Shown here in pieces: positions 1-64,000 of a DNA stretch of 64,000 nt. The position numbers and the translations under genes were made by a program. How positions within the stretch are numbered: position 1 is the stretch's first letter; each line of letters begins with the position of its first letter. The DNA lies in contig JACJID010000006.1 of NCBI GenBank assembly GCA_014138725.1, forward strand, positions 248,001-312,000. The letters run 5' to 3'. Origin of the DNA: Kutzneria viridogrisea (lineage in GTDB: Bacteria; Actinomycetota; Actinomycetes; Mycobacteriales; Pseudonocardiaceae). Below the pieces are notes generated by a model. That model made no database searches and was not told where the DNA came from. It saw only the letters and a program-made list of their open reading frames with translations.

Positions 1-140
1 CACCGGCCGGGCAGCCGTCTGCCCTCGACGTACACGCCGCAGTCCACGACGTACGCCGAGAGCGGCACCGGGACCGGCGGGGTGGGGCGTTCGCCGCGGG
101 CGCGGCCGCGCAGGCCACCGAGCGAGGGCAGGCTTGGCAT
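1..140 (-). CDS. corA: CorA-family Mg2+/Co2+ transporter, N-terminal fragment
   Basis: A reading frame on the minus strand starts at an ATG (138-140) and runs off the left edge of the window, so only about 46 codons are visible. The start is supported by a GGAGG ribosome-binding site (146-150) five bases upstream. The peptide opens MPSLPSLGGLRGR and continues to SAYVVDCGVYVEGRRLPGR. From memory this matches the N-terminal cytoplasmic region of actinobacterial CorA-type magnesium transporters. The pore helices and the GMN signature lie outside the window, so the family call rests on the N-terminus alone. It is divergent from the MaoC-like gene at 418, with roughly 280 bp of shared upstream DNA. 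Confidence 0.7.
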   Translation of the reverse strand, partial: MPSLPSLGGLRGRARGERPTPPVPVPLSAYVVDCGVYVEGRRLPGR

Positions 141-417
141 CGATGCCTCCGGGTTCCACGTCTCGAACAAATGCGAGCGCGCTCCGGCCGGATCGAGAAG
201 GGCCTACCTGGAACGGGTGACGACCCTACCGGCGGGAACGCGGGTGCTACTGCATCCCAACGCGCTATCGGCACTGGACATCTGGCGTCCCTCACCTCCT
301 CGGGTCGACGGCTGTGTGCGGTGGATTCGCTCACACACCGGTTGCCGAGAGTACTCCCCGCATGGCCAGACTGTCCTCCCCGGCCGCCGAGGTCCGGGCC
401 ACATCACGGAGGTCCAC

Positions 418-921
418 GTGCAGTTCGGGCGTTACTACGAGGAGTTCGAGGTCGGCGCTGTCTACAAGCACTGGCCTGGCAAGACCGTGACCGAGTACGA
501 CGACCACCTGTTCTGCCTGCTCACGATGAACCACCACCCGCTGCACATGGACGCCAACTACGCCGAGCAGACCACCGACTTCGGCAAGAACGTGGTGGTC
601 GGCAACTACGTCTACTCGTTGCTGCTGGGCATGTCGGTGCCGGACATCTCCGGCAAGGCCATCGCCAACCTGGAGGTCGAGTCGCTGCGGCACATCGCGC
701 CGACCTTCCACGGCGACACCATCTACGGCGAGAGCGAGGTCCTGGACAAGACCCCGTCGAAGTCCAAGGACGACCGCGGCATCGTGTACGTGGAGACACG
801 CGGCTACAAGCAGGACGGCACGGTCGTCTGCGTCTACCGTCGCAAGGTGATGGTGCCCAAGCGGTCCTACGGCGAGAGCCGTGGTGGCGAGCAGCCCGGC
901 CGCCCCGAGCCGAAGAAGTGA
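418..921 (+). CDS. MaoC-family (hot-dog fold) acyl-CoA dehydratase
   Basis: This 167-aa protein belongs to the MaoC-like hydratase family, which hydrates enoyl-CoA or mesaconyl-CoA type thioesters. The GTG start at 418 is chosen because GGAGG (408-412) sits five bases before it; the open frame extends further upstream but has no recognisable homology there. The segment TMNHHPLHMDANYAE (about residues 37-51) matches the family motif that is classically D-x-N-P-x-H. Here an Asn occupies the place of the usual Asp, as I recall for the mesaconyl-CoA hydratase-like subgroup (M. tuberculosis Rv2499c type). The substrate cannot be assigned. It is followed after 3 bp by the DUF2332 gene, probably co-transcribed. 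Confidence 0.85.
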   Translation: MQFGRYYEEFEVGAVYKHWPGKTVTEYDDHLFCLLTMNHHPLHMDANYAEQTTDFGKNVVVGNYVYSLLLGMSVPDISGKAIANLEVESLRHIAPTFHGDTIYGESEVLDKTPSKSKDDRGIVYVETRGYKQDGTVVCVYRRKVMVPKRSYGESRGGEQPGRPEPKK

Positions 922-924
922 CGC

Positions 925-2040
925 ATGCCTGACCTGGTTGACCTGCGGCGGCGACTCACCGAGTTCGCCGAGCGCGAGGCGGCGGGGGTCTCCCCGCTCT
1001 ACGAACTGCTCGCGCTCGGCGCCGCCGGGGACGACGAGGTCGCCGGCCTGCTGGGCGCGGCGCGGCAGGGCTGCGCCACCCCGGCGCTGCTGCTGGCCGC
1101 GGCGCACCGGCTGCTGCAATCCGAGCCGTTCCACGAACTGTCCGGCTACTACCCGTCCCTGGGCGGTGCCTGTGGTCCCGACCAGGGCACCTGGCCGCTG
1201 TTCCGGTCCTTCGTGCTGGACCGGGCCGACCGGATGCGCGCGCTGATCGCCACCCGCGGCACCGCCAGCAACGACGTCCGCAGGGCGGCCCTGCTGTACC
1301 CGGCCGTCGCGCTGGCCGCCAAGCAGGCGAAGGCCCCGGTGGGGCTGTTGCAGGTGGGCGCGGGCGCCGGACTGCTGCTGCTGATGGACCGCTTCGGGCT
1401 GCGCTACCAGACCGAGCAGGCTGGTCAGCTCGCGGTCGGACCGGCCAAGGCTCCGCTCGGCCTGCACTGCGTGCTGGGCGTGGCCGGGGACGCCCCGCTG
1501 CCCGCGCTGCCCAAGAAGCTGCCGGTGGCCGCCCGGATCGGACTGGACCCGGCCCCGGTGGACGCCACCGACCCGGACGAGTTCGCCTGGCTGGAGGCCT
1601 GTGTCTGGGCGGACCAGCCCGAGCGGCTGCGCTGGCTGGGCATCGCCGCGGGCATGTTGCGCAAGGACCGGCCCGACCTGGTCACCGGCGACCCGGTGGA
1701 AGACCTGCCCGCGGTGGCCGCGAAGGTGCCCGCGGAGCTGCCGCTGGTGGTGTTCGACACGGACACCACGGGGCAGTGGGACGCCGACCGGCGTGCCGAG
1801 TACGTGCGGCTGCTCAGCGTGCTCTCCCAGCGCCGCCAGCTGTGGTGGGTCAGCCACGAGTCCTACCTCTCAGGCCTGGACCTGGTGCTGCCCGGCCGCG
1901 AGGACCTCGTCCCCCGGGACGGTGATCCCGTGGTGGGCACGCTGGGCCTGGTGCGGTGGGTCCAGGGCCGTCCCCAGGCGCAGGCGCTGGCCAGGACGGG
2001 GCGGCACGGGCAGCGGCTGGAGTGGCTGCCGGTCGGGTGA
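925..2040 (+). CDS. DUF2332 domain-containing protein
   Basis: This 371-aa protein matches DUF2332, a family of unknown function common in actinobacteria and some proteobacteria. Recognisable family features are the N-terminal helical region with SEPFHELSGYYPSLGG, the central glycine-rich VGAGAGLLLLMDRFGLRY segment, where a classical SAM-binding motif might be expected, and the C-terminal WWVSHESY region. The methyltransferase resemblance is a visual impression only. The ATG start lies 3 bp after the MaoC stop codon, suggesting one transcript. No signal peptide or membrane segment is visible, so it is probably cytoplasmic. Confidence 0.85.
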   Translation: MPDLVDLRRRLTEFAEREAAGVSPLYELLALGAAGDDEVAGLLGAARQGCATPALLLAAAHRLLQSEPFHELSGYYPSLGGACGPDQGTWPLFRSFVLDRADRMRALIATRGTASNDVRRAALLYPAVALAAKQAKAPVGLLQVGAGAGLLLLMDRFGLRYQTEQAGQLAVGPAKAPLGLHCVLGVAGDAPLPALPKKLPVAARIGLDPAPVDATDPDEFAWLEACVWADQPERLRWLGIAAGMLRKDRPDLVTGDPVEDLPAVAAKVPAELPLVVFDTDTTGQWDADRRAEYVRLLSVLSQRRQLWWVSHESYLSGLDLVLPGREDLVPRDGDPVVGTLGLVRWVQGRPQAQALARTGRHGQRLEWLPVG

Positions 2041-2704
2041 CCACCGCCCGGGCGACGACCGTCTGTGTCCGAGGTGTCCGGAACTGGTCCGTTCAGGCAC
2101 AGTTGGACGAGCCGCGCAGGGGCGGCGGGAGCTGCCCGGCGGGGCCGTGACCCCGGTCACGGTCACGGAGTGTTCGTGCAGCTCAGGGTCGTTGTTCTAC
2201 CCTGCGTGAGCGGGCTGCTCCGCATGGGTGTGGTGAAGGTCGCAGCCCGGTCCAGCCCTGAGCTGCGTACACCGCCTATTGCCTGGCAGGCGCCGTCCTC
2301 GGTCCCGGCTGCGCCTGACCCGGCGGTGCGGCCCGCCGGCCCCGATCGGGCGGCGGACCGTGACGGAGAGTCCCGTCTTCCCCTTCGACTCACCTGTCAC
2401 AGCAGCCTCAGCGGGCGCGGCCCGGCGCATGCCGTCGACCCGTTTGGCCCACTGGCCCTGACCTGGGAGATTGGCTCGCCGACCGGGCGAGATTGCTCCA
2501 TCCAGGTGGTAGACGCTGCCCCCTCCGCAGGGAGTAACGTGAACCTCGTTCACGGTAATGAACACGTAGCGTAGCGGGCTGCCCCTCTGCGCGCTCAGCG
2601 CTGACCCGAGTGCAGTACAAACCTCCCGAAGCTCTCCCCGGTGCGGTAAAACCTTCTCAGCGAGCATGTGAAGGCGTTGTAGGTACTGGATGGGGTTGGT
2701 CGTC
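2041..2704. other. 664-bp gene-poor interval with two dyads
   Basis: I recognise no gene here. Open frames on both strands lack a convincing ribosome-binding site or homology. Two clean dyads stand out. CCGTGACC-cc-GGTCACGG lies at 2145-2162, about 100 bp after the DUF2332 stop. CGTGAAC-ctc-GTTCACG lies at 2538-2554 and is followed by another TGAACAC half-site. The second lies about 150 bp before the small membrane-protein gene and could be a repressor site. The interval might also hold an untranslated leader or a small RNA, but nothing matched a family I know. Confidence 0.4.
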
Positions 2705-2863
2705 GTGAACCTGAAGAAGATCCTTATCTGGGCCGGGCTGGCATTGGTACTCTTCTATGTGATCAGCCAGCCGAACGGGGCCGCGGGCCTCGTCCACAAC
2801 CTCCTCGGGTCTCTTCGGGGCGGCGCGGAGGCTCTGATCACCTTCGTGCGGAACTTGTTCTAG
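2705..2863 (+). CDS. Small conserved membrane protein (52 aa)
   Basis: A short open frame encodes a peptide beginning VNLKKILIWAGLALVLFYVI: a basic N-terminus, one hydrophobic transmembrane helix (about residues 5-20), then an amphipathic tail ending ALITFVRNLF. From memory, very similar peptides start MNLKKLLLWAGIALVLFFVISQP in related actinobacteria, and they sit directly upstream of a PH-domain protein as here. I therefore chose the GTG at 2705. An in-frame ATG at 2690 would add five residues. The gene ends 25 bp before the PH-domain gene, suggesting an operon. Function is unknown. Confidence 0.7.
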   Translation: MNLKKILIWAGLALVLFYVISQPNGAAGLVHNLLGSLRGGAEALITFVRNLF

Positions 2864-2888
2864 CCGCTCGATCGGGAGGGACGTCCGC

Positions 2889-3449
2889 GTGTTCGCACCC
2901 AGGGATCCAGACGAGTACCTGCTCGGCACGGAACGTCGGGTCATCCGGGTGCGCCGGCACTGGGCATGCCTGCTGTGGGACATCTTCGAGGCGGCCGCGC
3001 TGCTCACGGCGGCCGTGCTCCTCTCCCAGTTGGTGCCCGGTGACGTGGCGATCGTGCAGAACATCCTCTGGTACGCCGCCCTGATCATCCTGCTCCGCTT
3101 CGCCTACTTCGTGATCGAGTGGTGGGTGGAGCGGATCGTGGTGACAGACAAGCGGTTCATGATGACCAGCGGGGTGTTCGTGACCAAGGTCGCGATGATG
3201 CCGGTCACCAAGGTCACCGACCTGACCTACGAGCGCAGCATGAACGGGCGCATGCTCGGGTACGGCACGCTGGTCGTGGAGTCCGCGGGTCAGATCCAGG
3301 CACTCAACAAGATCGAGTACCTGCCTCGGCCGGAAGAGGTCTACGACGCCATCTCCGAGCTGGTCTTCGGGGACAAGAAGGCGCAGGCCGAGCGGTTCTC
3401 GATGATCAAGGCCCAGCGCGCGGCCCGCGGCAAGAAGATGGTGCCCTAG
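2889..3449 (+). CDS. Bacterial PH-domain membrane protein
   Basis: This 186-aa protein has two transmembrane segments (about residues 28-47 and 57-77) followed by a bacterial PH-like domain (DUF304/bPH_2 type). The segment ERIVVTDKRFMMTSGVFVTKVAMMPVTKV, around residues 81-110, is the characteristic core. This family often carries a membrane-proximal PH fold of unknown ligand. A GGGAGG site about 10 bp upstream supports the GTG start. The C-terminus is highly basic (RAARGKKMVP). It follows the 52-aa membrane peptide closely and is followed by the PHP gene, so these probably form one transcript. Confidence 0.85.
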   Translation: MFAPRDPDEYLLGTERRVIRVRRHWACLLWDIFEAAALLTAAVLLSQLVPGDVAIVQNILWYAALIILLRFAYFVIEWWVERIVVTDKRFMMTSGVFVTKVAMMPVTKVTDLTYERSMNGRMLGYGTLVVESAGQIQALNKIEYLPRPEEVYDAISELVFGDKKAQAERFSMIKAQRAARGKKMVP

Positions 3450-3496
3450 CCCCGGCCGTTTCGTCCGAACGGCCCACGTCCTCCACACTGGACACC

Positions 3497-4357
3497 GTGC
3501 GCATCGACCTGCACGCCCACTCGAACCGCTCCGACGGCACCGACAGCCCGGCCGAACTCCTGGCCGCCGCGTCCGCCGCGGGGCTGGACGTGGTGGCGTT
3601 GACCGACCACGACACCACCGCGGGCTGGGCCGAGGCGACCTCGGCGGTACCGCCGGGGCTGCGCCTGGTGCCCGGCGCGGAGCTCTCGTGCAGCAGTGAG
3701 GACGGTCGTGGCGGCACGGTCACCGTGCACCTGCTGGCCTACCTGTTCGACCCCGCATCGCCCGCGCTGGCCGCCGAGCAGTCCAGGCTGCGCGCCGAGC
3801 GCAGGATCCGGCTTCGGCGGATGGCCGAACGGATGGCCGCCGACGGCTTCCCGATCGACGCCGACGAGGTGATGGGCAGACTGCCCGAGGACTCCCCGGC
3901 CGGTCGGCCCCACCTGGCACGAGCGTTGATCCGGGCGGGTGTGGTGTCCACCGTGGACGAGGCGTTCGCCCGCTACCTGGCCACCGACGGTGCCTACAAC
4001 GTCTCGCGCACCGACACCCCCGTGACCACCGCGATCGACATGATCGCCGCGGCGGGCGGGGTCACCGTGCTGGCTCACCCCTTCGCCCGCTCGCGCGGAC
4101 CGATCGTCACCGAGGGCGTGGTCGTCGACCTCGCCGCGCGCGGGCTGTCCGGGGTCGAGGTGGACCACCCCGACCACGACCCGGCCACCCGTGAGCGGCT
4201 GCGCGACCTCGCCGGGGAGCTGTCCCTGCTGGTCACCGGCTCCAGTGACTACCACGGCACGAACAAGGTGGTCCGGCTCGGGCAGGAGACCACCGCGCCC
4301 GACATGTTCGACGCGCTGGTGGACAAGGCCAGCGGCGCGCAGGTCGTGATCGGATGA
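3497..4357 (+). CDS. PHP-domain metal-dependent phosphoesterase
   Basis: This 286-aa protein is a stand-alone PHP-domain enzyme. Metal-binding motifs are visible in order: DLHAHSNRSDG (residues 3-13), LTDHD (about 35-39), a central Glu in PGAELSC, VLAHP (about 192-196) and SDYHGTNK near the C-terminus. These match the 3',5'-nucleoside bisphosphate phosphatase / 5'-3' exoribonuclease (YciV, RNase AM) class, although the substrate is inferred. The GTG start at 3497 places the first metal motif at the N-terminus as in relatives; the open frame continues upstream without homology. The stop overlaps the start of the MarC gene by 4 bp (ATGA), implying translational coupling. Confidence 0.88.
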   Translation: MRIDLHAHSNRSDGTDSPAELLAAASAAGLDVVALTDHDTTAGWAEATSAVPPGLRLVPGAELSCSSEDGRGGTVTVHLLAYLFDPASPALAAEQSRLRAERRIRLRRMAERMAADGFPIDADEVMGRLPEDSPAGRPHLARALIRAGVVSTVDEAFARYLATDGAYNVSRTDTPVTTAIDMIAAAGGVTVLAHPFARSRGPIVTEGVVVDLAARGLSGVEVDHPDHDPATRERLRDLAGELSLLVTGSSDYHGTNKVVRLGQETTAPDMFDALVDKASGAQVVIG

Positions 4358-4971
4358 TCTTCAACCTGACGCTGTACCTCTCCGCGACCATCACCCTGGT
4401 CGTGATCATGGACCCGCCCGGCAACATCCCGGTGTTCCTCAGCCTGGTCGGCCGCCGCAGCAAGGAGGCGCGCAACCGGGCCGCCCGGCAGGCCGTGCTG
4501 GTCTCGCTGGCGGTGATCTCGGCCTTCGCCGTCGGCGGCGAGGCGATCCTGTCCTACCTGGGCATCGGCATCCCGGCGTTGCAGGGCGCGGGCGGCCTGC
4601 TGTTGCTGCTGATCGCCCTGGACCTGCTCACCGGCAAGGGCGCCACCGAGCCCGAGGCGATGGAGGACGTCAACGTGGCGCTGGTGCCGCTGGGCACCCC
4701 GCTGCTTGCCGGACCCGGCGCCATCGCCGCCACCATCGTGTTCGTCCGGCAGGCCGACGGGCACGTGCCCTCCTACCTGGCGCTGGCCGCCGCGATCCTG
4801 ACCGTGCACCTGGTGGAGTACCTGGTGCTGCGCTACTCCGGCCTGGTCATCCGGGTGATCAAGGACAGCGGGATCGTGCTGGTCGCCAAGATCGCCGGTC
4901 TGCTGCTGGCCGCGATCGCCGTGCAGCTGATCGCCAACTCGGTGAAGGGCTTCGTCACCGGGGTCGCCTGA
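4354..4971 (+). CDS. MarC-family integral membrane protein
   Basis: This 205-aa protein matches the MarC/YchE/YhgN family, six-helix membrane proteins of unresolved transport role. The N-terminal VIMDPPGNIPVFLSL is the characteristic first-helix motif, and PLGTPLLAGPGAIA around residues 110-123 is the repeated second-half counterpart. Six hydrophobic segments can be counted. Its ATG overlaps the PHP stop codon by 4 bp. A GTG for the nuclease gene begins one base after its stop, so these three genes look like a coupled operon. The name MarC is historical and no antibiotic-resistance role is implied. Confidence 0.88.
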   Translation: MIFNLTLYLSATITLVVIMDPPGNIPVFLSLVGRRSKEARNRAARQAVLVSLAVISAFAVGGEAILSYLGIGIPALQGAGGLLLLLIALDLLTGKGATEPEAMEDVNVALVPLGTPLLAGPGAIAATIVFVRQADGHVPSYLALAAAILTVHLVEYLVLRYSGLVIRVIKDSGIVLVAKIAGLLLAAIAVQLIANSVKGFVTGVA

Positions 4972-4972
4972 G

Positions 4973-5836
4973 GTGTCGGACCCGGTGCGTACCGTGGTGG
5001 CCGTGCAGGGACAGCTCGGGTTCGACTTCATGCCGCCGAAACTGGTCAAGGTGACACCGGCCAAGCTGGCCACGTGGCAGGACTGCCGCCGCCGCTACCG
5101 GATGGCCTACCTGGACCGGCCCACCCCGGCCAGGGGGCAGGCGTGGGCGAACTACACCCTGGGCGCGGTCGTGCACAACGCCCTGCGCGCCTTCTTCGAC
5201 CTGCCGGTGGCCCGGCGCACCCCGGAGCAGGCCGCGGCACTGGTGGCCAAGCACTGGAAGTCCGACGGGTTCCGCGACGGCGAGCAGGTGGCCGAGTACC
5301 GGGACCGGGCCCAGAACTGGGCGGCGCAGTACGTGGAGGACACCGAGGTCGGCCAGGACCCGGTCGGGCTGGAGCGCTGGGTCTCCGCCCCGGTCGGCCG
5401 GATCATCGCCGAGGGCCGGGTGGACCGGATCGACCAGCGCGAGGGCGAACTGGTGATCGTGGACTACAAGACCGGCAGGCACGTGCTCACCGTGGACGAC
5501 GCGCGCGGCTCGCAGGCACTGGCCCTGTACGCGCTGGCCGCCCAGCGCACCCTGCGCCGCCCGTGCCGCCGCGTGGAGCTGCACCACCTGCCGTCCAGGA
5601 CGGTCGCCGTCTGGGAGCACACCGAGGACTCGCTGGCGCGGCACCTTGCCCGCGCCGAGCAGACGGCCGACGAGCTGTCGGCCGCAGCGGATACCCTGGC
5701 AGCCGGTGGTGACGCCGAGTTGCTGTTCCCACCGAGCACCGGGCGGCACTGCTCGTGGTGCGACTTCCGGCGCGTCTGCGCCGAGGGACAGGCCGCCGCC
5801 CCGGAGCTGGAGCCCTGGTCGATGCTGGCGCCGTGA
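4973..5836 (+). CDS. RecB-type PD-(D/E)XK nuclease with Fe-S cysteines
   Basis: This 287-aa protein is a stand-alone RecB-family exonuclease (PDDEXK_1). The catalytic core is GRVDRIDQREGELVIVDYKTG, with Asp164 and Lys166 in VDYK. Cys38 in WQDCRRRY pairs with a C-terminal CSWCDFRRVC cluster (Cys260, 263 and 269), the four-cysteine arrangement seen in AddB, Cas4 and AdnAB nucleases that bind a 4Fe-4S cluster. The GTG start is one base after the MarC stop; other in-frame GTGs lie within the next 30 bp, so the exact start is uncertain. A role in DNA end processing is a family-level inference. There are no cas genes nearby, so it is not Cas4 of a CRISPR locus. Confidence 0.85.
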   Translation: MSDPVRTVVAVQGQLGFDFMPPKLVKVTPAKLATWQDCRRRYRMAYLDRPTPARGQAWANYTLGAVVHNALRAFFDLPVARRTPEQAAALVAKHWKSDGFRDGEQVAEYRDRAQNWAAQYVEDTEVGQDPVGLERWVSAPVGRIIAEGRVDRIDQREGELVIVDYKTGRHVLTVDDARGSQALALYALAAQRTLRRPCRRVELHHLPSRTVAVWEHTEDSLARHLARAEQTADELSAAADTLAAGGDAELLFPPSTGRHCSWCDFRRVCAEGQAAAPELEPWSMLAP

Positions 5837-5857
5837 CGGACCCGGACGGGTGTGTGG

Positions 5858-6184
5858 ATGACTGAGACGATGACCAGATCCGAGTCGGCCGACGACCTCG
5901 GGCCCGAGCGCCCGCGCCGGTCCGTGCTGCGCGGGCTGAGCGGGGCGGTCACGGTCTGCGCTGTGCTGCTCGTCCTGCTGGTGCTGGCCGCGCAGGTCTA
6001 CTTCCAGCTGCGCGGCTACCCCGGTATCGGCTGGGGCAGCGTCGGTGTGCACGCCGTGGCCGCACTGCTCGCCGTGATGCTGCAACGCGTCGCCGACCGG
6101 CGCGGCGGGTTCACCTCGGCGCTGGCCTCACTCGGCGTGCTGGCCACCGTGGCCGCCGTACTGTGGATCTTCTGGTGGGCCTGA
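5858..6184 (+). CDS. Small hydrophobic membrane protein (108 aa)
   Basis: The protein has a polar N-terminus (MTETMTRSESADDLGPE) followed by three hydrophobic stretches: about residues 33-53, 65-78 and 88-106. It ends in VLWIFWWA. I do not recognise a named family. It starts 21 bp after the nuclease stop and probably belongs to the same operon. The ATG at 5858 is preferred over a GTG six bases upstream, but neither has a strong ribosome-binding site. A 21-bp-period repeat array begins 8 bp after the stop codon. Confidence 0.65.
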   Translation: MTETMTRSESADDLGPERPRRSVLRGLSGAVTVCAVLLVLLVLAAQVYFQLRGYPGIGWGSVGVHAVAALLAVMLQRVADRRGGFTSALASLGVLATVAAVLWIFWWA

Positions 6185-6192
6185 CCCCCCCC

Positions 6193-6290
6193 GCGAGTCC
6201 CGCTGAGCCGCGCGCGAGTCCCGCTGTGGGGCGGGTGAGTCCCGTTCTGCGGCACGCGAGTCCCGTCCTGCCTGTCGGACTCCTGGTTAG
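6193..6290. repeat. Array A: 21-bp-period GAGTCCCG repeats (4 units)
   Basis: The core GAGTCCCG starts at 6195, 6216, 6237 and 6258, spaced exactly 21 bp apart. A degenerate fifth copy (GACTCCTG) lies at 6278. The 13-nt spacers differ from one another, so this is a phased array of a conserved core rather than a simple tandem duplication. All units are in the forward orientation. The array lies between a plus-strand gene ending at 6184 and a minus-strand gene ending at 6465, beside the palindrome at 6358-6414. Confidence 0.9.
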
Positions 6291-6357
6291 TGGCTCGCCT
6301 CGGAACCTTGACCGTGTCTCACCGGCGACCACCCAGCCACGCCCGCCGACGCAGGTC

Positions 6358-6414
6358 GTGTCATGAAGGTGCCGTTCAGGACACCCAGTGTCCTGAACGG
6401 CACCTTCATGACAC
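6358..6414. repeat. Perfect 27-bp inverted repeat, TCATGAAGGTGCCGTT family
   Basis: Left arm 6358-6384 and right arm 6388-6414 are perfect reverse complements separated by the 3-nt loop CCA. The arm begins GTGTCATGAAGGTGCCG and ends TTCAGGACAC. It sits between two convergent genes, a position suited to a bidirectional terminator, although no U-tract follows. A second full palindrome of the same family is at 20252-20306 and a half-copy is at 59942-59968. From memory such palindromes are dispersed widely in Amycolatopsis-like genomes. Confidence 0.9.
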
Positions 6415-6464
6415 CGCAGCCTCGGCTCGGACCGGATACCAGGTCAACGATGCGCGACGCGCCA

Positions 6465-7355
6465 CTAGTCCGCGCTGAGCCAGGCCCGCCAGGTCGGCAG
6501 CAGGGTCGCCAGCAGGCCTGCGGGGTTCTCGGTGTTCGGTGAGTGCGCGGCTCCGGTCACCACGGCGAAGTCGGCGTCCAACCGGTCGGCCATGTCCCGC
6601 TGGGAGGCCACCGACCAGGCGTTGTCCTGTTCCCCGCAGATCACCAGTGCCGGGGCGCTGGCCGAACGCAGCCCGGCGGCCAGCTTGGTCACGAGGTCGG
6701 GCTCGTAGCGCAGGCCGTCGCCCATGCCGAGCAGGCCGGCGGCAGTGGAACGCACGAACCGGGTACGCCGGAACTGCTTGACCGGTTCGGGCAGCGCCAC
6801 CCAGTCCGGGCTGGCGGCGGACACCTGTTCCAGCACCTGGTAGGTGGCCTCCACCCCGCGGGCACGCAGCGTGGACTCGCAGAAGTCCAGCGCCACGCGC
6901 CGGTCGCCGGGCGGCAGTTCGGCGGGACCGGAGTCGAGCAGGGTCAGGCCGTGCACGGGGGCGTTGGCCAGCACGGCGCCGCGCACCACGAGCCCGCCAT
7001 AGGAGTGGCCGAGCAGCAGCACGCGCCTGCCGTCGGCGGTCAGCTTCGCGACCAACTCGGCGAGCACGGCGCCCAGCGCGGCCGGGCGGTACGCGGACTC
7101 CACGTCCGGGCCGGGGGACTCGTACTGCCCGGGCAGGTCGATCGCGATGACCTCGATGCCCGCGTCGGAGATCGGATCGATCAGCGGGGCGAAGTCCTCC
7201 TTGGACCCGGTGTAGCCCGGCACGAGCAGCGCGGTCGCGCCAAGGTCCGTGCCGTGCGCCGGGGCGCGCAGCCCCGCGATCGGCCCATAACGCCCCGGCA
7301 GCTCGATCCGGGCGGCGCGGTTCGGGGTCAACGGTGAGGCAGGCGCGGCGTTCAC
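6465..7355 (-). CDS. Alpha/beta-fold hydrolase
   Basis: This 296-aa protein has the alpha/beta hydrolase layout. An oxyanion-side segment LLVPGYTGSKEDF lies near residue 45, the nucleophile elbow is GHSYGG (about 118-123), an acid region is in ICGEQDN, and a likely catalytic His is in GAAHSPNTE near the C-terminus. The GTG at 7355 is the only reasonable start because the upstream gene on the same strand stops at 7384; the Shine-Dalgarno site is weak. It is probably transcribed with the beta-propeller protein and the helicase upstream of it. The substrate cannot be predicted. Confidence 0.8.
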   Translation of the reverse strand: MNAAPASPLTPNRAARIELPGRYGPIAGLRAPAHGTDLGATALLVPGYTGSKEDFAPLIDPISDAGIEVIAIDLPGQYESPGPDVESAYRPAALGAVLAELVAKLTADGRRVLLLGHSYGGLVVRGAVLANAPVHGLTLLDSGPAELPPGDRRVALDFCESTLRARGVEATYQVLEQVSAASPDWVALPEPVKQFRRTRFVRSTAAGLLGMGDGLRYEPDLVTKLAAGLRSASAPALVICGEQDNAWSVASQRDMADRLDADFAVVTGAAHSPNTENPAGLLATLLPTWRAWLSAD

Positions 7356-7383
7356 ACCGACGAGTGTGCCGTACAGCGGTGCG

Positions 7384-8769
7384 TCAACGCAGCGCCACCA
7401 CCGTGCCGCCACGCTGTTCGAGCAGGACGTCACCCAGGGTCGACAGCCGGACGGGACCCGTGTAGCCCTTGCGGTCCACGGTGATCGTGCCCGAGCGGGC
7501 CCCGGTGAGCGGGTCCAGCACGGCCAGGCCCTCGGCGACCGGTACCAGCAGCTTGTCCGCGTAGACCGTGCCGGACCCGAGTGCGCCGTCCAGGGTCCAG
7601 GTCGGGCTCATGCCGCTCGGGTCCAGTGCGACCAGCTTCGAGCCGGAGTACCAGGTGATGATCTTCGCTCCGCCCGCGTAGCTCACCGCGAAGCTGCCCG
7701 CCTCGCACTTGCCGCCGGGGTCGAGCTGCTGGGTGCAGGTGATCGCGGTGCTCGGCTCCACCGCGGACTTCGGCGCCCCGGCCAGGTCGGCGTCGGGCAC
7801 CGGCAGCGGGGCCGCGCCCACCTGGGAGCCCGCGTTGTCCCACACCACGAGCCGGTTCGGGTTGGCCACCGCCACCGCGACCCGCTGGTCGGTCACCGCG
7901 ACGATCCTGGCGTTGCCGCCGGGCACCTCCACGCTGAACGCCACGTTCGGCTTCTCGCCGTCGTTCTGGGTGCCCTCGGGCTTGATCACCGTGAGCCGCT
8001 GGAAGGACTCACCCGCGCACTGCTCGATGACCGCCACCGAGCCGGCCGTGGCCGCCTGTGAGCTGTAGGTGCAGCCGGTCCTGGGCTGCTTGTCGTGGTT
8101 CACCACCGCGGTGACCGTGCCGTACTGCTGGGTCTGCACCAGGTCGGAGCGCCAGGTGTCGATCAGCTTCTTGCCGGTCGTGGTGAGGTAGGTGCCGTCG
8201 TAGAGCAACTGGGTGCCCAGCTCGGCGTCGCCGTTGCGCTGCGCACCCCGCGCGCCGGTCACCCCGTCCAGCTCGGTGACCTCGCTGCAGTTGTGCTCCT
8301 TGTGGTAGACCACGACGGCCTTGCCCCAGGCCGCGGCCACCGTGCACAGGTCCAGGTTGTCCCGCGTGTAGCTCCAGCGGGTGGCCCCGGTGACCGGGTC
8401 GTGGCCGATGACCTGGTGGCCCTCGGCCGTGACCACGGTCGGGCCGACCACCACGGGATCGGTGGTCGCCCCGCTGGCGGCCTGCCACAGCTGCTTCATC
8501 GTCGCGGGCACCGCGGTGGCACGCGGCGGGGCGGTCGCGGTCGCGGGGCCGGTGACCGAGGTGGTCGCCCTGGCGTCGCTGAACCACCACCAGGTGCCGG
8601 TGGCCGCGACCAGCACGAGCACGATCACCAGCACCGCGAGGAGATCACGCCTGCGGGTGAACCGCGTGCGTGGCCCGTCAGGTGGGGGCGGCTGCTGGTC
8701 GAGCGTCGTCTCGACGGGTTCCCGCAGCGGGTCCGCGGCCACGGCCGACCCCACCTGATCGTGTTCCAC
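7384..8769 (-). CDS. Membrane-anchored PQQ-like beta-propeller protein
   Basis: This 461-aa protein has an acidic N-terminal tail, a basic stretch (TRFTRRRD), one transmembrane helix (LLAVLVIVLVLVAATGTWWWF, about residues 40-60) and a large extracytoplasmic domain. Repeated propeller-like blades are visible, such as VTAEGHQVIGHDPVTGATRWSY and VAEGLAVLDPLTGARSGTI. Paired cysteines suggest disulfides. The GTG start lies 4 bp after the helicase stop, so the genes are coupled. From memory the pair corresponds to M. tuberculosis Rv3211 (rhlE) and Rv3212. A scaffold or assembly role like BamB is only a fold-level analogy. Confidence 0.8.
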   Translation of the reverse strand: MEHDQVGSAVAADPLREPVETTLDQQPPPPDGPRTRFTRRRDLLAVLVIVLVLVAATGTWWWFSDARATTSVTGPATATAPPRATAVPATMKQLWQAASGATTDPVVVGPTVVTAEGHQVIGHDPVTGATRWSYTRDNLDLCTVAAAWGKAVVVYHKEHNCSEVTELDGVTGARGAQRNGDAELGTQLLYDGTYLTTTGKKLIDTWRSDLVQTQQYGTVTAVVNHDKQPRTGCTYSSQAATAGSVAVIEQCAGESFQRLTVIKPEGTQNDGEKPNVAFSVEVPGGNARIVAVTDQRVAVAVANPNRLVVWDNAGSQVGAAPLPVPDADLAGAPKSAVEPSTAITCTQQLDPGGKCEAGSFAVSYAGGAKIITWYSGSKLVALDPSGMSPTWTLDGALGSGTVYADKLLVPVAEGLAVLDPLTGARSGTITVDRKGYTGPVRLSTLGDVLLEQRGGTVVALR

Positions 8770-8773
8770 GTGA

Positions 8774-10441
8774 CTAGTCTGCCGAAGAGTTCTGCTCGGC
8801 GGCACCCGCCTCGCCGCCCGCGACCTCGACACCGCTGCGGCGGCGGCGCCTGCGCCGGGCCGGGCGCTCCGCCGAAGCGGCCTCGCCCTCACCCTTGGCC
8901 TGCGGCTGCTCGCCGCTACCGGACTGCTCGGTCACCTCGACCCCGGCCCTGCGGCGGCGGCGCTGGCGACGCGGCTTGGCCTCGCCGTCCTCGGTGCTGC
9001 TCTCCTGGCTCGCGGGGCGGCTGCCGGTGCTCGCCTTGCCGCTGGACTTGGTGCCGCCCCTGGTGCGGCGGCTGCGCGTCTTCTTGCCGCCCAGGTCCTC
9101 CTCGGCCTCGGCGGACAGCCCGGCCCTGGTGCGCTGGCTCAGCGGCAGCCTGCCGGTGGTCTCCTGCGGGATGTCCAGGTCGGTGAACAGGTGCTCGGAG
9201 GTCGAGTAGGTCTCCACCGGCTCCGGGATGCCCAGTCCGAGCGTGTCGGAGATGAGCTTCCAGCGCGGCTCCTCGTCCCAGTCGACCAGGGTGATGGCCA
9301 CGCCCTCGCGCCCGGCCCGGCCGGTGCGGCCGATCCGGTGCACGTAGGTCTTCTCGTCCTCGGGGCACTGGTAGTTGATGACGTGCGTCACACCCTCGAC
9401 GTCGATGCCCCGGGCGGCCACGTCGGTGGCGACCAGCACGTCGACCTTGCCGGAGCGGAACGCGCGTAGTGCCTGCTCGCGGGCGCCCTGGCCCAGGTCA
9501 CCGTGCACGGCGGCGCTGGCGAAACCGCGCTCGGCCAGCTCGTCGGAGATCTTCTGCGCGGTGCGCTTGGTCTTGGTGAAGATCATCGTGAGACCGCGCT
9601 CGCGGGCCTGCAGCGCGCGGGCGATCAGCTCGCTCTTGTCCAGGGCGTGCGCCCGGTAGACGAACTGCCTGGTGCGCTCGTGGATGGCGCCCGCGTCGTT
9701 CTCCTCGGCCCGGATGTGCGTGGGCTGGGTGAGGAAGGTCCTGGCCAGCTTGATGATCGGGCCGGGCATGGTCGCGGAGAACAGCATCGTCTGCCGCTTC
9801 TCGGGCACCATGCGCAGGATGCGCTCGATGTCGGGCAGGAAGCCCAGGTCGAGCATCTCGTCGGCCTCGTCGAGCACCAGGCCCTTGATCTTGCCGAGCA
9901 CCAGGTGGCGCTGCTCGGCCAGGTCGAGCAGCCGACCGGGCGTGCCGATGACCACGTCGACGCCCTTGCGTAGCGCCTCGATCTGCGGCTCGTAGGGGCG
10001 CCCACCGTAGATGGCCAGCACCCGGATGCCCAGGTGCTTGCCCGCGTCGGTCAGGTCGTGCGTGACCTGAAGGCACAGCTCGCGGGTCGGCACGACCACC
10101 AGGGCCTGCGGCACGCCGTCACCGGGGGTGGTGATGCGGTGCAGCAGCGGCACGCCGAAGCCCAGGGTCTTGCCGGTGCCGGTGCGCGCCTGGCCGATGA
10201 CGTCGTCACCGGCGAGCGCGATCGGCAGGGTCAGCTCCTGGATGGCGAACGTGCGTTCGATCCCGGCGGAAGCAAGGGCGCGCACGATTTCCTCGCGCAC
10301 ACCCAATTCGCCGAACGTGGGCGAGTTGCCCCGCACCGGAGCGCCCGCCTGCAGCGGGTGGGAGGTGTCGACCTCCGGCAGCCCGGAGTCGCTGTGGTCC
10401 AGCGTGACCGGGTCCAGATGTGTGTTGTTGCTGACGGTCAG
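8774..10441 (-). CDS. rhlE: DEAD-box RNA helicase (RhlE type)
   Basis: All DEAD-box motifs are present: Q motif [17 protein letters not shown] (I), PTRELCLQV (Ia), LDEADEMLD (II), FSATMP (III), [10 protein letters not shown] (V) and [15 protein letters not shown] (VI). A basic low-complexity C-terminal tail ([10 protein letters not shown] and similar) is typical of RNA-binding extensions. The start is unusual. A strong GAGAGG (10450-10455, minus strand) is correctly placed only for a CTG codon at 10441, giving 555 aa beginning [12 protein letters not shown]. Alternative in-frame starts are TTG 10459, GTG 10471 and GTG 10333. It is coupled to the beta-propeller gene and diverges from the ferritin-like gene. 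Confidence 0.88.
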
Positions 10442-10455
10442 AGTGATCGCCTCTC

Positions 10456-10569
10456 TCAATCCAGCACGCACGGGCCCTGGATGGGCCTCTCGACCACGAC
10501 CTCGGGACCGTCGGGTCCGGCGAGGTGCGGGAGGGCCAGCGAGGAGTTGTGCGCGCACCCTTTCCACAT
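10456..10569 (-). CDS. Candidate 37-codon upstream ORF before rhlE
   Basis: A short frame [18 protein letters not shown]... ends [11 protein letters not shown] with a TGA at 10456-10458, one base before the GAGAGG that serves the helicase. It runs in a different frame from the helicase, so reading it would bring ribosomes to the helicase initiation site. I cannot name a family and see no strong ribosome-binding site for it, so it may be chance. Confidence 0.25.
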
Positions 10570-10748
10570 GGCGGCCGCGCCGCCGTGCTGTCGCGCCTGG
10601 TCGTGCGGTGGGACACAGGGAGGACCGCCACGTCGCTCCCGGTCGCGTCGCCGCTCACTACCAGGCTTCGGGAGGGGAGTCTACCTGGCCCTACGCCGTA
10701 CCGCTGGCGCTGTTTCGGCGCGGACCGCGGCGGCTACGCTCTGCCGAC

Positions 10749-11432
10749 ATGAGCGCGAGCGAGGCTGACCAGCGGCCCGGAGCCGCCACCAGCACAGTGG
10801 CCGAGGGAGTCGCCGACCTGTTGGGGGTGCTGGCCTACGGCGAGCTCTCCGCCTTCGACCGGCTCGCGGAGGACGCCCGCAGCGCGCCCACGCTGACCGG
10901 GCGGGCCGCGCTGGCCTGCATGGCGGCCGCCGAGATGGGCCACTACCAGTTGCTGGAGCGCTACCTCGCCGACCACGGCGTGGCCGTGGAGAAGGCGATG
11001 AGCCCCTTCGTGGCGGCCTTCGACGCGTTCAACGCCTCCACCGCCCCGCGGTCCTGGCACGAATCGCTGGTCAAGGCGTACGTGGGCGACGGGCTGGCCG
11101 CCGACTTCTACCGCGAGGTCGCGGGCTGGCTGGACGAGCCCACCCGTTCGCTGGTGCTCGACGTGCTCGCCGACACCGGCCACTCCGCCTTCGCCGAGCG
11201 CGAGGTCAAGGCGGCGTGTGAGGGGGATCGCACCCTGCGCGACCGGCTCACCCTGTGGGGCAGGCGGCTGCTGGGTGAGGCGCTGACCCAGGCCCAGTAC
11301 GTGGTTGCCGAGCGGGACGGGCTGGCCGAGCTGCTGATCCGCGGCTCGGGGGACCTGGCGGGCATCGGTGCCCTGTTCAAGCGGTTGCAGCAGAGCCACA
11401 CCAAGCGCATGGCGGCACTCGGCCTGGGCTGA
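10749..11432 (+). CDS. Ferritin-like fold protein
   Basis: This 227-aa, mostly helical protein resembles the actinobacterial ferritin-like family found beside rhlE (M. tuberculosis Rv3210c, from memory). Putative diiron or helix-core segments are [26 protein letters not shown] and [12 protein letters not shown], which carry the Glu/His residues expected in a four-helix bundle. The ATG at 10749 is chosen as the start of recognisable homology; the open frame upstream runs through the divergent helicase promoter. No signal peptide is visible. A 21-bp-period repeat array begins two bases after its stop codon. Confidence 0.78.
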
Positions 11433-11433
11433 G

Positions 11434-11538
11434 CGGGACTCGCGGGTGCCTGGACGGGACTCGCCGGTGTGTGGACGGGACTCGTCGGCGGCTGAGCGGG
11501 ACTCGCGTGCGGGAGGGCGGGACTCGCGGGGGTGGTGT
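11434..11538. repeat. Array B: 21-bp-period CGGGACTC repeats (5 units)
   Basis: CGGGACTC, the complement of the array-A core, starts at 11434, 11455, 11476, 11497 and 11518, every 21 bp without exception. Spacers vary (for example gcgggtgcctgga against gtcggcggctgag). All units have the same orientation, opposite to array A. The array begins two bases after the TGA of the ferritin-like gene and ends about 90 bp before the DUF3107 gene. Confidence 0.9.
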
Positions 11539-11629
11539 TCGCGGTCGGCGTACGCGGGTGGTGCGTGCCGCGGCTGTGGCCTGCACTAGCCTGACGATCA
11601 GCAAGCAAGTCGTGATCCGGAGGTCAGCG

Positions 11630-11860
11630 GTGGAGATCAAGATCGGCGTCGTGGAGAGCCCGCGCGAGCTCGTGGTGGCCAGCGACCTGTCGCCGGACGA
11701 GGTCGAGGCGCTCGTCTCCGACTCCCTGACCGGCAAGACCGGCCTGCTGACCCTGGTCGACGAGAAGGGGCGCCGCTTCGTCATCCCCTCCTCGCGGGTG
11801 GCCTACGTGGAGATCGGCGCCCCGGACGCGCGGCGCGTCGGCTTCGCGGTCGGCAAGTAG
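11630..11860 (+). CDS. DUF3107 protein (TB9.4-like), 76 aa
   Basis: The sequence MEIKIGVVESPREL...RVAYVEIGAPDARRVGFAVGK closely follows the DUF3107 family, which includes M. tuberculosis TB9.4 (Rv3208A, from memory). Function is unknown. The GTG start at 11630 has GGAGG at 11619-11623, six bases upstream, and the resulting length matches the family. It is followed by a strong hairpin (11873-11907) and a convergent gene, so it is probably a monocistronic unit. Confidence 0.92.
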   Translation: MEIKIGVVESPRELVVASDLSPDEVEALVSDSLTGKTGLLTLVDEKGRRFVIPSSRVAYVEIGAPDARRVGFAVGK

Positions 11861-11872
11861 CTCGCAACACCA

Positions 11873-11907
11873 CTGTGGCCCGGCAGCACACCGCTGCCGG
11901 GCCACAG
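11873..11907. terminator. Hairpin between convergent genes
   Basis: CTGTGGCCCGGCAG (11873-11886) and CTGCCGGGCCACAG (11894-11907) form a perfect 14-bp stem with a 7-nt loop. It lies 12 bp after the DUF3107 stop and 12 bp before the end of the convergent DUF4873 gene, so it can serve both directions. There is no U-tract, as is usual in high-GC actinobacteria. Confidence 0.8.
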
Positions 11908-11918
11908 TCGTACCCGGC

Positions 11919-12242
11919 TCAGTCGGCGGCGGGCACCGCGTCCACCTCGAACGGCGGGCGGCTGGTGCCGGTCACCCGGTAGCGCTGCCACGGGTCCGGG
12001 TCGGACAGGGTGGCCGTGGCCTCCCCGCCGGGGGTGCGCAGCACCAGCTCACGCCGCCCGCCCTCGACCAGCTTGGTGACCGCCTCGTCGGCGTCCAGGC
12101 GGCCGTACCAGTGGTAGCGGCCGTCGATGGGCTGGAAGTAGCCGCGCAGCACCGCGCGCACCGGCACCTCCGCCTCGTCGACGACGAGCGCGGCGGGCCC
12201 GGTGTAGCCCTCCTCCTCGTGCTCGTGGTCCTGTTCAGTCAT
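11919..12242 (-). CDS. DUF4873 domain-containing protein
   Basis: This 107-aa protein begins with an acidic, His/Glu-rich stretch (MTEQDHEHEEEGYTGPA). It continues with DEAEVPVRAVLRGYFQPIDGRYHWYGRL, which matches the DUF4873 family seen alone or fused to flavin monooxygenases. No catalytic residues are assignable. It follows the TetR gene on the same strand with 19 bp between them and is probably co-transcribed with it, so it may belong to the same regulon. Confidence 0.8.
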   Translation of the reverse strand: MTEQDHEHEEEGYTGPAALVVDEAEVPVRAVLRGYFQPIDGRYHWYGRLDADEAVTKLVEGGRRELVLRTPGGEATATLSDPDPWQRYRVTGTSRPPFEVDAVPAAD

Positions 12243-12261
12243 CGCCGGTTCCTCCTCGTGC

Positions 12262-12993
12262 TCAGCCGGCGCTGGCCGGACTCTCGGGGTCGGGGACCAG
12301 GCGCAGCGCCGGTCCGAGGGACAGCGGCAGGTCCGGGTCGATGGCGATGCCGCCGGAGCGCAGCAGGCCCTCGATCGCGAACCAGATGATCTTCGTGAGG
12401 TACTCGGTCAGGCTCTGCCTGGTCATCGACTGGCGCTCCAGCCACCAGTCGCCCGCGCTCTGCACCATGCCGACCACGGCGTAGGCCCAGGGCTCGGCGC
12501 CACCGGAGTCCAGCTCGAACGCGCGCAGGTAGTCGCCGAGCAGCCTCGCCAGCGTGTTGGCGATCAGCTGCTTGTCCTGGCTGACCACGTCCTGCTCGAC
12601 CGGCTTGTCGGCGAAGGACCGGCGCACCACGAAGTGGTAGAGGGCCGGGTGTTCCTCGATCGTGGACAGGTAGGCGTCCACGGCGCGGTGGATGCGCTCG
12701 TAGGGGGTGCCGTCGTCGACCAGCGCGGGCCGCATCCGTTCCAGCAGCATCTCGGTGCCGCGGTGGCCCACCGCGAGGTACAGGTCGGACTTGTCGGCGA
12801 AGTGTCGGTAGAGCACCGGCTTGGTGACCCCCGCCTCCGCCGCGATCTCGTCCATGCCCACTTCGGGACCGTGCTTGGTCAGCGCCCTGATGGTGGCGTC
12901 GACGAACTCCTCCCTGCGCGCTTCCCGGTGTGCCCGCCAGCGCTCCCGGCGTGCGTCACCGCCTTCTCTCGACCCCTTGACAGCTCGGCCCAT
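12262..12993 (-). CDS. TetR-family transcriptional regulator
   Basis: This 243-aa protein has a basic N-terminal extension (MGRAVKGSREGGDARRERW), then a TetR DNA-binding domain with helix-turn-helix AAEAGVTKPVLYRHFADKSDLY (about residues 55-76), then a helical ligand/dimerisation domain. The frame remains open far upstream, but homology starts at the ATG (12991-12993). It is divergent from the AurF-type gene at 13054, and the 60-bp gap carries overlapping inverted repeats suited to an autoregulatory operator. By position and family it resembles the TetR next to DUF3107 in mycobacteria (Rv3208, from memory). The ligand is unknown, possibly lipid-like. Confidence 0.88.
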   Translation of the reverse strand: MGRAVKGSREGGDARRERWRAHREARREEFVDATIRALTKHGPEVGMDEIAAEAGVTKPVLYRHFADKSDLYLAVGHRGTEMLLERMRPALVDDGTPYERIHRAVDAYLSTIEEHPALYHFVVRRSFADKPVEQDVVSQDKQLIANTLARLLGDYLRAFELDSGGAEPWAYAVVGMVQSAGDWWLERQSMTRQSLTEYLTKIIWFAIEGLLRSGGIAIDPDLPLSLGPALRLVPDPESPASAG

Positions 12994-13012
12994 GTGACGC
13001 ACGCTACCAGAA

Positions 13013-13038
13013 GTTACCGTTACTTCCGGTAACAGTAA
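13013..13038. promoter_or_regulatory. Putative TetR operator (overlapping dyads)
   Basis: GTTACCG (13013-13019) and CGGTAAC (13027-13033) form a 7-7-7 inverted repeat. TTACT (13020-13024) and AGTAA (13034-13038) form a second, overlapping one. The site occupies the gap between the divergent TetR and AurF-type genes, and most of the local A+T is concentrated here. Binding by the adjacent TetR protein is inferred from position. Confidence 0.55.
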
Positions 13039-13053
13039 TCCGACGGAGGAGCG

Positions 13054-13953
13054 ATGACTCGATCGTTGAAGGTCGCCGACCGGGAGAAGACCGCGGAGCG
13101 GTTGCTGAACTCCTCGGCCGACAAGTTCTACGACCCCGAGGTGGACATCGACTGGGCGGCCCCGCTGGCGGAGGGCAAGTACTACATCCCGGAGCACCGG
13201 TCCTCGCTGTACGGCACCGAGGTGTGGCAGCGGCTCAGCGAGGAGCAGCGCATCGAGCTCACCAAGCACGAGGTGGCCAGCGTGGCCAGCGTCGGGCTGT
13301 GGTTCGAGGTGCTGCTGATGCAGATGCTGATCAAGACCGTGTACCGCACCGACCCGACCACCCGGCACGCCCAGTACGCGCTGACCGAGGTGGCCGACGA
13401 GTGCCGCCACTCCACGATGTTCGCGCGCATGGTCGAGCGCATCGGCTGCCCCGCGTACGGGCCGCCGCGCGGGGTCTACCACCTGGCCAAGCTGCTGCCG
13501 ACGATCGGCTACGGGCCCGCCATGTACGGCTCGATCCTGGTCGCCGAGGAGATCCTCGACCGGATGCAGCGCGAGGCCATGGCCGACGACACCGTGCAGC
13601 CGCTGGTGCGCATGGTCAACCGGATCCACGTGCTGGAGGAGGCCCGCCACGTGCGCTTCGCGCGTGAGGAGGTCGTGCGCGGCATGGAGAACATGGGCAA
13701 GGCAGAGCTGGCCTACCAGCACTGGCTGATCGCCACCGTGTCGATGTTCGTGGTGCGCAGCATCATCAACCCGAGGGTCTACGCGGCGGTCGGGCTGGAC
13801 CCGAAGAGCACCCGTCAGGTCGCGCTGAACAACCCGCACTTCCAGGACACCCTGCACTGGTCCGGCGAGCGAATCATGGGCTTCCTGAACGAGGTCGGAC
13901 TGGTCGGCAAGCCCTGGATGTCGCTGTGGCGCAAGTCGTTCCTCGTCAGGTGA
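13054..13953 (+). CDS. AurF-type diiron oxygenase (first copy)
   Basis: This 299-aa protein matches the AurF (p-aminobenzoate N-oxygenase) diiron family. Carboxylate/histidine ligand motifs are visible: KHEVASVASVG (about 75-85), EVADECRHSTMFARM (about 112-126) and HVLEEARHVRFAREE (about 193-207). GGAGGAG about 5 bp upstream supports the ATG. A paralogue is encoded 0.9 kb downstream (14846), with an alpha/beta hydrolase between them. The genes overlap at stop/start codons, so all three form an operon under the divergent TetR operator. Whether it is an N-oxygenase, a desaturase-like enzyme or a lipid oxygenase cannot be read from sequence. Confidence 0.85.
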   Translation: MTRSLKVADREKTAERLLNSSADKFYDPEVDIDWAAPLAEGKYYIPEHRSSLYGTEVWQRLSEEQRIELTKHEVASVASVGLWFEVLLMQMLIKTVYRTDPTTRHAQYALTEVADECRHSTMFARMVERIGCPAYGPPRGVYHLAKLLPTIGYGPAMYGSILVAEEILDRMQREAMADDTVQPLVRMVNRIHVLEEARHVRFAREEVVRGMENMGKAELAYQHWLIATVSMFVVRSIINPRVYAAVGLDPKSTRQVALNNPHFQDTLHWSGERIMGFLNEVGLVGKPWMSLWRKSFLVR

Positions 13954-14849
13954 GTCCCTGGGACCAGGCTGCCCGCAGCCGGTTCACCACCGAGGACGGC
14001 ACCGTTCTGCACGTGGTCGACGAGGGGCCGGCCGACGCGCCGGTCACCCTCGTCCTGGTGCACGCCTGGACCCTGGACCACACCACCTGGGACCGGGTCG
14101 CCGACGGGCTCGGCGGCAGCGTGCGCGTGCTGCGCTACGACCACCGAGGGCACGGCGGCTCGGCCCCGTCCCCGGAGGGCACCGCCAGGATCGAGCAGCT
14201 CGCCGACGACCTGGCCGAGCTGCTCGCCGACCGCGTGCCCACCGGGCGCGTCGTGCTCGCCGGGCACTCCATCGGCGGCATGACGATCATGGCGCTGGCC
14301 GAGCGGCACCCCGAGCTGGTCGCCGACCGGGTCTCCGCCGTGGCCTTCGTGGCCACCTCCTGCGGGGACCTCAGGACCCTCCGGCTGGGGCTGCCCAGGC
14401 CGGTCGCCGCGCTGGTGATGCGCGGCGAGCAGGTGGTCAACCGCAAGCTGGCCAAGCTGCCGCACAAGGTGATGCTGCGGCGCACCGCGGGCATCCGGCC
14501 GGGCGTGCGCTGGCTGCTGTTCGGCGCCGACCCGGACTGGCGGGACGTGGCCTCGGCCGCCGAGCAGTTCGGCCGCTGCCACCCGCAGACCCTGGTGGGA
14601 CTGCGCACCTCGCTGGCCGAGCACGAGCGCAGGCAGGCGCTGGCCGCGTACCGGGACGTGCCGGTGCTGGTGCTCGCCGGCGGCGCTGACCGGCTGACGA
14701 CCGTGCCGCACGCCAAGGTCATCGCCCGCGAACTGCCCGACGCGGAGCTGGTGATCTACCCGGGCGCCGGGCACATGGTGCCGGTGGAGCGCGGCACCGA
14801 GGTGACCGCACGACTGGCCGCACTGGTGGAACGGGTGGCGAAGCGATGA
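13950..14849 (+). CDS. Alpha/beta-fold hydrolase between two AurF-type genes
   Basis: This 299-aa hydrolase carries LVHAWTLDHTTWDRV (oxyanion side), YDHRGHGGS, the nucleophile elbow GHSIGG (about 110-115), an acid in LAGGADRLT and a catalytic-type His in GAGHMVPVE near the C-terminus. The GTG at 13950 overlaps the AurF-type stop by 4 bp (GTGA), so I chose it over an in-frame ATG 24 bases upstream inside the previous gene. Its own stop overlaps the next gene (ATGA). It probably acts on the same pathway as the two diiron proteins, perhaps as an esterase, lipase or epoxide-hydrolase type enzyme; the substrate is unknown. Confidence 0.82.
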   Translation: MSPWDQAARSRFTTEDGTVLHVVDEGPADAPVTLVLVHAWTLDHTTWDRVADGLGGSVRVLRYDHRGHGGSAPSPEGTARIEQLADDLAELLADRVPTGRVVLAGHSIGGMTIMALAERHPELVADRVSAVAFVATSCGDLRTLRLGLPRPVAALVMRGEQVVNRKLAKLPHKVMLRRTAGIRPGVRWLLFGADPDWRDVASAAEQFGRCHPQTLVGLRTSLAEHERRQALAAYRDVPVLVLAGGADRLTTVPHAKVIARELPDAELVIYPGAGHMVPVERGTEVTARLAALVERVAKR

Positions 14850-15733
14850 TCGTCCAGGACCGCGAGCGCACCGCCGAGCGGCTGCTGAACTCCTCGGCGC
14901 GCAACTCCTACGACCCCGAGGTCGACATCGACTGGGACGCCCCGCTGGCGCCGGGCAAGTACTACCTGTCCCCGCAGCACTGCTCGCTGTACGGCACCGA
15001 ACTGTGGCAGCGCATGGACGTGGCGCAGCGCATCGAGCTGTCCAAGCACGAACTGGCCAGCATCGCCAGCGTGGGCATCTGGTTCGAGGTCATCCTGATG
15101 GAACTGCTCGTCCGGCAGTCCTACGCCGACGACCCGCTGTCCCGGCACGTGCAGTACGCGCTGACCGAGGTCGCCGACGAGTGCCGCCACTCGGTGATGT
15201 TCGCCCGGATGATCGAGAAGATCGGCGCCCCCGCCTACGGCCCCGAGCCGACCGCGCGCAGGCTCGGGTCCTTCTTCAAGGCCACCGCGTCCGGCCCGGC
15301 CATGTTCGCCGGGATCCTGGTCGGCGAGGAGATCCCCGACGCGTTCCAGCGGGCGTGGATGAACGACGAGTCGGTGCAGCCCCTGGTGCGCATGGTGAAC
15401 CGGATCCACGTGATCGAGGAGGCCCGGCACGTCCGCTACGCCCGCGAGGAGGTGCGGCGGCGCGTCCCGCGGCTGTCCCGCACCGCGCTGGCCTGGCACC
15501 GCGGCATGCTCGCCCGCCTGGCCTACGTGGTGGTCCGCAGCCTGATACACCCGGACGTGTACCGGTCCGTCGGGCTCGACCCCGTGCGGGCTCGCGGGAT
15601 CGCACGGGCCAACCCGCACCACCGCGAGACCCTGCGCTGGGCGGGCACCAAGCTGATCGCCTTCCTGGACGAGCACCGGCTCATCGGCGGCTCGGGCACC
15701 CGGCTCTGGCGGGCCACCGGGCTGGTGTCCTAG
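14846..15733 (+). CDS. AurF-type diiron oxygenase (second copy)
   Basis: This 295-aa protein is a clear paralogue of the product at 13054. It shares the opening DRE(R/K)TAERLLNSSA, YDPEVDIDW, the ligand motifs ALTEVADECRHSVMFARM and HVIEEARHVRYAREE, and the C-terminal GLDPxxxR region. It diverges in the middle (about residues 130-170) and near the C-terminus. The ATG overlaps the hydrolase stop by 4 bp. Retention of two diverged copies in one operon suggests either a heteromeric enzyme or two successive oxidations, which is inference. A hairpin follows at 15749. Confidence 0.84.
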   Translation: MIVQDRERTAERLLNSSARNSYDPEVDIDWDAPLAPGKYYLSPQHCSLYGTELWQRMDVAQRIELSKHELASIASVGIWFEVILMELLVRQSYADDPLSRHVQYALTEVADECRHSVMFARMIEKIGAPAYGPEPTARRLGSFFKATASGPAMFAGILVGEEIPDAFQRAWMNDESVQPLVRMVNRIHVIEEARHVRYAREEVRRRVPRLSRTALAWHRGMLARLAYVVVRSLIHPDVYRSVGLDPVRARGIARANPHHRETLRWAGTKLIAFLDEHRLIGGSGTRLWRATGLVS

Positions 15734-15748
15734 GCCGTCCACCTGACA

Positions 15749-15780
15749 ACCCGGGTGGATCCGCCCCGATCCACCCGGGT
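15749..15780 (+). terminator. Hairpin after the AurF operon
   Basis: ACCCGGGTGGATC (15749-15761) and GATCCACCCGGGT (15768-15780) form a perfect 13-bp stem with a 6-nt loop, 15 bp after the stop of the last AurF-type gene. It is a good candidate terminator without a U-tract. Confidence 0.75.
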
Positions 15781-15876
15781 GCTGGCCCGCCCCGCGCGCG
15801 ATTCCTGCGCGTGTCGGCGCTTCGCGGACGGTGTGTTTCGGCTTACCGAGCAGGCTCCCAGCTCGTGGGATTCCGC

Positions 15877-15986
15877 GCCGGAAGCGCGAACACGCCGTGC
15901 CGGTAGCGCCGACACGCGGTGCCGGTAGCGCCGACACGCGGTGCCGGTAGCGCCGACACGCGGTGCCGGTAGCGCCGACACGCGGT
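15877..15986. repeat. 22-bp tandem repeat (4 near-exact copies plus 1 diverged)
   Basis: Units starting at 15899, 15921, 15943 and 15965 repeat every 22 bp; each reads GCCGGTAGCGCCGACACG followed by CGGT. A diverged copy (four differences) precedes them at 15877. A stretch near 15805 (GCGTGTCGGCGCTTC) is the inverted form of the repeat core, so the region can fold back on itself. It lies between convergent genes and differs in period and core from the 21-bp arrays. Confidence 0.9.
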
Positions 15987-15997
15987 GAGCCGGGGGG

Positions 15998-16630
15998 TCA
16001 GTGCTGGAGTGGGAAGCCGCCGCCGATGCCGCGCCAGGCCAGGGTGGAGATCAGGGCGACCGCCTCGTCCTTGGTGATAGCGCCTTCCATTTCCAGCCAG
16101 AACCGGGCGGTGACCTGGCTCGCGCCGGTCAGGCCGACCGCGAGCAGGCGCGCCCGGTCGTGGTCCAGGCCCGCGTCGGCGGTGATCGTCTCGGTGATGG
16201 CGTCCACGCAGGCCGAGGTGGCCCGCTCGATGGCCTGCCGCACGGCGGGCTCGCCGCGCAGGTCGGACTCGAACACCATCCGGTAGGCCTGACCCTCGTT
16301 GGCCACGAAGTCGTAGAAGGCGCCGACGGTGGCGCGCACGCGCTGCTTGTTGTCGGTGGTGGAGCTCATCGCGGTGCGAACGCTGCCCACCAGCTCGTCC
16401 ACGTGCGTCTCCAGCAGCGCGAGGTAGAGCTCCAGCTTGCCGGGGAAGTGCTGGTAGAGCACGGGCTTGCTGACACCGGCGCGCTCGGCGATCTCGTCCA
16501 TGGCCGCGGCGTGGTAGCCGTTGGCCACGAACACGTCCTGCGCGGCGGCGAGCAGCTGCGCGCGCCGGGCCGTCCTGGGCAGCCGAACGCCGCGCCCAGC
16601 CTGTCCCACGCCCTGCGCGGTCTCAGTCAT
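15998..16630 (-). CDS. TetR-family transcriptional regulator
   Basis: This 210-aa TetR regulator has helix-turn-helix AERAGVSKPVLYQHFPGKLELYLALLE (about residues 44-70) and an all-helical C-terminal domain with a mixed-charge ligand pocket region (FWLEMEGAITKDEAVALI). It resembles the TetR at 12262 in the DNA-binding helix. It diverges from the hydrolase gene at 16811; the 180-bp gap contains GTGAC-n7-GTCAC (16765-16781) and two TCGCCGG(G)TAG direct repeats that might be operator elements. Its position at the far end of the AurF cassette suggests, but does not show, a regulatory link. Confidence 0.86.
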   Translation of the reverse strand: MTETAQGVGQAGRGVRLPRTARRAQLLAAAQDVFVANGYHAAAMDEIAERAGVSKPVLYQHFPGKLELYLALLETHVDELVGSVRTAMSSTTDNKQRVRATVGAFYDFVANEGQAYRMVFESDLRGEPAVRQAIERATSACVDAITETITADAGLDHDRARLLAVGLTGASQVTARFWLEMEGAITKDEAVALISTLAWRGIGGGFPLQH

Positions 16631-16810
16631 CTCGCCTCCACCAGCCTCGCAACCGCCCGCGCGCCAGAGGTCTGCCTGGTCGCCGGGTAGCAGAACCTTA
16701 CTCGCCGGTAGTCCCCTTTCGGGAAGTCCCGTGCGAACTCTCCCTTCCCAGACATGTACACCAGGTGACGGAAGTGGTCACGGAAGTTGAACCTGGGGCA
16801 TCCTGTCGGT

Positions 16811-17833
16811 ATGACGACCGCGTCCTCGGCCGTGCTCCGAGGAGCCGGTCTGCCACCGACCGCACCCGCGCGCCCCTCACTGACCGCGGTGCCGCTGTCC
16901 ACCGGGCAACTTCCCCCGCTCGACCTGTCCATACCGCCCTGGCCTGGGCGGATGCTCGAATCGGGCGGGGTGCGGCTGCACGTGCGCCAGGCGCCCTGCG
17001 TGGACCCGGACGCGCCGCTGGCGGTGTTCGTGCACGGGTTGGGCGGCTCCGCCACCAACTGGACCGATCTGATGGGTCAACTGTCAGCCTCGGTGAACTG
17101 CCTCGCGCTGGACCTGCCGGGTTTCGGCCGCACCCCGCCGCCGGAGGGCTACGACTTCAGCCTGGCCCGGCACACCGAGACCGTGGCCGCCTTCCTGGGC
17201 GGGCTGGACCGGCCGGTGCACCTGTTCGGCAACTCCATGGGCGGGGCGATCGCCCTGGCACTGGCCGCCGAGCACCCCGAGCTGGTCCGCTCGGTGACGC
17301 TGATCTCGCCCGCCATGCCCGACCTGCGCCTGGACCCCCGGCGGGTCGCCGACCCGAGACTGCCGCTGGCCTTCCTGCCGGTGGTCGGTGAGAAGGTGCG
17401 GGCCAGCCTGGCCGCGATGACCCCGCGCGAGCAGTCCGAGCAGGTGCTCAGGCTCTGCTTCGCGCGACCCTGGCTGGTGCCCGAGCACCGGGTGCGCGAG
17501 GGGGTGCTGGAGACCATCGAGCGCAACGGCCTGCCGTACTACCGCTCGGCGCTGGCGGGCAGCACGATCGGGTTGATCAAGGCATGGCTGCGGCCGAGGT
17601 CCGGGTCCCTGTGGCGGGTGGTGCCGAAGGTGCAGGCGCCGACCCTGGTGGTGTGGGGCGCGCAGGACCGCCTGGTGAGCGTGCGCAAGGCCCCGCGCAC
17701 CGCTGGCCTGCTGCGACGGGGTCGGCTGCTGGTCCTGCCGTACACCGGGCACTGCGCGCAGATCGAGCGGCCGGTGACCGTGGCCAGGGCCGCGCTGGGC
17801 ATGTGGGAGGCGGTGGACCGGGGCCAGTGGTGA
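16811..17833 (+). CDS. Alpha/beta-fold hydrolase
   Basis: This 340-aa protein has a variable, proline-rich N-terminal 40 residues, then an alpha/beta hydrolase domain with FVHGLGGSATNW (oxyanion), LDLPGFGRT, nucleophile elbow GNSMGG (about 141-146), acid in WGAQDRLVS and His in YTGHCAQIE. The second ATG at 16811 was chosen over one 24 bp upstream, without a strong ribosome-binding site for either. The DUF3152 gene follows with about 58 bp between. It is a predicted cytoplasmic esterase or C-C hydrolase type enzyme with unknown substrate. Confidence 0.8.
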   Translation: MTTASSAVLRGAGLPPTAPARPSLTAVPLSTGQLPPLDLSIPPWPGRMLESGGVRLHVRQAPCVDPDAPLAVFVHGLGGSATNWTDLMGQLSASVNCLALDLPGFGRTPPPEGYDFSLARHTETVAAFLGGLDRPVHLFGNSMGGAIALALAAEHPELVRSVTLISPAMPDLRLDPRRVADPRLPLAFLPVVGEKVRASLAAMTPREQSEQVLRLCFARPWLVPEHRVREGVLETIERNGLPYYRSALAGSTIGLIKAWLRPRSGSLWRVVPKVQAPTLVVWGAQDRLVSVRKAPRTAGLLRRGRLLVLPYTGHCAQIERPVTVARAALGMWEAVDRGQW

Positions 17834-17891
17834 CCGGTTCCGCCACATGGCCTGCACGATGGGTGACCGGGCATGTGGCACCCTGGACACC

Positions 17892-19001
17892 GTGACCCGG
17901 ACGACGCAGGAAGGCCGTGATGGTGAGGGCGAGCAGCCCAAGCCCCCGGCCAAGGTGTCGCCGATCCGCCCCGCCGTGACCCGCAGGCCGCCCGAGGACC
18001 GCTACCGCTCCGGCAGCAGGCGGACCTCCGCCCAGCCGCTGGCCGCCTCGTGGCGGCCCTCCAGCCAGGGCGAGCGCCCGAGCGCGGGCAAGCCGGCCAG
18101 GGCGGGCGGCAAGCGCGGGGTCGCCCGGTTCGCGGCCACCTACGGGTGGCGGGTCTACGCCCTGCCGGTGCTCGTGGTGGTGACGGCGCTGGTGGTGTTC
18201 AACGTGGCCCGCGCGCCCTCGGACTCCACGACGGGCACCGAGGCGGCGGGCACGACGACCGCGGGCCCGCCGGTGGCCACCGAGGGCAAGGTGCAGCCGG
18301 TGGACCCGAAGACCGGCACGGCCGTGCTGCCCCCCGGCGACGCGTTCCCGCAGGCGGGGACCGGGACCTGGCACGGGGTGGTCGGGGACGGCAAGAAGGT
18401 CGGCACCGGGCCGAAGCTCTACCACTACGGCATCGCCGTGGAGGACGGCATCGACCCGGCCGCCTACGGCGGGGACGACGCGTTCGCCAAGACCGTGGAG
18501 AGCATCCTGTCCGACTCGCGCAGCTGGGTGGGCCAGGGCACGATCTCGCTGCAGCGGGTGGGGCCGGAGTTCAAGGACCCGGACTTCATCGTCAGCCTGA
18601 CCACGCCCAACACCGACCACCGGCCGGACATGTGCGGGTTCCAGATCCAGTTCGAGGCCTCCTGCTGGAACCCCAGCCAGGGCCGGGTCGTGATCAACCT
18701 GGCCCGCTGGGTGCGCGGTGCGGCGGCGTTCAACGGGGACATGGGGCTGTACCGCCAGTACGCGATCAACCACGAGGTCGGTCACGTGTTCGGCAACAAC
18801 CACCGGGGCTGCGAGACCCAGGACGGGCTGGCCCCGGTGATGATGCAGCAGACCTTCGGGGTCTCCGACGACTACGTCTGGCAGCTCAACCAGGTGGACC
18901 CGTTCAACAAGTCGGCCGTGCCCAAGGACGGCAAGACCTGCAAGCCCAACGCCTGGCCGAACCCGCAGAGCGTGCCCGGCGCGCAGCAGCCCACCCAGTG
19001 A
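17892..19001 (+). CDS. DUF3152 protein with metzincin-like HEVGH site
   Basis: This 369-aa protein has a long basic cytoplasmic N-terminus (about residues 1-85), one transmembrane helix (VYALPVLVVVTALVVFNVA, about 93-112), a Thr/Ala-rich linker and a C-terminal DUF3152 domain. That domain contains NHEVGHVFGNNHRGC, an HExGHxxGxxH metzincin-type zinc motif, plus paired cysteines. This suggests an extracellular membrane-anchored metalloprotease, although proteolysis by the family is not established to my knowledge. The GTG at 17892 is preferred; an ATG at 17847 is an alternative. It lies directly upstream of moeZ, as I recall for Rv3207c-Rv3206c. Confidence 0.82.
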   Translation: MTRTTQEGRDGEGEQPKPPAKVSPIRPAVTRRPPEDRYRSGSRRTSAQPLAASWRPSSQGERPSAGKPARAGGKRGVARFAATYGWRVYALPVLVVVTALVVFNVARAPSDSTTGTEAAGTTTAGPPVATEGKVQPVDPKTGTAVLPPGDAFPQAGTGTWHGVVGDGKKVGTGPKLYHYGIAVEDGIDPAAYGGDDAFAKTVESILSDSRSWVGQGTISLQRVGPEFKDPDFIVSLTTPNTDHRPDMCGFQIQFEASCWNPSQGRVVINLARWVRGAAAFNGDMGLYRQYAINHEVGHVFGNNHRGCETQDGLAPVMMQQTFGVSDDYVWQLNQVDPFNKSAVPKDGKTCKPNAWPNPQSVPGAQQPTQ

Positions 19002-19083
19002 GACGACTTTCCCACCGGGAAGACATTCGGGCAGGCTGGCGTTGCTGCCAGGGGAGGGTTACCCCTTGCACCGAGGAGGACAG

Positions 19084-20244
19084 ATGCCGCTTCCGCCGCT
19101 CGTCGAGCCAGCCGCGGAGCTGACCAAGGAAGAGGTCGCGCGCTACAGCCGCCACCTGATCATCCCGGACGTCGGGGTGGACGGGCAGAAGCGGCTGAAG
19201 AACGCCAAGGTGCTGGTCGTGGGAGCGGGTGGGCTGGGCAGCCCCGCGCTGCTCTACCTGGCCGCGGCCGGTGTCGGCACGCTGGGCATCGTCGAGTTCG
19301 ACGTGGTCGACGAGTCCAACCTGCAGCGCCAGGTGCTGCACGGCCAGTCCGACGTGGGCCGGCCCAAGGCCGAGTCCGCGCGCGACGCCGTCGCCGAGAT
19401 CAACCCGTTCGTCAAGGTCAACCTGCACCAGCTGCGCCTGGACTCCTCCAACGCGCTGGACGTGTTCGCCGACTACGACCTGATCCTGGACGGCACCGAC
19501 AACTTCGCCACCCGCTACCTGGTCAACGACGCCGCCGTGCTGCTCGGCAAGCCGTACGTGTGGGGTTCGATCTTCCGGTTCGAGGGCCAGGCCAGCGTGT
19601 TCTGGGCCGAGCACGGGCCGCAGTACCGCGACCTCTACCCCGAGCCGCCGCCGCCGGGCATGGTGCCCTCCTGCGCGGAGGGCGGGGTGCTGGGTGTGCT
19701 GTGCGCCTCGATCGGTTCGATCATGGTCACCGAGGCGATCAAGCTCATCACCGGCATCGGCGAGACCCTGCTGGGCAGGCTGATGGTCTACGACGCGCTG
19801 GAGATGACCTACCGGACCATCAAGATCCGTAAGGACCCCAACGCCGACAAGATCACCGAGCTGATCGACTACGAGGCGTTCTGCGGGGTGGTCTCCGACG
19901 ACGCGCGCAGCGCCGCCGCCGGGCACACCATCACCCCGTTGGAGCTCAAGCAGAAGATCGACGCGGGCGAGAACTTCGTGCTGGTGGACGTCAGGGAGCC
20001 GCACGAGTACGAGATCGTGAAGATCCCGGGCTCGGTGCTGATCCCCAAGGACAAGATCCTCTCCGGTGAGGCCCTGTCCGAACTGCCGCAGGACAGGCCG
20101 GTGGTGCTGCACTGCAAGTCGGGTGCGCGGTCCGCCGAGGCCCTCGCGGCCTTGCACCAGGCCGGATTCCGCGACGCCGTGCACGTGGGCGGCGGGGTGC
20201 TCGCCTGGGCCCGCGAGGTGGACCCGAGCCTGCCGACCTACTAG
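19084..20244 (+). CDS. moeZ: Adenylyltransferase/sulfurtransferase MoeZ
   Basis: This 386-aa protein has an N-terminal ThiF/MoeB domain with the ATP-binding motif VGAGGLGSPALLYLAAAGVG (about 42-61) and D-x-N-x-x-R-Q segment DESNLQRQVL. A C-terminal rhodanese domain has the active-site loop HCKSGARS (about residues 343-350), whose Cys carries persulfide. MoeZ activates the C-terminal glycine of sulfur-carrier proteins (MoaD, CysO, ThiS-type) and transfers sulfur for molybdopterin, cysteine or thiamine biosynthesis. GAGGAGG just upstream supports the ATG. Molybdenum-cofactor synthesis fits with nitrate assimilation encoded downstream. A perfect palindrome follows the stop by 7 bp. Confidence 0.93.
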   Translation: MPLPPLVEPAAELTKEEVARYSRHLIIPDVGVDGQKRLKNAKVLVVGAGGLGSPALLYLAAAGVGTLGIVEFDVVDESNLQRQVLHGQSDVGRPKAESARDAVAEINPFVKVNLHQLRLDSSNALDVFADYDLILDGTDNFATRYLVNDAAVLLGKPYVWGSIFRFEGQASVFWAEHGPQYRDLYPEPPPPGMVPSCAEGGVLGVLCASIGSIMVTEAIKLITGIGETLLGRLMVYDALEMTYRTIKIRKDPNADKITELIDYEAFCGVVSDDARSAAAGHTITPLELKQKIDAGENFVLVDVREPHEYEIVKIPGSVLIPKDKILSGEALSELPQDRPVVLHCKSGARSAEALAALHQAGFRDAVHVGGGVLAWAREVDPSLPTY

Positions 20245-20251
20245 CCCGTGA

Positions 20252-20306
20252 TGTCATGAAAGTGCCGTATGCGACATCAGATGTCGCATACGGCACTTTC
20301 ATGACA
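20252..20306. repeat. Perfect 26-bp inverted repeat, TCATGAAAGTGCCGTA family
   Basis: Left arm 20252-20277 and right arm 20281-20306 are perfect reverse complements with a 3-nt loop (CAG). The arm begins TGTCATGAAAGTGCCG and ends TATGCGACAT. It starts 7 bp after the moeZ stop and could act as a terminator. An ATG inside it opens a frame (MKVPYATS...) that joins the downstream gene; this is probably a spurious extension. Confidence 0.9.
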
Positions 20307-20366
20307 CGGCACTGCGGTCGGCGCGGTCCCCCAATTCCGGCGCCGCACCCGGTAGCGTCGCCAGCT

Positions 20367-21164
20367 GTGACGACTTCCCTCGAGCCGCCCCCGCCACACG
20401 TGTGCGCGGCTTTCGGCGCGCGGGGGAGTGAGCCGGAACTGATCGACGGCGGCCCGGTGTGGCGCTGCGCGGAGACCGCGATCCGGCCGGCCCCGAACCC
20501 GGCCGAGGCCGCGTGGGTCGCGCAGACCCTGGACGCCCTGCACGTGGAGAACCTGAGGCTGGGCCGCCCGCTGCGGTCCACCGACGGCCGCTGGGTCGTC
20601 GGCGGCTGGGCGGCCACCCGCTACCTGTCCGGCCGCGCCGAACCCAGGCACGACGAGGTCGTCGCCGTCTCGATGCGCCTGCACGAGGCGACCAGGCCCC
20701 TGCCGCGGCCCCGTTTCCTGGACGCCCGCAGGGACGTGTTCGCCGTCGCCGACCGCTGTGCGTGGGGCGAGGAACTGGTCGAACTGGACCAGGACAAGGG
20801 CGGCAGGCTGTTCGAGCTCGTCGCCGCCCTGCGCCGCCCGGTCGGACTGACCCAGCAGGTCGTGCACGGGGACCTGTTCGGCAACGTGCTGTTCGCGGGC
20901 AACGCGCCGCCCGCGCTGATCGACTTCGCCCCGTTCTGGCGGCCCGCCGAGTGGGCCGCCGCCGTGGTCGTGGTGGACGCCCTCGCCTGGGGCGGCGCCG
21001 ATCCGGGCCTGGCCAGGCGCTGGGCGCACCTGCCCGAGTGGCCGCAGGCGCTGGTGCGCGCCCTGTTGTTCCGGCTCGCCGTGCACGCGATGCACCCGCG
21101 CTCCACCGCGCAGTCCCTGCGCGGGCTGGAGAAGGCGACCCACCAGATCACCGAGTTGGTCTGA
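20367..21164 (+). CDS. TIGR02569-family kinase-fold protein
   Basis: This 265-aa protein matches the actinobacterial TIGR02569 family and shows an aminoglycoside-phosphotransferase-like signature, VVHGDLFGNVLF followed by ALIDFAPFWRP. This is the HGD...N / DF pair that binds ATP-Mg and the acceptor in that fold. The N-terminal nucleotide-binding lobe is poorly conserved. The GTG at 20367 is chosen since the frame further upstream passes through the palindrome. It follows moeZ as in mycobacteria (Rv3205c, from memory). Substrate and role are unknown. Confidence 0.82.
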   Translation: MTTSLEPPPPHVCAAFGARGSEPELIDGGPVWRCAETAIRPAPNPAEAAWVAQTLDALHVENLRLGRPLRSTDGRWVVGGWAATRYLSGRAEPRHDEVVAVSMRLHEATRPLPRPRFLDARRDVFAVADRCAWGEELVELDQDKGGRLFELVAALRRPVGLTQQVVHGDLFGNVLFAGNAPPALIDFAPFWRPAEWAAAVVVVDALAWGGADPGLARRWAHLPEWPQALVRALLFRLAVHAMHPRSTAQSLRGLEKATHQITELV

Positions 21165-21200
21165 CACCTCACAGCCCGCCGTGAGCGGCTGAGCGGGCAA

Positions 21201-21239
21201 GTTGCCGCCGCCGAAACCTCGCGGCACCGATGGGCAACA
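21201..21239 (+). promoter_or_regulatory. Weak GlnR-like box before the nas operon
   Basis: Half-sites GTTGC (21201), GAAAC (21213-21217), GCACC (21224-21228) and CAACA (21235-21239) are spaced by about 6 nt, like the GlnR pattern gTnAC-n6-GaAAc repeated twice. Only GAAAC matches perfectly, so this is weak. Its position upstream of the first nitrate-assimilation gene makes it worth listing. Confidence 0.3.
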
Positions 21240-21282
21240 AGCGCTGCCTACCGTCGTGCGCAAACAGCGACGGGAGGCCCCA

Positions 21283-22737
21283 GTGCACGCTCCCCGCAGG
21301 GTGGTGGTGATCGGGTACGGCATGGCCGGTGCCCGGCTCGCCGAGGAGATCAGACGACGTGACCCGGCAGGCGACCGGGTCGAGCTGACCGTGCTGGGCG
21401 CCGAGCCGATGGCCGCCTACAACAGGGTGCTGCTGTCCAGTGTGGTGGCGGGCACGATGAGCCAGGACGCGGTGCGGCTGCACGAGCACGACTGGGCACA
21501 GCACCACCACGTGGACCTGCGGCTGGCGGCGACGGCGGTGCGGATCGACCGGTCCCGGCGGCAGGTCGTGCTGGCCAGCGGCGAGCAGGTCGGCTACGAC
21601 GCGCTCGTGCTGGCGACGGGCAGCAGCGCGTGGATCCCACCGACACCGGGCCTGGTCGCCGAGGACGGCGAGCTGGCAGAGGGCGTCGTGGCGTTCCGGA
21701 CGATGGCCGACTGCGAGCGGATCCTGGAGTCGGCGCGGGCCGGGGCGCCGGTGGCCGTGCTCGGCGGGGGACTGCTCGGGCTGGAGGCCGCGCGCGGGCT
21801 GGCCGGGCGGGGCAACCTGGTCACCGTCGTGCACCCGGCGGGCCACCTGATGGAGCGCCAGTTGGATGGCGGCGCGGGCCGGGTGCTGGCCCGCACACTC
21901 AGTGGCCTGGGCATCGAGTTCCGGATCGGCCAGGCGGCCACCAACTACCTGCCCGGTGACGGGCTCAAGCTCGCCGACGGCAGCCACGTGCCCGCCGACC
22001 TGGTCGTGGTGTCGGCGGGGGTGCGCGCGGAGACGATGCTGGCGGCGGACGCCGGGTTGTCGGTGGACCGTGGTGTGCTGGTGGACGACGCGCTGCGGAC
22101 CAGCGACCCGAGGGTGCACGCGCTGGGCGACTGCGCGCAGCACCCGGGCACGGTCTCCGGGCTGGTGCAGCCCGCCTGGGAGCAGGCCGCCGTGCTGGCC
22201 GACCTGCTCACCGGCACCGACCCGGCCGCGCGCTACCGGGGCACGCCCGTGGTGACCCGGCTCAAGGCGCGGGACGTGGACCTGGCCGCGCTCGGCGAGG
22301 TGCACGTGGACGTGGACTGCGCGGAGGCCGAGGTGCTGTGCGTCGCGGACCCGGTACGCGGTCGCTACGCGAAGTTGGTGCTGCGTGACGAGCGCGTCAC
22401 CGGCGCGATCCTGCTGGGCGCGCCGGACGCGGCGGCGGCCGTCACCCAGCTGTTCGACCGGGGTGCGCCCGCGCCCTCGGACCGGCTCGCGCTGCTGCTG
22501 GGCCGCGCGCTGCCGGTCGCGGCCTCCGGCGCCGGGGACATCCCGGCCGCGGCGGTCATCTGCAAGTGCAACACCGTCAGCAAGGGCCAGTTGGTCAGCG
22601 GGTGGCGCGAGGGCGCCCGCAGCATGTCCGCGCTGGCCGAGCGGACCCGCGCCACCACCGGCTGCGGGGGCTGCTCGGACCAGGTCTGCGGGGTCCTCGA
22701 CTGGCTCAACACCCAGGAACCGGCGCAGCTCACCTAA
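21283..22737 (+). CDS. nasC: NAD(P)H:FAD electron-transfer subunit of assimilatory nitrate reductase
   Basis: This 484-aa protein has a Pyr_redox_2 flavoprotein domain with a dinucleotide fold at the N-terminus (VVVIGYGMAGARLAEEI), a second one (AVLGGGLLGLEAARGL, about 164-179) and LGDCAQH. At the C-terminus is a BFD-like [2Fe-2S] domain with CKCNTVSKGQL and TGCGGCSDQVC. This is the architecture of B. subtilis NasB and Amycolatopsis NasC, which pass electrons from NAD(P)H to the Mo nitrate reductase. GGGAGG (21272-21277) supports the GTG start. It leads a six-gene operon. The nitrate-reductase catalytic gene (nasA) is not next to it, which is unusual for the operon type. Confidence 0.8.
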   Translation: MHAPRRVVVIGYGMAGARLAEEIRRRDPAGDRVELTVLGAEPMAAYNRVLLSSVVAGTMSQDAVRLHEHDWAQHHHVDLRLAATAVRIDRSRRQVVLASGEQVGYDALVLATGSSAWIPPTPGLVAEDGELAEGVVAFRTMADCERILESARAGAPVAVLGGGLLGLEAARGLAGRGNLVTVVHPAGHLMERQLDGGAGRVLARTLSGLGIEFRIGQAATNYLPGDGLKLADGSHVPADLVVVSAGVRAETMLAADAGLSVDRGVLVDDALRTSDPRVHALGDCAQHPGTVSGLVQPAWEQAAVLADLLTGTDPAARYRGTPVVTRLKARDVDLAALGEVHVDVDCAEAEVLCVADPVRGRYAKLVLRDERVTGAILLGAPDAAAAVTQLFDRGAPAPSDRLALLLGRALPVAASGAGDIPAAAVICKCNTVSKGQLVSGWREGARSMSALAERTRATTGCGGCSDQVCGVLDWLNTQEPAQLT

Positions 22738-22752
22738 CGGAGGAACCAGCTC

Positions 22753-24072
22753 ATGAGCACCACCCTCGAAGCCGGGCGCACCACCCCGCGGCCGCGCCGG
22801 TACTGGATCGACCAGTGGGACCCGGAGGACGAGGGCTTCTGGGCGGCCACCGGGCGGCGCGTGGCCAACCGGAACCTGTGGTTCTCCATCCTGTCCGAGC
22901 ACGTTGGCTTCTCGATCTGGAGCCTGTGGTCGGTGATGGTGCTGTTCATGGGCCCCGCCTACGGGTTCTCGGCCGCGGACAAGTTCCTGCTGGTGTCCAC
23001 GCCCACCCTGGTCGGCGCCGTGCTGCGGCTGCCCTACACCTTGGCGGTGGCCCGGTTCGGCGGTCGCAACTGGACGATCTTCAGCGCCGCGCTGCTGCTG
23101 GTACCCACCGTGGCCGCGGGCTTCGTGCTGCACCCGGGAACCCCGCTGGGCACCTTCCTGGTCGTGGCCGCGCTCACCGGGGTGGGCGGCGGCAACTTCG
23201 CCAGCTCCATGACGAACATCAACTCGTTCTTCCCGGAACGGCTCAAGGGCTGGGCACTGGGCCTGAACGCGGGCGGCGGCAACCTCGGCGTGGCCGCCGT
23301 GCAACTGGTCGGCCTGCTGGTACTGGGCACGGTCGGCGCCACCCAGCCGCTGCTGGTGCTGTGGATCTACATCCCGCTGATCGTCATCGCGGCCACCTGC
23401 TCGGCGCTGTTCATGGACAACATCTCCAGCGTGCGCGGGGACACCGGGGCGATGCGCGAGGTGGTCCGCGACTTGCACTGCTGGGTGATGTCCCTGCTCT
23501 ACGTCGGCACCTTCGGCTCGTTCATCGGCTACGGCTTCGCCTTCGGCCTGGTGCTGCAGAACCAGTTCAAGCAGACCCCGTTGCAGGCCGCCGCGCTGAC
23601 CTTCCTGGGCCCGCTGCTCGGGTCGATCTCCCGGCCGGTGGGCGGCTGGCTGGCCGACCGGTGGGGCGGCGCCAGGATCACGCTGGTCAACTTCGCGCTG
23701 ATGGCAGCGGGCACGGTGATCACCATCCTGGCCTCACAGGCCGGTTCCCTGCCGATGTTCGTGATCGGGTTCATCGCCCTGTTCGTCTTCTCCGGAGTGG
23801 GCAACGGTTCCACGTACAAGATGATCCCGGCGATCTTCCGCGCCAAGTGCGCCGAGCCGGTACAGGCGCGCAGGCTCTCCGGTGCGCTGATCGGCATCGC
23901 GGGTGCGATCGGCGCGCTGGGCGGGCTGTTCATCAACCTGGCGTTCCGCGCCTCCTTCGCCGCGGTCAACAACGGGGTGCCCGCCTTCGTGTCCTTCCTG
24001 GCCTTCTACGCGGTGTGCTTCGCGGTGACCTGGCTGGTCTACCTGAGGCCCGGTGCCCGCACCGCCCTGTGA
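22753..24072 (+). CDS. narK: NarK-family nitrate/nitrite transporter (MFS)
   Basis: This 439-aa protein is a twelve-helix major-facilitator transporter of the nitrate/nitrite porter family. The signature GGGNFASSMTNINSFFPE (about 157-174) with following KGWALGLNAGGGNLG is diagnostic, and a second G-rich signature lies in FSGVGNGSTYKMIPAIF. The N-terminal 40 residues are cytoplasmic (YWIDQWDPEDEGFW). GGAGG lies about 9 bp before the ATG. It sits 15 bp after the nasC-like gene. Uptake of nitrate or nitrite for assimilation is the expected role. Amycolatopsis names it nasK. Confidence 0.92.
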   Translation: MSTTLEAGRTTPRPRRYWIDQWDPEDEGFWAATGRRVANRNLWFSILSEHVGFSIWSLWSVMVLFMGPAYGFSAADKFLLVSTPTLVGAVLRLPYTLAVARFGGRNWTIFSAALLLVPTVAAGFVLHPGTPLGTFLVVAALTGVGGGNFASSMTNINSFFPERLKGWALGLNAGGGNLGVAAVQLVGLLVLGTVGATQPLLVLWIYIPLIVIAATCSALFMDNISSVRGDTGAMREVVRDLHCWVMSLLYVGTFGSFIGYGFAFGLVLQNQFKQTPLQAAALTFLGPLLGSISRPVGGWLADRWGGARITLVNFALMAAGTVITILASQAGSLPMFVIGFIALFVFSGVGNGSTYKMIPAIFRAKCAEPVQARRLSGALIGIAGAIGALGGLFINLAFRASFAAVNNGVPAFVSFLAFYAVCFAVTWLVYLRPGARTAL

Positions 24073-24091
24073 CCTGCGGCGGGAGTGTTCT

Positions 24092-24129
24092 GTAACAGCG
24101 GCGAAATGACGGCGGCACCGGGGCGACAC
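24092..24129 (+). promoter_or_regulatory. Putative GlnR box upstream of nirB
   Basis: GTAAC (24092), GAAAT (24103), GGCAC (24114) and GACAC (24125) are spaced exactly 11 bp apart. They match the GlnR consensus gTnAC-n6-GaAAc-n6-GtnAC-n6-GaAAc at 17 of the fixed positions, with one mismatch in each of the last three half-sites. It lies 40-75 bp before nirB in the only sizeable gap of the operon. GlnR control of nirBD is established in Streptomyces, Amycolatopsis and mycobacteria. Confidence 0.55.
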
Positions 24130-24167
24130 GGTCCCGGCACAGCATGGACGGACGAGGAGGACGGCTG

Positions 24168-26678
24168 ATGACGCGCACACTGGTCGTGGTCGGCAACGGC
24201 ATGGTGGGCCACCGCGCGGTGCAGGCACTTCGGGACCGCGACGCGGAGGGCACCTGGCGTGTTGTCGTGCTGGCCGAGGAATCCCGTCCCGCCTACGACC
24301 GGGTCGCGCTGTCGTCCTATGTGGACACCTGGGACGCGGGGACGCTGAGCCTGCCCGAGCACGACGAGTCGGTGCAGGTGCGGTTGGGCGATCCGGTGCG
24401 GCACATCGACCGTGCGGCCAAGGTCGTGACCACCGCTAGCGGGCACGAGCAGGGCTACGACGCGCTGGTGCTGGCCACCGGATCCCGCCCGTTCGTGCCG
24501 CCGGTGCCCGGCCACGACCTGCCGGGCTGCCACGTGTACCGCACGATCGAGGACCTGGACCTGATCCGCGCCAGCGGCGGGCGGTCCGCGGTGGTCATCG
24601 GCGGTGGCCTGCTCGGCCTGGAGGCGGCCAACGCCGTGCGGCTGATGGGCATGGCGCCGAAGGTGGTCGAGCTCGCACCGAGGTTGATGCCCCTCCAGGT
24701 GGACGAGGGTGGTGGCGCCCTGCTGCGCCGCCAGGTCGAACGCCTCGGTCTGGAAATCCACTGTGGAGTATCCACTGTGGCCGTGGAAGCTGGCGGGAAC
24801 GGCGCTGCGGCTGGGGTTTCGCTGGCGGATGGCACGAGGCTGGACGCCGACGTGGTGGTGTTCTCCGCGGGAATCCGGCCCCGCGACGAACTCGCCCGTG
24901 AGTCGGGGCTCGCTGTGGGCGAGCGTGGCGGCATCCTCGTCGACGAGAGCTGCCGCACCTCGGACGAGTCGATCTACGCGGTCGGCGAGTGCGCCTGCCT
25001 GGAGGGCAGGGTCTACGGCCTGGTCGGCCCCGGCTACGCCATGGCGGAAGTCGTCGCGGACCGGCTGCTCGGTGGAGGTGCCGTCTTCCCCGGGGCGGAC
25101 ACCTCCACCAAGCTCAAACTCCTGGGCGTGGACGTGGCCAGCTTCGGCGACGCGCACGCGGCCTCACCCGGTGCGCTGGAGGTCGTGCACAACGACCCGG
25201 TCTCCGGCTCGTACCGCAAGCTCGTGGTCTCCGACGACGCGCACGTCCTGCTCGGCGGTGTGCTGGTCGGGGACGCGAGCCAGTACGCGACCCTGCGCCC
25301 GCTCGTCGGCAGGCCGCTGCCCGCCGACCCGGGATCCCTTGTGGCGCCTGCGGGCGGTGTCGACCTGGCGCTGCCCGACGAGGCGCAGGTGTGCTCCTGC
25401 CACGCCGTGACCAAGGGACAGATCACCTGTGCCATCAACGAAAGCGGCTGCACCGACGTGGCTTCGGTCAAGTCGTGTACGAAGGCCGGCACCGGCTGCG
25501 GTTCGTGCGTGCCCATGCTCAAGCAGCTGCTCGACGAGTGCGGTGTGGTGCAGTCCAAGGCCCTGTGCGAGCACTTCGAGCAGTCGCGCGCCGAGCTGTT
25601 CGAGGTCGTGCGGGCCACCGGGATCAGGACCTTCTCCCAGCTGATCGCCGGGTACGGCAAGGGCCGCGGCTGCGACATCTGCAAGCCGGTGGTCGCCTCG
25701 ATCCTGGCCTCGCTGGCCACCGGGCACGTGCTCGACGGGGAGCAGGCGGGCCTGCAGGACACCAACGACCGGTTCCTGGCCAACCTCCAGCGCAACGGCA
25801 CGTACTCGGTGGTGCCGCGCATCCCCGGCGGGGAGATCACCCCGGAGAAGCTGTTGGTCATCGCCGAGGTGGCCAGGGACTTCGGGCTCTACACCAAGAT
25901 CACCGGCGGGCAGCGCATCGACCTGTTCGGCGCCACCGTGGACCAGTTGCCGCCGATCTGGCGCAGGCTGGTGGACGCCGGATTCGAGTCCGGACACGCC
26001 TACGGCAAGGCGCTGCGCACGGTGAAGTCCTGCGTGGGCACCACCTGGTGCCGGTACGGGGTGCAGGACTCGGTGGCGCTGGCCATCGACCTGGAACTGC
26101 GCTACCGGGGGCTGCGTGCCCCGCACAAGATCAAGGCCGGGGTCTCGGGCTGTGCCCGCGAGTGCGCGGAGGCCCGCGGCAAGGACTTCGGCGTGATCGC
26201 CACCGAGTTGGGCTGGAACCTCTACGTAGGCGGCAACGGGGGTTTCAAGCCCCGGCACGCCGACCTGCTCGTGTCCGATGTGGACACCGAGACCCTGGTG
26301 CGGGTCATCGACCGGTTCCTCATGTTCTACGTGCGCACGGCCGACCGGTTGCAGCGCACCGCCGCGTGGATCGAGGCCATGGACGGCGGCCTGGACCACC
26401 TGCGCGAGGTGATCGTGGACGACAGCCTGGGCATCTGCGCCGATCTGGAGTCCGCGATGGCCGAGCACATCGACTCGTACCAGGACGAGTGGCGGGGTGT
26501 GCTGGAGGACCCGGAGAAGCTGGCCCGGTTCAGTTCCTTCGTCAACGCGCCGGGCGTTCCCGACCCGACGATCTCCTTCCGCGAGGAACGCGGGCAGCGC
26601 GTTCCGACCGTCCAACTCGGTATGCCGACTGAAGGTCTGCTTGCAGGACCGAACATTAGTGAGGTGGCAGCACGATGA
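24168..26678 (+). CDS. nirB: Assimilatory nitrite reductase [NAD(P)H], large subunit
   Basis: This 836-aa protein has the full NirB architecture. There is a flavoprotein domain (VVVGNGMVGHRAVQAL; second dinucleotide fold AVVIGGGLLGLEAANAV), BFD-like [2Fe-2S] domains with CSCHAVTKGQI and TGCGSC, and a ferredoxin-like half domain. The siroheme/4Fe-4S domain has CVGTTWC (CX5C, about 627) and CAREC (CX3C, about 665). It reduces nitrite to ammonium with six electrons from NAD(P)H. GAGGAGG (24154-24160) decides the ATG at 24168. The stop overlaps nirD by 4 bp. A GlnR-like box lies upstream. Confidence 0.95.
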   Translation: MTRTLVVVGNGMVGHRAVQALRDRDAEGTWRVVVLAEESRPAYDRVALSSYVDTWDAGTLSLPEHDESVQVRLGDPVRHIDRAAKVVTTASGHEQGYDALVLATGSRPFVPPVPGHDLPGCHVYRTIEDLDLIRASGGRSAVVIGGGLLGLEAANAVRLMGMAPKVVELAPRLMPLQVDEGGGALLRRQVERLGLEIHCGVSTVAVEAGGNGAAAGVSLADGTRLDADVVVFSAGIRPRDELARESGLAVGERGGILVDESCRTSDESIYAVGECACLEGRVYGLVGPGYAMAEVVADRLLGGGAVFPGADTSTKLKLLGVDVASFGDAHAASPGALEVVHNDPVSGSYRKLVVSDDAHVLLGGVLVGDASQYATLRPLVGRPLPADPGSLVAPAGGVDLALPDEAQVCSCHAVTKGQITCAINESGCTDVASVKSCTKAGTGCGSCVPMLKQLLDECGVVQSKALCEHFEQSRAELFEVVRATGIRTFSQLIAGYGKGRGCDICKPVVASILASLATGHVLDGEQAGLQDTNDRFLANLQRNGTYSVVPRIPGGEITPEKLLVIAEVARDFGLYTKITGGQRIDLFGATVDQLPPIWRRLVDAGFESGHAYGKALRTVKSCVGTTWCRYGVQDSVALAIDLELRYRGLRAPHKIKAGVSGCARECAEARGKDFGVIATELGWNLYVGGNGGFKPRHADLLVSDVDTETLVRVIDRFLMFYVRTADRLQRTAAWIEAMDGGLDHLREVIVDDSLGICADLESAMAEHIDSYQDEWRGVLEDPEKLARFSSFVNAPGVPDPTISFREERGQRVPTVQLGMPTEGLLAGPNISEVAAR

Positions 26679-27019
26679 CAGCTGTTGACGAGCTCACCTG
26701 GACCGCCGTGTGCGAGTTCGGTGACCTGGAGCCGGAACGGGGAGTGGCCGCGCTGCTGCCCGGCGGCGAGCAGGTCGCGTTGTTCCTGACCTACGCGGGC
26801 ACGCTGCACGCACTGTCCAATGTGGATCCTTTCAGTGGTGCCGCGGTGCTCTCGCGGGGCATCGTCGGCGACAGAACAGGTATGCCGGTGGTCAGCTCCC
26901 CGGTCTACAAGCAGGCGTTCGACCTGACCACCGGGCAGTGCCTGGACGAGCCGGATGTGCGCGTGCGGACGTATCCTGTCGTCGTGTGGGACGGATTCGT
27001 GCGAGTGGGGTCGCCATGA
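26675..27019 (+). CDS. nirD: Nitrite reductase small subunit
   Basis: This 114-aa Rieske-like protein belongs to the NirD family. Landmarks are WTAVCEFGDLEPERGVAALL, VALFLTYAGTLHALSNVDPFSGAAVLSRGIVG and the C-terminal VYKQAFDLTTGQCLDEPDVRVRTYPV. NirD-type proteins keep the Rieske fold but lack the cluster-binding Cys/His pairs, as is the case here (no CxH...CxxH). It associates with NirB. Its ATG overlaps the nirB stop, and its own stop overlaps the next gene (ATGA), giving a tightly coupled set. Confidence 0.93.
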   Translation: MTAVDELTWTAVCEFGDLEPERGVAALLPGGEQVALFLTYAGTLHALSNVDPFSGAAVLSRGIVGDRTGMPVVSSPVYKQAFDLTTGQCLDEPDVRVRTYPVVVWDGFVRVGSP

Positions 27020-28140
27020 CCGAAGTCGGTCCGCTCGCCGGGTTCACGGTCGGTGTCACCGCTGCGCGGCGGGCCGACGAACTCGGCGCGCTGCTGTCCC
27101 GGCGGGGCGCCGTGGTGCAGCACGCCCCGGCGATCCAGATCGTGCCGGTGCCCGACGACACCCAGTTGCGGCACGCCACCCAGCGCCTGCTGGACGAGCG
27201 GCTGGACCAGGTGGTGGCGACCACGGGCATCGGGTTCCGCGGCTGGGTTGAGGCCGCCGAGGGCTGGGGACTGGGCACGGAGTTGTTGCGCCACCTGGGA
27301 TCGGCCACGGTGCTCGCGCGCGGACCCAAGGCGCGCGGCGCGGTGCGTGCCGCCGGGCTGGTGGAGGCGTGGGCCCCGGCCTCGGAGAGCAACGCCGAGC
27401 TGTTGCAGTACCTGCTCGACAACGGCGTTGCCGGGCAACGGATCGCGGTGCAGTTGCACGGGGAACCGTTGCCCGACTTCGTGAACAGCCTGCGTTCGGC
27501 CGGTGCCGAGGTGGTCGAGGTGCCGGTCTACCGCTGGACCGGGCCCGCCGACCCCGCCCCGCTGGACCGGCTGGTGGACGCGGTGGTGGCCCGCCAGGTC
27601 GACGCCGTGACCTTCACCAGCGCGCCCGCGGCGGCCAGCACGCTGGCCCGTGCCGAGCGGACCGGGCGCGGGCGGGCTCTGCGCTCCGCGCTGGCCGGGG
27701 ACGTGCTGGTGGCCTGCGTGGGCCCGATCTGCGCCGGTCCGCTCACCGCGGCGGGAATCCCTTGCGTGCAGCCGGAACGCGCGCGGATCGGCTCACTGGT
27801 CCGTGAGCTCTCGGTGGAACTGCCCGCACGCGCGCAACGACTTCGTGTCGCCGCAAGCGATGTGGAACTGCGCGGCCAGGCCGTTGTCGTGGACGGCCAG
27901 CTGCGGCCGGTGGCCCCCGCGCCGATGGCCGTGCTGCGCGCCCTGGCCGATCGACCGGGGCACGTCGTGTCCCGTCAGGACCTGATTGCCGTGCTGCGCC
28001 GCAACTCCAGCCCGTCACGCGGGGTCGAGGAGCACGCCGTGGAGACCGCGGTCGGCCGCCTGCGCACCGCGCTGGGCGTGCCGCGGCTGGTGCAGACCGT
28101 GGTGAAGCGCGGCTACCGGCTTGCCCTGGAGCAGGTATGA
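27016..28140 (+). CDS. nnaR: HemD-like / winged-helix regulator (NnaR type)
   Basis: This 374-aa fusion has an N-terminal uroporphyrinogen-III synthase (HemD)-like domain (about 1-255, FTVGVTAARRADELGALL... TSAPAAASTL) and a C-terminal OmpR-type winged helix (about 285-372, ADRPGHVVSRQDLIAVLRR...VVKRGYRLALE). This is the NnaR architecture (S. coelicolor SCO2958, M. smegmatis NnaR; Rv0260c by memory), a co-regulator with GlnR of nitrate/nitrite genes. Whether the HemD part still has synthase activity for siroheme is unclear. The ATG at 27016 overlaps nirD's stop, and its stop overlaps the chelatase gene. Confidence 0.88.
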   Translation: MTEVGPLAGFTVGVTAARRADELGALLSRRGAVVQHAPAIQIVPVPDDTQLRHATQRLLDERLDQVVATTGIGFRGWVEAAEGWGLGTELLRHLGSATVLARGPKARGAVRAAGLVEAWAPASESNAELLQYLLDNGVAGQRIAVQLHGEPLPDFVNSLRSAGAEVVEVPVYRWTGPADPAPLDRLVDAVVARQVDAVTFTSAPAAASTLARAERTGRGRALRSALAGDVLVACVGPICAGPLTAAGIPCVQPERARIGSLVRELSVELPARAQRLRVAASDVELRGQAVVVDGQLRPVAPAPMAVLRALADRPGHVVSRQDLIAVLRRNSSPSRGVEEHAVETAVGRLRTALGVPRLVQTVVKRGYRLALEQV

Positions 28141-28817
28141 CACTCGTACTCGTCGCACACGGCACCCGCGAGCCCTCGGGCGCGGTGACCGTCAACGCCA
28201 TCGCCGACGCCCTGCGCACCAGGCTCGCCCACGTGCGGGTCGAGGTCGCCTACGTCGACGTGCACGGCCCCTCGGTGACCGAGGTGGTCCGCGCGGTCGG
28301 CGGTCCTTCCGTTGTCGTGCCAGCGTTCCTGGCCAGCGGCTACCACGTGCGCGTGGACGTGCCGGAGCAGGTGCGCCGCAGCGGCCGCGGGGTCGTGACG
28401 ATCACCGACCCGCTCGGACCCGCCCAGCCTGTCGTGTCCGCCGTCCAGGACAGGCTGGCGGCTGCGGGGTGGCGGCCCGGTGACGCCGTGGTGCTGGCCG
28501 CCGCGGGGTCCACGGACCGCCGGGCCCTGGCCGACGTGCGCCGGGCCGCCGACCTGCTCAGCGCCGGGACCGGGACCGAGGTGCGGGTCGGCTACGTCAG
28601 CACCGGCCCGTCGGTGGCCGAGGCGGTGGCCGCCGAGCGGCTGCGCGGTGGGCGGGTGGCCGTCGCCTCGTGGCTGCTGGCCCCGGGCCTGTTCCACCGG
28701 CGGCTGGCCGAGTCGGGCGCCGACCTCGTGGCCGAACCGATCGGCGCACACCCCCGGCTGGTCGAGCTGCTGGCCTGGCGCTACCTCACCGCCCGCGGCC
28801 TGATGCGCGCCGCCTGA
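28137..28817 (+). CDS. Sirohydrochlorin chelatase (CbiX family)
   Basis: This 226-aa protein contains two CbiX-like halves. The first has TLVLVAHGTREPSG with the metal/tetrapyrrole-binding His10-like residue, then VVVPAFLASGYHVRVDVP; the second begins near VVLAAAGSTDRRAL. It inserts ferrous iron (or cobalt) into sirohydrochlorin and would provide siroheme for NirB. The ATG overlaps the nnaR stop by 4 bp, closing a six-gene operon from flavoprotein to cofactor synthesis. From memory Rv0259c-Rv0260c-Rv0261c shows the same grouping. A repeat array begins 14 bp after the stop. Confidence 0.9.
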   Translation: MTLVLVAHGTREPSGAVTVNAIADALRTRLAHVRVEVAYVDVHGPSVTEVVRAVGGPSVVVPAFLASGYHVRVDVPEQVRRSGRGVVTITDPLGPAQPVVSAVQDRLAAAGWRPGDAVVLAAAGSTDRRALADVRRAADLLSAGTGTEVRVGYVSTGPSVAEAVAAERLRGGRVAVASWLLAPGLFHRRLAESGADLVAEPIGAHPRLVELLAWRYLTARGLMRAA

Positions 28818-28828
28818 CCCACCCTCCG

Positions 28829-29057
28829 GCGAGTCCCGCTCAGCCGCACGCGAGTCCCGTCCACAGGCGCGCGAGTCCCGCCCATGGGTGCGTGAGTCCC
28901 GCTGAGGCGTGCGTGAGTCCCGTTCATGGGTGCGTGAGTCCCGCTGAGCCGCGAGCCCGGCCTAACTGGCGAGCGGGACTCACGCACCTCAGGCCGGGAC
29001 TCACGCACCTCAGGCCGGGACTCGCGCGCCTCAGGCCGGGACTCGCCGTCACCGGAG
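28829..29057. repeat. Array C: 6 forward + 4 reverse units, 21-bp period
   Basis: GAGTCCCG starts at 28831, 28852, 28873, 28894, 28915 and 28936. Its complement CGGGACTC starts at 28974, 28995, 29016 and 29037. Spacing within each half is always 21 bp. Where the halves meet, GTGCGTGAGTCCCGCT (28930-28945) and its exact complement (28972-28987) can pair as a 16-bp stem around a 26-nt loop. Degenerate units continue to about 29075. The array fills the gap between the chelatase gene and the convergent alkyltransferase-like gene. Confidence 0.92.
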
Positions 29058-29088
29058 CGGGCCGTCACCGGAGCGGGTCGTCACCGGC

Positions 29089-29421
29089 TCACTCGAACAG
29101 GCCGAGCTGGGGCTCGTCGGCGGGTTCGGTGACGGCTTCCTCCCAGCGGTACTTGCGCAGGTCCACCTTGCCGTCCACGGCCAGCACGCCCTCGGCGCGC
29201 AGGCGGTCCAGCTGCTCGTGTGCGATGTGTGGCGCGCAGGTGCCGTTGGCGCGCAACACCCGCTGCCACGGCAGGTCGTGCCCGTCCTCCTGGAGGACCT
29301 TGCCGACCATCCGCGGCGACGGGGCCCGCGCGATGTCGGCGATGTCCCCGTAGGTCGCGACCCGCCCCTCCGGGATGCGGGTGATCACTGAGCGGATCAG
29401 CTCAACGAGTTCCTCGTCCAT
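29089..29421 (-). CDS. Alkyltransferase-like protein (ATL, MGMT family)
   Basis: This 110-aa protein is a MGMT DNA-binding-domain homologue with IPEGRVATYGDIA, the helix-turn-helix region PSPRMVGKVL and DLPWQRVL. In true O6-alkylguanine transferases the last motif is PCHRV with the reactive Cys; here Trp replaces it, which defines ATL proteins that flag alkylated guanine for nucleotide-excision repair. Its length matches stand-alone ATLs. It lies downstream of the lipase-like gene (12-bp gap), as Rv3203-Rv3204 do in mycobacteria from memory. Confidence 0.88.
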   Translation of the reverse strand: MDEELVELIRSVITRIPEGRVATYGDIADIARAPSPRMVGKVLQEDGHDLPWQRVLRANGTCAPHIAHEQLDRLRAEGVLAVDGKVDLRKYRWEEAVTEPADEPQLGLFE

Positions 29422-29433
29422 CGGACAAGCCTG

Positions 29434-30201
29434 TCAGACGAACTCCGCGACCAGTGCACCGAGTTCGCCCGGGCGGTCGACGTACACCACGTGGCCGCAG
29501 TCCAACTCGTGCAGCGCGAGCTTGTCGCCCAGGTGCCGCTGACAGGCCCGGACGAACTCGGGCTGCACGAAGTCCGCCCGCAGGGCGCGGATCAGCAGGG
29601 TCGGCAGGTCGGCGGGCGGCAGCACCGCGGGGCGGGCCATCTCGCTCCAGGCCACGACGGCCATGGCCGGGTTGTATCGCAGCCGCCAGCGGCCGTCGGC
29701 CTCCTGCACGGCGTTGTCGGCGAGTTCCTCGGCCACGAGGTCCTCGGTGGCGGCGGGCCAGCGCTCGTGCTGGGCGGCGCGCACCTGCTCGAAGGAGTCG
29801 AACCGCTCCGGCCACAGCTCGGACTCGGCGATCTCCCGCGTGGCGGCGGGCGGCAGGCCGGTGGACGGGTCGACAAGCACCAGCCTGCTCACCCGCTCCG
29901 GGGCGGAATCGGCCAGGTGCAAGGAGATCGTGCCGCCGTAGGAGTGGCCCATGACCGGGATCTGGTCCAGTCCGAGCGAGTCGAGCACGCCGAGCACGTC
30001 GGCCACGTGCTGGCCAAGGTGCCACGGGGGCAGTGCCGTGGACCGGCCGTGCCCGCGCAGGTCGGGGGCGATCACCCGGTGGCCGGGCAGCTGCTCGGCG
30101 GCGAACCGGCGCCAGCGCGCGCCGTGGCCGGACAAGCCGTGCAGGGCCAGCAGGGGCTTGCCGTCCGCGGGACCGAACTGGTGCAGCTGCAACGGTGTCA
30201 T
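29434..30201 (-). CDS. Alpha/beta hydrolase (LipV-like)
   Basis: This 255-aa hydrolase shows LALHGLSGHGARW (oxyanion), PDLRGHGRS, nucleophile elbow GHSYGG (about 91-96), an acid region RALRADFV and His in LDCGHVVYVDRPGE. The ATG at 30201 begins at the homologous MTPLQLHQFG; the open frame upstream adds a low-complexity stretch. By family and by its place next to the ATL gene it corresponds to LipV (Rv3203, from memory), a lipase or esterase. No signal peptide is visible. Confidence 0.82.
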   Translation of the reverse strand: MTPLQLHQFGPADGKPLLALHGLSGHGARWRRFAAEQLPGHRVIAPDLRGHGRSTALPPWHLGQHVADVLGVLDSLGLDQIPVMGHSYGGTISLHLADSAPERVSRLVLVDPSTGLPPAATREIAESELWPERFDSFEQVRAAQHERWPAATEDLVAEELADNAVQEADGRWRLRYNPAMAVVAWSEMARPAVLPPADLPTLLIRALRADFVQPEFVRACQRHLGDKLALHELDCGHVVYVDRPGELGALVAEFV

Positions 30202-30271
30202 GCCAGCAGGATAGGGATGCGGGCCCGAGGTCGGTCCGCCGCCAGCTCGGCCTCGGGCCCGCAAACCTGGT

Positions 30272-31249
30272 TCAGCCGGTGAACTTGCCGATCACCTTGC
30301 TGAAGTCGTTCGCCTTCTGGTTGACCCCGCTGCAGGTGTCCCCGTCACCGCCCGAGCCGCAGGCCCGGTCCCGGTTGGCCGACCAGTAGGTCAGCCGGGC
30401 CAGGTGGTTGGTCTGCGCGTAGGACAGGATCGAGTTGAAGTTGGCCAGGGTCACCGTCTCACCGGCGTTGTCGGTCTTGCCGTTCATCGAGGAGATGCCC
30501 ATGTGGCTGTAGGCCGTGGCGTCCGACCAACCGAAGCTGCTCTTCAGCAGGTTCTTCAGGCCCTCGGCGGCGGACTTCGTGTGTGCCCACATGTCCCCGC
30601 CGTTGCTGAAGTCGAAGGGCATGATCGACCAGACGTCCACGCCCGCGTCCAGCGCCTTGCCCTGCTTGATCAGCCGGGCCCCGTCCCCGTTGGGGCCGGA
30701 GGTCTCGGTGCCCATGGTCACCACGACCTTGATGCCAGGGTTCTTCTGCTTCACCAGCTTCAGCGCGCCCAGCACGCGGTCCTGCACGGCGGGCGTGGAC
30801 ATCTCGGTGTTCTCGATGTCGATGTCGATCGCCTTGAGCTTGAACTGGTCGATCACCTTCTGGTACGCCCCGGCCAGCGCGCTGGCGCTGGAGCAGTGCT
30901 CGCCCAGCTTGTTGCCCGCCCAGCCGCCGAAGGACACGATCACGTCCCCGCCCGCGTTGCGCACGGCGTTGATCGTGTTGGTGGCGGCGCTCGCCCCACC
31001 GTCCCAGGTCGGGCTGCACCCGCCGTTGGACAGCACGAAGGCGATCGTGAACGCCTTGAGACCGGTGGCGGACATGGTGGACGCGACGTTGGGCTGGTAC
31101 CCGGCGCCGAGGTAGATGTAGGGCGAGGCGGTGACCGGGTTGACCGCCTGCGGGGCGGCCTGCGCCGAGGGCACGGCCAGAGCGAGCGCGCCCGCGCCGA
31201 GCAGTCCGGCGGTGAGCGCCGTGGCGATGCGGCGCCGCGTCGTCTTCAT
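30272..31249 (-). CDS. Secreted GH18 chitinase
   Basis: This 325-aa secreted glycoside hydrolase has a signal peptide (MKTTRRRIATALTAGLL... ending PSAQA-AP, about residue 32) and a GH18 barrel. It has the substrate-assisted catalytic motif AIDIDIENTE, corresponding to DxxDxDxE, plus the strand-3 segment GGDVIVSFGGWAG. Four cysteines, including NGGCSP and a C-terminal CGSGGDGDTC pair, suggest disulfides. No carbohydrate-binding module is present. AGGAGG supports the ATG. A near-perfect DasR-type operator lies 48-63 bp upstream, so induction by N-acetylglucosamine or chitin breakdown products is likely. It diverges from two related chitinase genes. Confidence 0.87.
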   Translation of the reverse strand: MKTTRRRIATALTAGLLGAGALALAVPSAQAAPQAVNPVTASPYIYLGAGYQPNVASTMSATGLKAFTIAFVLSNGGCSPTWDGGASAATNTINAVRNAGGDVIVSFGGWAGNKLGEHCSSASALAGAYQKVIDQFKLKAIDIDIENTEMSTPAVQDRVLGALKLVKQKNPGIKVVVTMGTETSGPNGDGARLIKQGKALDAGVDVWSIMPFDFSNGGDMWAHTKSAAEGLKNLLKSSFGWSDATAYSHMGISSMNGKTDNAGETVTLANFNSILSYAQTNHLARLTYWSANRDRACGSGGDGDTCSGVNQKANDFSKVIGKFTG

Positions 31250-31296
31250 CGGGTCCTCCTGCAGGGTGGGAGTCGGAACCGACGGCGGTGACTCAC

Positions 31297-31312
31297 AGTG
31301 GACTAGACCAGT
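31297..31312. promoter_or_regulatory. DasR-type dre site (15/16 match)
   Basis: AGTGGACTAGACCAGT differs at one position from the DasR-responsive element A(G/C)TGGTCTAGACCA(G/C)T known from streptomycete chitin regulons. It lies in the divergent promoter between the chitinase genes at 31249 (minus) and 31478 (plus). Confidence 0.65.
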
Positions 31313-31407
31313 TGGGACCGTCAAGAAGGTAGCCGTTCGGAATCGGTCAAGGATACGAATGGCGGCAGGGGGTGGCCGCCAGGTGGGCGATGGCGCCCCC
31401 GCTCGAT

Positions 31408-31423
31408 TTTGGTCTATACCACT
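31408..31423. promoter_or_regulatory. DasR-type dre-like site (13/16 match)
   Basis: TTTGGTCTATACCACT retains the TGGTCTA-n-ACCACT core of the DasR element. It lies 55-70 bp before the ATG of the plus-strand chitinase, in the same divergent promoter as the stronger site at 31297. Confidence 0.5.
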
Positions 31424-31477
31424 TAGGGACGCACCTCTGGCCGCCGCGAGGTCCAGCACGTAACCAGGAGGTTCGCG

Positions 31478-32440
31478 ATGCGCTTGCGCACCCTGATCGT
31501 GATCGGGGCCGCCGCCACGGCCACCCTGCTGACCCCCGGTGTCGGCGATGCCGCCGCCGGAGCCGCGCTGCCAGTCGCCCCGTACGTGGACATGGGCGCC
31601 TGGCCGACCCCGAGCCTGTCCGCGATGGCCAAGGCTGGTGGCCTCAAGGGTTTCACGCTCGGCTTCGTCACCTCGGCGGGCTGCAAGGCGAGCTGGTTCA
31701 ACGCCTACGACCCGCGTGCCGGGTGGCAGGCCGACGAGATCGCCAAGATCCGCTCGGCCGGTGGGGACGTGAAGGTCGCCTTCGGCGGGGCCAGCGGCAT
31801 CGAGCTGGCCCAGGCCTGCACCGAGGTCAACGCGCTGGCCGCCGAGTACAGCGCCGTGGTCAAGGCGTACGGGCTCAAGTACATCGACCTGGACATCGAG
31901 GGCGCGGCGGTGGCCGACCCGACCTCCATCCAGCGCCGCTCGCAGGCGCTTTCCCAGGTGCAGAAGGCCAATCCCGGGCTGAAGGTCTCGCTGACGCTGC
32001 CGGTGCTGCCCAACGGGCTGACCACCGACGGGCTGAACGTGGTCAAGGCGGCCAAGTCCGCGGGCGTGGACCTGGACATGGTCAACATCATGGCGATGGA
32101 CTACTACCAGGGCCCCGGCGACCAGGGCGCCAAGGCGATCTCGGCGGCCAAGGCCACCCAGGCGCAGCTGAAGTCCCTGTACGGCCTGTCCGACGCCGCG
32201 GCGTGGCAGAAGGTCGGCCTCACCCCGATGATCGGGGTCAACGACTCGGGCAACGAGATCTTCACGCAGGCCAACGCCGGTGCGGTGGTCGCCTTCGCGA
32301 AGTCCGTGCACCTGGGCATGCTCTCGTTCTGGGAGCAGGGCCGCGACGCCAACGCCTGCAACGGCCCGCTCTACAAGTGCACCAACATCGCGCAGCAGCC
32401 CTACGAGTTCTCCAAGATCTTCGCCGGGTACGCCGGCTGA
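31478..32440 (+). CDS. Secreted GH18 chitinase, tandem paralogue 1
   Basis: This 320-aa protein has a signal peptide (MRLRTLIVIGAAATATLL, cleavage near residue 26-30) and a GH18 domain opening VAPYVDMG. It has GGDVKVAFGGASGIELAQAC and the catalytic YIDLDIEGAA (DxDxE), ending NIAQQPYEFSKIFAGYAG. The ATG is preceded by AGGAGG. It is one of two adjacent, clearly paralogous chitinases (the other at 32557); they share a 67-bp identical stretch (31929-31995). No binding module is present. The promoter carries dre-like sites, which suggests DasR control. A hairpin follows at 32453. Confidence 0.86.
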   Translation: MRLRTLIVIGAAATATLLTPGVGDAAAGAALPVAPYVDMGAWPTPSLSAMAKAGGLKGFTLGFVTSAGCKASWFNAYDPRAGWQADEIAKIRSAGGDVKVAFGGASGIELAQACTEVNALAAEYSAVVKAYGLKYIDLDIEGAAVADPTSIQRRSQALSQVQKANPGLKVSLTLPVLPNGLTTDGLNVVKAAKSAGVDLDMVNIMAMDYYQGPGDQGAKAISAAKATQAQLKSLYGLSDAAAWQKVGLTPMIGVNDSGNEIFTQANAGAVVAFAKSVHLGMLSFWEQGRDANACNGPLYKCTNIAQQPYEFSKIFAGYAG

Positions 32441-32452
32441 TCCGCGGGCGCG

Positions 32453-32488
32453 GCGGCCCCTGTCCACCCCCTGCCGGACAGGGGCCGC
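32453..32488 (+). terminator. Hairpin after first tandem chitinase
   Basis: GCGGCCCCTGTCC (32453-32465) pairs perfectly with GGACAGGGGCCGC (32476-32488) around a 10-nt loop, 12 bp after the chitinase stop. It separates the two tandem chitinase genes, and the second has its own dre-like site, so they are probably transcribed separately. Confidence 0.75.
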
Positions 32489-32511
32489 GGCCCGGGTGAA
32501 CCGAATCGGTG

Positions 32512-32527
32512 ATTGGTTCGTACCAAT
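32512..32527. promoter_or_regulatory. dre-like palindrome before second tandem chitinase
   Basis: ATTGGT-TCGT-ACCAAT is a perfect 6-4-6 inverted repeat that keeps the TGGT-n4-ACCA spacing of DasR elements but differs in the centre. It ends 29 bp before the ATG of the chitinase at 32557, where a repressor would block transcription or initiation. Confidence 0.4.
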
Positions 32528-32556
32528 CCTCATCGGATCACTCGAGGAGGAGTGCG

Positions 32557-33567
32557 ATGACCTCTCGCAACCGCGCCCTGCTGGTCGGTGGGGTGCTCAC
32601 CGCCGCCGTGGCGGTCGGCATGGCCGCCGCGTTCCAGGCGGGCACCGACCCCGCGCACGCCGCCCAGCAGCGCCCTGCCGCCGCGGGCAGCACGATCACC
32701 GTGGCCCCGTACGTGGACATGGGCCTGTCCGCCGACAAGCTGGCGCAGTTCGCCAGTTCCGGTGGCATCAAGTCGTTCAGCCTGGCCTTCGTCACCTCGG
32801 CGGGGTGCAAGGCGAGCTGGTTCAACGCGCACGACATCGCCTCCGGCTTCGGCCTGGACCAGATCGGCAGGATCCGCGCCGCGGGCGGGGACGTGAAGGT
32901 CTCCTTCGGTGGGGCCACCGGCATCGAGCTGGCCCAGGCCTGCACCGACGTCAACGCCCTGGCCGCGGAGTACGACTCGGTGGTCAAGAAGTACTCGCTC
33001 ACCCACATCGACCTGGACATCGAGGGCGCGGCGGTGGCCGACCCCGGTTCGGTCCAGCGCCGCTCGCAGGCGCTTTCCCAGGTGCAGAAGGCCAATCCCG
33101 GGCTGAAGGTCTCGCTGACCCTGCCGGTGTTGCCCAGCGGGCTGACCCAGGACGGGGTCAACGTGGTCAAGGCGGCCAAGGACGCCGGGGTGGACGTGGA
33201 CCTGGTCAACATCATGTCCATGGACTTCGGCACCCCGGAGAGCGACATGGGCGCGCGGGTGATCGAGTCCGCGCGCAGCACGCAGAAGCAGCTCAAGCAG
33301 GTCTACCCCGAGCTGTCGGACGCGCAGGCGTTCAAGAAGCTGGGCATCACGCCGATGCTGGGCGTCAACGACACGCAGACCGAGGTGTTCAGTCAGGCCA
33401 ACGCCAAGGCCGTGGTGGCCTTCGCCAACGCCCAGCACGTGGGCTACCTCGGCTACTGGGAGCAGACCCGCGACGCCAACGCCTGCACGGGTGCGCTGTT
33501 CCAGTGCACCAACATCGCCCAGCAGCCCTTCGAGTTCGCCAAGATCTTCGCCGGGTTCACCGGCTGA
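32557..33567 (+). CDS. Secreted GH18 chitinase, tandem paralogue 2
   Basis: This 336-aa protein has an N-terminal signal peptide (about residues 1-36, ending AHA-A) and a GH18 domain closely related to the neighbour at 31478: VAPYVDMGLS, GGDVKVSFGGATGIELAQAC, catalytic HIDLDIEGAA and C-terminal NIAQQPFEFAKIFAGFTG. GAGGAGG (32544-32550) decides the ATG at 32557 over an in-frame start 48 bp upstream. A 67-bp block (33053-33119) is identical to the neighbour. It is probably an extracellular chitinase under its own dre-like site. A strong hairpin follows. Confidence 0.86.
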   Translation: MTSRNRALLVGGVLTAAVAVGMAAAFQAGTDPAHAAQQRPAAAGSTITVAPYVDMGLSADKLAQFASSGGIKSFSLAFVTSAGCKASWFNAHDIASGFGLDQIGRIRAAGGDVKVSFGGATGIELAQACTDVNALAAEYDSVVKKYSLTHIDLDIEGAAVADPGSVQRRSQALSQVQKANPGLKVSLTLPVLPSGLTQDGVNVVKAAKDAGVDVDLVNIMSMDFGTPESDMGARVIESARSTQKQLKQVYPELSDAQAFKKLGITPMLGVNDTQTEVFSQANAKAVVAFANAQHVGYLGYWEQTRDANACTGALFQCTNIAQQPFEFAKIFAGFTG

Positions 33568-33572
33568 GGTGT

Positions 33573-33621
33573 CGCGGTGGCGGCTTTCGGGACAGCGGGT
33601 GCCCCGAAAGCCGCCACCGCG
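33573..33621. terminator. Long hairpin between convergent genes
   Basis: CGCGGTGGCGGCTTTCGGG (33573-33591) and its exact complement (33603-33621) form a 19-bp stem with an 11-nt loop. It lies between the chitinase stop (33567) and the end of the convergent VOC gene (33657), and could terminate both. Confidence 0.8.
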
Positions 33622-33656
33622 GCGTGCCCAGGCAGATCGGGCCGGACGCGCTGGAC

Positions 33657-34445
33657 TCAGTCGTCGTACGGGTCGTCCGAGCCCGCGCCCCAGGCCGACT
33701 CGTCCGCGGCCTCCGGGTCGATGATCGCGAACCGGGTACCCAGCGGGTCGGACAGCACCGCGACCCGGCCCAGCGCCGAGGTGTACGGCTTGAACCGCAG
33801 CCGGGCGCCCAGCCGCCGCGCCCGGTCCAGGGTCGCCTCGAAGCCCAGGTCGGGGTCGACCGCGAACTGCGCGATCCAGCGCGCGGGCACGTCCGGCGGG
33901 GTGTCCAGCGCCATGCGGACGCGGGCCAGCACCGACTCACCGCCCGAGTACCACACCACGTAGTCGAACTTGCGCCCGTCGCCGAACTGCCGCTGCTCGT
34001 GACCGAACACCGCGCCGTAGAAGCGATCCGCCAGCGTGGCCCGCGCGGTGACCAGCTCCGCCCACACCAGTGAGCCCGGCACGCCCGCGGTGAACCGCCA
34101 CGCCTGGCTCGGCACGCACAGGCCGACCCGCGTGCCCGCCGGGTCGCGCAGCAGCGACCTGCCCTCGGGGTCCGGTTCGCCGATCAGCTTGCCGCCGTAG
34201 CGCTTCGCGCGCGCCGCCGTCTCCGTGAAGTCCGAAATGGACAGGTACGGGGTCCAGCCGAGCGCGGCCTCGGGTTCGTGCCGCACACCGGCCACGGGAT
34301 CGCCGAACAGGGTGGCCACCGCTCCCTCGAACTCCCAGCCGAACAGTGCCGAGTAGAACCGCTTGGTAGCGGCCGGGTCCGGGGTCGAGATCTCCAGCCA
34401 GCACGGGGTGCCGGTGGCCGTGGTCGTCATGCCGATCGGTGACAT
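33657..34445 (-). CDS. VOC-family protein with two glyoxalase-like domains
   Basis: This 262-aa protein consists of two vicinal-oxygen-chelate domains: GTPCWLEISTPDPAATKRFYSALFGWEF in the first half, and GSLVWAELVTARATLADRFYGAVFGHE in the second. The C-terminus is acidic. Relatives include glyoxalase/bleomycin-resistance-like and hydroxylase-type proteins from antibiotic producers, so function cannot be fixed. GGAGG seven bases upstream supports the ATG at 34445; a second ATG lies 15 bp inside. It diverges from adnA. Confidence 0.82.
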   Translation of the reverse strand: MSPIGMTTTATGTPCWLEISTPDPAATKRFYSALFGWEFEGAVATLFGDPVAGVRHEPEAALGWTPYLSISDFTETAARAKRYGGKLIGEPDPEGRSLLRDPAGTRVGLCVPSQAWRFTAGVPGSLVWAELVTARATLADRFYGAVFGHEQRQFGDGRKFDYVVWYSGGESVLARVRMALDTPPDVPARWIAQFAVDPDLGFEATLDRARRLGARLRFKPYTSALGRVAVLSDPLGTRFAIIDPEAADESAWGAGSDDPYDD

Positions 34446-34524
34446 GGGGTCGCCTCCTTCGGGTCCAGAGGTGCCGCTTTGAGTATCTCATGACCAACCC
34501 TTTACTTTCGACCCCGACCGCCAC

Positions 34525-37500
34525 TTGTCGGTGTCCCGTGGTTCCATCGCACCCGTGGCACCCAGCACCGCACCGAGCCTGGTCCGGCGGCCCGCGAACC
34601 CGCGGCGCCCGCCGCGCTGGGACGCGCGCGCCGAACGCGTGCTGGAACACCCCGGCGGGCCGCTGCGCGTGCTGGGCGGTCCGGGCACCGGCAAGACCAC
34701 CCTGCTCGCCGCGGTGGCCGCCGACCGCGTGCTGCGCGCCGGGGTGGACCCGGAGAACGTGCTGGTGCTCACCGCCAACAGGCGTGCCGCCGTGGCCATG
34801 CGCTCGAGGATCACCGCACTGCTCACCGGTCAGGGGCCCACCCGCACCGCCCGCGAGCCGCTGGTGCGCACGGTGCACTCCTACGCCTTCGCCGTGCTGC
34901 GCCTGCAATCCGCCCGCGACGGCCTGCCCCCGCCCCGGCTGCTCGCCGGACCCGACCAGGACGCGGTGGTCCGCGACCTGCTGGCCGGTGACATCGAGCT
35001 GGGCGCCGACTACTGGCCGCCCAGGATCCGCCCCGCCCTGCCGCTGCCCGGGTTCGCCGCCGAGCTGCGCGACCTGGTCCTGCGCGCCGCCGAGCGCGGC
35101 ATGGGCCCCGAGGACCTGATCCGGTTCGGCCGCGAGCAGGAGCACCCGGAGTGGGTCGCCGCGGGCACGTTCTGGCAGCAGTACGAGCAGGTGACCCTGC
35201 TGGCCGGCGCCGAGGCGCAGGAGGCCGCCGCCCCCGCCATGGACGCCGCGGAGCTGGTCGCCCAGGCCCTGCTGGCCTTCGACGTGGACCGGGGGCTGCT
35301 CGCCGAGGAGCAGGCCAGGGTGCGCCACCTGCTGGTGGACGACGCCCAGCACCTGGACCACCAGCAGCACCGGCTGATCCGCGCGCTGGGCGCCTCCGCC
35401 GCGGAGATGATCGTGGCCGGTGACCCGGACCAGGCCGTGTTCTCCTTCCGCGGCGCGGATCCCACCCTGTTCACCGAGCACGGGGACGGGCCCGTGCAGA
35501 CCCTCGCCCTGGACCGCCGCATGGCCCCGGAGGTGCGCAAGGCCGTGCAGCGCCTGAGCGGCCGACTGCCCGGCACCGGCCCGCAGCGCGAACTGCTCGG
35601 CCCCGAGCAAGAACAGCGCGGGTCGGTCCAGGTCCGCCTGCTGGCCACGGCCGCGCAGGAGGCCACCTGGATCGCCGACCAGTTGCGCCGGGCGCACCTG
35701 CTGGACGAGGTGCCCTGGTCGGAGATGGCGGTGCTGGTGCGGTCCACCGCGCACTCGCTGCCGGTGCTGCGCCGAGCACTGCTGGCCGCCGGTGTGCCGC
35801 TGGCCGTGCCGGTCGACGAGCTGCCGCTGGCGCAGTTGCCCGCGGTGCGCCAGTTCCTGGTGCTGCTGCGCTGTGCGGCCGATCCGTCCTCAGTGGACCC
35901 GGAGACCGCCGCGTTCCTGCTCGAATCGCAGCTCGGCGGCGCGGACGCGTTGGCGCTGCGTCGATTGCGCCGCGGCCTGCGCAGGCTGGAGCTCGCCGCC
36001 GGTGGCGAGCGGTCCAGCGGTGAGCTGCTCGTCGAGGTGCTGCTGTCCAACGACGCGCTGGCCGCGCTGGAGGACGCCGAGGCCGCGCCGGTGCGCAGGG
36101 TCGCCCGCCTGCTGCGGACCGCGACCAGGGCCGTGCGGGCAGGCCAGGGCCTGGAGCAGGTGCTCTGGCAGCTCTGGCAGGACAGCGGCCTACAGGACCG
36201 TTGGCTCGCCCTGTCCGGTCGCGGTGGGCAGACCGGCGCCCAGGCCGACCGGGACCTGGACGCGATCGTGGGCGTGTTCGACGCGGCGGCCCGCTACGTG
36301 GACCGGCTGCCGGGGGCGAGCATCTCCGGCTTCGCCGACTACCTGGCCGCACAGCAGATCGTCGGCGACTCGCTGGCGCCCACGGCACCGCTGGGCGAGG
36401 CCGTGGAGGTGCTCACGGCGCACGCCGCCACGGGTCGCGAGTGGACGGTCGTCGCGGTGCCCGGGGTGCAGGAGGGCTCCTGGCCGAACCTGCGCAGCCG
36501 CGGCACCCTGCTCGGCGTGGAGCGGATGACCGACCTGCTGTCCGGGGTCGCGCCGGAGGACGTCGTGTCGGCCACGGCCCCGCTGCTGGCCGAGGAGCGC
36601 AGGCTGCTGCTCGTCGCGGTGAGCCGGGCCAAGCGCACCCTGCTGGTCAGCGCGGTGCGCGGGGAGGACGAGCAGCCCTCCCGCTTCCTGGACGAGCTCG
36701 ACGGCACCGCCACGGACCCCGACGCGGCCGCCCGCCCGGTGTTCACCCCGCCGCGCGGGCTGGTGCTGGCCGAGCTGGTCGGTGAGCTGCGCCGCGTGGT
36801 GTGCCAGGACGAGGAGCCGCTCGACCGCCGCCAGCGGGCCGCCGCCCAGTTGGCCAGGCTGGCCGCCGCCGGGGTGCCCGGGGCGCACCCCGACTCCTGG
36901 TACGGCCTGGCCCCGGTGTCCACCACCAGTCCACTCTGGACCGATGGCGAGCTGATCACCGTCTCGCCCTCCACCATCGAGGTGCTCACCAAGTGCCCGC
37001 TGCGGTGGATGGTGGAGCGGCACGGCGGTGAGGACCCCGCGCAGCTGGCCTCGATCACCGGCACGCTGGTGCACGCGCTGGCCCAGGCCGCCGCGACGGG
37101 CGCGGACCTGGCCCAGGTGCGGGAGAAGCTCGAACAGGCCTGGGCCTCGGTGGACGCGGGCGCCCCGTGGTTCTCCCGCAAGGAGCGCGTCCGGGTGGAG
37201 CGCATGCTGGACACGTTCATGGCCTGGTTCGACCGCAGCCGCACCGAACTGACCCAGGTGGCCGTGGAACAGGACCTCAGCGTGGACGTGCCCCCGCAGC
37301 CGGGTGGGCCCTGGCTGCGCGTGCGCGGCCGGGTGGACCGGCTGGAGGTGGACGCCGAGGGCAGGCCGGTGGTGGTGGACATCAAGACCGGCAAGACCCC
37401 GGTCACCAAGAACGAGGCCGAGCAGCACCCGCAGCTGGCCATCTACCAGCTCGCCACCCAGCTCGGCGCCTTCGAGAAGCTGGGCGTGGCCGAGGACCCG

Positions 37501-37734
37501 GGCGGGGCGCGGCTGCTCTACGTCGCCAAGCAGGACAAGACAAGTGGCGCCGCCGAACGCGGCCAGCAGGCCCTGGACGAGGAGGGCAGCAAGGTCTGGC
37601 TGGATGTGGTGCAGAAGGCCGCGGCCTCCTGCGTCGGACCCGACTACACCGCCACCGAGAGCAGCGACTGCCCGCGCTGCCCCGCCCGGCCGTGCTGCCC
37701 GCTGCACGAGTCGGGACGGCAGTTGGGGGAGTGA
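34525..37734 (+). CDS. adnA: ATP-dependent helicase-nuclease subunit AdnA
   Basis: This 1069-aa protein is the AdnA subunit of the heterodimeric AdnAB DNA end-resection motor. A UvrD-like N-terminal ATPase has Walker A LGGPGTGKTT (about 50-59), a degenerate Walker B LLVDDAQHLD and motif DPDQAVFSFRGAD. The C-terminal RecB-type nuclease has GRVDRLE and VDIKTGK (Asp952, Lys954), with Fe-S-type cysteines in CPLRWMV and CPRCPARPC. Length is close to the mycobacterial protein. The GTG start at 34525 is uncertain; GTG 34558 is possible. adnB starts 65 bp downstream. AdnAB processes double-strand breaks in actinobacteria that rely on it instead of RecBCD. Confidence 0.92.
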   Translation: MSVSRGSIAPVAPSTAPSLVRRPANPRRPPRWDARAERVLEHPGGPLRVLGGPGTGKTTLLAAVAADRVLRAGVDPENVLVLTANRRAAVAMRSRITALLTGQGPTRTAREPLVRTVHSYAFAVLRLQSARDGLPPPRLLAGPDQDAVVRDLLAGDIELGADYWPPRIRPALPLPGFAAELRDLVLRAAERGMGPEDLIRFGREQEHPEWVAAGTFWQQYEQVTLLAGAEAQEAAAPAMDAAELVAQALLAFDVDRGLLAEEQARVRHLLVDDAQHLDHQQHRLIRALGASAAEMIVAGDPDQAVFSFRGADPTLFTEHGDGPVQTLALDRRMAPEVRKAVQRLSGRLPGTGPQRELLGPEQEQRGSVQVRLLATAAQEATWIADQLRRAHLLDEVPWSEMAVLVRSTAHSLPVLRRALLAAGVPLAVPVDELPLAQLPAVRQFLVLLRCAADPSSVDPETAAFLLESQLGGADALALRRLRRGLRRLELAAGGERSSGELLVEVLLSNDALAALEDAEAAPVRRVARLLRTATRAVRAGQGLEQVLWQLWQDSGLQDRWLALSGRGGQTGAQADRDLDAIVGVFDAAARYVDRLPGASISGFADYLAAQQIVGDSLAPTAPLGEAVEVLTAHAATGREWTVVAVPGVQEGSWPNLRSRGTLLGVERMTDLLSGVAPEDVVSATAPLLAEERRLLLVAVSRAKRTLLVSAVRGEDEQPSRFLDELDGTATDPDAAARPVFTPPRGLVLAELVGELRRVVCQDEEPLDRRQRAAAQLARLAAAGVPGAHPDSWYGLAPVSTTSPLWTDGELITVSPSTIEVLTKCPLRWMVERHGGEDPAQLASITGTLVHALAQAAATGADLAQVREKLEQAWASVDAGAPWFSRKERVRVERMLDTFMAWFDRSRTELTQVAVEQDLSVDVPPQPGGPWLRVRGRVDRLEVDAEGRPVVVDIKTGKTPVTKNEAEQHPQLAIYQLATQLGAFEKLGVAEDPGGARLLYVAKQDKTSGAAERGQQALDEEGSKVWLDVVQKAAASCVGPDYTATESSDCPRCPARPCCPLHESGRQLGE

Positions 37735-37798
37735 TCGCCGACTCGACCCACCCCGCCCGGTTCGGGTGATCGGCCCAGTACGACCTACCGTGGTGCCT

Positions 37799-40700
37799 GT
37801 GCATCAGGTCAGCCCGCAGGAGGTGGCGGAGGCGCTGGGCCTGCCGCCGCCCACCGCGGAGCAGGCCGCCGTGGTCGCCGCCCCCGCCGAGCCCGCGCTC
37901 GTCGTGGCCGGGGCCGGTGCGGGCAAGACCGAGACGATGGCCGCCCGCGTGGTCTGGCTGGTCGCCAACGGGCTGGTCACCCCGGACCGGGTACTCGGGC
38001 TGACCTTCACGCGCAAGGCCGCGCGGCAGCTCGCCGACCGGGTCAAGTCCCGGCTGCGCAGGCTGGCCGGATCGCCACTGCTGGACCGGGTCGACCCCAG
38101 CGGGGACCGGCGCGCCGTAGTGCTGTCCACCGAGCCCACGGTGCTGACCTACCACGCCTACGCCGGGCGGCTGGTCGGCGAGCACGGCCTGCGGCTGCCG
38201 GTGGAACCCGGTGCGCGGCTGCTCACCGAGACCGCCGCGTGGCAGCTGGCGCACCGCGTGGTGTCCACCTGGACCGAGGACCTGGACACCGACAAGGTGC
38301 CGGTGACGATCACCGGCTACCTGCTCCGGCTGGCCGGTGAGCTGGCCGAGCACCTGGTCAGCCCCGAGCAGCTCACCGAACACGCCGAGCGGCTGCGGCA
38401 GGCCATCGAGTCGGCGCCGCGCGCCCCGAGGCAGCGCGCCGACCTGCCGGTGGCCCTGCGCGAGATCGTTGAGGCACAACGCCTGCGGGTGGCGCTCATG
38501 CCGCTGCTGGCGGAGTACGGCGTGCGCAAGCGCAGGGAGGCGGCGCTGGACTTCGCGGACCAGATGTCGCTGGCGGCGAAGCTGGCCGCCGAGCACCCGG
38601 AGGTGGTCGAGGGGGAGCGGGCCCGCTACGGGGCGGTGCTGCTGGACGAGTACCAGGACACCGGGCACGCCCAGCGCGTGCTGCTGCGCTCCCTGTTCGG
38701 CATGGGGGCGCCGATCCCGGTGACGGCCGTGGGCGACCCGGCACAGGCGATCTACGGCTGGCGCGGGGCCAGCGCCGCGAACCTGCCCAGGTTCACCACC
38801 GACTTCCCGCGCGCCGACCTGCGGCCCGCCGCCAAGTACGGGCTGCTGACCAGCTTCCGCAACCCGCCCGAGGTGCTGGCGATCGCCAACGAGCTGTCCG
38901 GCCCGCTGCGGGCGGCGGGCCTGGACGTGGACGAGCTGCGCGCCAAGCCGGGCGCGGGCGAGGGGGACGTGCGGTGCGCGCTGCTGCCCGACGTGCGCAG
39001 CGAGGTGGCGTGGCTGGCCGACGAGCTCGCGGCCCGGTGGGAGGCGCAGCTGGACGCCGAGGGCAAGCCGCCCACCTCGGCGGTGCTGGTGCGGCGGCGG
39101 GCCGACATGGCCGCGATCGCCACCGCGCTGCGCGAGCGCGGGCTGCCGGTCGAGGTCGTGGGCCTGGGCGGGCTGCTGGACGAGCCCGAGGTCCGCGACC
39201 TGTACAGCGCCCTGCGGGTGCTGGTCGACCCGCTGGCGGGCACGGCCGCCGCGCGACTGCTCACCGGGTCCCGCTGGCGGTTGGGCGCCGCCGACCTCGC
39301 CGCGCTGTGGAAGCGCGCGGGGGAGATCGCCGGGCGGCGCACCCCCGTGCCCTCGGACGACCCGCTGTCGGCGATCGCCGAGGCCACGCCGGGGGAGCAC
39401 GCCGAACAGGCCGGGCTGGTCGACGCCCTGGACGATCCCGGCGATCCCGAGCAGTACTCGGAACAGGGCGTGCGGCGGATCCGGCGGCTGCGTGGTGAGC
39501 TGATGGCCCTGCGCAGGCGCCTGGACCAGCCGTTGCCCGAGCTGGTGGCCGACGTGGAACGCACGCTGCTGCTGGACATCGAGGCCGTGGCCAGGCCCGG
39601 CCGGGTGGGCCGCGCGCACCTGGACGCCTTCGCCGGGGTCGTCGCCGACTATGCCGCGGCCAGCCCGTCGGCCTCGCTGGCCTCGCTGCTGGACTACCTG
39701 CGCACCGCCGAGAACGCCGAGGACGGGCTGGAACCCGGCGAGGTCGAGGTGGCCGAGGACCGGGTGCAGGTGCTCACCATGCACGCCGCGAAGGGCCTGG
39801 AGTGGGGGATCGTCGTGGTGCCGCACGTGGTGCGCGATGTGTTCCCCGGCAGGCGCAAGTCGGCCTCCTGGCTGAAGTCGATCACCGAGCTGCCCGCCGA
39901 CCTGCGCGGTGACGCCCAGGACCTGCCGAAGTTGAACCTGGCCGGTGCGAGCAACCGCAAGGAGGTCGAGGAGGCGCTCGCGATCCACTCCGAGGAGTTC
40001 GAGGAGCGACGGCTGATCGAGGAACGCCGCCTGTGCTACGTGGCGCTGACCCGCTCCGAACGCGTGCTGCTCGTCTCGGGCCACTGGTGGGGCGAGACGG
40101 GGGAGAAGCCGCGCGGGCCCTCGGAGTTCCTGGACGAGGTGCGGGCCGCCGTGGAGCAGGGCGACCGCCCGCCCGGGGTGGTGGACGAGTGGGCCCCGCC
40201 GCCCGCTGAGGACGAGAAGAACCCGCTCGCCGCCGCCGTGCGCACCGCGACCTGGCCGATCGACCCGCTCGGGGCCCGCCGTGAGCCGGTGGCCGCGGGC
40301 GCCGCGATGGTCCTGGCCGCGCTCAACGGTGCGGCGCCCGCACCAGTGCCCGTCCTGACCGCGGTTCCGGTCGAGGAGGAGGTGCCGCTGCCCGAGCCAC
40401 CGCCCGAGGACGAGGAGTTCCCGCCCGAGTACGAGGACTACTACGAGCAGGACCCCTACGCCGAGGACCCGCCTCCCCCCGACTACCCCGCGAATCCCGC
40501 TGACCCGCTGGCGAGTCCCGCCAACCCGTTCGCGAGTCCCGCTGACCTGCACACGAGTCCCGCTGACCACCCTGCGAGTCCCGTCCACCTGCTCGCGAGT
40601 CCCGCCGACCCGCTGGCGAGTCCCGCTGACCCGCTGGCGAGTCCCGCTGACCCGTTCGCGAGTCCCGCTGAGCCGCTGGCGAGTCCCGTTGACCTGCACG

Positions 40701-41452
40701 TGAGTCCCGCCGAGCACAACGCGTCAGGCCGGGACTCGCGCTCCCCAGACCGGGACTCGCGGGTGGGGGAGGAGGACCCGGAGGGGTGGGCCGCGGACGT
40801 GGAGGTGCTGCTCGCCGAGCGGGAGGCCGCGCGCAGCCGTCGCGAACTGGTCGCGCTGCCCGACCAGCTCACGGTGAGCCAGCTCGTGGAGCTGGCGGCC
40901 GATCCCGACGAGCTGGCCCGCAGGCTGCGACGGCCGCTGCCGTTCCCGCCCAACGCGCTGGCCCGCCGGGGTACCGCCTTCCACGCCTGGCTGGAGCGTC
41001 GCTTCGGTGCGACCACGCTGCTGGACCTGGACGAGTTGCCCGGTGCCGCGGACGAGACGGCCCGCCCGGACGCCGACCTGGAGCAGCTGTGCGCGGCGTT
41101 CCTGGCCAGCCAGTGGGCGGACCGGGTGCCGCACGAGGTGGAGGTGCCGTTCGAGACCGAGGTGGACGGCGTGTCCGTGCGCGGCCGGATGGACGCGGTG
41201 TTCCGCGACGCCGACGGGGGCTGGACGGTGGTGGACTGGAAGACCGGTGCGGTGCCGGACGCGGCGCGGCTGCCCGCGCTGTCGGTGCAGCTGGCCGCCT
41301 ACCGGCTGGCCTGGGCCGCGCTCAAGGACGTGCCGCTGGAGCAGGTCCGCGCTGCGTTCCACTACGTGCGGCACGACCACACGCTGCGGCCGACGGACCT
41401 GCTCGACGGTGCGGGGCTACGGGAGCTGCTCCGCTCCGTTGCGCGGGGCTAG
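37799..41452 (+). CDS. adnB: ATP-dependent helicase-nuclease subunit AdnB with repeat insertion
   Basis: This protein of about 1217 aa is the AdnB subunit. It has Walker A VAGAGAGKTE (about 37-46), Walker B LLDEYQDT, motif GDPAQAIYGWRGA, motif VI VALTRSERVLL and a C-terminal nuclease with GRMDAVF and VDWKTG (Asp1146, Lys1148). It is about 100 residues longer than mycobacterial AdnB as I recall. The excess is a Pro/Asp/Glu-rich linker followed by residues ~898-987, which are thirteen 7-residue repeats (ASPADPL-like, then RDSR-type) encoded by a 21-bp-period repeat array. The insertion lies between helicase and nuclease domains and keeps the frame. GTG 37799 is preferred; GTGs at 37790 and 37793 are alternatives. 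Confidence 0.92.
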   Translation: MHQVSPQEVAEALGLPPPTAEQAAVVAAPAEPALVVAGAGAGKTETMAARVVWLVANGLVTPDRVLGLTFTRKAARQLADRVKSRLRRLAGSPLLDRVDPSGDRRAVVLSTEPTVLTYHAYAGRLVGEHGLRLPVEPGARLLTETAAWQLAHRVVSTWTEDLDTDKVPVTITGYLLRLAGELAEHLVSPEQLTEHAERLRQAIESAPRAPRQRADLPVALREIVEAQRLRVALMPLLAEYGVRKRREAALDFADQMSLAAKLAAEHPEVVEGERARYGAVLLDEYQDTGHAQRVLLRSLFGMGAPIPVTAVGDPAQAIYGWRGASAANLPRFTTDFPRADLRPAAKYGLLTSFRNPPEVLAIANELSGPLRAAGLDVDELRAKPGAGEGDVRCALLPDVRSEVAWLADELAARWEAQLDAEGKPPTSAVLVRRRADMAAIATALRERGLPVEVVGLGGLLDEPEVRDLYSALRVLVDPLAGTAAARLLTGSRWRLGAADLAALWKRAGEIAGRRTPVPSDDPLSAIAEATPGEHAEQAGLVDALDDPGDPEQYSEQGVRRIRRLRGELMALRRRLDQPLPELVADVERTLLLDIEAVARPGRVGRAHLDAFAGVVADYAAASPSASLASLLDYLRTAENAEDGLEPGEVEVAEDRVQVLTMHAAKGLEWGIVVVPHVVRDVFPGRRKSASWLKSITELPADLRGDAQDLPKLNLAGASNRKEVEEALAIHSEEFEERRLIEERRLCYVALTRSERVLLVSGHWWGETGEKPRGPSEFLDEVRAAVEQGDRPPGVVDEWAPPPAEDEKNPLAAAVRTATWPIDPLGARREPVAAGAAMVLAALNGAAPAPVPVLTAVPVEEEVPLPEPPPEDEEFPPEYEDYYEQDPYAEDPPPPDYPANPADPLASPANPFASPADLHTSPADHPASPVHLLASPADPLASPADPLASPADPFASPAEPLASPVDLHVSPAEHNASGRDSRSPDRDSRVGEEDPEGWAADVEVLLAEREAARSRRELVALPDQLTVSQLVELAADPDELARRLRRPLPFPPNALARRGTAFHAWLERRFGATTLLDLDELPGAADETARPDADLEQLCAAFLASQWADRVPHEVEVPFETEVDGVSVRGRMDAVFRDADGGWTVVDWKTGAVPDAARLPALSVQLAAYRLAWAALKDVPLEQVRAAFHYVRHDHTLRPTDLLDGAGLRELLRSVARG
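40490..40762. repeat. 21-bp-period array inside adnB (11 forward + 2 reverse units)
   Basis: GAGTCCCG cores start at 40492 (one mismatch, GAATCCCG), 40513, 40534, 40555, 40576, 40597, 40618, 40639, 40660, 40681 and 40702. CGGGACTC starts at 40730 and 40751. Every step within a half is 21 bp. In the adnB frame each forward unit reads Ala-Ser-Pro-Ala-Asp-Pro-Leu or a variant. The segment 40728-40762 is identical over 35 bp to 49445-49479 in array D. Confidence 0.95.
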
Positions 41453-41992
41453 CACCGCGGTCGGGTCGACCACGGCGGGCTCGTCCTGGTTGACCAGCCG
41501 GTCGTAGAGCACCTCGAGCAGCCACCGGCTGAACGGGGACGGCCCGAACTCCTCCGCCCGGTTCTCCGGCTGGACCTGCACGCTGGCGCTGTCGTCTCCG
41601 GCGCAGGTCACCAGGCCCACCCCGTAGTAGTCCAGCTCGATCAGCGGCCACGGGTCGTACTCGCCGCGCTCGGGCACCACCACGGCGCAGGGCGCCAGGG
41701 TCATCAGCGTGCCGCAGGCCTCCAGGGCCTGGTCGGCGTCGGACTCGCTGATCAGGATGCCGACGAGGTCCACGGCCGGGACCGGGACCACGTCGTGGAA
41801 GGTCGGCTCGAACCAGGAGTGGAACCACGAGGGATCCGGGGCTGGCGGCCACCCGTTCGCGGTCCGCCACTGGTGCACGTCGGCACGCAGCCGAACCACC
41901 GCCGACACTCGTTGTCCGAGTACGGCCACCTCCGAGATGACTGTGCCCTGCCAACCGAGGGCGGACACAGCGTGCTTGGCTCGCGACTGCAC
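41417..41992 (-). CDS. Unrecognised protein, 191 aa, overlapping the end of adnB
   Basis: I do not recognise a family. The protein is acidic and mixed in composition, with several Trp (HQWRTANGW, WFHSWFEPTF), a hydrophobic core strand VPAVDLVGILISESDADQAL and LIELDYYGVGLVTCAGDD. No signal peptide, membrane helix or catalytic motif is visible. The GTG at 41992 has an AGGA about 8 bp upstream. Its last 36 bp overlap adnB's 3' end in the convergent direction. It could be a cytoplasmic accessory protein; a chance open frame is less likely given its varied composition. Confidence 0.6.
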   Translation of the reverse strand: MQSRAKHAVSALGWQGTVISEVAVLGQRVSAVVRLRADVHQWRTANGWPPAPDPSWFHSWFEPTFHDVVPVPAVDLVGILISESDADQALEACGTLMTLAPCAVVVPERGEYDPWPLIELDYYGVGLVTCAGDDSASVQVQPENRAEEFGPSPFSRWLLEVLYDRLVNQDEPAVVDPTAVLAPRNGAEQLP

Positions 41993-42064
41993 GCGATCAT
42001 CCTATGGTCGTCGCCGGGCCGGCGACAGTGGCTTGCAGAAGGAAAATTGCATTCTGGATGTAAC

Positions 42065-42475
42065 TCACATGGCGGAACGGCGCACTCGCAGCGCCCAGGA
42101 CACGAGCGGTAGCTGAAGTGGTAGCCGTGCGTACACCGCCAGCCGCTGTGGCAGCGGCTTGTGCCGGTAGTCGGCGGCCATCTTGATGTTGGCGGGGAAC
42201 ACCGCGAGGAACAGTCCGGCACTGGCCAGCGCGCCCAGGCGCCTGGTCTTCGGGGCCGCGACGGCTATTGCGCAGCCCAGTTCCGCGACCCCCGACAGGT
42301 AAGTCCAGGTCCGGGGCTTGCCGGGCAGGGCCTTGGGCACGATCGAGTCGAAGGGCTTGGGGGCCACGAAGTGCAGCACACCCATGCCGCCGAGCAGGGC
42401 CGCCAGCGCGACCGCGGGACGACTGGAGCTCAACGCGGCCCCTGTGCTCAATGATTCGCTCGCAAGCTCGCTCAT
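42065..42475 (-). CDS. DoxX-family small membrane protein
   Basis: This 136-aa protein has four hydrophobic segments typical of DoxX-like proteins, with the family landmarks GVLHFVAPKPFDSIVPKALPG, YLSGVAELGCAIAV and FPANIKMAADYR. DoxX proteins are membrane partners in oxidoreductase systems in some bacteria, but for this subgroup the role is unknown. The N-terminus MSELASESLSTG is encoded by a short module also found at 57524, described in the findings, so the first ~10 residues may be a recent acquisition. Confidence 0.82.
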   Translation of the reverse strand: MSELASESLSTGAALSSSRPAVALAALLGGMGVLHFVAPKPFDSIVPKALPGKPRTWTYLSGVAELGCAIAVAAPKTRRLGALASAGLFLAVFPANIKMAADYRHKPLPQRLAVYARLPLQLPLVSWALRVRRSAM

Positions 42476-42650
42476 TGCCAGACGATGACATGACGGGTCC
42501 CTCCGAGGCGAGGGTTGCTGGTCGACGCGGGCGTCGCCGCCGGATGTGAGAAGTTACCACAGTGAATGTGTGATCAGTTGAAAAGTTACCTAGGGTGAAA
42601 CCGGGAGGCACGCTCCGCTCGGATCGGGCGGGTGGTTACCCTCCCGCACC

Positions 42651-43721
42651 ATGAGCTCCAGCGGTGACGGACTGGCCGAACGGCCGGGGCACTCCCTCGT
42701 CGGGGTGATCCAGATGCCGGTGACCGTCGGCAGCCCGGTTCGCTCCATCGTGCGCAGGGTCATCTGGGCGCTGCTCGCACTGGCGGCGACCGTGGCGATC
42801 GTCTACGCCGACCGGACCGGCTACCGCGACGCCAACGGCAACGGCCAGCCGCTGAGCCTGCTCGACTGCATCTACTACTCCACGGTGTCGCTGTCCACCA
42901 CGGGCTACGGGGACATCACCCCGGTCACCGAGACCGCGCGGCTGGTGAACGTCCTGGTCATCACCCCGCTGCGCGTGCTGTTCCTGATCGTGCTGGTCGG
43001 CACCACACTCGAGGTGCTGACCGAGCGGTCCCGTCAGACGTTCAAGATCCAACGGTGGAGGCGCAAGGTGCGGGACCACGTGGTCGTCGTCGGGTACGGC
43101 ACCAAGGGCCGCTCGGCGGTCAGCGCGCTGCTGGGCGAGGGCACCGACCCGGCCAGCATCGTGGTGGTGGACACCGAGCGGGCCAGCCTGGAGGCGGCCT
43201 CCGCGCAGGGCCTGGTCACCGTGCACGGCTCGGGTACCCGCTCGGACGTGCTGCGGGTGGCCGGTGTGCCCAGGGCGCGGGCCGTGGTGGTGGCCGCCAA
43301 CCGGGACGACACCGCCGTGCTGGTCACGCTGACCGCACGCGAGCTGGCGCCCAAGGCCCAGGTGGTCGCGGCCGTGCGCGAGGCGGAGAACGTGCACCTG
43401 CTGCGCCAGTCCGGGGCCAACTCGGTGGTGGTGTCCAGCGAGACCGCGGGCCGCCTGCTGGGCATGGCCACCAGCACGCCCTCGGTGGTGGACATGGTGG
43501 AGGACCTGCTCACCCCGGACGCCGGGCTGGCCATCGCCGAGCGCGAGGTGGAGACCGGGGAGATCGGCGGCTCGCCCCGGCACCTGTCCGACATCGTGCT
43601 TGGCGTGGTGCGCGGCGGGGTGCTGTTCCGGGTGGACGCCCCGGAGGCCGACGCCATCGAGGCGGGCGACCGGCTGCTCTACGTGCGTAAGGTGACCCCA
43701 CCCGCCACGGTGAACCGTTGA
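42651..43721 (+). CDS. Potassium channel with RCK (TrkA-type) domains
   Basis: This 356-aa protein is a two-transmembrane K+ channel. TM1 is around residues 38-56, the selectivity filter is STTGYGDI (about 82-89) and TM2 around 100-121. An RCK_N/TrkA-N Rossmann domain follows (VVVVGYGTKGRSAVSAL, about 142-158) and then an RCK_C domain near the C-terminus (FRVDAPEADAIEAGDRLLYV). It corresponds in position to Rv3200c beside adnB in mycobacteria, from memory. Gating by nucleotide or Ca2+ on the RCK domain is family knowledge. Two AAGTTACC direct repeats (42551 and 42583) precede it. Confidence 0.9.
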   Translation: MSSSGDGLAERPGHSLVGVIQMPVTVGSPVRSIVRRVIWALLALAATVAIVYADRTGYRDANGNGQPLSLLDCIYYSTVSLSTTGYGDITPVTETARLVNVLVITPLRVLFLIVLVGTTLEVLTERSRQTFKIQRWRRKVRDHVVVVGYGTKGRSAVSALLGEGTDPASIVVVDTERASLEAASAQGLVTVHGSGTRSDVLRVAGVPRARAVVVAANRDDTAVLVTLTARELAPKAQVVAAVREAENVHLLRQSGANSVVVSSETAGRLLGMATSTPSVVDMVEDLLTPDAGLAIAEREVETGEIGGSPRHLSDIVLGVVRGGVLFRVDAPEADAIEAGDRLLYVRKVTPPATVNR

Positions 43722-43806
43722 ACAGGCCCCACTTTCGTGGGGTTATGCGCACCCCGCCACAGCTCTAGCGTGATCGGTTGGTCCTCTTACCCTGCGGGAG
43801 CCAACC

Positions 43807-45213
43807 ATGTCAGTTCGACGTATTCCCCTGCCATTGAGCGGGATCGTGGCCGCACTGGCCGCCACCGCGGTCGTGCTGCTGCCCCAGGCGGCGGCCACCA
43901 GTACGGTCGCGGCCACCGACAGCACGGCCAAGGCCCAGCCCACCTACGTCTACCGGGTGTCGCACTCGGTGGACACCGTCGAGAAGCTGTTCAGCCACGG
44001 GTTCGACGTGCTCGAACAGCGTGACGGCGAAGACCTGTTCGTGCTCGGCACCGCTGCCGAGGGCGACCGCCTGCGCGCGGCCGGGTTCACCGCCACCCCG
44101 GAGTCGGCGATGGCCCCGCCCGCGTGGACCCCGCCCAAGCAGCGGGCCAGCAACGACCAGCTCAGCCCGTCCGACGAGGGCGAGACCTACTACGGCGGCT
44201 ACCACACGGTCAACGCGCAGTACGCGCACCTGGACCAGGTCGCCCAGCAGCACCCCGACCTGGCCAGCACCGTCACCTACGGGCAGTCCTGGCTCAAGAG
44301 CAAGGGCCGCGGCGGCTACGACCTGCGCGCCATCTGCATCACCAAGAAGCAGACCGGGGACTGCCAGCTCAACCCGAACTCGACCAAGCCGCGCTTCTTC
44401 CTGATGGGCCAGATCCACGCCCGCGAGATCACCACCGGGGACGTGGCCTGGCGCTGGATCGACTACCTGTCCAGCAGCTACTCCACCGACGCCACCATCA
44501 AGAAGCTGTTGGACACCACCGAGATGTGGGTGGTGCCGATCGCCAACCCGGACGGGGTGGACATCGTGCAGCAGGGCGGGGACTCGCCCAACCTGCAACG
44601 CAAGAACGCCAACAACAGCAACGGCAGCAACTGCGGGTTCAGCGGCCAGATCGGCGTCGACCTCAACCGCAACTACGGCACGCACTGGGGCGGCGCCAGC
44701 ACCTCCAGCAGCCCGTGCAACGAGGTCTACAAGGGACCGAGCCAGGACTCCGAGGTGGAGAACACCGCCATGGAGAAGCTGTTCCGCAACCTGTGGCCCG
44801 CGCGGCGCGGCACCGGCACCACCGACCCGGCGCCCGCCGACACCAAGGGCATCATGATGACGATGCACAGCGACGCCAGCGTGGTCATCTTCCCCTGGGA
44901 CTACAGCGCCACCGTGCACACCGGCAACGACGCCTCGCTGCGCGCCATCGGCCGCCAGCTGGGCTCGATCACCGGCTACCAGTACGGCCAGGCCGGTCAG
45001 GTGCTCTACAACGCCTCGGGCAGCACCGACGACTGGGCCTACGACAAGCTGGGCGTCGCCAGCTTCACCGTCGAGGTCGGGGACAACACCGGCCGGGGCT
45101 GCGGCGGCTTCCTGCCCGAGTTCTCCTGCCAGGCCAGCTTCTTCTGGCCGAAGATGAAGCCCGCACTGGTGTACGCGGCGCAGCAGGCCGCGGCGCCGTA
45201 CGCGAATCACTGA
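43807..45213 (+). CDS. Secreted M14 zinc carboxypeptidase
   Basis: This 468-aa protein has a signal peptide (about residues 1-35), a propeptide-like region (to about 115) and an M14 carboxypeptidase domain. Zinc ligands are in IHARE (His204, Glu207) and MTMHSDAS. The substrate-binding Asn-Arg is in DLNRNYGTHW, and the catalytic Glu is in FTVEVGDN near the C-terminus. Cys pairs suggest extracellular disulfides. It resembles the streptomycete zinc carboxypeptidase (carboxypeptidase T-like) group. It sits between the channel gene and a large LuxR-type regulator, a place where mycobacterial synteny is interrupted. Confidence 0.9.
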   Translation: MSVRRIPLPLSGIVAALAATAVVLLPQAAATSTVAATDSTAKAQPTYVYRVSHSVDTVEKLFSHGFDVLEQRDGEDLFVLGTAAEGDRLRAAGFTATPESAMAPPAWTPPKQRASNDQLSPSDEGETYYGGYHTVNAQYAHLDQVAQQHPDLASTVTYGQSWLKSKGRGGYDLRAICITKKQTGDCQLNPNSTKPRFFLMGQIHAREITTGDVAWRWIDYLSSSYSTDATIKKLLDTTEMWVVPIANPDGVDIVQQGGDSPNLQRKNANNSNGSNCGFSGQIGVDLNRNYGTHWGGASTSSSPCNEVYKGPSQDSEVENTAMEKLFRNLWPARRGTGTTDPAPADTKGIMMTMHSDASVVIFPWDYSATVHTGNDASLRAIGRQLGSITGYQYGQAGQVLYNASGSTDDWAYDKLGVASFTVEVGDNTGRGCGGFLPEFSCQASFFWPKMKPALVYAAQQAAAPYANH

Positions 45214-45267
45214 GGTGTTGCCGCGTGCCCTGGCGAACCAGCCGGGCACGCGGCACCCTTGTCCGCC

Positions 45268-47862
45268 ATGAGGCCCGTTGACCTGGTCGGGCGCACCGAG
45301 CTGCTGACGGCCGTCACCGAGGGGCTGCGCGCGTCCGGGCGGGTGGTCCTGACCGGGCCGCGCGGCATCGGCAAGTCCGCGGTGCTGGCCGCCGTCGCCG
45401 CCAGGGCCGGTGAGCCGGTGCTGGCGCTCAACCCGGCGCGCTCGGACCGGGACCTGCCCTTCGGCGCGGTGGCCGACCTGTTCTGCGCGCTGCCCGCCGA
45501 GGACCTGCCCGAGGGACAGGCCGCCGCGGTGCACGCCGTGCTGCGGCACACCAGCCGCGACGGCCGCGAGGTGGACCCGCTCGCGGTACGGCTCGCGCTG
45601 AGCACGCTGCTCGGCCGGGCGGCGCCGGTGCTGCTGGTGATCGACGAACTGCCGCACCTGGACCCCGACAGCGCCCGCGCCCTGGACCACGCCCTGCGCA
45701 GGCACGCCGAGGTGCACGTGCTGGCGGCCGGTCCCGGCGGTGAGCTGTGCGGGCCCGACCGGGTTGAGCTGACCGTGCCGCCGCTGGACTTCGACGAGGT
45801 CGCCGAACTGCTCGCGGCGGACGGTGTGCCCTACCGGCTGGCCTGGTCCATCCACCGGCTCAGCGGCGGATTCCCCCACCTGGCAAGGGAACTGGGCCGT
45901 GGCCGCCAGCACGCGGCGGCCGAGTTGGCCCGCGCCTGGCTCGCCGAGGCCCCGGCACCAGCGCTGCTCGTCGCGGCACTGGCCGCCAGGCCGACGCCCA
46001 GCCTGCTGCGCCGGGCCTGCGGGCCGCGGGTCGAGCGGGAGCTCAGGGCGGCCACCGCGGCCGGTCTGCTCACCGTGACCGAGGACCGGATCCGTTTCAC
46101 CGCGGGCATCCTGCCCGACACCGTGATCGCGGACAGCGACTGGACCGAGCGCGCCGCCGCGCACACCCTGTTGGCCGGGGCCGTGCACAGCCGCGTCGAG
46201 GCGGCCGGTCACCGGGCGCGGGCCACCGACGGGCCGGATGCCGGGCTGGCGGCCGAACTCGCCGCCGGGGCGAGCGCCTCGGTCCGCCGCGGCGACTGGT
46301 CGACCGCCGCCGAACTGGGCCTGCTGGCGGCCGAGCGCACGCCGCCGCAGGAGCCGGAACTGGTGCTGCGCCGACTGGTCGAGGCCGCCGCGGCGGCGGG
46401 CAGGGCGGGCCGGGTGGAGCTCGCGCGCCGGGCCGCGGACCAGGCCCTGGCCCGGGATGACTCGCCAGACAACGGGGTTCGCGTGCGACTGGCCATTGTG
46501 GACGCTGCGGGGCAGGCCATCGACGACTGCGACGAACTGCTCGCCGAAGCCGCTGCCGCCGCGGGGGAGGACCCGGCACTGCTGGCGGGAGTTGTTGTGC
46601 GCCAGGCCATCAAGGCCAACCTCGCCGAGGGCGACCCGGTCCGTGCCCGTGCCGAGGCCCGTCGCGCAGCCGTCCTCGCGGCGCAGGGCGGTGATCCGGC
46701 CACCGAGGTCATGGCGCTGACGATGCAGGCCAGGATGGAGCGCGTGCTGGGTGATCCGGCCGCACGGCAGACCCTGGAGTTCGCGCTGGGCGTGCCCGGC
46801 CAGCCCGAGCCGAGGGAACTGGGCAACTCGCCGCGTTTCCTGGCCGCACGGCACGCGCTGTTCGACGACCGGCTCGTCGAGGCCCGCACGAGGTTGCTGG
46901 AATTGCTGCCCGCCGCCCAATTGGCCGGTGCCACCGAGTACGTGGAGATCTCCCGCAGCCTGGCCGAGGTCGAGGCGCGGGCCGGTCGGTGCGCGGACGC
47001 GCTGGAGCACGCGCGCCGTGCGGTGGCCGCCACCCGGCGGCTCGGGCTGTCGCCGGGGCCCTCCCTCTACACGGCCGCGGTGGCCGAGACGGCGGGCGGC
47101 AGCTTCGCCCGTGCCGCCGACTACGCGCGTCGCGGGGTGCAGGCCTCCCGCGAGGAGCACGACGTGGTCTTCCTGTCCCGCAACCTGCACGCGCTGGGTC
47201 TGGTCGAACTCGTCACCGGGGACCCCGCCCGCGCCCTGGAGGTGCTCCGCCAGGTCGGCGAGCTGGAGGCCGGGCAGCACGTGGCCGACCCGTCCCTGCT
47301 GCGCTGGCACGGGGACCTGGCCGAGGCGCTGGCCGCCACCGGCTCACCCGACCTGGCCGCCGACCTCATCGAGCGGGTGGGTCCCCGCACCCCTGCCGTA
47401 CAGGCCTGCCTGGACCGCGCGCAGGCTGCCTGCCTGGTGGCACAAGGCGATCCGTCCGGTGCGCTGACAATTCTGTCCACTGTGGAGTGTGCGTTCGAAT
47501 CGCTGCCGCTGGAGCGCGGGCGGACCCTGCTCGCGGTGGCCAAGGTGGAGCGCCGACTGCGGCACTGGGCGGCGGCCCGCGCCGCGCTGGAGACCGCCGT
47601 CGAGCTGTTCGAGGCCAGCGCCGCACGGCCGTGGCGGGAACTCGCGCTGGCCTCGATGAGCCCCAGGCCCAGCGGTGCCGACTCCGCGCTGACCGCCGCC
47701 GAGGAGCGGCTCGCCGAGCTGGTGGTGCAGGGCGCCAGCAACCAGGAAGCCGCCGACAAGCTGTTCCTGAGCGTGAAGACCGTCGAGTCCATGCTGACCC
47801 GGATCTACCGCAAGCTGGGCGTCTCCTCCCGCGCGCAGCTGGGCAACCTGCGCCGCGGATAG
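45268..47862 (+). CDS. LAL-type LuxR-family regulator with AAA ATPase domain
   Basis: This 864-aa protein is a large ATP-binding regulator of the LuxR family. The N-terminal NTPase has Walker A LTGPRGIGKSAV (about 28-39) and Walker B LLVIDELPHLD. A long helical TPR-like middle follows (about 250-780). The C-terminal LuxR helix-turn-helix is LTAAEERLAELVVQGASNQE...KTVESMLTRIYRKLGV. The ATG at 45268 was chosen; an in-frame TTG lies 9 bp upstream, and there is no clear ribosome-binding site. It is flanked by a secreted carboxypeptidase and a secreted serine protease on the same strand, so control of these exoenzymes is plausible but inferred. Confidence 0.86.
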   Translation: MRPVDLVGRTELLTAVTEGLRASGRVVLTGPRGIGKSAVLAAVAARAGEPVLALNPARSDRDLPFGAVADLFCALPAEDLPEGQAAAVHAVLRHTSRDGREVDPLAVRLALSTLLGRAAPVLLVIDELPHLDPDSARALDHALRRHAEVHVLAAGPGGELCGPDRVELTVPPLDFDEVAELLAADGVPYRLAWSIHRLSGGFPHLARELGRGRQHAAAELARAWLAEAPAPALLVAALAARPTPSLLRRACGPRVERELRAATAAGLLTVTEDRIRFTAGILPDTVIADSDWTERAAAHTLLAGAVHSRVEAAGHRARATDGPDAGLAAELAAGASASVRRGDWSTAAELGLLAAERTPPQEPELVLRRLVEAAAAAGRAGRVELARRAADQALARDDSPDNGVRVRLAIVDAAGQAIDDCDELLAEAAAAAGEDPALLAGVVVRQAIKANLAEGDPVRARAEARRAAVLAAQGGDPATEVMALTMQARMERVLGDPAARQTLEFALGVPGQPEPRELGNSPRFLAARHALFDDRLVEARTRLLELLPAAQLAGATEYVEISRSLAEVEARAGRCADALEHARRAVAATRRLGLSPGPSLYTAAVAETAGGSFARAADYARRGVQASREEHDVVFLSRNLHALGLVELVTGDPARALEVLRQVGELEAGQHVADPSLLRWHGDLAEALAATGSPDLAADLIERVGPRTPAVQACLDRAQAACLVAQGDPSGALTILSTVECAFESLPLERGRTLLAVAKVERRLRHWAAARAALETAVELFEASAARPWRELALASMSPRPSGADSALTAAEERLAELVVQGASNQEAADKLFLSVKTVESMLTRIYRKLGVSSRAQLGNLRRG

Positions 47863-47951
47863 GGCTCGCAAGGGTTTCCCCCGATGCTCCGGCAGGGGCG
47901 CCGGGCAGAGGCTGGGTGCCCCTGCTCCCTGCCCCACAAGGAGATCGACCG

Positions 47952-49445
47952 GTGAAGACACCCTCACGTGCTCACCTCCTCGCCGCTGGCGGCCTGGTGA
48001 CCGCGCTGGCCGCTGCTGCCGCGCTGATCCCGGCATTCAGCGCAGCCAGTACCTCCGAACACCCCGTGGCCTCGCCCGGCATGCTCGCGGCGATGCGGCG
48101 CGACCTCGGCCTGACCGCCGAGCAGGCCAGTTCCCGGCTCACCCAGGAGGACGCCGCCCAGGCCGTGGCAAGGCAGGTCCGCCAGGAGCTCGGCGCCGTG
48201 CAGGCCGGGTACTGGTTCGACGCCGCCAGCGGCAAGCTCGCGGTGGCCGTCACCGACCAGGCCAGCGCCGACCGGGCCGCCGCGCTCGGGGCCACGCCGA
48301 AACTGGTCAAGCGCGGCAAGGCCGAACTGGACCGGCTCGCGAGCTCGGTGTCGGCCCTGACCGGCAGCGGGATCACCAGCTGGGGCGTGGACCCGGCGAG
48401 CAACACCCTGGTGGTCAGCGTGAACTCGGCGACCGTCACCCAGTCCGTGCTCGGCGAGCTCGGCGCGCTGGGCGAGGGCGTGCGCGTGGTGCGGCAGAAC
48501 TCCGCGCCACGCCAGCAGAGCGGCACCGTCACCGGGGGCAACCCGTGGTGGCCCGGCAGCGAGAGCAACTGCTCGATCGCCTTCGCCGCAACGACTTCCG
48601 ATGGTGCCAGGCACTTCCTCACCGCGGGCCACTGCACCAACGACGCCAACCAGCCCGCCTACGGGGCCAGCGGCCAGCAGAACCGGATCGGCACCTCCAA
48701 CGTGGGCGGCAACCACAGCGTCAACGCCCGCGAGGGCGACTTCGGCCTGGTGGACGTGGACCAGTCCGGCTGGAACCTCAGCGCCACCGTCAACGCCTGG
48801 GGCAGTGGGAACGTCACCGTCAGCGGGTCCGCCGAAGGCGTTGTGGGACAGAGCATCTGCCACTCCGGCAACACCACGCACTGGCAGTGCGGCACCATCA
48901 CCAAGGTCAACGAGTCGGTGGACTACGGCAACGGGCTGATCATCGACGGCCTGTCGGAGACCAACGCCTGCTCCAACGGCGGGGACTCGGGCGGTTCCTA
49001 CGTCAGCGGGGACAAGGCCGTGGGCATCCACTCCGGTGGCGGCGCGGTCTGCGGTCAGGCCAACCCGGACACGATCTTCCAGCCGGTGAACGAGGCCCTG
49101 AGCAAGTGGGGCCTGACCCTGGTCACCGGTGGCGGCAATCCGCCAACCACGACGACCACCACCCCGAACCCGCCCACCGGCAAGGTGACCTTCAGCAACC
49201 CCGGCAACCAGTGGGGCTTCCGGGGCAGCAGCGTGTTCCCCTTGCAGCTCAAGGCAACCGCCAGTGACGGCGGGGCGCTCACCTACTCCGCCACCGGCCT
49301 GCCGCCCGGCCTGGTGATCAGCGCCAGCGGCCGGATCAGCGGCACGCCGAGCAGTTCGGGCACGTTCCCGGTCACCGCGAGGGCCACCGAGTCCACCGGC
49401 GTCAGCGGAACGACCAGCTTCACGTACCAGGTCTACGGCTTCTAG
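47952..49445 (+). CDS. Secreted S1 (alpha-lytic type) serine protease with Ig-like domain
   Basis: This 497-aa protein has a signal peptide (about 1-32) and an alpha-lytic-type prodomain (to about 190) with repeated GITSWGVDPASNTLVVSV-like strands. The chymotrypsin-fold catalytic domain has His227 (LTAGHC), Asp263 (GDFGLVDV) and Ser346 (GGDSGG). A Pro/Thr linker and a C-terminal putative Ig (He_PIG) domain follow, with LPPGLVISASGRISGTPSSSGTF. The catalytic domain starts after a likely cleavage near SAPRQQSG. AAGGAG eight bases upstream fixes the GTG. The prodomain assists folding in this family. A repeat array starts at the last base of the stop codon. Confidence 0.92.
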   Translation: MKTPSRAHLLAAGGLVTALAAAAALIPAFSAASTSEHPVASPGMLAAMRRDLGLTAEQASSRLTQEDAAQAVARQVRQELGAVQAGYWFDAASGKLAVAVTDQASADRAAALGATPKLVKRGKAELDRLASSVSALTGSGITSWGVDPASNTLVVSVNSATVTQSVLGELGALGEGVRVVRQNSAPRQQSGTVTGGNPWWPGSESNCSIAFAATTSDGARHFLTAGHCTNDANQPAYGASGQQNRIGTSNVGGNHSVNAREGDFGLVDVDQSGWNLSATVNAWGSGNVTVSGSAEGVVGQSICHSGNTTHWQCGTITKVNESVDYGNGLIIDGLSETNACSNGGDSGGSYVSGDKAVGIHSGGGAVCGQANPDTIFQPVNEALSKWGLTLVTGGGNPPTTTTTTPNPPTGKVTFSNPGNQWGFRGSSVFPLQLKATASDGGALTYSATGLPPGLVISASGRISGTPSSSGTFPVTARATESTGVSGTTSFTYQVYGF

Positions 49446-49563
49446 CCGGGACTCGCGCTCCCCAGACCGGGACTCGCGGCCCTGAGAGCGGGACTCGTGC
49501 TACTGAGAGCGGGACTCGCGGTGTTGGCCGCGAGTCCCGCTCTCCTGCACGTGAGTCCCGCTC
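49445..49563. repeat. Array D: 4 reverse + 2 forward units, 21-bp period
   Basis: CGGGACTC starts at 49447, 49468, 49489 and 49510; GAGTCCCG starts at 49532 and 49553. Steps within each half are 21 bp and the switch is 22 bp. The array fills the gap between the protease stop (49443-49445) and the convergent nudC end (49564). Its first 35 bp are identical to 40728-40762 in adnB. Confidence 0.92.
49505..49544. terminator. Hairpin formed by array D at its orientation switch
   Basis: GAGAGCGGGACTCGCGG (49505-49521) and CCGCGAGTCCCGCTCTC (49528-49544) pair perfectly over 17 bp with a 6-nt loop (TGTTGG). It lies between two convergent genes and could terminate both transcripts. No U-tract follows. 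Confidence 0.65.
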
Positions 49564-50526
49564 TCAGGAACTGGCCCAGGACTCCAACATGCGGCGGGCG
49601 ATCGAGGTGATCCCGGGCAGGATCAGTCCCGGCGCGCTGCCGCCCGCGGCCAGGGCCTCGCGCAGCTTGTCCCTGCCGACCCAGAAGGCCGACTCGATCT
49701 CGCCGTCGGCGGGCACCAGCGGCACCGAGGGGTCGGCGACCGCGGCGAAGCCGACCATCAGCGAGCGCGGGAAGGGCCAGGGCTGGCTGCCGAGGTAGTG
49801 GATGTCGCGCACGCGCACGCCCACCTCCTCCTCGACCTCCCGGGCCACGCACGCCTCCAGCGACTCCCCGCCCTCCACGAACCCGGCCAGCACCGAGTAG
49901 CGGTCCGCGGGCCAGGTCGGCTGACGTGCCAACAGGACCTGGTCGGCCCCGTCGTGCACCAGGCAGATCACGGCCGGGTCGGTCCGCGGGTACTCCTCGT
50001 GCCCGCAGCCCGTGCAGTGCCGCGCCCAGCCCGCCCGCTTCGGCTCGGTGGCGCTGCCGCAGCGCGCGCAGAACCCGGAGTGGCCGTGCCAGCTGAGCAC
50101 CGCCACCGCCGTGGTCAGCAGCCCGGCGTCCACATCGGACAGCACGCCACCGGCCATGCGCAGGTCCTGCCAGATGATCCCGTCACCCTCGGGAATGGTG
50201 GCTTCCCAACCGAATCCCTCCTGCACGGGGCCGTCCGGTTCGGCGCGCAGACCCCAGTAGCAGGTGCCGTCCTGCGCACCGAGCAGCACCGAACCCACTG
50301 GCGGGGCCGACCCGTACGACTCGGTCGGCCGCAGGTCCAGCCGCAGGCCGTCCTGGCCACGGGCCATCGGCGCGCGGCCGTGCTTGTCCAGCGGCAGCAC
50401 CTTGGCCGTGGGCCACAGCTCCACCAGCCGCTCCGCCTGGTCCCGCAGCAGGTCGTTGCGGTCGATCGCGGTGCGGGACAACGCGGGCAGCTCGTCGAGC
50501 TGGAACCGTTGAGCGCAACTGGTCAC
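49564..50526 (-). CDS. nudC: NAD+ diphosphatase NudC
   Basis: This 320-aa protein has the NudC layout: an N-terminal domain, a zinc ribbon (CARCGSATEPKRAGWARHCTGC, about 153-174), a Nudix domain with the box GFVEGGESLEACVAREVEEEVG (about 218-239), and the NADH-specific SQPWPFPRSLM motif just after. It hydrolyses NAD(H) to NMN(H) and AMP and can remove NAD caps from RNA. The GTG at 50526 overlaps the upstream M16 peptidase stop (GTGA), so it is co-transcribed. It corresponds to Rv3199c by family and place, from memory. Confidence 0.93.
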   Translation of the reverse strand: MTSCAQRFQLDELPALSRTAIDRNDLLRDQAERLVELWPTAKVLPLDKHGRAPMARGQDGLRLDLRPTESYGSAPPVGSVLLGAQDGTCYWGLRAEPDGPVQEGFGWEATIPEGDGIIWQDLRMAGGVLSDVDAGLLTTAVAVLSWHGHSGFCARCGSATEPKRAGWARHCTGCGHEEYPRTDPAVICLVHDGADQVLLARQPTWPADRYSVLAGFVEGGESLEACVAREVEEEVGVRVRDIHYLGSQPWPFPRSLMVGFAAVADPSVPLVPADGEIESAFWVGRDKLREALAAGGSAPGLILPGITSIARRMLESWASS

Positions 50527-51893
50527 GGCAGCACCACGCCACCGATCGCGCGCAGCTGGGGGGCCAGCTGCTCGGCATCGCCGACGACCACGCCGGTGAA
50601 GTTGACCGGGGCGAGGAACTCCAGCGCCGCGGCGGCGATCTGCTCACCGGTCACCGCGGCCAGCCGCAGCGGGTGCTCCCGCAGCCAGTCGAAGGTCAGG
50701 CCCACGGTGGCCAGCGCCGCCACGGTGCCCGCCAGCCCCGACTGGGAGGCGGTGGAGGTCAGCAGCGAGCCGATCGCGTAGCTGCGGGCCGCGTTCACCT
50801 CGGCCTCGGTCGGCGGCACCAGCCCGAGACGGCCCAGCTCGTAGCGGGCCTCCCAGAGCGCGGCCGGGGTCACCGAGCTGGCCGTGTCCGCGTCCACCAT
50901 CAGCGTGGCCCCGCTGGGCGTGAACTCGAAGTACGAGTGCGCGCTGTAGGTGTAGCCCTTGTCCTCGCGGATGTTCTCCACCAGCCGGGAGGAGAAGTAG
51001 CCGCCGTAGACCAGGTTCGCGATCTGCAGCGCGGGGTAGCGCGGGTCGGTGCGCGGGATCGCCTGCGCGGACAGCCTGATCTGCGACTGCACGGCACCGG
51101 GCCGGTGCACCAGCAGCGCGTCCCCACCGGTCACCGTGGGCAGCACGGGCAGCAGCGAGGCACTGGCCGCCGAGCCCCAGCCGGTCAGCGCCGCGCGCAC
51201 GGCGTCCACAGTGGAGTCCGGGTCGATGTCGCCGACCAGCACCAGCAGCGAGCCCTTGGGCAGTACCGCGGCCTGGTGCAGCGCCCGCGCGTCGGCGGGC
51301 TCGACCCGCGCGACCTCCTCGGCCTCGGGCATCTCCTTGGCGAAGGGGTGGTCGCCGTAGCGGTACCGTTGCAGGGCCTCGCGCGCGATCACGCTGGGCT
51401 GCGAGCGGGCCAGCTGGATCCGCTCGGTCAGCCGCTCCTTCTCCCGGCCGACCTCCTCCTCGCGGTAGGCCGCCTCGGTCAGCGCGTCGGCCAGCACGTC
51501 CAGCAGCACCGGCAGGCCGTCGGCCAACGCGCTGCCGCCCACGGACAGGCGCTCCGGGTCGACCACGGCGGCCAGGTCGCCGCCGACCGCGGCCAGGTCG
51601 GTGTCCACCTGCGTGCGGTTGCGCCGCTTCGTGCCGGTGAGCAGGGCGTTGGCCAGCACCTCGGCGCGGGCCGAGTGCATCGGGTCGGTGCCCGCGAACG
51701 GGATGCGCAGCCGCAGCTCCACCATGGGCACCGCGGGGCGGCGCACGACGATCACGTGCAGCCCGTTGTCGATCACGGTGTCCACAATGGACGGCAGAGC
51801 TGCCTCGGCCTGCGCACCCAGGTCGGGCAGCGGGCGCGGGCCGCGCTCGGTGTGGCCGATCTGCTCGGCGGTGCGGTGGGTCACTGCGGTCAC
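50523..51893 (-). CDS. M16-family peptidase homologue, catalytically degenerate subunit
   Basis: This 456-aa protein has the two-lobed M16 fold (DNGLHVIVVRRPAVPMVELRLRIPFAG; IPRTDPRYPALQIANLVYGG; NIREDKGYTYSAHSYFEF). It lacks the HxxEH zinc motif at the expected place near residue 75-90. The C-terminal R/Y substrate-binding element (LVENIREDKGYTYS) is kept. This is typical of the non-catalytic partner of a heterodimeric M16B peptidase. Its GTG overlaps the stop of the active partner upstream by 4 bp, and its stop overlaps nudC. The two M16 proteins probably assemble together. Confidence 0.87.
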   Translation of the reverse strand: MTAVTHRTAEQIGHTERGPRPLPDLGAQAEAALPSIVDTVIDNGLHVIVVRRPAVPMVELRLRIPFAGTDPMHSARAEVLANALLTGTKRRNRTQVDTDLAAVGGDLAAVVDPERLSVGGSALADGLPVLLDVLADALTEAAYREEEVGREKERLTERIQLARSQPSVIAREALQRYRYGDHPFAKEMPEAEEVARVEPADARALHQAAVLPKGSLLVLVGDIDPDSTVDAVRAALTGWGSAASASLLPVLPTVTGGDALLVHRPGAVQSQIRLSAQAIPRTDPRYPALQIANLVYGGYFSSRLVENIREDKGYTYSAHSYFEFTPSGATLMVDADTASSVTPAALWEARYELGRLGLVPPTEAEVNAARSYAIGSLLTSTASQSGLAGTVAALATVGLTFDWLREHPLRLAAVTGEQIAAAALEFLAPVNFTGVVVGDAEQLAPQLRAIGGVVLP

Positions 51894-53176
51894 TGGGCGC
51901 CTCCTGCGGCGGGAACGACGAGAACGGCGCGGGCATCCGGCCGCAGGGACTTGGCGGCGGCGGCCACCTGCTCGGTGGTCACCGCGCTGAGCAGCTCGGG
52001 CAGCTCGGCGGCGAGCTCCGCGCGGCCGTGCAGCAGCTCGGCGGCGCCGAAGGCCAGGGTGCGCGAGACGATCCGGTCCTGCTCGCGGTGCAGACTGGCC
52101 GCCCAGCGCGCGGCCACGCGGGCCAGCTCCTCGGGCTGCGGGCCGCTGACCGCCAGCTTCTCGACCTCCTCGTCCAGCACGCCGAGCACCCGGTCCACCG
52201 ACACCTCCGGCGAGTGCATCGCCGTCACGTTCAGCGTGTCCGGGTCGCGGGCGTCCAGCGGGGCACCGAACAGACCGCAGCTCACCGAGATGTCGGTGAC
52301 CAGCGCCTCCCGGTGCACCATGCGCTCCTGCAACCGCGAGGAGTCGCCGTCGGAGAGCACCCCGGTCAGCACCACGTGCGCCAGGTAGGCGTCCAGCTCG
52401 GTGCTCGGGTCGGGCAGCCGGTAGCCCACCGCCAGCGCGGGCAGCGGGGCATGCGGGTCGGTGTGCGTGCCGCGCAGCTCGGACCGCGGGTGCGGCTCGG
52501 CGAAGGAGGGCCGCTGCGGGGTGGGCCGCGCGGGCACGTCCTCGAAGTGCTGGTGCACCAGTTCGGTGGCCCGCTCGACGGTGAAGTCCCCGGCCACGGT
52601 GAGCACCGCGTTGCCCGGGGCGTAGTAGGTGTCGAAGAACGCGGCGCAGTCGTCCAGGTTGGCCTGCTCCAGCTCGCTGAAGTCACCGTAACCGTTGTGC
52701 GCGTTGGGGAAGGTGCCGTACAGCACCGGCGGCAGCCAGATCCACGGGAAGCCGCCGTACGGGGTGTTCAGCACCCGCAGGCGGATCTCCTCCTTGACCA
52801 CGTCGACCTGGTTGCGCAGGTTCTCCTCGGTGATCCTGGGCGCCCGCATGCGGTCGGCCTCCAGGAACAGCGCGCGCTCCAGTGCGGCCGAGGGCAGCAC
52901 CTCGTAGTAGTCGGTGTAGTCCGGGTGGGTGGACCCGTTGAAGGTGCCGCCGGAGGACTGCACGAGCCGGAAGTGCGCCAGCTTCTCCAGGCTCTCGCTG
53001 CCCTGGAACATCAGGTGCTCGAAGAGGTGGGCGAAGCCCGTCCTGCCCTCCGGCTCGGATCGGAAGCCCACGTCGTAGTGCACGCTCACGCCGACGACCG
53101 GGGCCGTGCGGTCCGGGGCGAGCACCACGCGCAGGCCGTTGGGGAGGGTGAACCTGTGCAGTTCTGGTGCGGCCAT
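51890..53176 (-). CDS. M16-family zinc peptidase, active subunit
   Basis: This 428-aa protein is the zinc-binding partner of the M16 pair. It has LPNGLRVVLAPDRTAPVVGVSVHYDVG and the HxxEH motif HLFEH (residues 50-54) followed by Glu in VVKEEIRLR, the third zinc ligand region. No signal peptide is present with the ATG at 53176, which begins the homologous MAAPELHRFTLPNG; the frame upstream has no homology. M16B enzymes degrade peptides in a closed chamber. It diverges from the M1 aminopeptidase gene, with about 100 bp between. Confidence 0.9.
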   Translation of the reverse strand: MAAPELHRFTLPNGLRVVLAPDRTAPVVGVSVHYDVGFRSEPEGRTGFAHLFEHLMFQGSESLEKLAHFRLVQSSGGTFNGSTHPDYTDYYEVLPSAALERALFLEADRMRAPRITEENLRNQVDVVKEEIRLRVLNTPYGGFPWIWLPPVLYGTFPNAHNGYGDFSELEQANLDDCAAFFDTYYAPGNAVLTVAGDFTVERATELVHQHFEDVPARPTPQRPSFAEPHPRSELRGTHTDPHAPLPALAVGYRLPDPSTELDAYLAHVVLTGVLSDGDSSRLQERMVHREALVTDISVSCGLFGAPLDARDPDTLNVTAMHSPEVSVDRVLGVLDEEVEKLAVSGPQPEELARVAARWAASLHREQDRIVSRTLAFGAAELLHGRAELAAELPELLSAVTTEQVAAAAKSLRPDARAVLVVPAAGGAQ

Positions 53177-53277
53177 GGCCGCAAGCCTACGGCCTGGGCG
53201 GGTGCGACCTGGGGCGTAGGTGAGCGTCATTCCGAGGGATGTTGTTCGCCTACAGGGAAGTACCTGAACGTTGCCGC

Positions 53278-54654
53278 ATGGCACTGCTCCCCATCACCGC
53301 GGCCGTGGCCGCCGCAGCGGTTGTGGCCGGTATCACATTCGTCCCGGACCCGTTGCTGCCGGACCTGGGCAATCCTGGCTACCATGCCACCGCCTACGAC
53401 CTGTCCTTCCGGTTCCGGCCGGAGTCCCGGCTCGTGGACGGCACCGCCACGATGACCGGCACGGCGGACCGGCGGTTGACCGAACTGGCCCTGGACCACG
53501 CCGGCGGGACCGTGCGGCAGGTCACCGTGGACGGCCGTCCCGCGCAGTTCCACACCCGGGGCGAGAAGCTGGTGATCGTGCCCTCGCGGCAGCCGTCCGG
53601 GCGGTTCCGGGTGACGGTGGACTACACCGCCGACCGGGACGCCAAGATCCCCTCCAAGGTGGACGACACCGCGGGCTGGGGCAACAACTCCGACGGCGGC
53701 TTCGTCTGGTGGGGGCAACCCGACCGGGCGCACCTGTTCTTCCCGTGCAACGACGACCTCACCGACAAGGCCCAGTTCACCTACCGGGTGACCGTGCCGG
53801 ACGGGTGGACCGCCATCGCCAACGGCACGAAGCGCGCCGAGGAGTCGGCCGACGGTTCCACGACGTTCGTCTACGCCACCGAGCACCCCATGGCGACACA
53901 GTTGGCACAGCTCGCCGTCGGCAAGTTCGACATCGTGACCGGCGTGGGCCCGCACGGTCTGCCGCTGCGCAGTGCGGTACCTGCCGGTCGTGCCGCCGAG
54001 TTCAGGCCCGCGCTGGACCGGCTGCCGGAGTACCTGTCGTGGCTTGAGGCCAAGATCGGTCGGCGCTACCCGTTCGAGGTGGCGGGCGTGCTCGGCGTGG
54101 ACGGCCCCGGCGCGCAGCAAACGTTCGCGCTGGAGACGCAGACCCTGCCGGTCTTCCATGCGAACAGCCTGACCAACGCGCAGGAAGTGGTGCACGAGCT
54201 GGCACACCAGTGGTTCGGCGACTCGGTGGGCGTGCGCACCTGGAGCGATCTCTGGCTCAGCGAGGGCTTCGCCAGCTACCTGGACCTGACCTGGGACGCC
54301 GAGCACGGCGGGCCCGCCGTGGACGAGCAGCTGCGCAAGGCCTACCAGTTCGACGGCCAGGTCCGGGCCCAGGGCGTCACCCCGGGCGACCCCAAGCGGC
54401 CCGACATCATGTTCGGTCTCGCCCGCGGCGAGGGCGCGCTGGTGGTGTACGCCCTGCGGCAGCAGGTGGGGGAGCAGGAGTTCGGCCGTGTCCTGCGCGA
54501 CTACCTGGCCCGCTACCGGGACGGTTCGGCCAGCAGCGCGGACTTCATCGGGGTGGCCGGGCCCGCGCAGGACGGGTTCCTGCGGGACTGGCTGTACGGC
54601 AAGAAGACCCCGCCGATGCCCGGCCACCCGGACTGGACCTCAGGAGCGCAGTGA
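53278..54654 (+). CDS. Secreted M1-family metallopeptidase
   Basis: This 458-aa protein has an N-terminal hydrophobic signal sequence (MALLPITAAVAAAAVVAGI) and an M1 peptidase domain. The zinc motif is HELAH (His306, Glu307, His310) and the third ligand is in WLSEGFAS. The usual GxMEN exopeptidase loop is replaced by ALETQT, a pattern I recall for the short secreted actinobacterial M1 group. ATG 53278 fits the signal peptide; an upstream in-frame start would precede it with polar residues. Its last 15 bp overlap the convergent DUF2207 gene. Confidence 0.88.
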   Translation: MALLPITAAVAAAAVVAGITFVPDPLLPDLGNPGYHATAYDLSFRFRPESRLVDGTATMTGTADRRLTELALDHAGGTVRQVTVDGRPAQFHTRGEKLVIVPSRQPSGRFRVTVDYTADRDAKIPSKVDDTAGWGNNSDGGFVWWGQPDRAHLFFPCNDDLTDKAQFTYRVTVPDGWTAIANGTKRAEESADGSTTFVYATEHPMATQLAQLAVGKFDIVTGVGPHGLPLRSAVPAGRAAEFRPALDRLPEYLSWLEAKIGRRYPFEVAGVLGVDGPGAQQTFALETQTLPVFHANSLTNAQEVVHELAHQWFGDSVGVRTWSDLWLSEGFASYLDLTWDAEHGGPAVDEQLRKAYQFDGQVRAQGVTPGDPKRPDIMFGLARGEGALVVYALRQQVGEQEFGRVLRDYLARYRDGSASSADFIGVAGPAQDGFLRDWLYGKKTPPMPGHPDWTSGAQ

Positions 54655-56301
54655 CCTCAGGTGCCCGGCCTGCGCCAGCACCCCGTCCAGTGAGCTGAGG
54701 AACGCCGGGAAGCGCGAGGCGAACCGGTTGAGGTCGCGGGCCTGCTCGGCCTCGCCGAACCAGTACAGGCCGGGAGTACCGTCCGCGTCCGGGTCCAGCC
54801 CGCGGAAGGTGTCCAGCCAGCGGTCGGTCTGACCCAGTACCACCGCGTAGGGCAGCGACCGGGAGAAGACCATCTCCCGGTCGCCCTCCGGGATGTCGGC
54901 GGGCCGCACCGAGCTGAGGTAGTTCAGCAGCCCGCGCACCTGCTCCAACAGGGCACTGCCACGCCGGGTCCGCGCGGGCATGGACCTGGCGCCCGCGGCC
55001 AGCGCGGCCCCGCCGATCACCACGGCCAGGCCGAGCAGGGCGTGGCCCACGGTGAAGGCCAGCAGCACGGTCAGCACCACACCCAGCGCCGCCACCCCGA
55101 TGCCGATCCACCACCAGCGGCTGCGCTCGGTGTCGGGGCGGCGGGCGAACCACTGCTTGTCCACCACGTCGGAGTACAGCGCGTCACGCACCGCGAGCAG
55201 GTCCACGCCGTTGCCGCGCAGCTCCGAGAGCAGCACCTGCTCGGCGCCCGCGGGCAGCAGCGAGTCGTACACCGCCCGCTCGTAGTCGGTCAGCGCGGCG
55301 TCGGCCGGGTTGCGCCGCACGAAGCGCCAGTCCACCACGCCCTGCTCACCGGCCACCTCGTCGATCCACAGGTAGTTGCGCACCGCGAGATCGATCACCG
55401 TGGCCGTCACGTCCACCACGTCCACGTGCTCGTCGATCACCGTGCCCACCTGGCCGGGCAGCACCCCGTCGGGCGAGGCGAAGGCCACCCGACCGTCCGG
55501 GCCGTCGGCCAGCACCCGCACCTGACCCACGTCGCTGGCCAGCGCCTTGGCGTCGCGGCCCCGGGCGAACCAGAGCAGGCCGAACCCGGCGAGCAGCAGC
55601 ACCGTGAGCCCGATCAGGCCGATGCCGGTGGCCGGGGTCAGCGCGAAGGCCGCGCCCAGCGAGGAGGTCGGCGCGAACCGCGCGTTCACCGGGACCGTGC
55701 CGGTGGGCAGCCCGATGGAGAAGTCCACCCGCTCACCGGGCAGCAGGTCGGCCTGCTCCGCGGTGGGCACCCCGCCCTCGCCGATCTGGGACAGCCCGCA
55801 CGCCTGGGCCGATCCGGGCGGACCAGCCAGGCAGGTGATCGACTGCGCCCGGCCGGGGGCCACCACCGACACCGTCAACCGGTCGATCCGCACGTCCCAG
55901 CCGCTGGCCACCTGCCAGCGCACGTCCTGGTGGTCGCCCTGGTCGGCCACCGCCCCGTCCACCGAGTAGGTCACCGTGGACTCGCCCGCGTCCAGCCGCA
56001 CCAGCAGCTGCTGGTCGTCGGCCGAGGCCGTGCCGCTGCCGTTGACCTTCGGGTCGCTGACCGTGAAGACCCGCTCCTGGTCGTCGCCCGCGGCCACCCG
56101 CAGCGGGGCCTTGCGGGTGACCGTGCGGCCCTCCGGCACGGTGACCTTCTCGGTGACCGAGAGCCTGCCGTCCCGCTCGACCTTCAGCGCGACCTGGCTC
56201 TGCACCCCGCTCTGCTGGGCGGGCGCCTGCGCGTGGATGGGCAGCAGCCCGCTCGCGGCCATGGTCACCGCGGCGGCGGCAAGGCCCCAGTTCGTGAACA
56301 C
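54640..56301 (-). CDS. DUF2207-family membrane protein
   Basis: This 553-aa protein has a signal-like N-terminus (VFTNWGLAAAAVTMAASGLLPIHAQA). An extracytoplasmic beta-rich DUF2207 domain (about 30-230) has VALKVERDGRLSVTEKVTVPEG, then come a transmembrane helix (GLIGLTVLLLAGFGLLWFARG) and a cytoplasmic part. Two further helices (WWWIGIGVAALGVVLTVLLAF and a Gly/Ala-rich one) precede the C-terminal region with PYAVVLGQTDRWLDTF. Function is unknown. GTG 56301 is preferred; ATG 56262 is possible. It diverges from the first YpfJ-type gene. Confidence 0.84.
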   Translation of the reverse strand: MFTNWGLAAAAVTMAASGLLPIHAQAPAQQSGVQSQVALKVERDGRLSVTEKVTVPEGRTVTRKAPLRVAAGDDQERVFTVSDPKVNGSGTASADDQQLLVRLDAGESTVTYSVDGAVADQGDHQDVRWQVASGWDVRIDRLTVSVVAPGRAQSITCLAGPPGSAQACGLSQIGEGGVPTAEQADLLPGERVDFSIGLPTGTVPVNARFAPTSSLGAAFALTPATGIGLIGLTVLLLAGFGLLWFARGRDAKALASDVGQVRVLADGPDGRVAFASPDGVLPGQVGTVIDEHVDVVDVTATVIDLAVRNYLWIDEVAGEQGVVDWRFVRRNPADAALTDYERAVYDSLLPAGAEQVLLSELRGNGVDLLAVRDALYSDVVDKQWFARRPDTERSRWWWIGIGVAALGVVLTVLLAFTVGHALLGLAVVIGGAALAAGARSMPARTRRGSALLEQVRGLLNYLSSVRPADIPEGDREMVFSRSLPYAVVLGQTDRWLDTFRGLDPDADGTPGLYWFGEAEQARDLNRFASRFPAFLSSLDGVLAQAGHLRSLRS

Positions 56302-56411
56302 GCTCGCGGAGGATAGTGCAGGTGCACGGTCACCCGGGGTCCTATCCTTTGCACGGTATCCACCAAGGGGGGACGGCTGTTCTCGGTCGCCCAGGGGAAT
56401 GAGGTCGACCG

Positions 56412-57506
56412 TTGGACAGTTCCGAGGAACCCACACCCGGCAGACAGGCGGACACCCCGGAGCCGTCCGCGGCGCCGCCGGTGGCCCTGGCCGGTGTGCC
56501 CGAACCGCCGCAGGCACCTCCGGTGGCCCAACTCCCCGCGGTGCCGCGCACCGACGACCCGTTGGCCGCCCCGAACCCGCCCGGCTGGCCGTCACCGCCC
56601 TACCCGCCGACGCTGACCTGGGCCCCGCTGCCCCGCAAGCAGCCCCGCGAGAACAACCCGTTCGTGGTGGTCGGCGTGCTCGCCCTGGTGTTGCTCCTGG
56701 TGCTCGGCGTCGGCATGGTCGGCACCCTGACCACCGAGGTCGAGGGCGTGGCCTCGGCGGCACCGGCCACCGCGACCAGCACCACCTCCAGCGCCCCGGC
56801 CGCCCCGAGGCGCTCCCTCAAGCTGGAGGACAACCCGCTGCTCAAGCCGGGCAAGTCCCTGGCGGCGAGCACCTGCACGCTGCCCCAGTTCGGCCGCTCG
56901 ACCGCACAGCTGGAGGCCTACTTCGCCGCCGAGATCCGCTGCCTGGACGAGGCGTGGCGGCCGGTGCTGCAGTCGGTGAACCTGCCGTTCGAACCGACCC
57001 GGCTGACGATGGACGGGGAGGCGGGCGGCTGCAAGGCGGGCACCGACACCAGCGAGCGGCCCACGGCCTTCTACTGCGGGGCGGACAACCGGCTGCACAT
57101 GCCGGTGGACAGCGTGCTGGAGGACACCGGCGGCATCCCCTCGGTGATGATCGGCGTGCTGGCCCACGAGTACGGCCACCACGTGCAGGACCTCAGCGGG
57201 GTGCTGGCCGCCGAGTCCCGGCGCGAGTTCCAGGCCGGGCGGGACAGCGCGGCGGGCAACGAGCTGTCCCGGAGGCTGGAACTGCAGGCCAACTGCTTCG
57301 CCGGTATGTTCCTCGCCAGCGTGGCGGGCCGCGGGTCGATCACCAAGGCCACGGCCACCAACGGTGCCGCCTCCTTCGCGGAGGGCGGCGCGGAGCAGAC
57401 CCACGGCTCCCCGGCCCACCAGGGCAGGTGGGCCGAGGTCGGGTACAAGGACAACAACACGGCATCGTGCAACACCTGGGTCGCGCCACCGGGAGACGTG
57501 AGCTGA
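56412..57506 (+). CDS. Membrane-anchored neutral zinc metallopeptidase (YpfJ type), copy 1
   Basis: This 364-aa protein has a Pro-rich cytoplasmic N-terminus (about 1-82), one transmembrane helix (VVVGVLALVLLLVLGVGMVG) and an extracellular putative neutral zinc metallopeptidase domain. The motif is AHEYGHHVQ (His252, Glu253, His256) and the second-site segment is SRRLELQANCFAGMFLA. Cys pairs are conserved with the two following paralogues. The start is TTG at 56412, with GAGG about 8 bp upstream. It ends ASCNTWVAPPGDVS, a tail shared in form with the other two. Substrate is unknown. Confidence 0.85.
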   Translation: MDSSEEPTPGRQADTPEPSAAPPVALAGVPEPPQAPPVAQLPAVPRTDDPLAAPNPPGWPSPPYPPTLTWAPLPRKQPRENNPFVVVGVLALVLLLVLGVGMVGTLTTEVEGVASAAPATATSTTSSAPAAPRRSLKLEDNPLLKPGKSLAASTCTLPQFGRSTAQLEAYFAAEIRCLDEAWRPVLQSVNLPFEPTRLTMDGEAGGCKAGTDTSERPTAFYCGADNRLHMPVDSVLEDTGGIPSVMIGVLAHEYGHHVQDLSGVLAAESRREFQAGRDSAAGNELSRRLELQANCFAGMFLASVAGRGSITKATATNGAASFAEGGAEQTHGSPAHQGRWAEVGYKDNNTASCNTWVAPPGDVS

Positions 57507-57523
57507 TCTTGAAGGTCGTGCCA

Positions 57524-57604
57524 GTGAGCGAGCGGGCGAGCGAATCATCAGGCGCAGTGCCCGCGCGAAGCGCCGCGCCGAGCCTCAGCGAGGTGCGGCG
57601 GTGA
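57524..57604 (+). CDS. Candidate 26-aa leader peptide overlapping the next gene
   Basis: A GTG at 57524 preceded by GAAGG (57511-57515) opens a frame MSERASESSGAVPARS... whose TGA (57602-57604) overlaps the GTG start of the following metallopeptidase in a 4-bp GTGA. The first 24 bp match the start of the DoxX gene at 42475 in 21 positions. It could couple translation of the second copy. Alternatively it is a dispersed repeat with no coding role. Confidence 0.35.
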   Translation: MSERASESSGAVPARSAAPSLSEVRR

Positions 57605-58761
57605 CCCAGCCGCCCGGCTGGCAGCCCGGTTACGGGCGGGCGCCGCTGCCCCCGCCGGTGCCCAGCCCGTACCCCGCCCCGGGCACCGGCTACCGGCAGC
57701 CCGGCCCGCCGCCACCCCAGTACCCGCGCCCCGGCCAGCAGCAGGCCCCGCCGCCCTACGGCGTGCCGCCCGCCCGGCCGGTCATGCCCCCGCCGGTGCA
57801 GGCCGCGCTGCCCGGGCCCCCGCCGCCCGGCTGGCAGCCGCCCCCGCCCCCGCCGCGCAAGCCCTCCCGTGGACCGCTGCTGGCCATCGTGCTGGTCGCG
57901 GTCGCCGTGCTGGGCGTGGCCGCGATCGGCCTGATCGCGCTGAACAGGTCCCAGCGGCGCTCGGACGCCGGCTACGACTACCGGCCGACCACCACCTCCC
58001 CGGCGAGCCGGACCCCGGCCAGTTCCACCAGCCCCGCACCCGGCGGCGGCTCGCCCGCGTACTCGCTGGCCGACAACCCGCTGTTCGCCGCGCCCGGCCC
58101 GTCCCCGGTGACCTGCCCCCTGCCCCGCTGGCAGACCACCCCCGCCGGGTCCCAGGCGTACCTGACCGCGGCCCTGCCCTGCCTGAACCAGATGTGGGAG
58201 CCGGTGCTGCGCGCGGCCAAGCTGCCGTTCAAGCCGCCCCGGCTCGCGTTCCCCTCCGGCACGAGCTGGTCCAGCCCGTGCGGCTCGGTGTCCAACGGGG
58301 AGGCCGCCGCCTTCTACTGCTCCACCGACAACACCATGTACATGCCGTTCTCCGGTTTGCAGACCGAGGACTTCGGCGCCCGGCCCGGGGTGTACCTGGC
58401 GGTGTTCGCCCACGAGTACGGCCACCACGTGCAGGAGCTGACCGGCATGATGAAGGTCGCCGACGAGAAGATGTACGACGGCGGCTCGGACAGCCCGGCC
58501 AGCCTGGAGATCTCCCGGCGGCTGGAGTTGCAGGCGCAGTGCTTCTCCGGGCTGTTCCTGGCGGCGACCTCCGGTCGGGGCTCGGTGGACAAGACCGTGG
58601 TCAAGGACGCCGCCAGCACCCAGCAGCGCGGTGACCGCAGCGGTGGCCGTCGCGACCACGGCACCGACGAGCACGCCGCGGGCTGGTGGAACCAGGGCTT
58701 CCAGAAGAACGTCGTAAGCCAGTGCAACACCTGGCGCGCGAGTAGCGCCGACGTGGCCTGA
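57601..58761 (+). CDS. Membrane-anchored neutral zinc metallopeptidase (YpfJ type), copy 2
   Basis: This 386-aa protein has a very Pro-rich, disordered N-terminus (about 1-95, many PPPP and YPxP), a transmembrane helix (LLAIVLVAVAVLGVAAIGLIAL) and a Ser/Thr/Pro linker. The extracellular zinc peptidase domain has FAHEYGHHVQELTGM and SRRLELQAQCFSGLFLAATSG. It ends QCNTWRASSADVA. It is paralogous to the genes at 56412 and 58775. The GTG start overlaps the stop of the short frame at 57524. Localisation at the cell surface is inferred from topology. Confidence 0.86.
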   Translation: MTQPPGWQPGYGRAPLPPPVPSPYPAPGTGYRQPGPPPPQYPRPGQQQAPPPYGVPPARPVMPPPVQAALPGPPPPGWQPPPPPPRKPSRGPLLAIVLVAVAVLGVAAIGLIALNRSQRRSDAGYDYRPTTTSPASRTPASSTSPAPGGGSPAYSLADNPLFAAPGPSPVTCPLPRWQTTPAGSQAYLTAALPCLNQMWEPVLRAAKLPFKPPRLAFPSGTSWSSPCGSVSNGEAAAFYCSTDNTMYMPFSGLQTEDFGARPGVYLAVFAHEYGHHVQELTGMMKVADEKMYDGGSDSPASLEISRRLELQAQCFSGLFLAATSGRGSVDKTVVKDAASTQQRGDRSGGRRDHGTDEHAAGWWNQGFQKNVVSQCNTWRASSADVA

Positions 58762-58774
58762 ACCAGGGGGAGAC

Positions 58775-59950
58775 GTGACGCAGCCGCCGGGCTGGAACAG
58801 TGGGTATGGCGGCGGTGGGCCGTTGCCGCCGCCAGTGCCCAGCCAGTACCCGAGTGCGGGATCCGTGCCGCCGGTGCCGCCGCCGGTGATGCGCCCCCCG
58901 ACGGGCCCGCCCGGCTATCCCGCCCCGCCGCCGATGCCGGTGATGCCCCCGCCGTACTCCGGACCCGGCCTGCCGCCGCCGCGACGGTCCTCGGCCGGTC
59001 CGGTCCTGGCCGTCGTACTGGTCGGGGTCGCGCTGCTCGGGATCGCCACCGTCGGTGTGCTCGCGTTCACCAGGTCCAGCCAGAACTCCTCCTCGGGCGG
59101 TGCCGGCTCCCCGACCTCCACCACCAGCACGTACCCGACGAGCCGCAGCACGACCACGACGACCACCACCACGCGCACGACCACCAGCACGCCCCGGACC
59201 ACCACGAAGCCGCCGGCCAGCAGCACGCCCAGCGGGCCGCAGCCGGTGCCGCGGACCGCGGACAACCCGCTGTTCGGCGTGAACGGGCTGCCCGGCACGA
59301 ACTGCGCGCTCAGCCGGTGGACCACCGACCCCGCCGGGGCGGAGCGGTTCTTCCGCAGCGCGCTGCCCTGCCTGGACGCCGCCTGGGCCCCGGTGCTCAG
59401 GGCCGCCAAGCTGCCGTTCTTCACCCCGAAGCTGGCCTTCCCCGAGGGCGCGAACTTCGCCAGCCCGTGCGGGGCCATGCAGGTCGGCCGCATGGTCGCC
59501 TACTACTGCGGGACCAACAACACGCTGTACATGCCGTTCTCCGGGTTGCAGACCGCCCAGTACGGCGCGCACCCCGGGGTCTACCTCGCGCTGTTCGCCC
59601 ACGAGTACGGCCACCACGTGCAGCAGCTGTCCGGGGTCATGGACGCCTACGTGGACCAGCGCTACGACGCGGGCCAGGACAGCGACGCGGGCCTGGAGCT
59701 GTCCCGGCGACTGGAGTTGCAGGCCCAGTGCTTCTCCGGCATGTTCCTGGCCGCGACCGGCGGGCGCGGGGACGTGGACGCCAACCTCGTCACCGAGGCC
59801 AACACCAGCCAGGACCGCGGGGACCACAACGGGCCGCCGCGCGACCACGGCACCGACGACCACACGATCGCCTGGTGGCGGCAGGGCTACCAGAAGAACA
59901 GCCCCGCCCAGTGCAACACGTGGCGCTCCTCGGCCGCCGACGTGTCATGA
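58775..59950 (+). CDS. Membrane-anchored neutral zinc metallopeptidase (YpfJ type), copy 3
   Basis: This 391-aa paralogue has the same plan: Gly/Pro-rich cytoplasmic N-terminus, transmembrane helix (VLAVVLVGVALLGIATVGVLAF), a long Thr/Ser/Arg linker (repeated TTTTTT and RTTTS runs) and a zinc peptidase domain with FAHEYGHHVQQLSGVM and SRRLELQAQCFSGMFLAATGG. GGGAG about 7 bp upstream supports the GTG. It is closer to copy 2 than to copy 1, with 13 bp between. Its stop codon lies in TCATGA, which is part of a repeat half-palindrome and also gives the stop of the convergent gene. Confidence 0.86.
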   Translation: MTQPPGWNSGYGGGGPLPPPVPSQYPSAGSVPPVPPPVMRPPTGPPGYPAPPPMPVMPPPYSGPGLPPPRRSSAGPVLAVVLVGVALLGIATVGVLAFTRSSQNSSSGGAGSPTSTTSTYPTSRSTTTTTTTTRTTTSTPRTTTKPPASSTPSGPQPVPRTADNPLFGVNGLPGTNCALSRWTTDPAGAERFFRSALPCLDAAWAPVLRAAKLPFFTPKLAFPEGANFASPCGAMQVGRMVAYYCGTNNTLYMPFSGLQTAQYGAHPGVYLALFAHEYGHHVQQLSGVMDAYVDQRYDAGQDSDAGLELSRRLELQAQCFSGMFLAATGGRGDVDANLVTEANTSQDRGDHNGPPRDHGTDDHTIAWWRQGYQKNSPAQCNTWRSSAADVS

Positions 59951-59968
59951 AAGTGCCGTTCGCGACAC
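59942..59968. repeat. Half-palindrome of the TCATGAAAGTGCCGTT family
   Basis: GTGTCATGAAAGTGCCG followed by TTCGCGACAC equals one arm of the palindromes at 6358 and 20252, without the second arm. The TCATGA inside it is self-complementary and provides the stop codons of both convergent genes that meet here. Confidence 0.85.
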
Positions 59969-60487
59969 CGGGGCGTCGGCGTTCTCCTGCTCGCCGATGA
60001 CCGGCGGGCCCGCGCCCACCACGGCGGGCGGCTCCGGGACGGGGGCCTCGGCGGCGGGCCTGGGCCTGCGCCGGATCAGGTACGCGTAGAGGGCGCCCGC
60101 CCCGCCGCTCAGACACATCAGCAGCGCGGTGAGCCTGCCATTGCGGTTGCCGCCGACCTGCGCCGCGTCAGTGGCCTGGGCCAGCGGCTGCCCGTTGGCC
60201 CCGGTGCCGATCACCACGTTCAGGGTGGTGCCCTTGGCCTGCCCGCAGCCGCTGAGCGGCACCTGCTTGCGCTGCCCGTTCACCTGGGCCTCGACCGTGT
60301 CGTGGGCGTCGGGCCCCCCGCACTGCGCCGAGGTCACCACGGTGGCCTGCACCGGGGGATCGGTGGCATCGGCCGTGCTGGAGAAGCCCAGCGTCGGCCA
60401 CCAGACGACCGCCGCCGCACCGACCCCGACCAGCCCGATGACCAGCAGGATCAGCACCCATCTGATCGGGCCTTGCCGAACCGCCAC
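59945..60487 (-). CDS. Membrane protein with two transmembrane segments (180 aa)
   Basis: The protein has an N-terminal membrane anchor (RWVLILLVIGLVGVGAAAVVWW, about 9-30). An extracytoplasmic domain follows, with two Cys (TSAQCGGPD and LSGCGQAK) and VQATVV/TLNVVIG strands. A second helix (LTALLMCLSGGAGALYAYLI, about 129-148) and a Pro-rich cytoplasmic tail complete it. I do not recognise a named family. The GTG at 60487 begins the coherent protein; the open frame upstream belongs to another gene's shadow. Its last codons (SRTALS) and stop are encoded by the repeat half-palindrome, so the natural C-terminus may have been altered. Confidence 0.7.
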   Translation of the reverse strand: MAVRQGPIRWVLILLVIGLVGVGAAAVVWWPTLGFSSTADATDPPVQATVVTSAQCGGPDAHDTVEAQVNGQRKQVPLSGCGQAKGTTLNVVIGTGANGQPLAQATDAAQVGGNRNGRLTALLMCLSGGAGALYAYLIRRRPRPAAEAPVPEPPAVVGAGPPVIGEQENADAPVSRTALS

Positions 60488-60528
60488 GCCACCATGCTTC
60501 CAGACGGCCGCCCGGAAAGCACTCGCGG

Positions 60529-60912
60529 TCAGGAAGTCGGCTGCGGGGTGGCCGTGGTAGTCGCCGCGTTGCCCGTACCGACCCGCACGCTCAGCGCCTT
60601 GCCGTCCTTCACGATCACCGCGACCCGCTGCCCCTGCTGCACCGGGCCGCCGGTCACCTTCGTGGCCGAGTCGGTGGTCACCGTCTGCGAGCCGCCGTCC
60701 TTCGTGGTCACCACCAGCTGCCCGGCACTGGTCGAGGCCACCACCCCCAGCACCCTGGTCTCCCCGTCGGGCAGCGGCTTGCGGCTGTGCGAGGGCTTGG
60801 CGGTGCTGGTCGCCGTCGGTTGTGCGGGCTGGTCGGCCGCCGCGGCGGAGCACCCGGTCAACACCCCGGCCACCAGTACCGCACCCGTCACCAGAACAGT
60901 CGCTGAACGCAC
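60529..60912 (-). CDS. Predicted lipoprotein (127 aa)
   Basis: The protein has a lipoprotein signal peptide with lipobox VLTGC (Cys21), a Thr/Ala/Pro linker, and a small beta-rich domain. That domain reads VLGVVASTSAGQLVVTTKDGGSQTVTTDSATKVTGG and RVAVIVKDGKALSVRVG, resembling DUF5666-type domains. It is expected to be anchored to the outer face of the cytoplasmic membrane. It lies 110 bp from the divergent response-regulator gene and may belong to the two-component system's regulon, which is inference. Confidence 0.78.
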   Translation of the reverse strand: MRSATVLVTGAVLVAGVLTGCSAAAADQPAQPTATSTAKPSHSRKPLPDGETRVLGVVASTSAGQLVVTTKDGGSQTVTTDSATKVTGGPVQQGQRVAVIVKDGKALSVRVGTGNAATTTATPQPTS

Positions 60913-61021
60913 TTTCGCTCCTCGTCTCGACGTCGGTTGGTACCCACGTTCCCGGCGGCGCCTGAGCGGAGCCTGAAGTCACGGCGGGTTTCAGCGCGCG
61001 TTCAGCACCGGGGGCAGCAGA

Positions 61022-61705
61022 ATGGGCGCCGTGTCAGTGGCGAGGATCCTGGTCGTCGAGGACACGGAGGCCATCTGCGCCGCCGTGCGCTCGGCGCTGC
61101 GCGACGGCGGTTACGAGGTGCTGGCCCGCGCGGACGGCCGTGAACTGGAGGTGGATCTCGCCCAGTTCCGGCCGGACCTGGTCGTGCTGGACGTGATGCT
61201 GCCCGGCAGGGACGGCTTCCAGCTGCTCGACGTCATCCGGCGGACCAGCAACGCCGGGGTGGTCATGCTCACCGCCCGCGACGGCGTGCCCGACCGGCTG
61301 CGCGGCCTGCAGGCCGGTGCCGACGACTACGTGCTCAAGCCCTTCGTGCTGGCCGAACTGGTCGCCAGGGTCGGCGCCGTGCTGCGCAGGCTCGGCCGCA
61401 CCCCGTCCACGGTGCAGGTCGGCGAGCTCGTGGTGGACGCCGACTCCGGGGTGGTCCTGCACGCGGGCAGCCCGGTGGACGTGACCGCCACCGAGCTGCG
61501 CCTGCTGTGCTACCTGGCGGCCCAGCGCGGCCGGGTGGTCAGCAAGACCCAGATCCTGACCAGCGTGTGGGGCTACGAGGACTACGACCCCAACCTGGTC
61601 GAGGTGCACGTCAGCTCGCTGCGCCGCAAGCTGGAGGCCCACGGCCCGCGCCTGCTGCACACCGTGCGCGGGCTGGGGTACGTGCTGCGCCCGGGCACCT
61701 CGTGA
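61022..61705 (+). CDS. OmpR/PhoB-family response regulator
   Basis: This 227-aa protein has a receiver domain (RILVVEDTE acidic pocket; phosphoacceptor Asp in LVVLDVMLPGRDG; Thr in MLTARD; Lys in YVLKPF). A winged-helix Trans_reg_C domain follows (VDVTATELRLLCYLAAQRG...VEVHVSSLRRKL...TVRGLGYVLRP). The ATG at 61022 has weak Shine-Dalgarno support; GTG 61031 is a likely alternative and would begin VSVARILVVED. The stop overlaps the kinase gene (GTGA). It acts as the DNA-binding output of the adjacent sensor kinase. Confidence 0.92.
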   Translation: MGAVSVARILVVEDTEAICAAVRSALRDGGYEVLARADGRELEVDLAQFRPDLVVLDVMLPGRDGFQLLDVIRRTSNAGVVMLTARDGVPDRLRGLQAGADDYVLKPFVLAELVARVGAVLRRLGRTPSTVQVGELVVDADSGVVLHAGSPVDVTATELRLLCYLAAQRGRVVSKTQILTSVWGYEDYDPNLVEVHVSSLRRKLEAHGPRLLHTVRGLGYVLRPGTS

Positions 61706-63102
61706 GAAGCGGTTCGCTGCGGCTGCGGGTGACCCTCGCGGTCATCGGCGTGCTCGCGGTGGTCATCCTCGCGCTGGCCGTCGTGGTCGACGCGCTGTTC
61801 GGCCAGCAGACCGTGCAGGACCAGGCCAACGTGCTGCGGGACCGCGTGCAGCTGGCCAGGCAGTTGGAGGGCAAGCGGCTGACCACCGAGCTGCTCTACG
61901 AGCGGTTGTCCTCGGGCGGGCTGCTGCTGGTCCGGATCACCGACCCCAGCGGGCAGGCCCGCGGCCCCAAGCCGGACAACCGGGCCGCCGAGACCCCGGC
62001 CCCACAGACCCTCACCTACCGCAACGGCACCCGCATCACGATCTTCGCCGACGCGGAGTCCAAGCCGCAGGCCCGACTGCGCCGACTGCTGGTGATCGTC
62101 TCGCTGGTCACCCTCGCGGTCGGCGCCCTGGTCGTGGTGCTGACCGTGCGGTTCGCCGTCGGCCCGCTGGAGGCGATGGGCAGGCTGGCCCGCTCCATCG
62201 CCAACGGCAACCGCGGCCGGCGGCTGGCACCGGACCGGCGCAACACCGACATCGGGCGCACCGCCGCCGCCTTCGACGACATGCTCGACGCGCTGGAGGG
62301 CGCCGAGGCCCAGGCCCGCGGCTCCGAGGAGCGGACCCGGCAGTTCGTGGCCGACGCCGCGCACGAGCTGCGCACCCCGATCGCCGGGGTGCAGGCCGTG
62401 GCCGAGTCCGTGCTCCAGCAGGGCGCCGACGTGGAGCCCGAGGAGCGCGAGCGCATGATGCTGCTGCTGGTGCGCGAGTCGCGGCGGGCCGGGCGGCTCG
62501 TCGACGACCTGGTCGCACTGGCCCGCATCGAGGCGGGCATCGACCTCCAGCGCAAGCCCGTTGACCTGCACGCGCTGGCCGAGGCCGAGGCCGACCGCAC
62601 GCGGGTGCTCGCCCCCGAGCTCACCGTCCAGGTCTCCGGCACGCAGGTCACCGTGCAAGGCGACCCGCACCGCCTCGCCCAGGTGCTCGCCAACCTGATG
62701 AACAACGCCCGCCAGGCCGTGCAGGGCACCGGCCGGATCACCGTCACGGTCGGCACCGCCGACCTCGGCGCCCACGGGCGGTTCGCCGAACTGATCGTCG
62801 CCGACGACGGACCCGGCGTGCCGCCCGCCGAACGCGAACGCATCTTCGACCGCCTCGTGCGGCTGGACGAATCGCGCGCTGGCCGCTCCGGCGGCTCCGG
62901 CCTCGGCCTGCCCATCGCGCGGGGCATCTGCCGCGTACACGGCGGCGACCTGCGCTGCGAGGCCCCCGCCCCCGGCCAGCCCGGCGCCGTCTTCCGCATC
63001 CTGCTGCCGCTGCCCGCCGCCCTGGACGCCCCCACCGTCGCCTTCGCCCCGGCCACCACCCCACTGGCCGTGCCCCCACCGGTTGTCAGACCCCCGGCGT
63101 AA
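61702..63102 (+). CDS. Two-component sensor histidine kinase
   Basis: This 466-aa protein has TM1 (about 8-33), an extracellular sensor region of about 95 residues, TM2 (LLVIVSLVTLAVGALVVVLTV, about 130-150) and HAMP. A HisKA domain follows with the phosphoacceptor His in DAAHELRTPIAG (about 223), and a HATPase_c domain with N-box LMNNARQAV, DDGPGVP and GGSGLGLPIARGI. The GTG start overlaps the response regulator's stop by 4 bp, so the two are translated together. The signal is unknown. The last 20 bp of the gene lie in a large inverted repeat. Confidence 0.92.
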   Translation: MRSGSLRLRVTLAVIGVLAVVILALAVVVDALFGQQTVQDQANVLRDRVQLARQLEGKRLTTELLYERLSSGGLLLVRITDPSGQARGPKPDNRAAETPAPQTLTYRNGTRITIFADAESKPQARLRRLLVIVSLVTLAVGALVVVLTVRFAVGPLEAMGRLARSIANGNRGRRLAPDRRNTDIGRTAAAFDDMLDALEGAEAQARGSEERTRQFVADAAHELRTPIAGVQAVAESVLQQGADVEPEERERMMLLLVRESRRAGRLVDDLVALARIEAGIDLQRKPVDLHALAEAEADRTRVLAPELTVQVSGTQVTVQGDPHRLAQVLANLMNNARQAVQGTGRITVTVGTADLGAHGRFAELIVADDGPGVPPAERERIFDRLVRLDESRAGRSGGSGLGLPIARGICRVHGGDLRCEAPAPGQPGAVFRILLPLPAALDAPTVAFAPATTPLAVPPPVVRPPA

Positions 63103-63183
63103 CGTCAGAACCGGGGGGACCCCCGGGGCCCCAAGGGGGTGCGAGGTCCCCTGGTTCGACGTTACCGTGGGGGTCCGACAGTC
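63083..63183. repeat. ~100-bp imperfect inverted repeat (MITE-like or terminator)
   Basis: The arms are 63083-63112 and 63153-63183. TTGTCAGACCCCC pairs with GGGGGTCCGACAG, and GTAACGTC-(a)GAACC pairs with GGTTC-GACGTTAC, with a few mismatches and bulges. The inner 40 bp (GGGGGGACCCCC... GAGGTCCCC) can pair further. The kinase stop codon lies inside the left arm. It could be a strong terminator or a miniature inverted-repeat element; no flanking target duplication is evident to me. Confidence 0.7.
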
Positions 63184-63237
63184 AGGGGTCCTCACTTTTC
63201 GGGGTGGCCGCTTGGCGGTCCGGCTACCCTGACGCCA

Positions 63238-64000
63238 GTGACCATCGAGCTGGTTCTGCTGTCGCGGGTGTCCTACCGCGGCCTGGAGATCACCGGCTCC
63301 GGGCCGCGCAGCCTGCTCGCGCTCTTGGCCGGCGAACTGCGCGCGGGCTGCAGTACCGCCCGGCTGGTGGACGCGCTGTGGCCGGACGAGCGACCCGAGC
63401 ATCCCACGAAGGCGCTGCAACTCCTGGTGTTCCGCGCCCGCACGCGGCTTGGCCCTGACGTCATCCTCAGCACACCCACCGGCTATCGCCTCTCGCTGGG
63501 TGAGGACCAGGTCGATGCCTCCGCTGTGCTGCTCAGCGCGTCCGCGAGCGAGCAGTGCGCCCGTGTCGCCGACCACGCGTCGGCGCTGCAGCACGCCGAG
63601 GCCGGTCTCGCGCTGTGCGAAGGGGCCGCGAGCTGGGACAACGCGCTCGAAGACCCGCTGTCGGTGTTGCGCGCGGCGCGGGCGTCGACGTATCGGTCAC
63701 TGGCGCGTGCCCGCGCGCTGGCGTTGTCCCGGCTGGGCCGCCCCGCCGAAGCGGTCGAGCCGCTCAGCGAGCTGGCCCTGCAACGGCCCCGGGACGAGGA
63801 GGTCCTGGTGGAGCTGCTGCGCTGCGAGGCCGCCACGGTGGGCCCGGCCACGGCATTGGCCAGGTACGACGCCTACCGGCGGGCGTTGCGCGAGGAGTTG
63901 GGCAGCGACCCCGGCCCCGCACTGGGAAGCGTGCATCGCGAGTTGCTGCTCAGTGACGCGCCCATGGTCCGGCGCGGGGTGCGGCAGGAGCCCAACCCGA
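63238..64000 (+). CDS. SARP/AfsR-type BTAD transcriptional regulator, 5' part
   Basis: The frame from GTG 63238 stays open to the window edge (254 codons visible). It starts MTIELVLLSRVSYRG and contains a SARP-type winged helix: SLLALLAGELRAGCSTARLVDALW, then KALQLLVFRARTRLG and TPTGYRLSLGEDQVD. A bacterial transcriptional activator (BTAD) helical domain follows (HASALQHAEAGLALCEG ... ARYDAYRRALREELGSDPGPAL). The last residues, RRGVRQEPNP, resemble the junction to a downstream NB-ARC ATPase domain in AfsR-like proteins. Such regulators often control secondary metabolism or stress genes. Confidence 0.85.
   Translation, partial: MTIELVLLSRVSYRGLEITGSGPRSLLALLAGELRAGCSTARLVDALWPDERPEHPTKALQLLVFRARTRLGPDVILSTPTGYRLSLGEDQVDASAVLLSASASEQCARVADHASALQHAEAGLALCEGAASWDNALEDPLSVLRAARASTYRSLARARALALSRLGRPAEAVEPLSELALQRPRDEEVLVELLRCEAATVGPATALARYDAYRRALREELGSDPGPALGSVHRELLLSDAPMVRRGVRQEPNP

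What the first reader, a model, noticed from the sequence alone, without database searches (positions are those of the whole stretch)
6193..49563. Dispersed arrays of GAGTCCCG at an exact 21-bp pitch
Five arrays (6193-6290, 11434-11538, 28829-29057, 40490-40762, 49445-49563) share the 8-bp core GAGTCCCG or its complement. I located about 37 intact cores, and within every run the step is exactly 21 bp, while the 13-nt spacers vary in sequence. 21 bp is two turns of B-DNA, so all cores would face the same side of the helix. That suggests a phased protein-binding array (nucleoid, segregation or terminator-like function) rather than simple slippage, which would also conserve the spacers. Four arrays begin within about 15 bp after a stop codon. 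I know of no named system with this description.
Basis: seen in the sequence. Interest (0 to 1): 0.88.

Follow-up and report, generated by a model that had tools for sequence, protein, structure and literature searches.

The report
Phased 21-bp repeats behind genes
Hundreds of short DNA arrays, each repeating one ten-letter word every 21 letters, sit mostly just behind genes in this bacterium, and related bacteria use slightly different spellings of the word at the same spacing, which suggests that an unknown protein reads them along one face of the DNA.

Summary
In detail: five arrays, 37 intact GAGTCCCG cores, every within-run step 21 bp. Genome-wide, core-N13-core occurs 1,040 times, reversed control 0. 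Given exact outer cores, the middle core is exact in 157 of 179, while neighbouring 13-nt spacers differ at 5.3 positions (6.3 between arrays). In nine genomes of five other genera with a different core, 131 of 137 pairs found with free spacing are also 21 bp apart. The pitch is constrained; recent slippage is not the main cause. New here: in sister species the core forms the ends of fold-back palindromes, with genome-specific dialects; arrays lie within 20 bp of a stop codon in 37 of 48 spacers, 19 expected; they come and go between genomes 95% identical; window array 4 lies in frame inside a helicase-nuclease gene. Best reading: a REP-like, fast-turnover extragenic repeat family whose 21-bp units are probably read by an unidentified DNA-binding protein. 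Neither that protein nor a benefit to the host is shown.

The parts
6193..6265 (+). Array 1: 4 cores, 21-bp pitch, 10 bp behind the stop of gene 5870-6184, convergent spacer
11434..11527 (-). Array 2: 5 cores, begins 1 bp behind the stop of the MiaE_2 gene 10797-11432; three sister species hold fold-back palindromes with this core or its dialect at this slot
28829..28943 (+). Array 3, left run: 6 cores, 13 bp behind the stop of the CbiX gene 28137-28817
28974..29046 (-). Array 3, right run: 4 cores in inverted orientation, ending 44 bp before the stop of gene 29089-29421
40490..40711 (+). Array 4, left run: one degenerate and 10 intact cores, in frame (7 codons per unit) inside gene 37799-41452
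40730..40760 (-). Array 4, right run: 2 inverted cores, still inside the same reading frame
37799..41452 (+). Host gene of array 4: UvrD-type helicase with C-terminal PDDEXK nuclease (AdnB-like; that name is recalled). The array lies in the linker before the nuclease domain
49447..49519 (-). Array 5, left run: 4 cores, 1 bp behind the stop of the trypsin-like gene 47997-49445
49530..49560 (+). Array 5, right run: 2 inverted cores, 3 bp before the stop of the NUDIX gene 49564-50526; with the left run it folds as a strong hairpin
15877..15987 (-). Array of a second, related family: 5 units of 22 bp, core GCGTGTCGGCGCT, in a convergent spacer

Best explanation
The arrays are the locally expanded form of a REP-like, fold-back extragenic repeat family that I found only in this bacterial family. 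The building block is a 21-bp unit: a 10-bp core (GCGAGTCCCG here, one or two letters different in the other genomes I looked at) plus an 11-bp loose spacer. In sister species the core forms both ends of a 60-110 bp palindrome, in the examples I inspected often directly behind a stop codon and sometimes with a second core 21 bp inside the first. In this genome tandem runs dominate, usually of one orientation. Elements turn over quickly at gene 3' ends. Shown: distribution, pitch, core conservation, dialects, turnover. Inferred: core and pitch are kept because a protein binds each core as double-stranded DNA, neighbours two turns apart on one face bind together, and the protein changes specificity with the genome, which gives the dialects. 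It could be the factor that multiplies the element or a host factor that marks or insulates gene ends; I lean slightly to the latter because arrays hug stop codons more than free placement in the same spacer allows.
For: Pitch: 1,040 pairs at 21 bp, control 0; 257 of 272 consecutive same-strand cores 18-24 bp apart are at exactly 21; 131 of 137 in nine of eleven genomes, five genera, with spacing left free between 11 and 40 bp. Core against spacer: 157 of 179 middle cores exact, each base 96-100%, spacers differ at 5.3 of 13. Spacer column 12 is A or T in 96% with both common in a 72% GC genome, columns 11 and 13 are C or G in 96-97%, as minor-groove contact would leave it (inference). No structure in seven folds of single-orientation runs; 55 of 67 clusters have one orientation. 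Dialects: GCGAGTCGCG fold-backs 42 in G109, 0-2 in the six other genomes of the genus (N62-92); GCGAGTCCCG fold-backs 5 in G109, 14-92 in four sisters, 23 here, 0 in one (N38-66; the two searches used different spacing ranges). Same slot with different interior or dialect behind the miaE-like gene in three sister species and beside relA in four. Place: convergent 24 of 123 spacers, tandem 24 of 419, divergent 4 of 192; within 20 bp of a stop 37 of 48, mean of 1,000 permutations 19.2, none reaching 37.
Against: No binding protein was identified. Position is poorly conserved: elements in 3 of 18 species-spacer pairs opposite four array spacers, against 7 of 198 opposite spacers without arrays; six further array spacers had no comparable spacer in relatives. 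Single cores are not enriched (49; 60 permuted 8-mers have a median total of 78, range 6-299), so the protein would have to need at least two sites. Of the two array slots shared by G124 and G204, one (slot 3) has changes in cores as well as spacers. Array 4 inside a gene cannot be a gene-end mark.
Confidence: 0.5

Rival explanations
1. A selfish or neutral repeat with no reader: palindrome ends are multiplied by template switching or by an unknown transposition enzyme, selection removes copies from genes and promoters, and the 21-bp unit is simply inherited from an ancestral element.
For: Fast gain and loss: 3 of 5 array slots differ between genomes 95.1% identical over 166,907 aligned bases; presence in a coding linker in frame where sister orthologues lack it; some copies are parts of larger duplicated segments beside DUF222-HNH genes.
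Against: Spacers that differ at 5.3 of 13 positions should also have changed length more often; 15 of 272 close pairs are off 21 bp. Cores stay at 96-100% per base. Within a spacer the arrays hug the stop codon beyond chance. No Y1 (RAYT-type) transposase match in this genome. Array 4 as a query has no match in the phage and plasmid collections, and the exact three-core pattern hits only four viral contigs, all with unrelated simple repeats.
Confidence: 0.3
2. RNA or single-strand hairpins acting as two-way transcription terminators or transcript stabilisers between genes.
For: Post-stop position and convergent bias, palindromes in sister species, strong hairpin of array 5, z -8.96. Some strand bias in tandem spacers: 132 cores sense and 75 antisense, clusters 18 sense, 7 antisense, 6 mixed.
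Against: 55 of 67 clusters are single-orientation and seven folds of single-orientation runs have z between -1.57 and 1.05; array 4 lies inside a long gene.
Confidence: 0.12
3. A DNA uptake sequence in the manner of Neisseria: a short word spread by biased uptake of related DNA, with dialects and inverted pairs behind genes.
For: 10-bp core, dialects, inverted pairs. Passages seen in PMC3630211 report dialects, inverted pairs associated with terminators, and intragenic copies.
Against: Single copies are not enriched, only 2 of 67 clusters lie in genes, and strict 21-bp phasing has no counterpart that I know.
Confidence: 0.04
4. Iteron-like replication or segregation sites.
For: Direct repeats of about 21 bp on one helical face.
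Against: The places listed are spread over contigs C1-C6 and C8-C10 (the list is partial) rather than one origin; no replication-initiator domain among ten genes at the window arrays (one of the ten had no match); sister species have palindromes instead.
Confidence: 0.04

Closest known systems
REP / BIME elements (GTAG and CGTC families; PMC3733652, abstract and passages seen)
   Same: Many dispersed short extragenic units, behind genes and between convergent genes, mixed orientations, some inside repair genes (that paper names uvrA and uvrB; here an AdnB-like gene), species-specific variants.
   Different: Single-orientation runs here are not palindromic, carry no GTAG/CGTC tag, no Y1 transposase was found in this genome, and the 21-bp pitch is strict.
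Mycobacterial interspersed repetitive units and similar tandem repeats (recalled; only a search listing seen)
   Same: Dispersed short tandem arrays in actinobacterial spacers near stop codons (recalled).
   Different: Their units are several times longer and nearly identical within an array (recalled); here units share the core but not the spacer.
Foldback transposable elements of eukaryotes (recalled)
   Same: Inverted arms built from tandem sub-repeats, as in the ++++++---- arrays and the nested sister palindromes.
   Different: No autonomous copy found; most clusters have one arm only; bacterial.
DNA uptake sequences of Neisseriaceae (PMC3630211, passages seen)
   Same: Short core with species dialects, inverted pairs behind genes.
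   Different: No enrichment of single copies, clusters avoid genes, strict phasing.
Iterons of plasmid origins (recalled)
   Same: Direct repeats of about two helical turns, one face.
   Different: Dispersed over the chromosome, no initiator gene found alongside.

Membership tests
REP/BIME (GTAG or CGTC) | unit is an imperfect palindrome | tested here: not met
   seven folds of single-orientation runs, z -1.57 to 1.05; palindromic only as mixed-orientation arrays (array 5) and as sister-species elements
REP/BIME (GTAG or CGTC) | GTAG or CGTC tag at one end | tested here: not met
   a tag on either strand in 12 of 100 five-prime and 6 of 100 three-prime run flanks of 14 nt, background 17%
REP/BIME (GTAG or CGTC) | associated RAYT / Y1 transposase (GTAG families) | tested here: not met
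   PF01797: 0 matches in this genome, one partial match in one of six sister genomes
REP/BIME (GTAG or CGTC) | dispersed, extragenic, downstream of genes | tested here: met
Foldback element | inverted arms of tandem sub-repeats | tested here: inconclusive
   12 of 67 clusters are mixed; nested two-core arms in sister species
DNA uptake sequence | single copies enriched | tested here: not met
   49 single cores in 1.04 Mb, 60 permuted 8-mers median total 78
DNA uptake sequence | raises uptake in transformation | not testable with these tools
   needs experiment
Iteron | phased direct repeats of about 17-22 bp | tested here: met
Iteron | located at an origin beside an initiator gene | tested here: not met
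   dispersed; no initiator domain in ten genes at the window arrays
Intrinsic terminator | RNA hairpin in each element | tested here: not met
   55 of 67 clusters single-orientation
Slippage-born VNTR | neighbouring units near-identical over their whole length | tested here: not met
   5.3 of 13 spacer differences, 4 of 157 neighbouring spacers identical; a few runs, such as the right run of array 3, are near-identical
Phased protein-binding array | spacing kept at whole helical turns | tested here: met
Phased protein-binding array | a protein that binds the core | not testable with these tools
   no candidate identified

The most novel reading that the evidence does not exclude
A family-wide chromosomal marking system: an unknown protein that assembles along one face of DNA on cores two turns apart, with a recognition word that changes genome by genome in step across dozens to hundreds of sites, and that marks or insulates the 3' ends of genes. 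The genome in hand is its extreme, with over a thousand site pairs.
Probability: 0.33. Interest if true: 0.87.

Novelty: new variant of a known kind. Interest (0 to 1): 0.68.

Why it matters
Dispersed bacterial repeats are usually palindromes, several of them linked to a known type of transposase. Here the repeat is a non-palindromic, helically phased word; the pitch survives while the word itself drifts into dialects across genera; and no known transposase was found with it. If a reader protein exists, it would be a new chromosome-organising or transcription-limiting factor in a group rich in antibiotic producers (recalled), and the dialects give a natural experiment for matching proteins to sites. 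If no reader exists, the exact 21-bp pitch under such spacer divergence needs another cause, which would be a surprise about how repeats evolve.

Tried and rejected
RNA families: no Rfam match at gathering threshold in the window. RAYT/REP transposition: no Y1 transposase match here, no tag. DUF222-HNH genes as the spreading agent: four multi-array segments (C1:22300, C1:420500, C1:461950, C4:748350) share a duplicated upstream region; my gene caller shows a DUF222-HNH gene downstream in three and the profile search puts one beside the fourth (C1:463001). But copy number does not follow the arrays (33 here, 58 in a sister genome with 7 core pairs, 17-24 in four others, 0 in one), and none of 15 sister loci that I scanned with a simple motif showed an HNH-like frame. 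Within-unit hairpins: the top column correlations show no general excess of complementary pairs. Phage or plasmid origin: no match with array 4 as the query; four viral contigs with the exact three-core pattern hold unrelated simple repeats. Other families of the order: of 298 genomes, 244 lie outside the family and 7 of these have hits, which look like coding or simple repeats. Weak hits are not evidence, since the reversed control also hits some genomes (G186, 40+40). A tRNA T-arm resemblance of CGAGTCCCG was considered from memory and left, since the dialects do not keep T-loop rules.

Literature: no paper on these arrays was in the listings of searches (0 papers; 15 of 1,079 shown; 12 of 2,515; 15 of 458 with the bare 8-mer; 1; 8; 15 with an 11-mer), judged by title and abstract start. 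PMC6749651 (passages only) lists Amycolatopsis mediterranei with 23 satellites in a table; I did not see which, so tandem-repeat surveys may already count some arrays of this kind. Absence holds for this library only.

Full report
WHAT IS THERE. All five arrays are confirmed at the given coordinates: 37 exact cores and no within-run step other than 21 bp. The window is C6:248001-312000 of a 10.25-Mb, 11-contig genome. The best named matches to one window protein are Saccharopolyspora and Saccharothrix at 57-60% identity (which leaves out near records), so I take the family to be Pseudonocardiaceae (inference).

MORE THAN CHANCE. Core-N13-core occurs 477+563 times in this genome and 0 times for the reversed pattern. 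I read about 1.26 Mb of it: four contiguous blocks totalling 1.04 Mb, one of them the window with its surroundings, and eleven 20-kb stretches. The eleven were picked because they hold arrays, and the blocks on C2, C3 and C4 were chosen with the hit list in view, so array density in this sample is above the genome average; spacing and placement within spacers do not depend on that choice. Among consecutive same-strand cores 18-24 bp apart, 257 of 272 are at 21 bp. An 8-mer lag scan of the non-coding part of the sample finds two strong periodic families, 21 bp and 22 bp.

CORE AGAINST SPACER. Choosing triples by their outer cores only, the middle core is exact in 157 of 179 and each base in 96-100%. 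Neighbouring spacers differ at 5.3 of 13 positions (157 pairs), spacers of different arrays at 6.3, the same as expected from column composition; 4 of 157 neighbours are identical. So most units are not recent local copies, though some runs are near-identical (right run of array 3, 96% matches). The spacer is still patterned: column 12 is A or T in 96% with both common, columns 11 and 13 are C or G in 96-97%, column 16 is G in 89% (257 units chosen by exact cores on both sides).

NOT RNA STRUCTURE FOR MOST. 55 of 67 clusters have one orientation. Seven folds of single-orientation runs from arrays 1-4 (the two runs of array 3 folded apart) give z between -1.57 and 1.05; array 5, of mixed orientation, gives -8.96.

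WHERE THEY SIT. Genes were called by my own codon-usage script, not a standard annotation. 52 spacers hold arrays: 24 of 123 convergent, 24 of 419 tandem, 4 of 192 divergent. Of the 48 with a stop codon at an edge, 37 are within 20 bp of one, against a mean of 19.2 in 1,000 random placements in the same spacers (none reached 37); 22 of 24 tandem arrays are nearer the 3' end. In tandem spacers 132 cores are in the sense of the genes and 75 antisense.

ONE ARRAY IS IN A GENE. Array 4 lies in frame in the linker between the helicase and PDDEXK nuclease domains of a 1,217-residue protein, giving a heptapeptide repeat. Orthologues in five sister genomes align on both sides; in place of about 450 bp here, three have 45-65 bp, one has 169 bp, and one has 424 bp of an unrelated acidic linker. 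21 bp is seven codons, so such an insertion keeps the frame. A second array called inside a gene (C1:2069533) is in a short frame and uncertain.

RELATIVES: FOLD-BACKS AND DIALECTS. In sister species the same 10-mer forms the two ends of palindromes: GCGAGTCCCG-N38-66-CGGGACTCGC occurs 92, 43, 22, 14, 5 and 0 times in six sister genomes and 23 times here, reversed control 0. Some have two nested cores per arm, 21 bp apart on at least one side. One sister genome uses GCGAGTCGCG instead: 42 such fold-backs with N62-92, against 0-2 in the six other genomes of the genus (the spacing range differs). Behind the miaE-like gene, where this genome has array 2, three sister species have fold-backs with different interiors, one in the changed dialect on both arms; a fourth has another kind of sequence there and the fifth did not align on the gene side. 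Beside relA four sister species have a fold-back; this genome has a different palindrome there.

RELATIVES: THE SAME PITCH. Of 297 genomes of the family, own included, this is the only one with more than 11 exact pairs; the one with 11 has them at a single locus of near-identical units. With a looser core, 109 of 297 have a hit at up to two mismatches, but many are single hits and the reversed control also hits some genomes; clear excess is seen in genera g15, g16, g20, g26 and g44 and in one g5 genome, besides this one. The key test left spacing free: GCGAGTTCCG-N1-30-GCGAGTTCCG in 11 genomes gave 137 pairs in nine of them, five genera; I count 131 at exactly 21 bp, and 20, 22, 22, 22, 33 and 39 bp for the rest. 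The spacer words differ by genus. In 298 genomes of the order, 7 of 244 outside the family have hits, which look like coding or simple repeats.

TURNOVER. Two genomes of genus g16, collinear and 95.1% identical over 166,907 aligned bases, share two of five array slots; in the other three only one of the two has the array, and the other has a different palindrome or almost nothing. By eye whole spacers look replaced, with no clear target-site duplication. In the genus of the window, of ten array spacers in two syntenic blocks, six had no comparable spacer in relatives; for the other four, 3 of 18 species-spacer pairs hold an element, all at array 2, against 7 of 198 for spacers without arrays. 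So position is mostly not kept.

HOW IT MOST LIKELY WORKS. Shown: unit, pitch, core conservation, dialects, 3'-end placement, turnover. Inferred: a protein reads the core in double-stranded DNA and needs neighbours in helical phase, since single cores are not enriched (49; permuted 8-mers median 78), spacing resists indels while spacers drift, and neither one orientation nor RNA structure is required. Dialects that change across a genome fit either a reader that changes specificity or a master copy that keeps re-seeding the slots; these cannot be told apart here. The selfish rival stays close (0.3).

COMPARISON. It works most like REP/BIME elements in distribution, and like a phased binding array in geometry. 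It is not filed as a REP: palindromic unit, end tag and Y1 transposase were tested and not met. It is not filed as an uptake sequence or an iteron either.

Noticed in passing
window 15877-15987: Second phased family, 22-bp pitch, core GCGTGTCGGCGCT; in the sampled sequence GTGTCGGC cores are 22 bp apart in 25 consecutive pairs and no other distance up to 70 bp occurs more than 3 times. Its core resembles the 21-bp family's (GCGWGTC).
   Followed up: partly
window 6360-6412; also own genome C2 near 468,190: Near-perfect palindrome GTCATGAAGGTGCC...GGCACCTTCATGAC behind a gene, with a close relative beside relA: another palindromic extragenic family, different from the palindromes at the same slots in sister species.
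   Followed up: partly
own genome C1:22300-23550, C1:420500-421850, C1:461950-462950, C4:748350-749350: Related composite segments with 21-bp arrays, 22-bp-type repeats and, in the two that I printed, a long palindrome between; a DUF222-HNH gene lies downstream of each.
   Followed up: partly
L055-L063; G109:C3:601828 and G109:C30:78657: Nested fold-backs with two cores per arm, often 21 bp apart; in the GCGAGTCGCG-dialect genome the outer core follows the dialect while the inner core stays GCGAGTCCCG in these two copies.
   Followed up: no
G124 stretch L272 region, slot 3: In genus g16 a further 21-bp family with core near GCGTGTCGTCC sits beside a GCGAGTTCCG array, parallel to the pair of families in this genome.
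   Followed up: no
window 11430-11441: At array 2 the stop codon TGA falls exactly on columns 12-10 of the terminal unit, so the stop codon is shared with the repeat. Several other minus-orientation arrays also start 1 bp behind a stop; at array 5 the stop is TAG.
   Followed up: partly
window 29045-29087: A separate 16-bp tandem repeat (GCCGTCACCGGAGCGG, 2.7 copies) abuts array 3.
   Followed up: no
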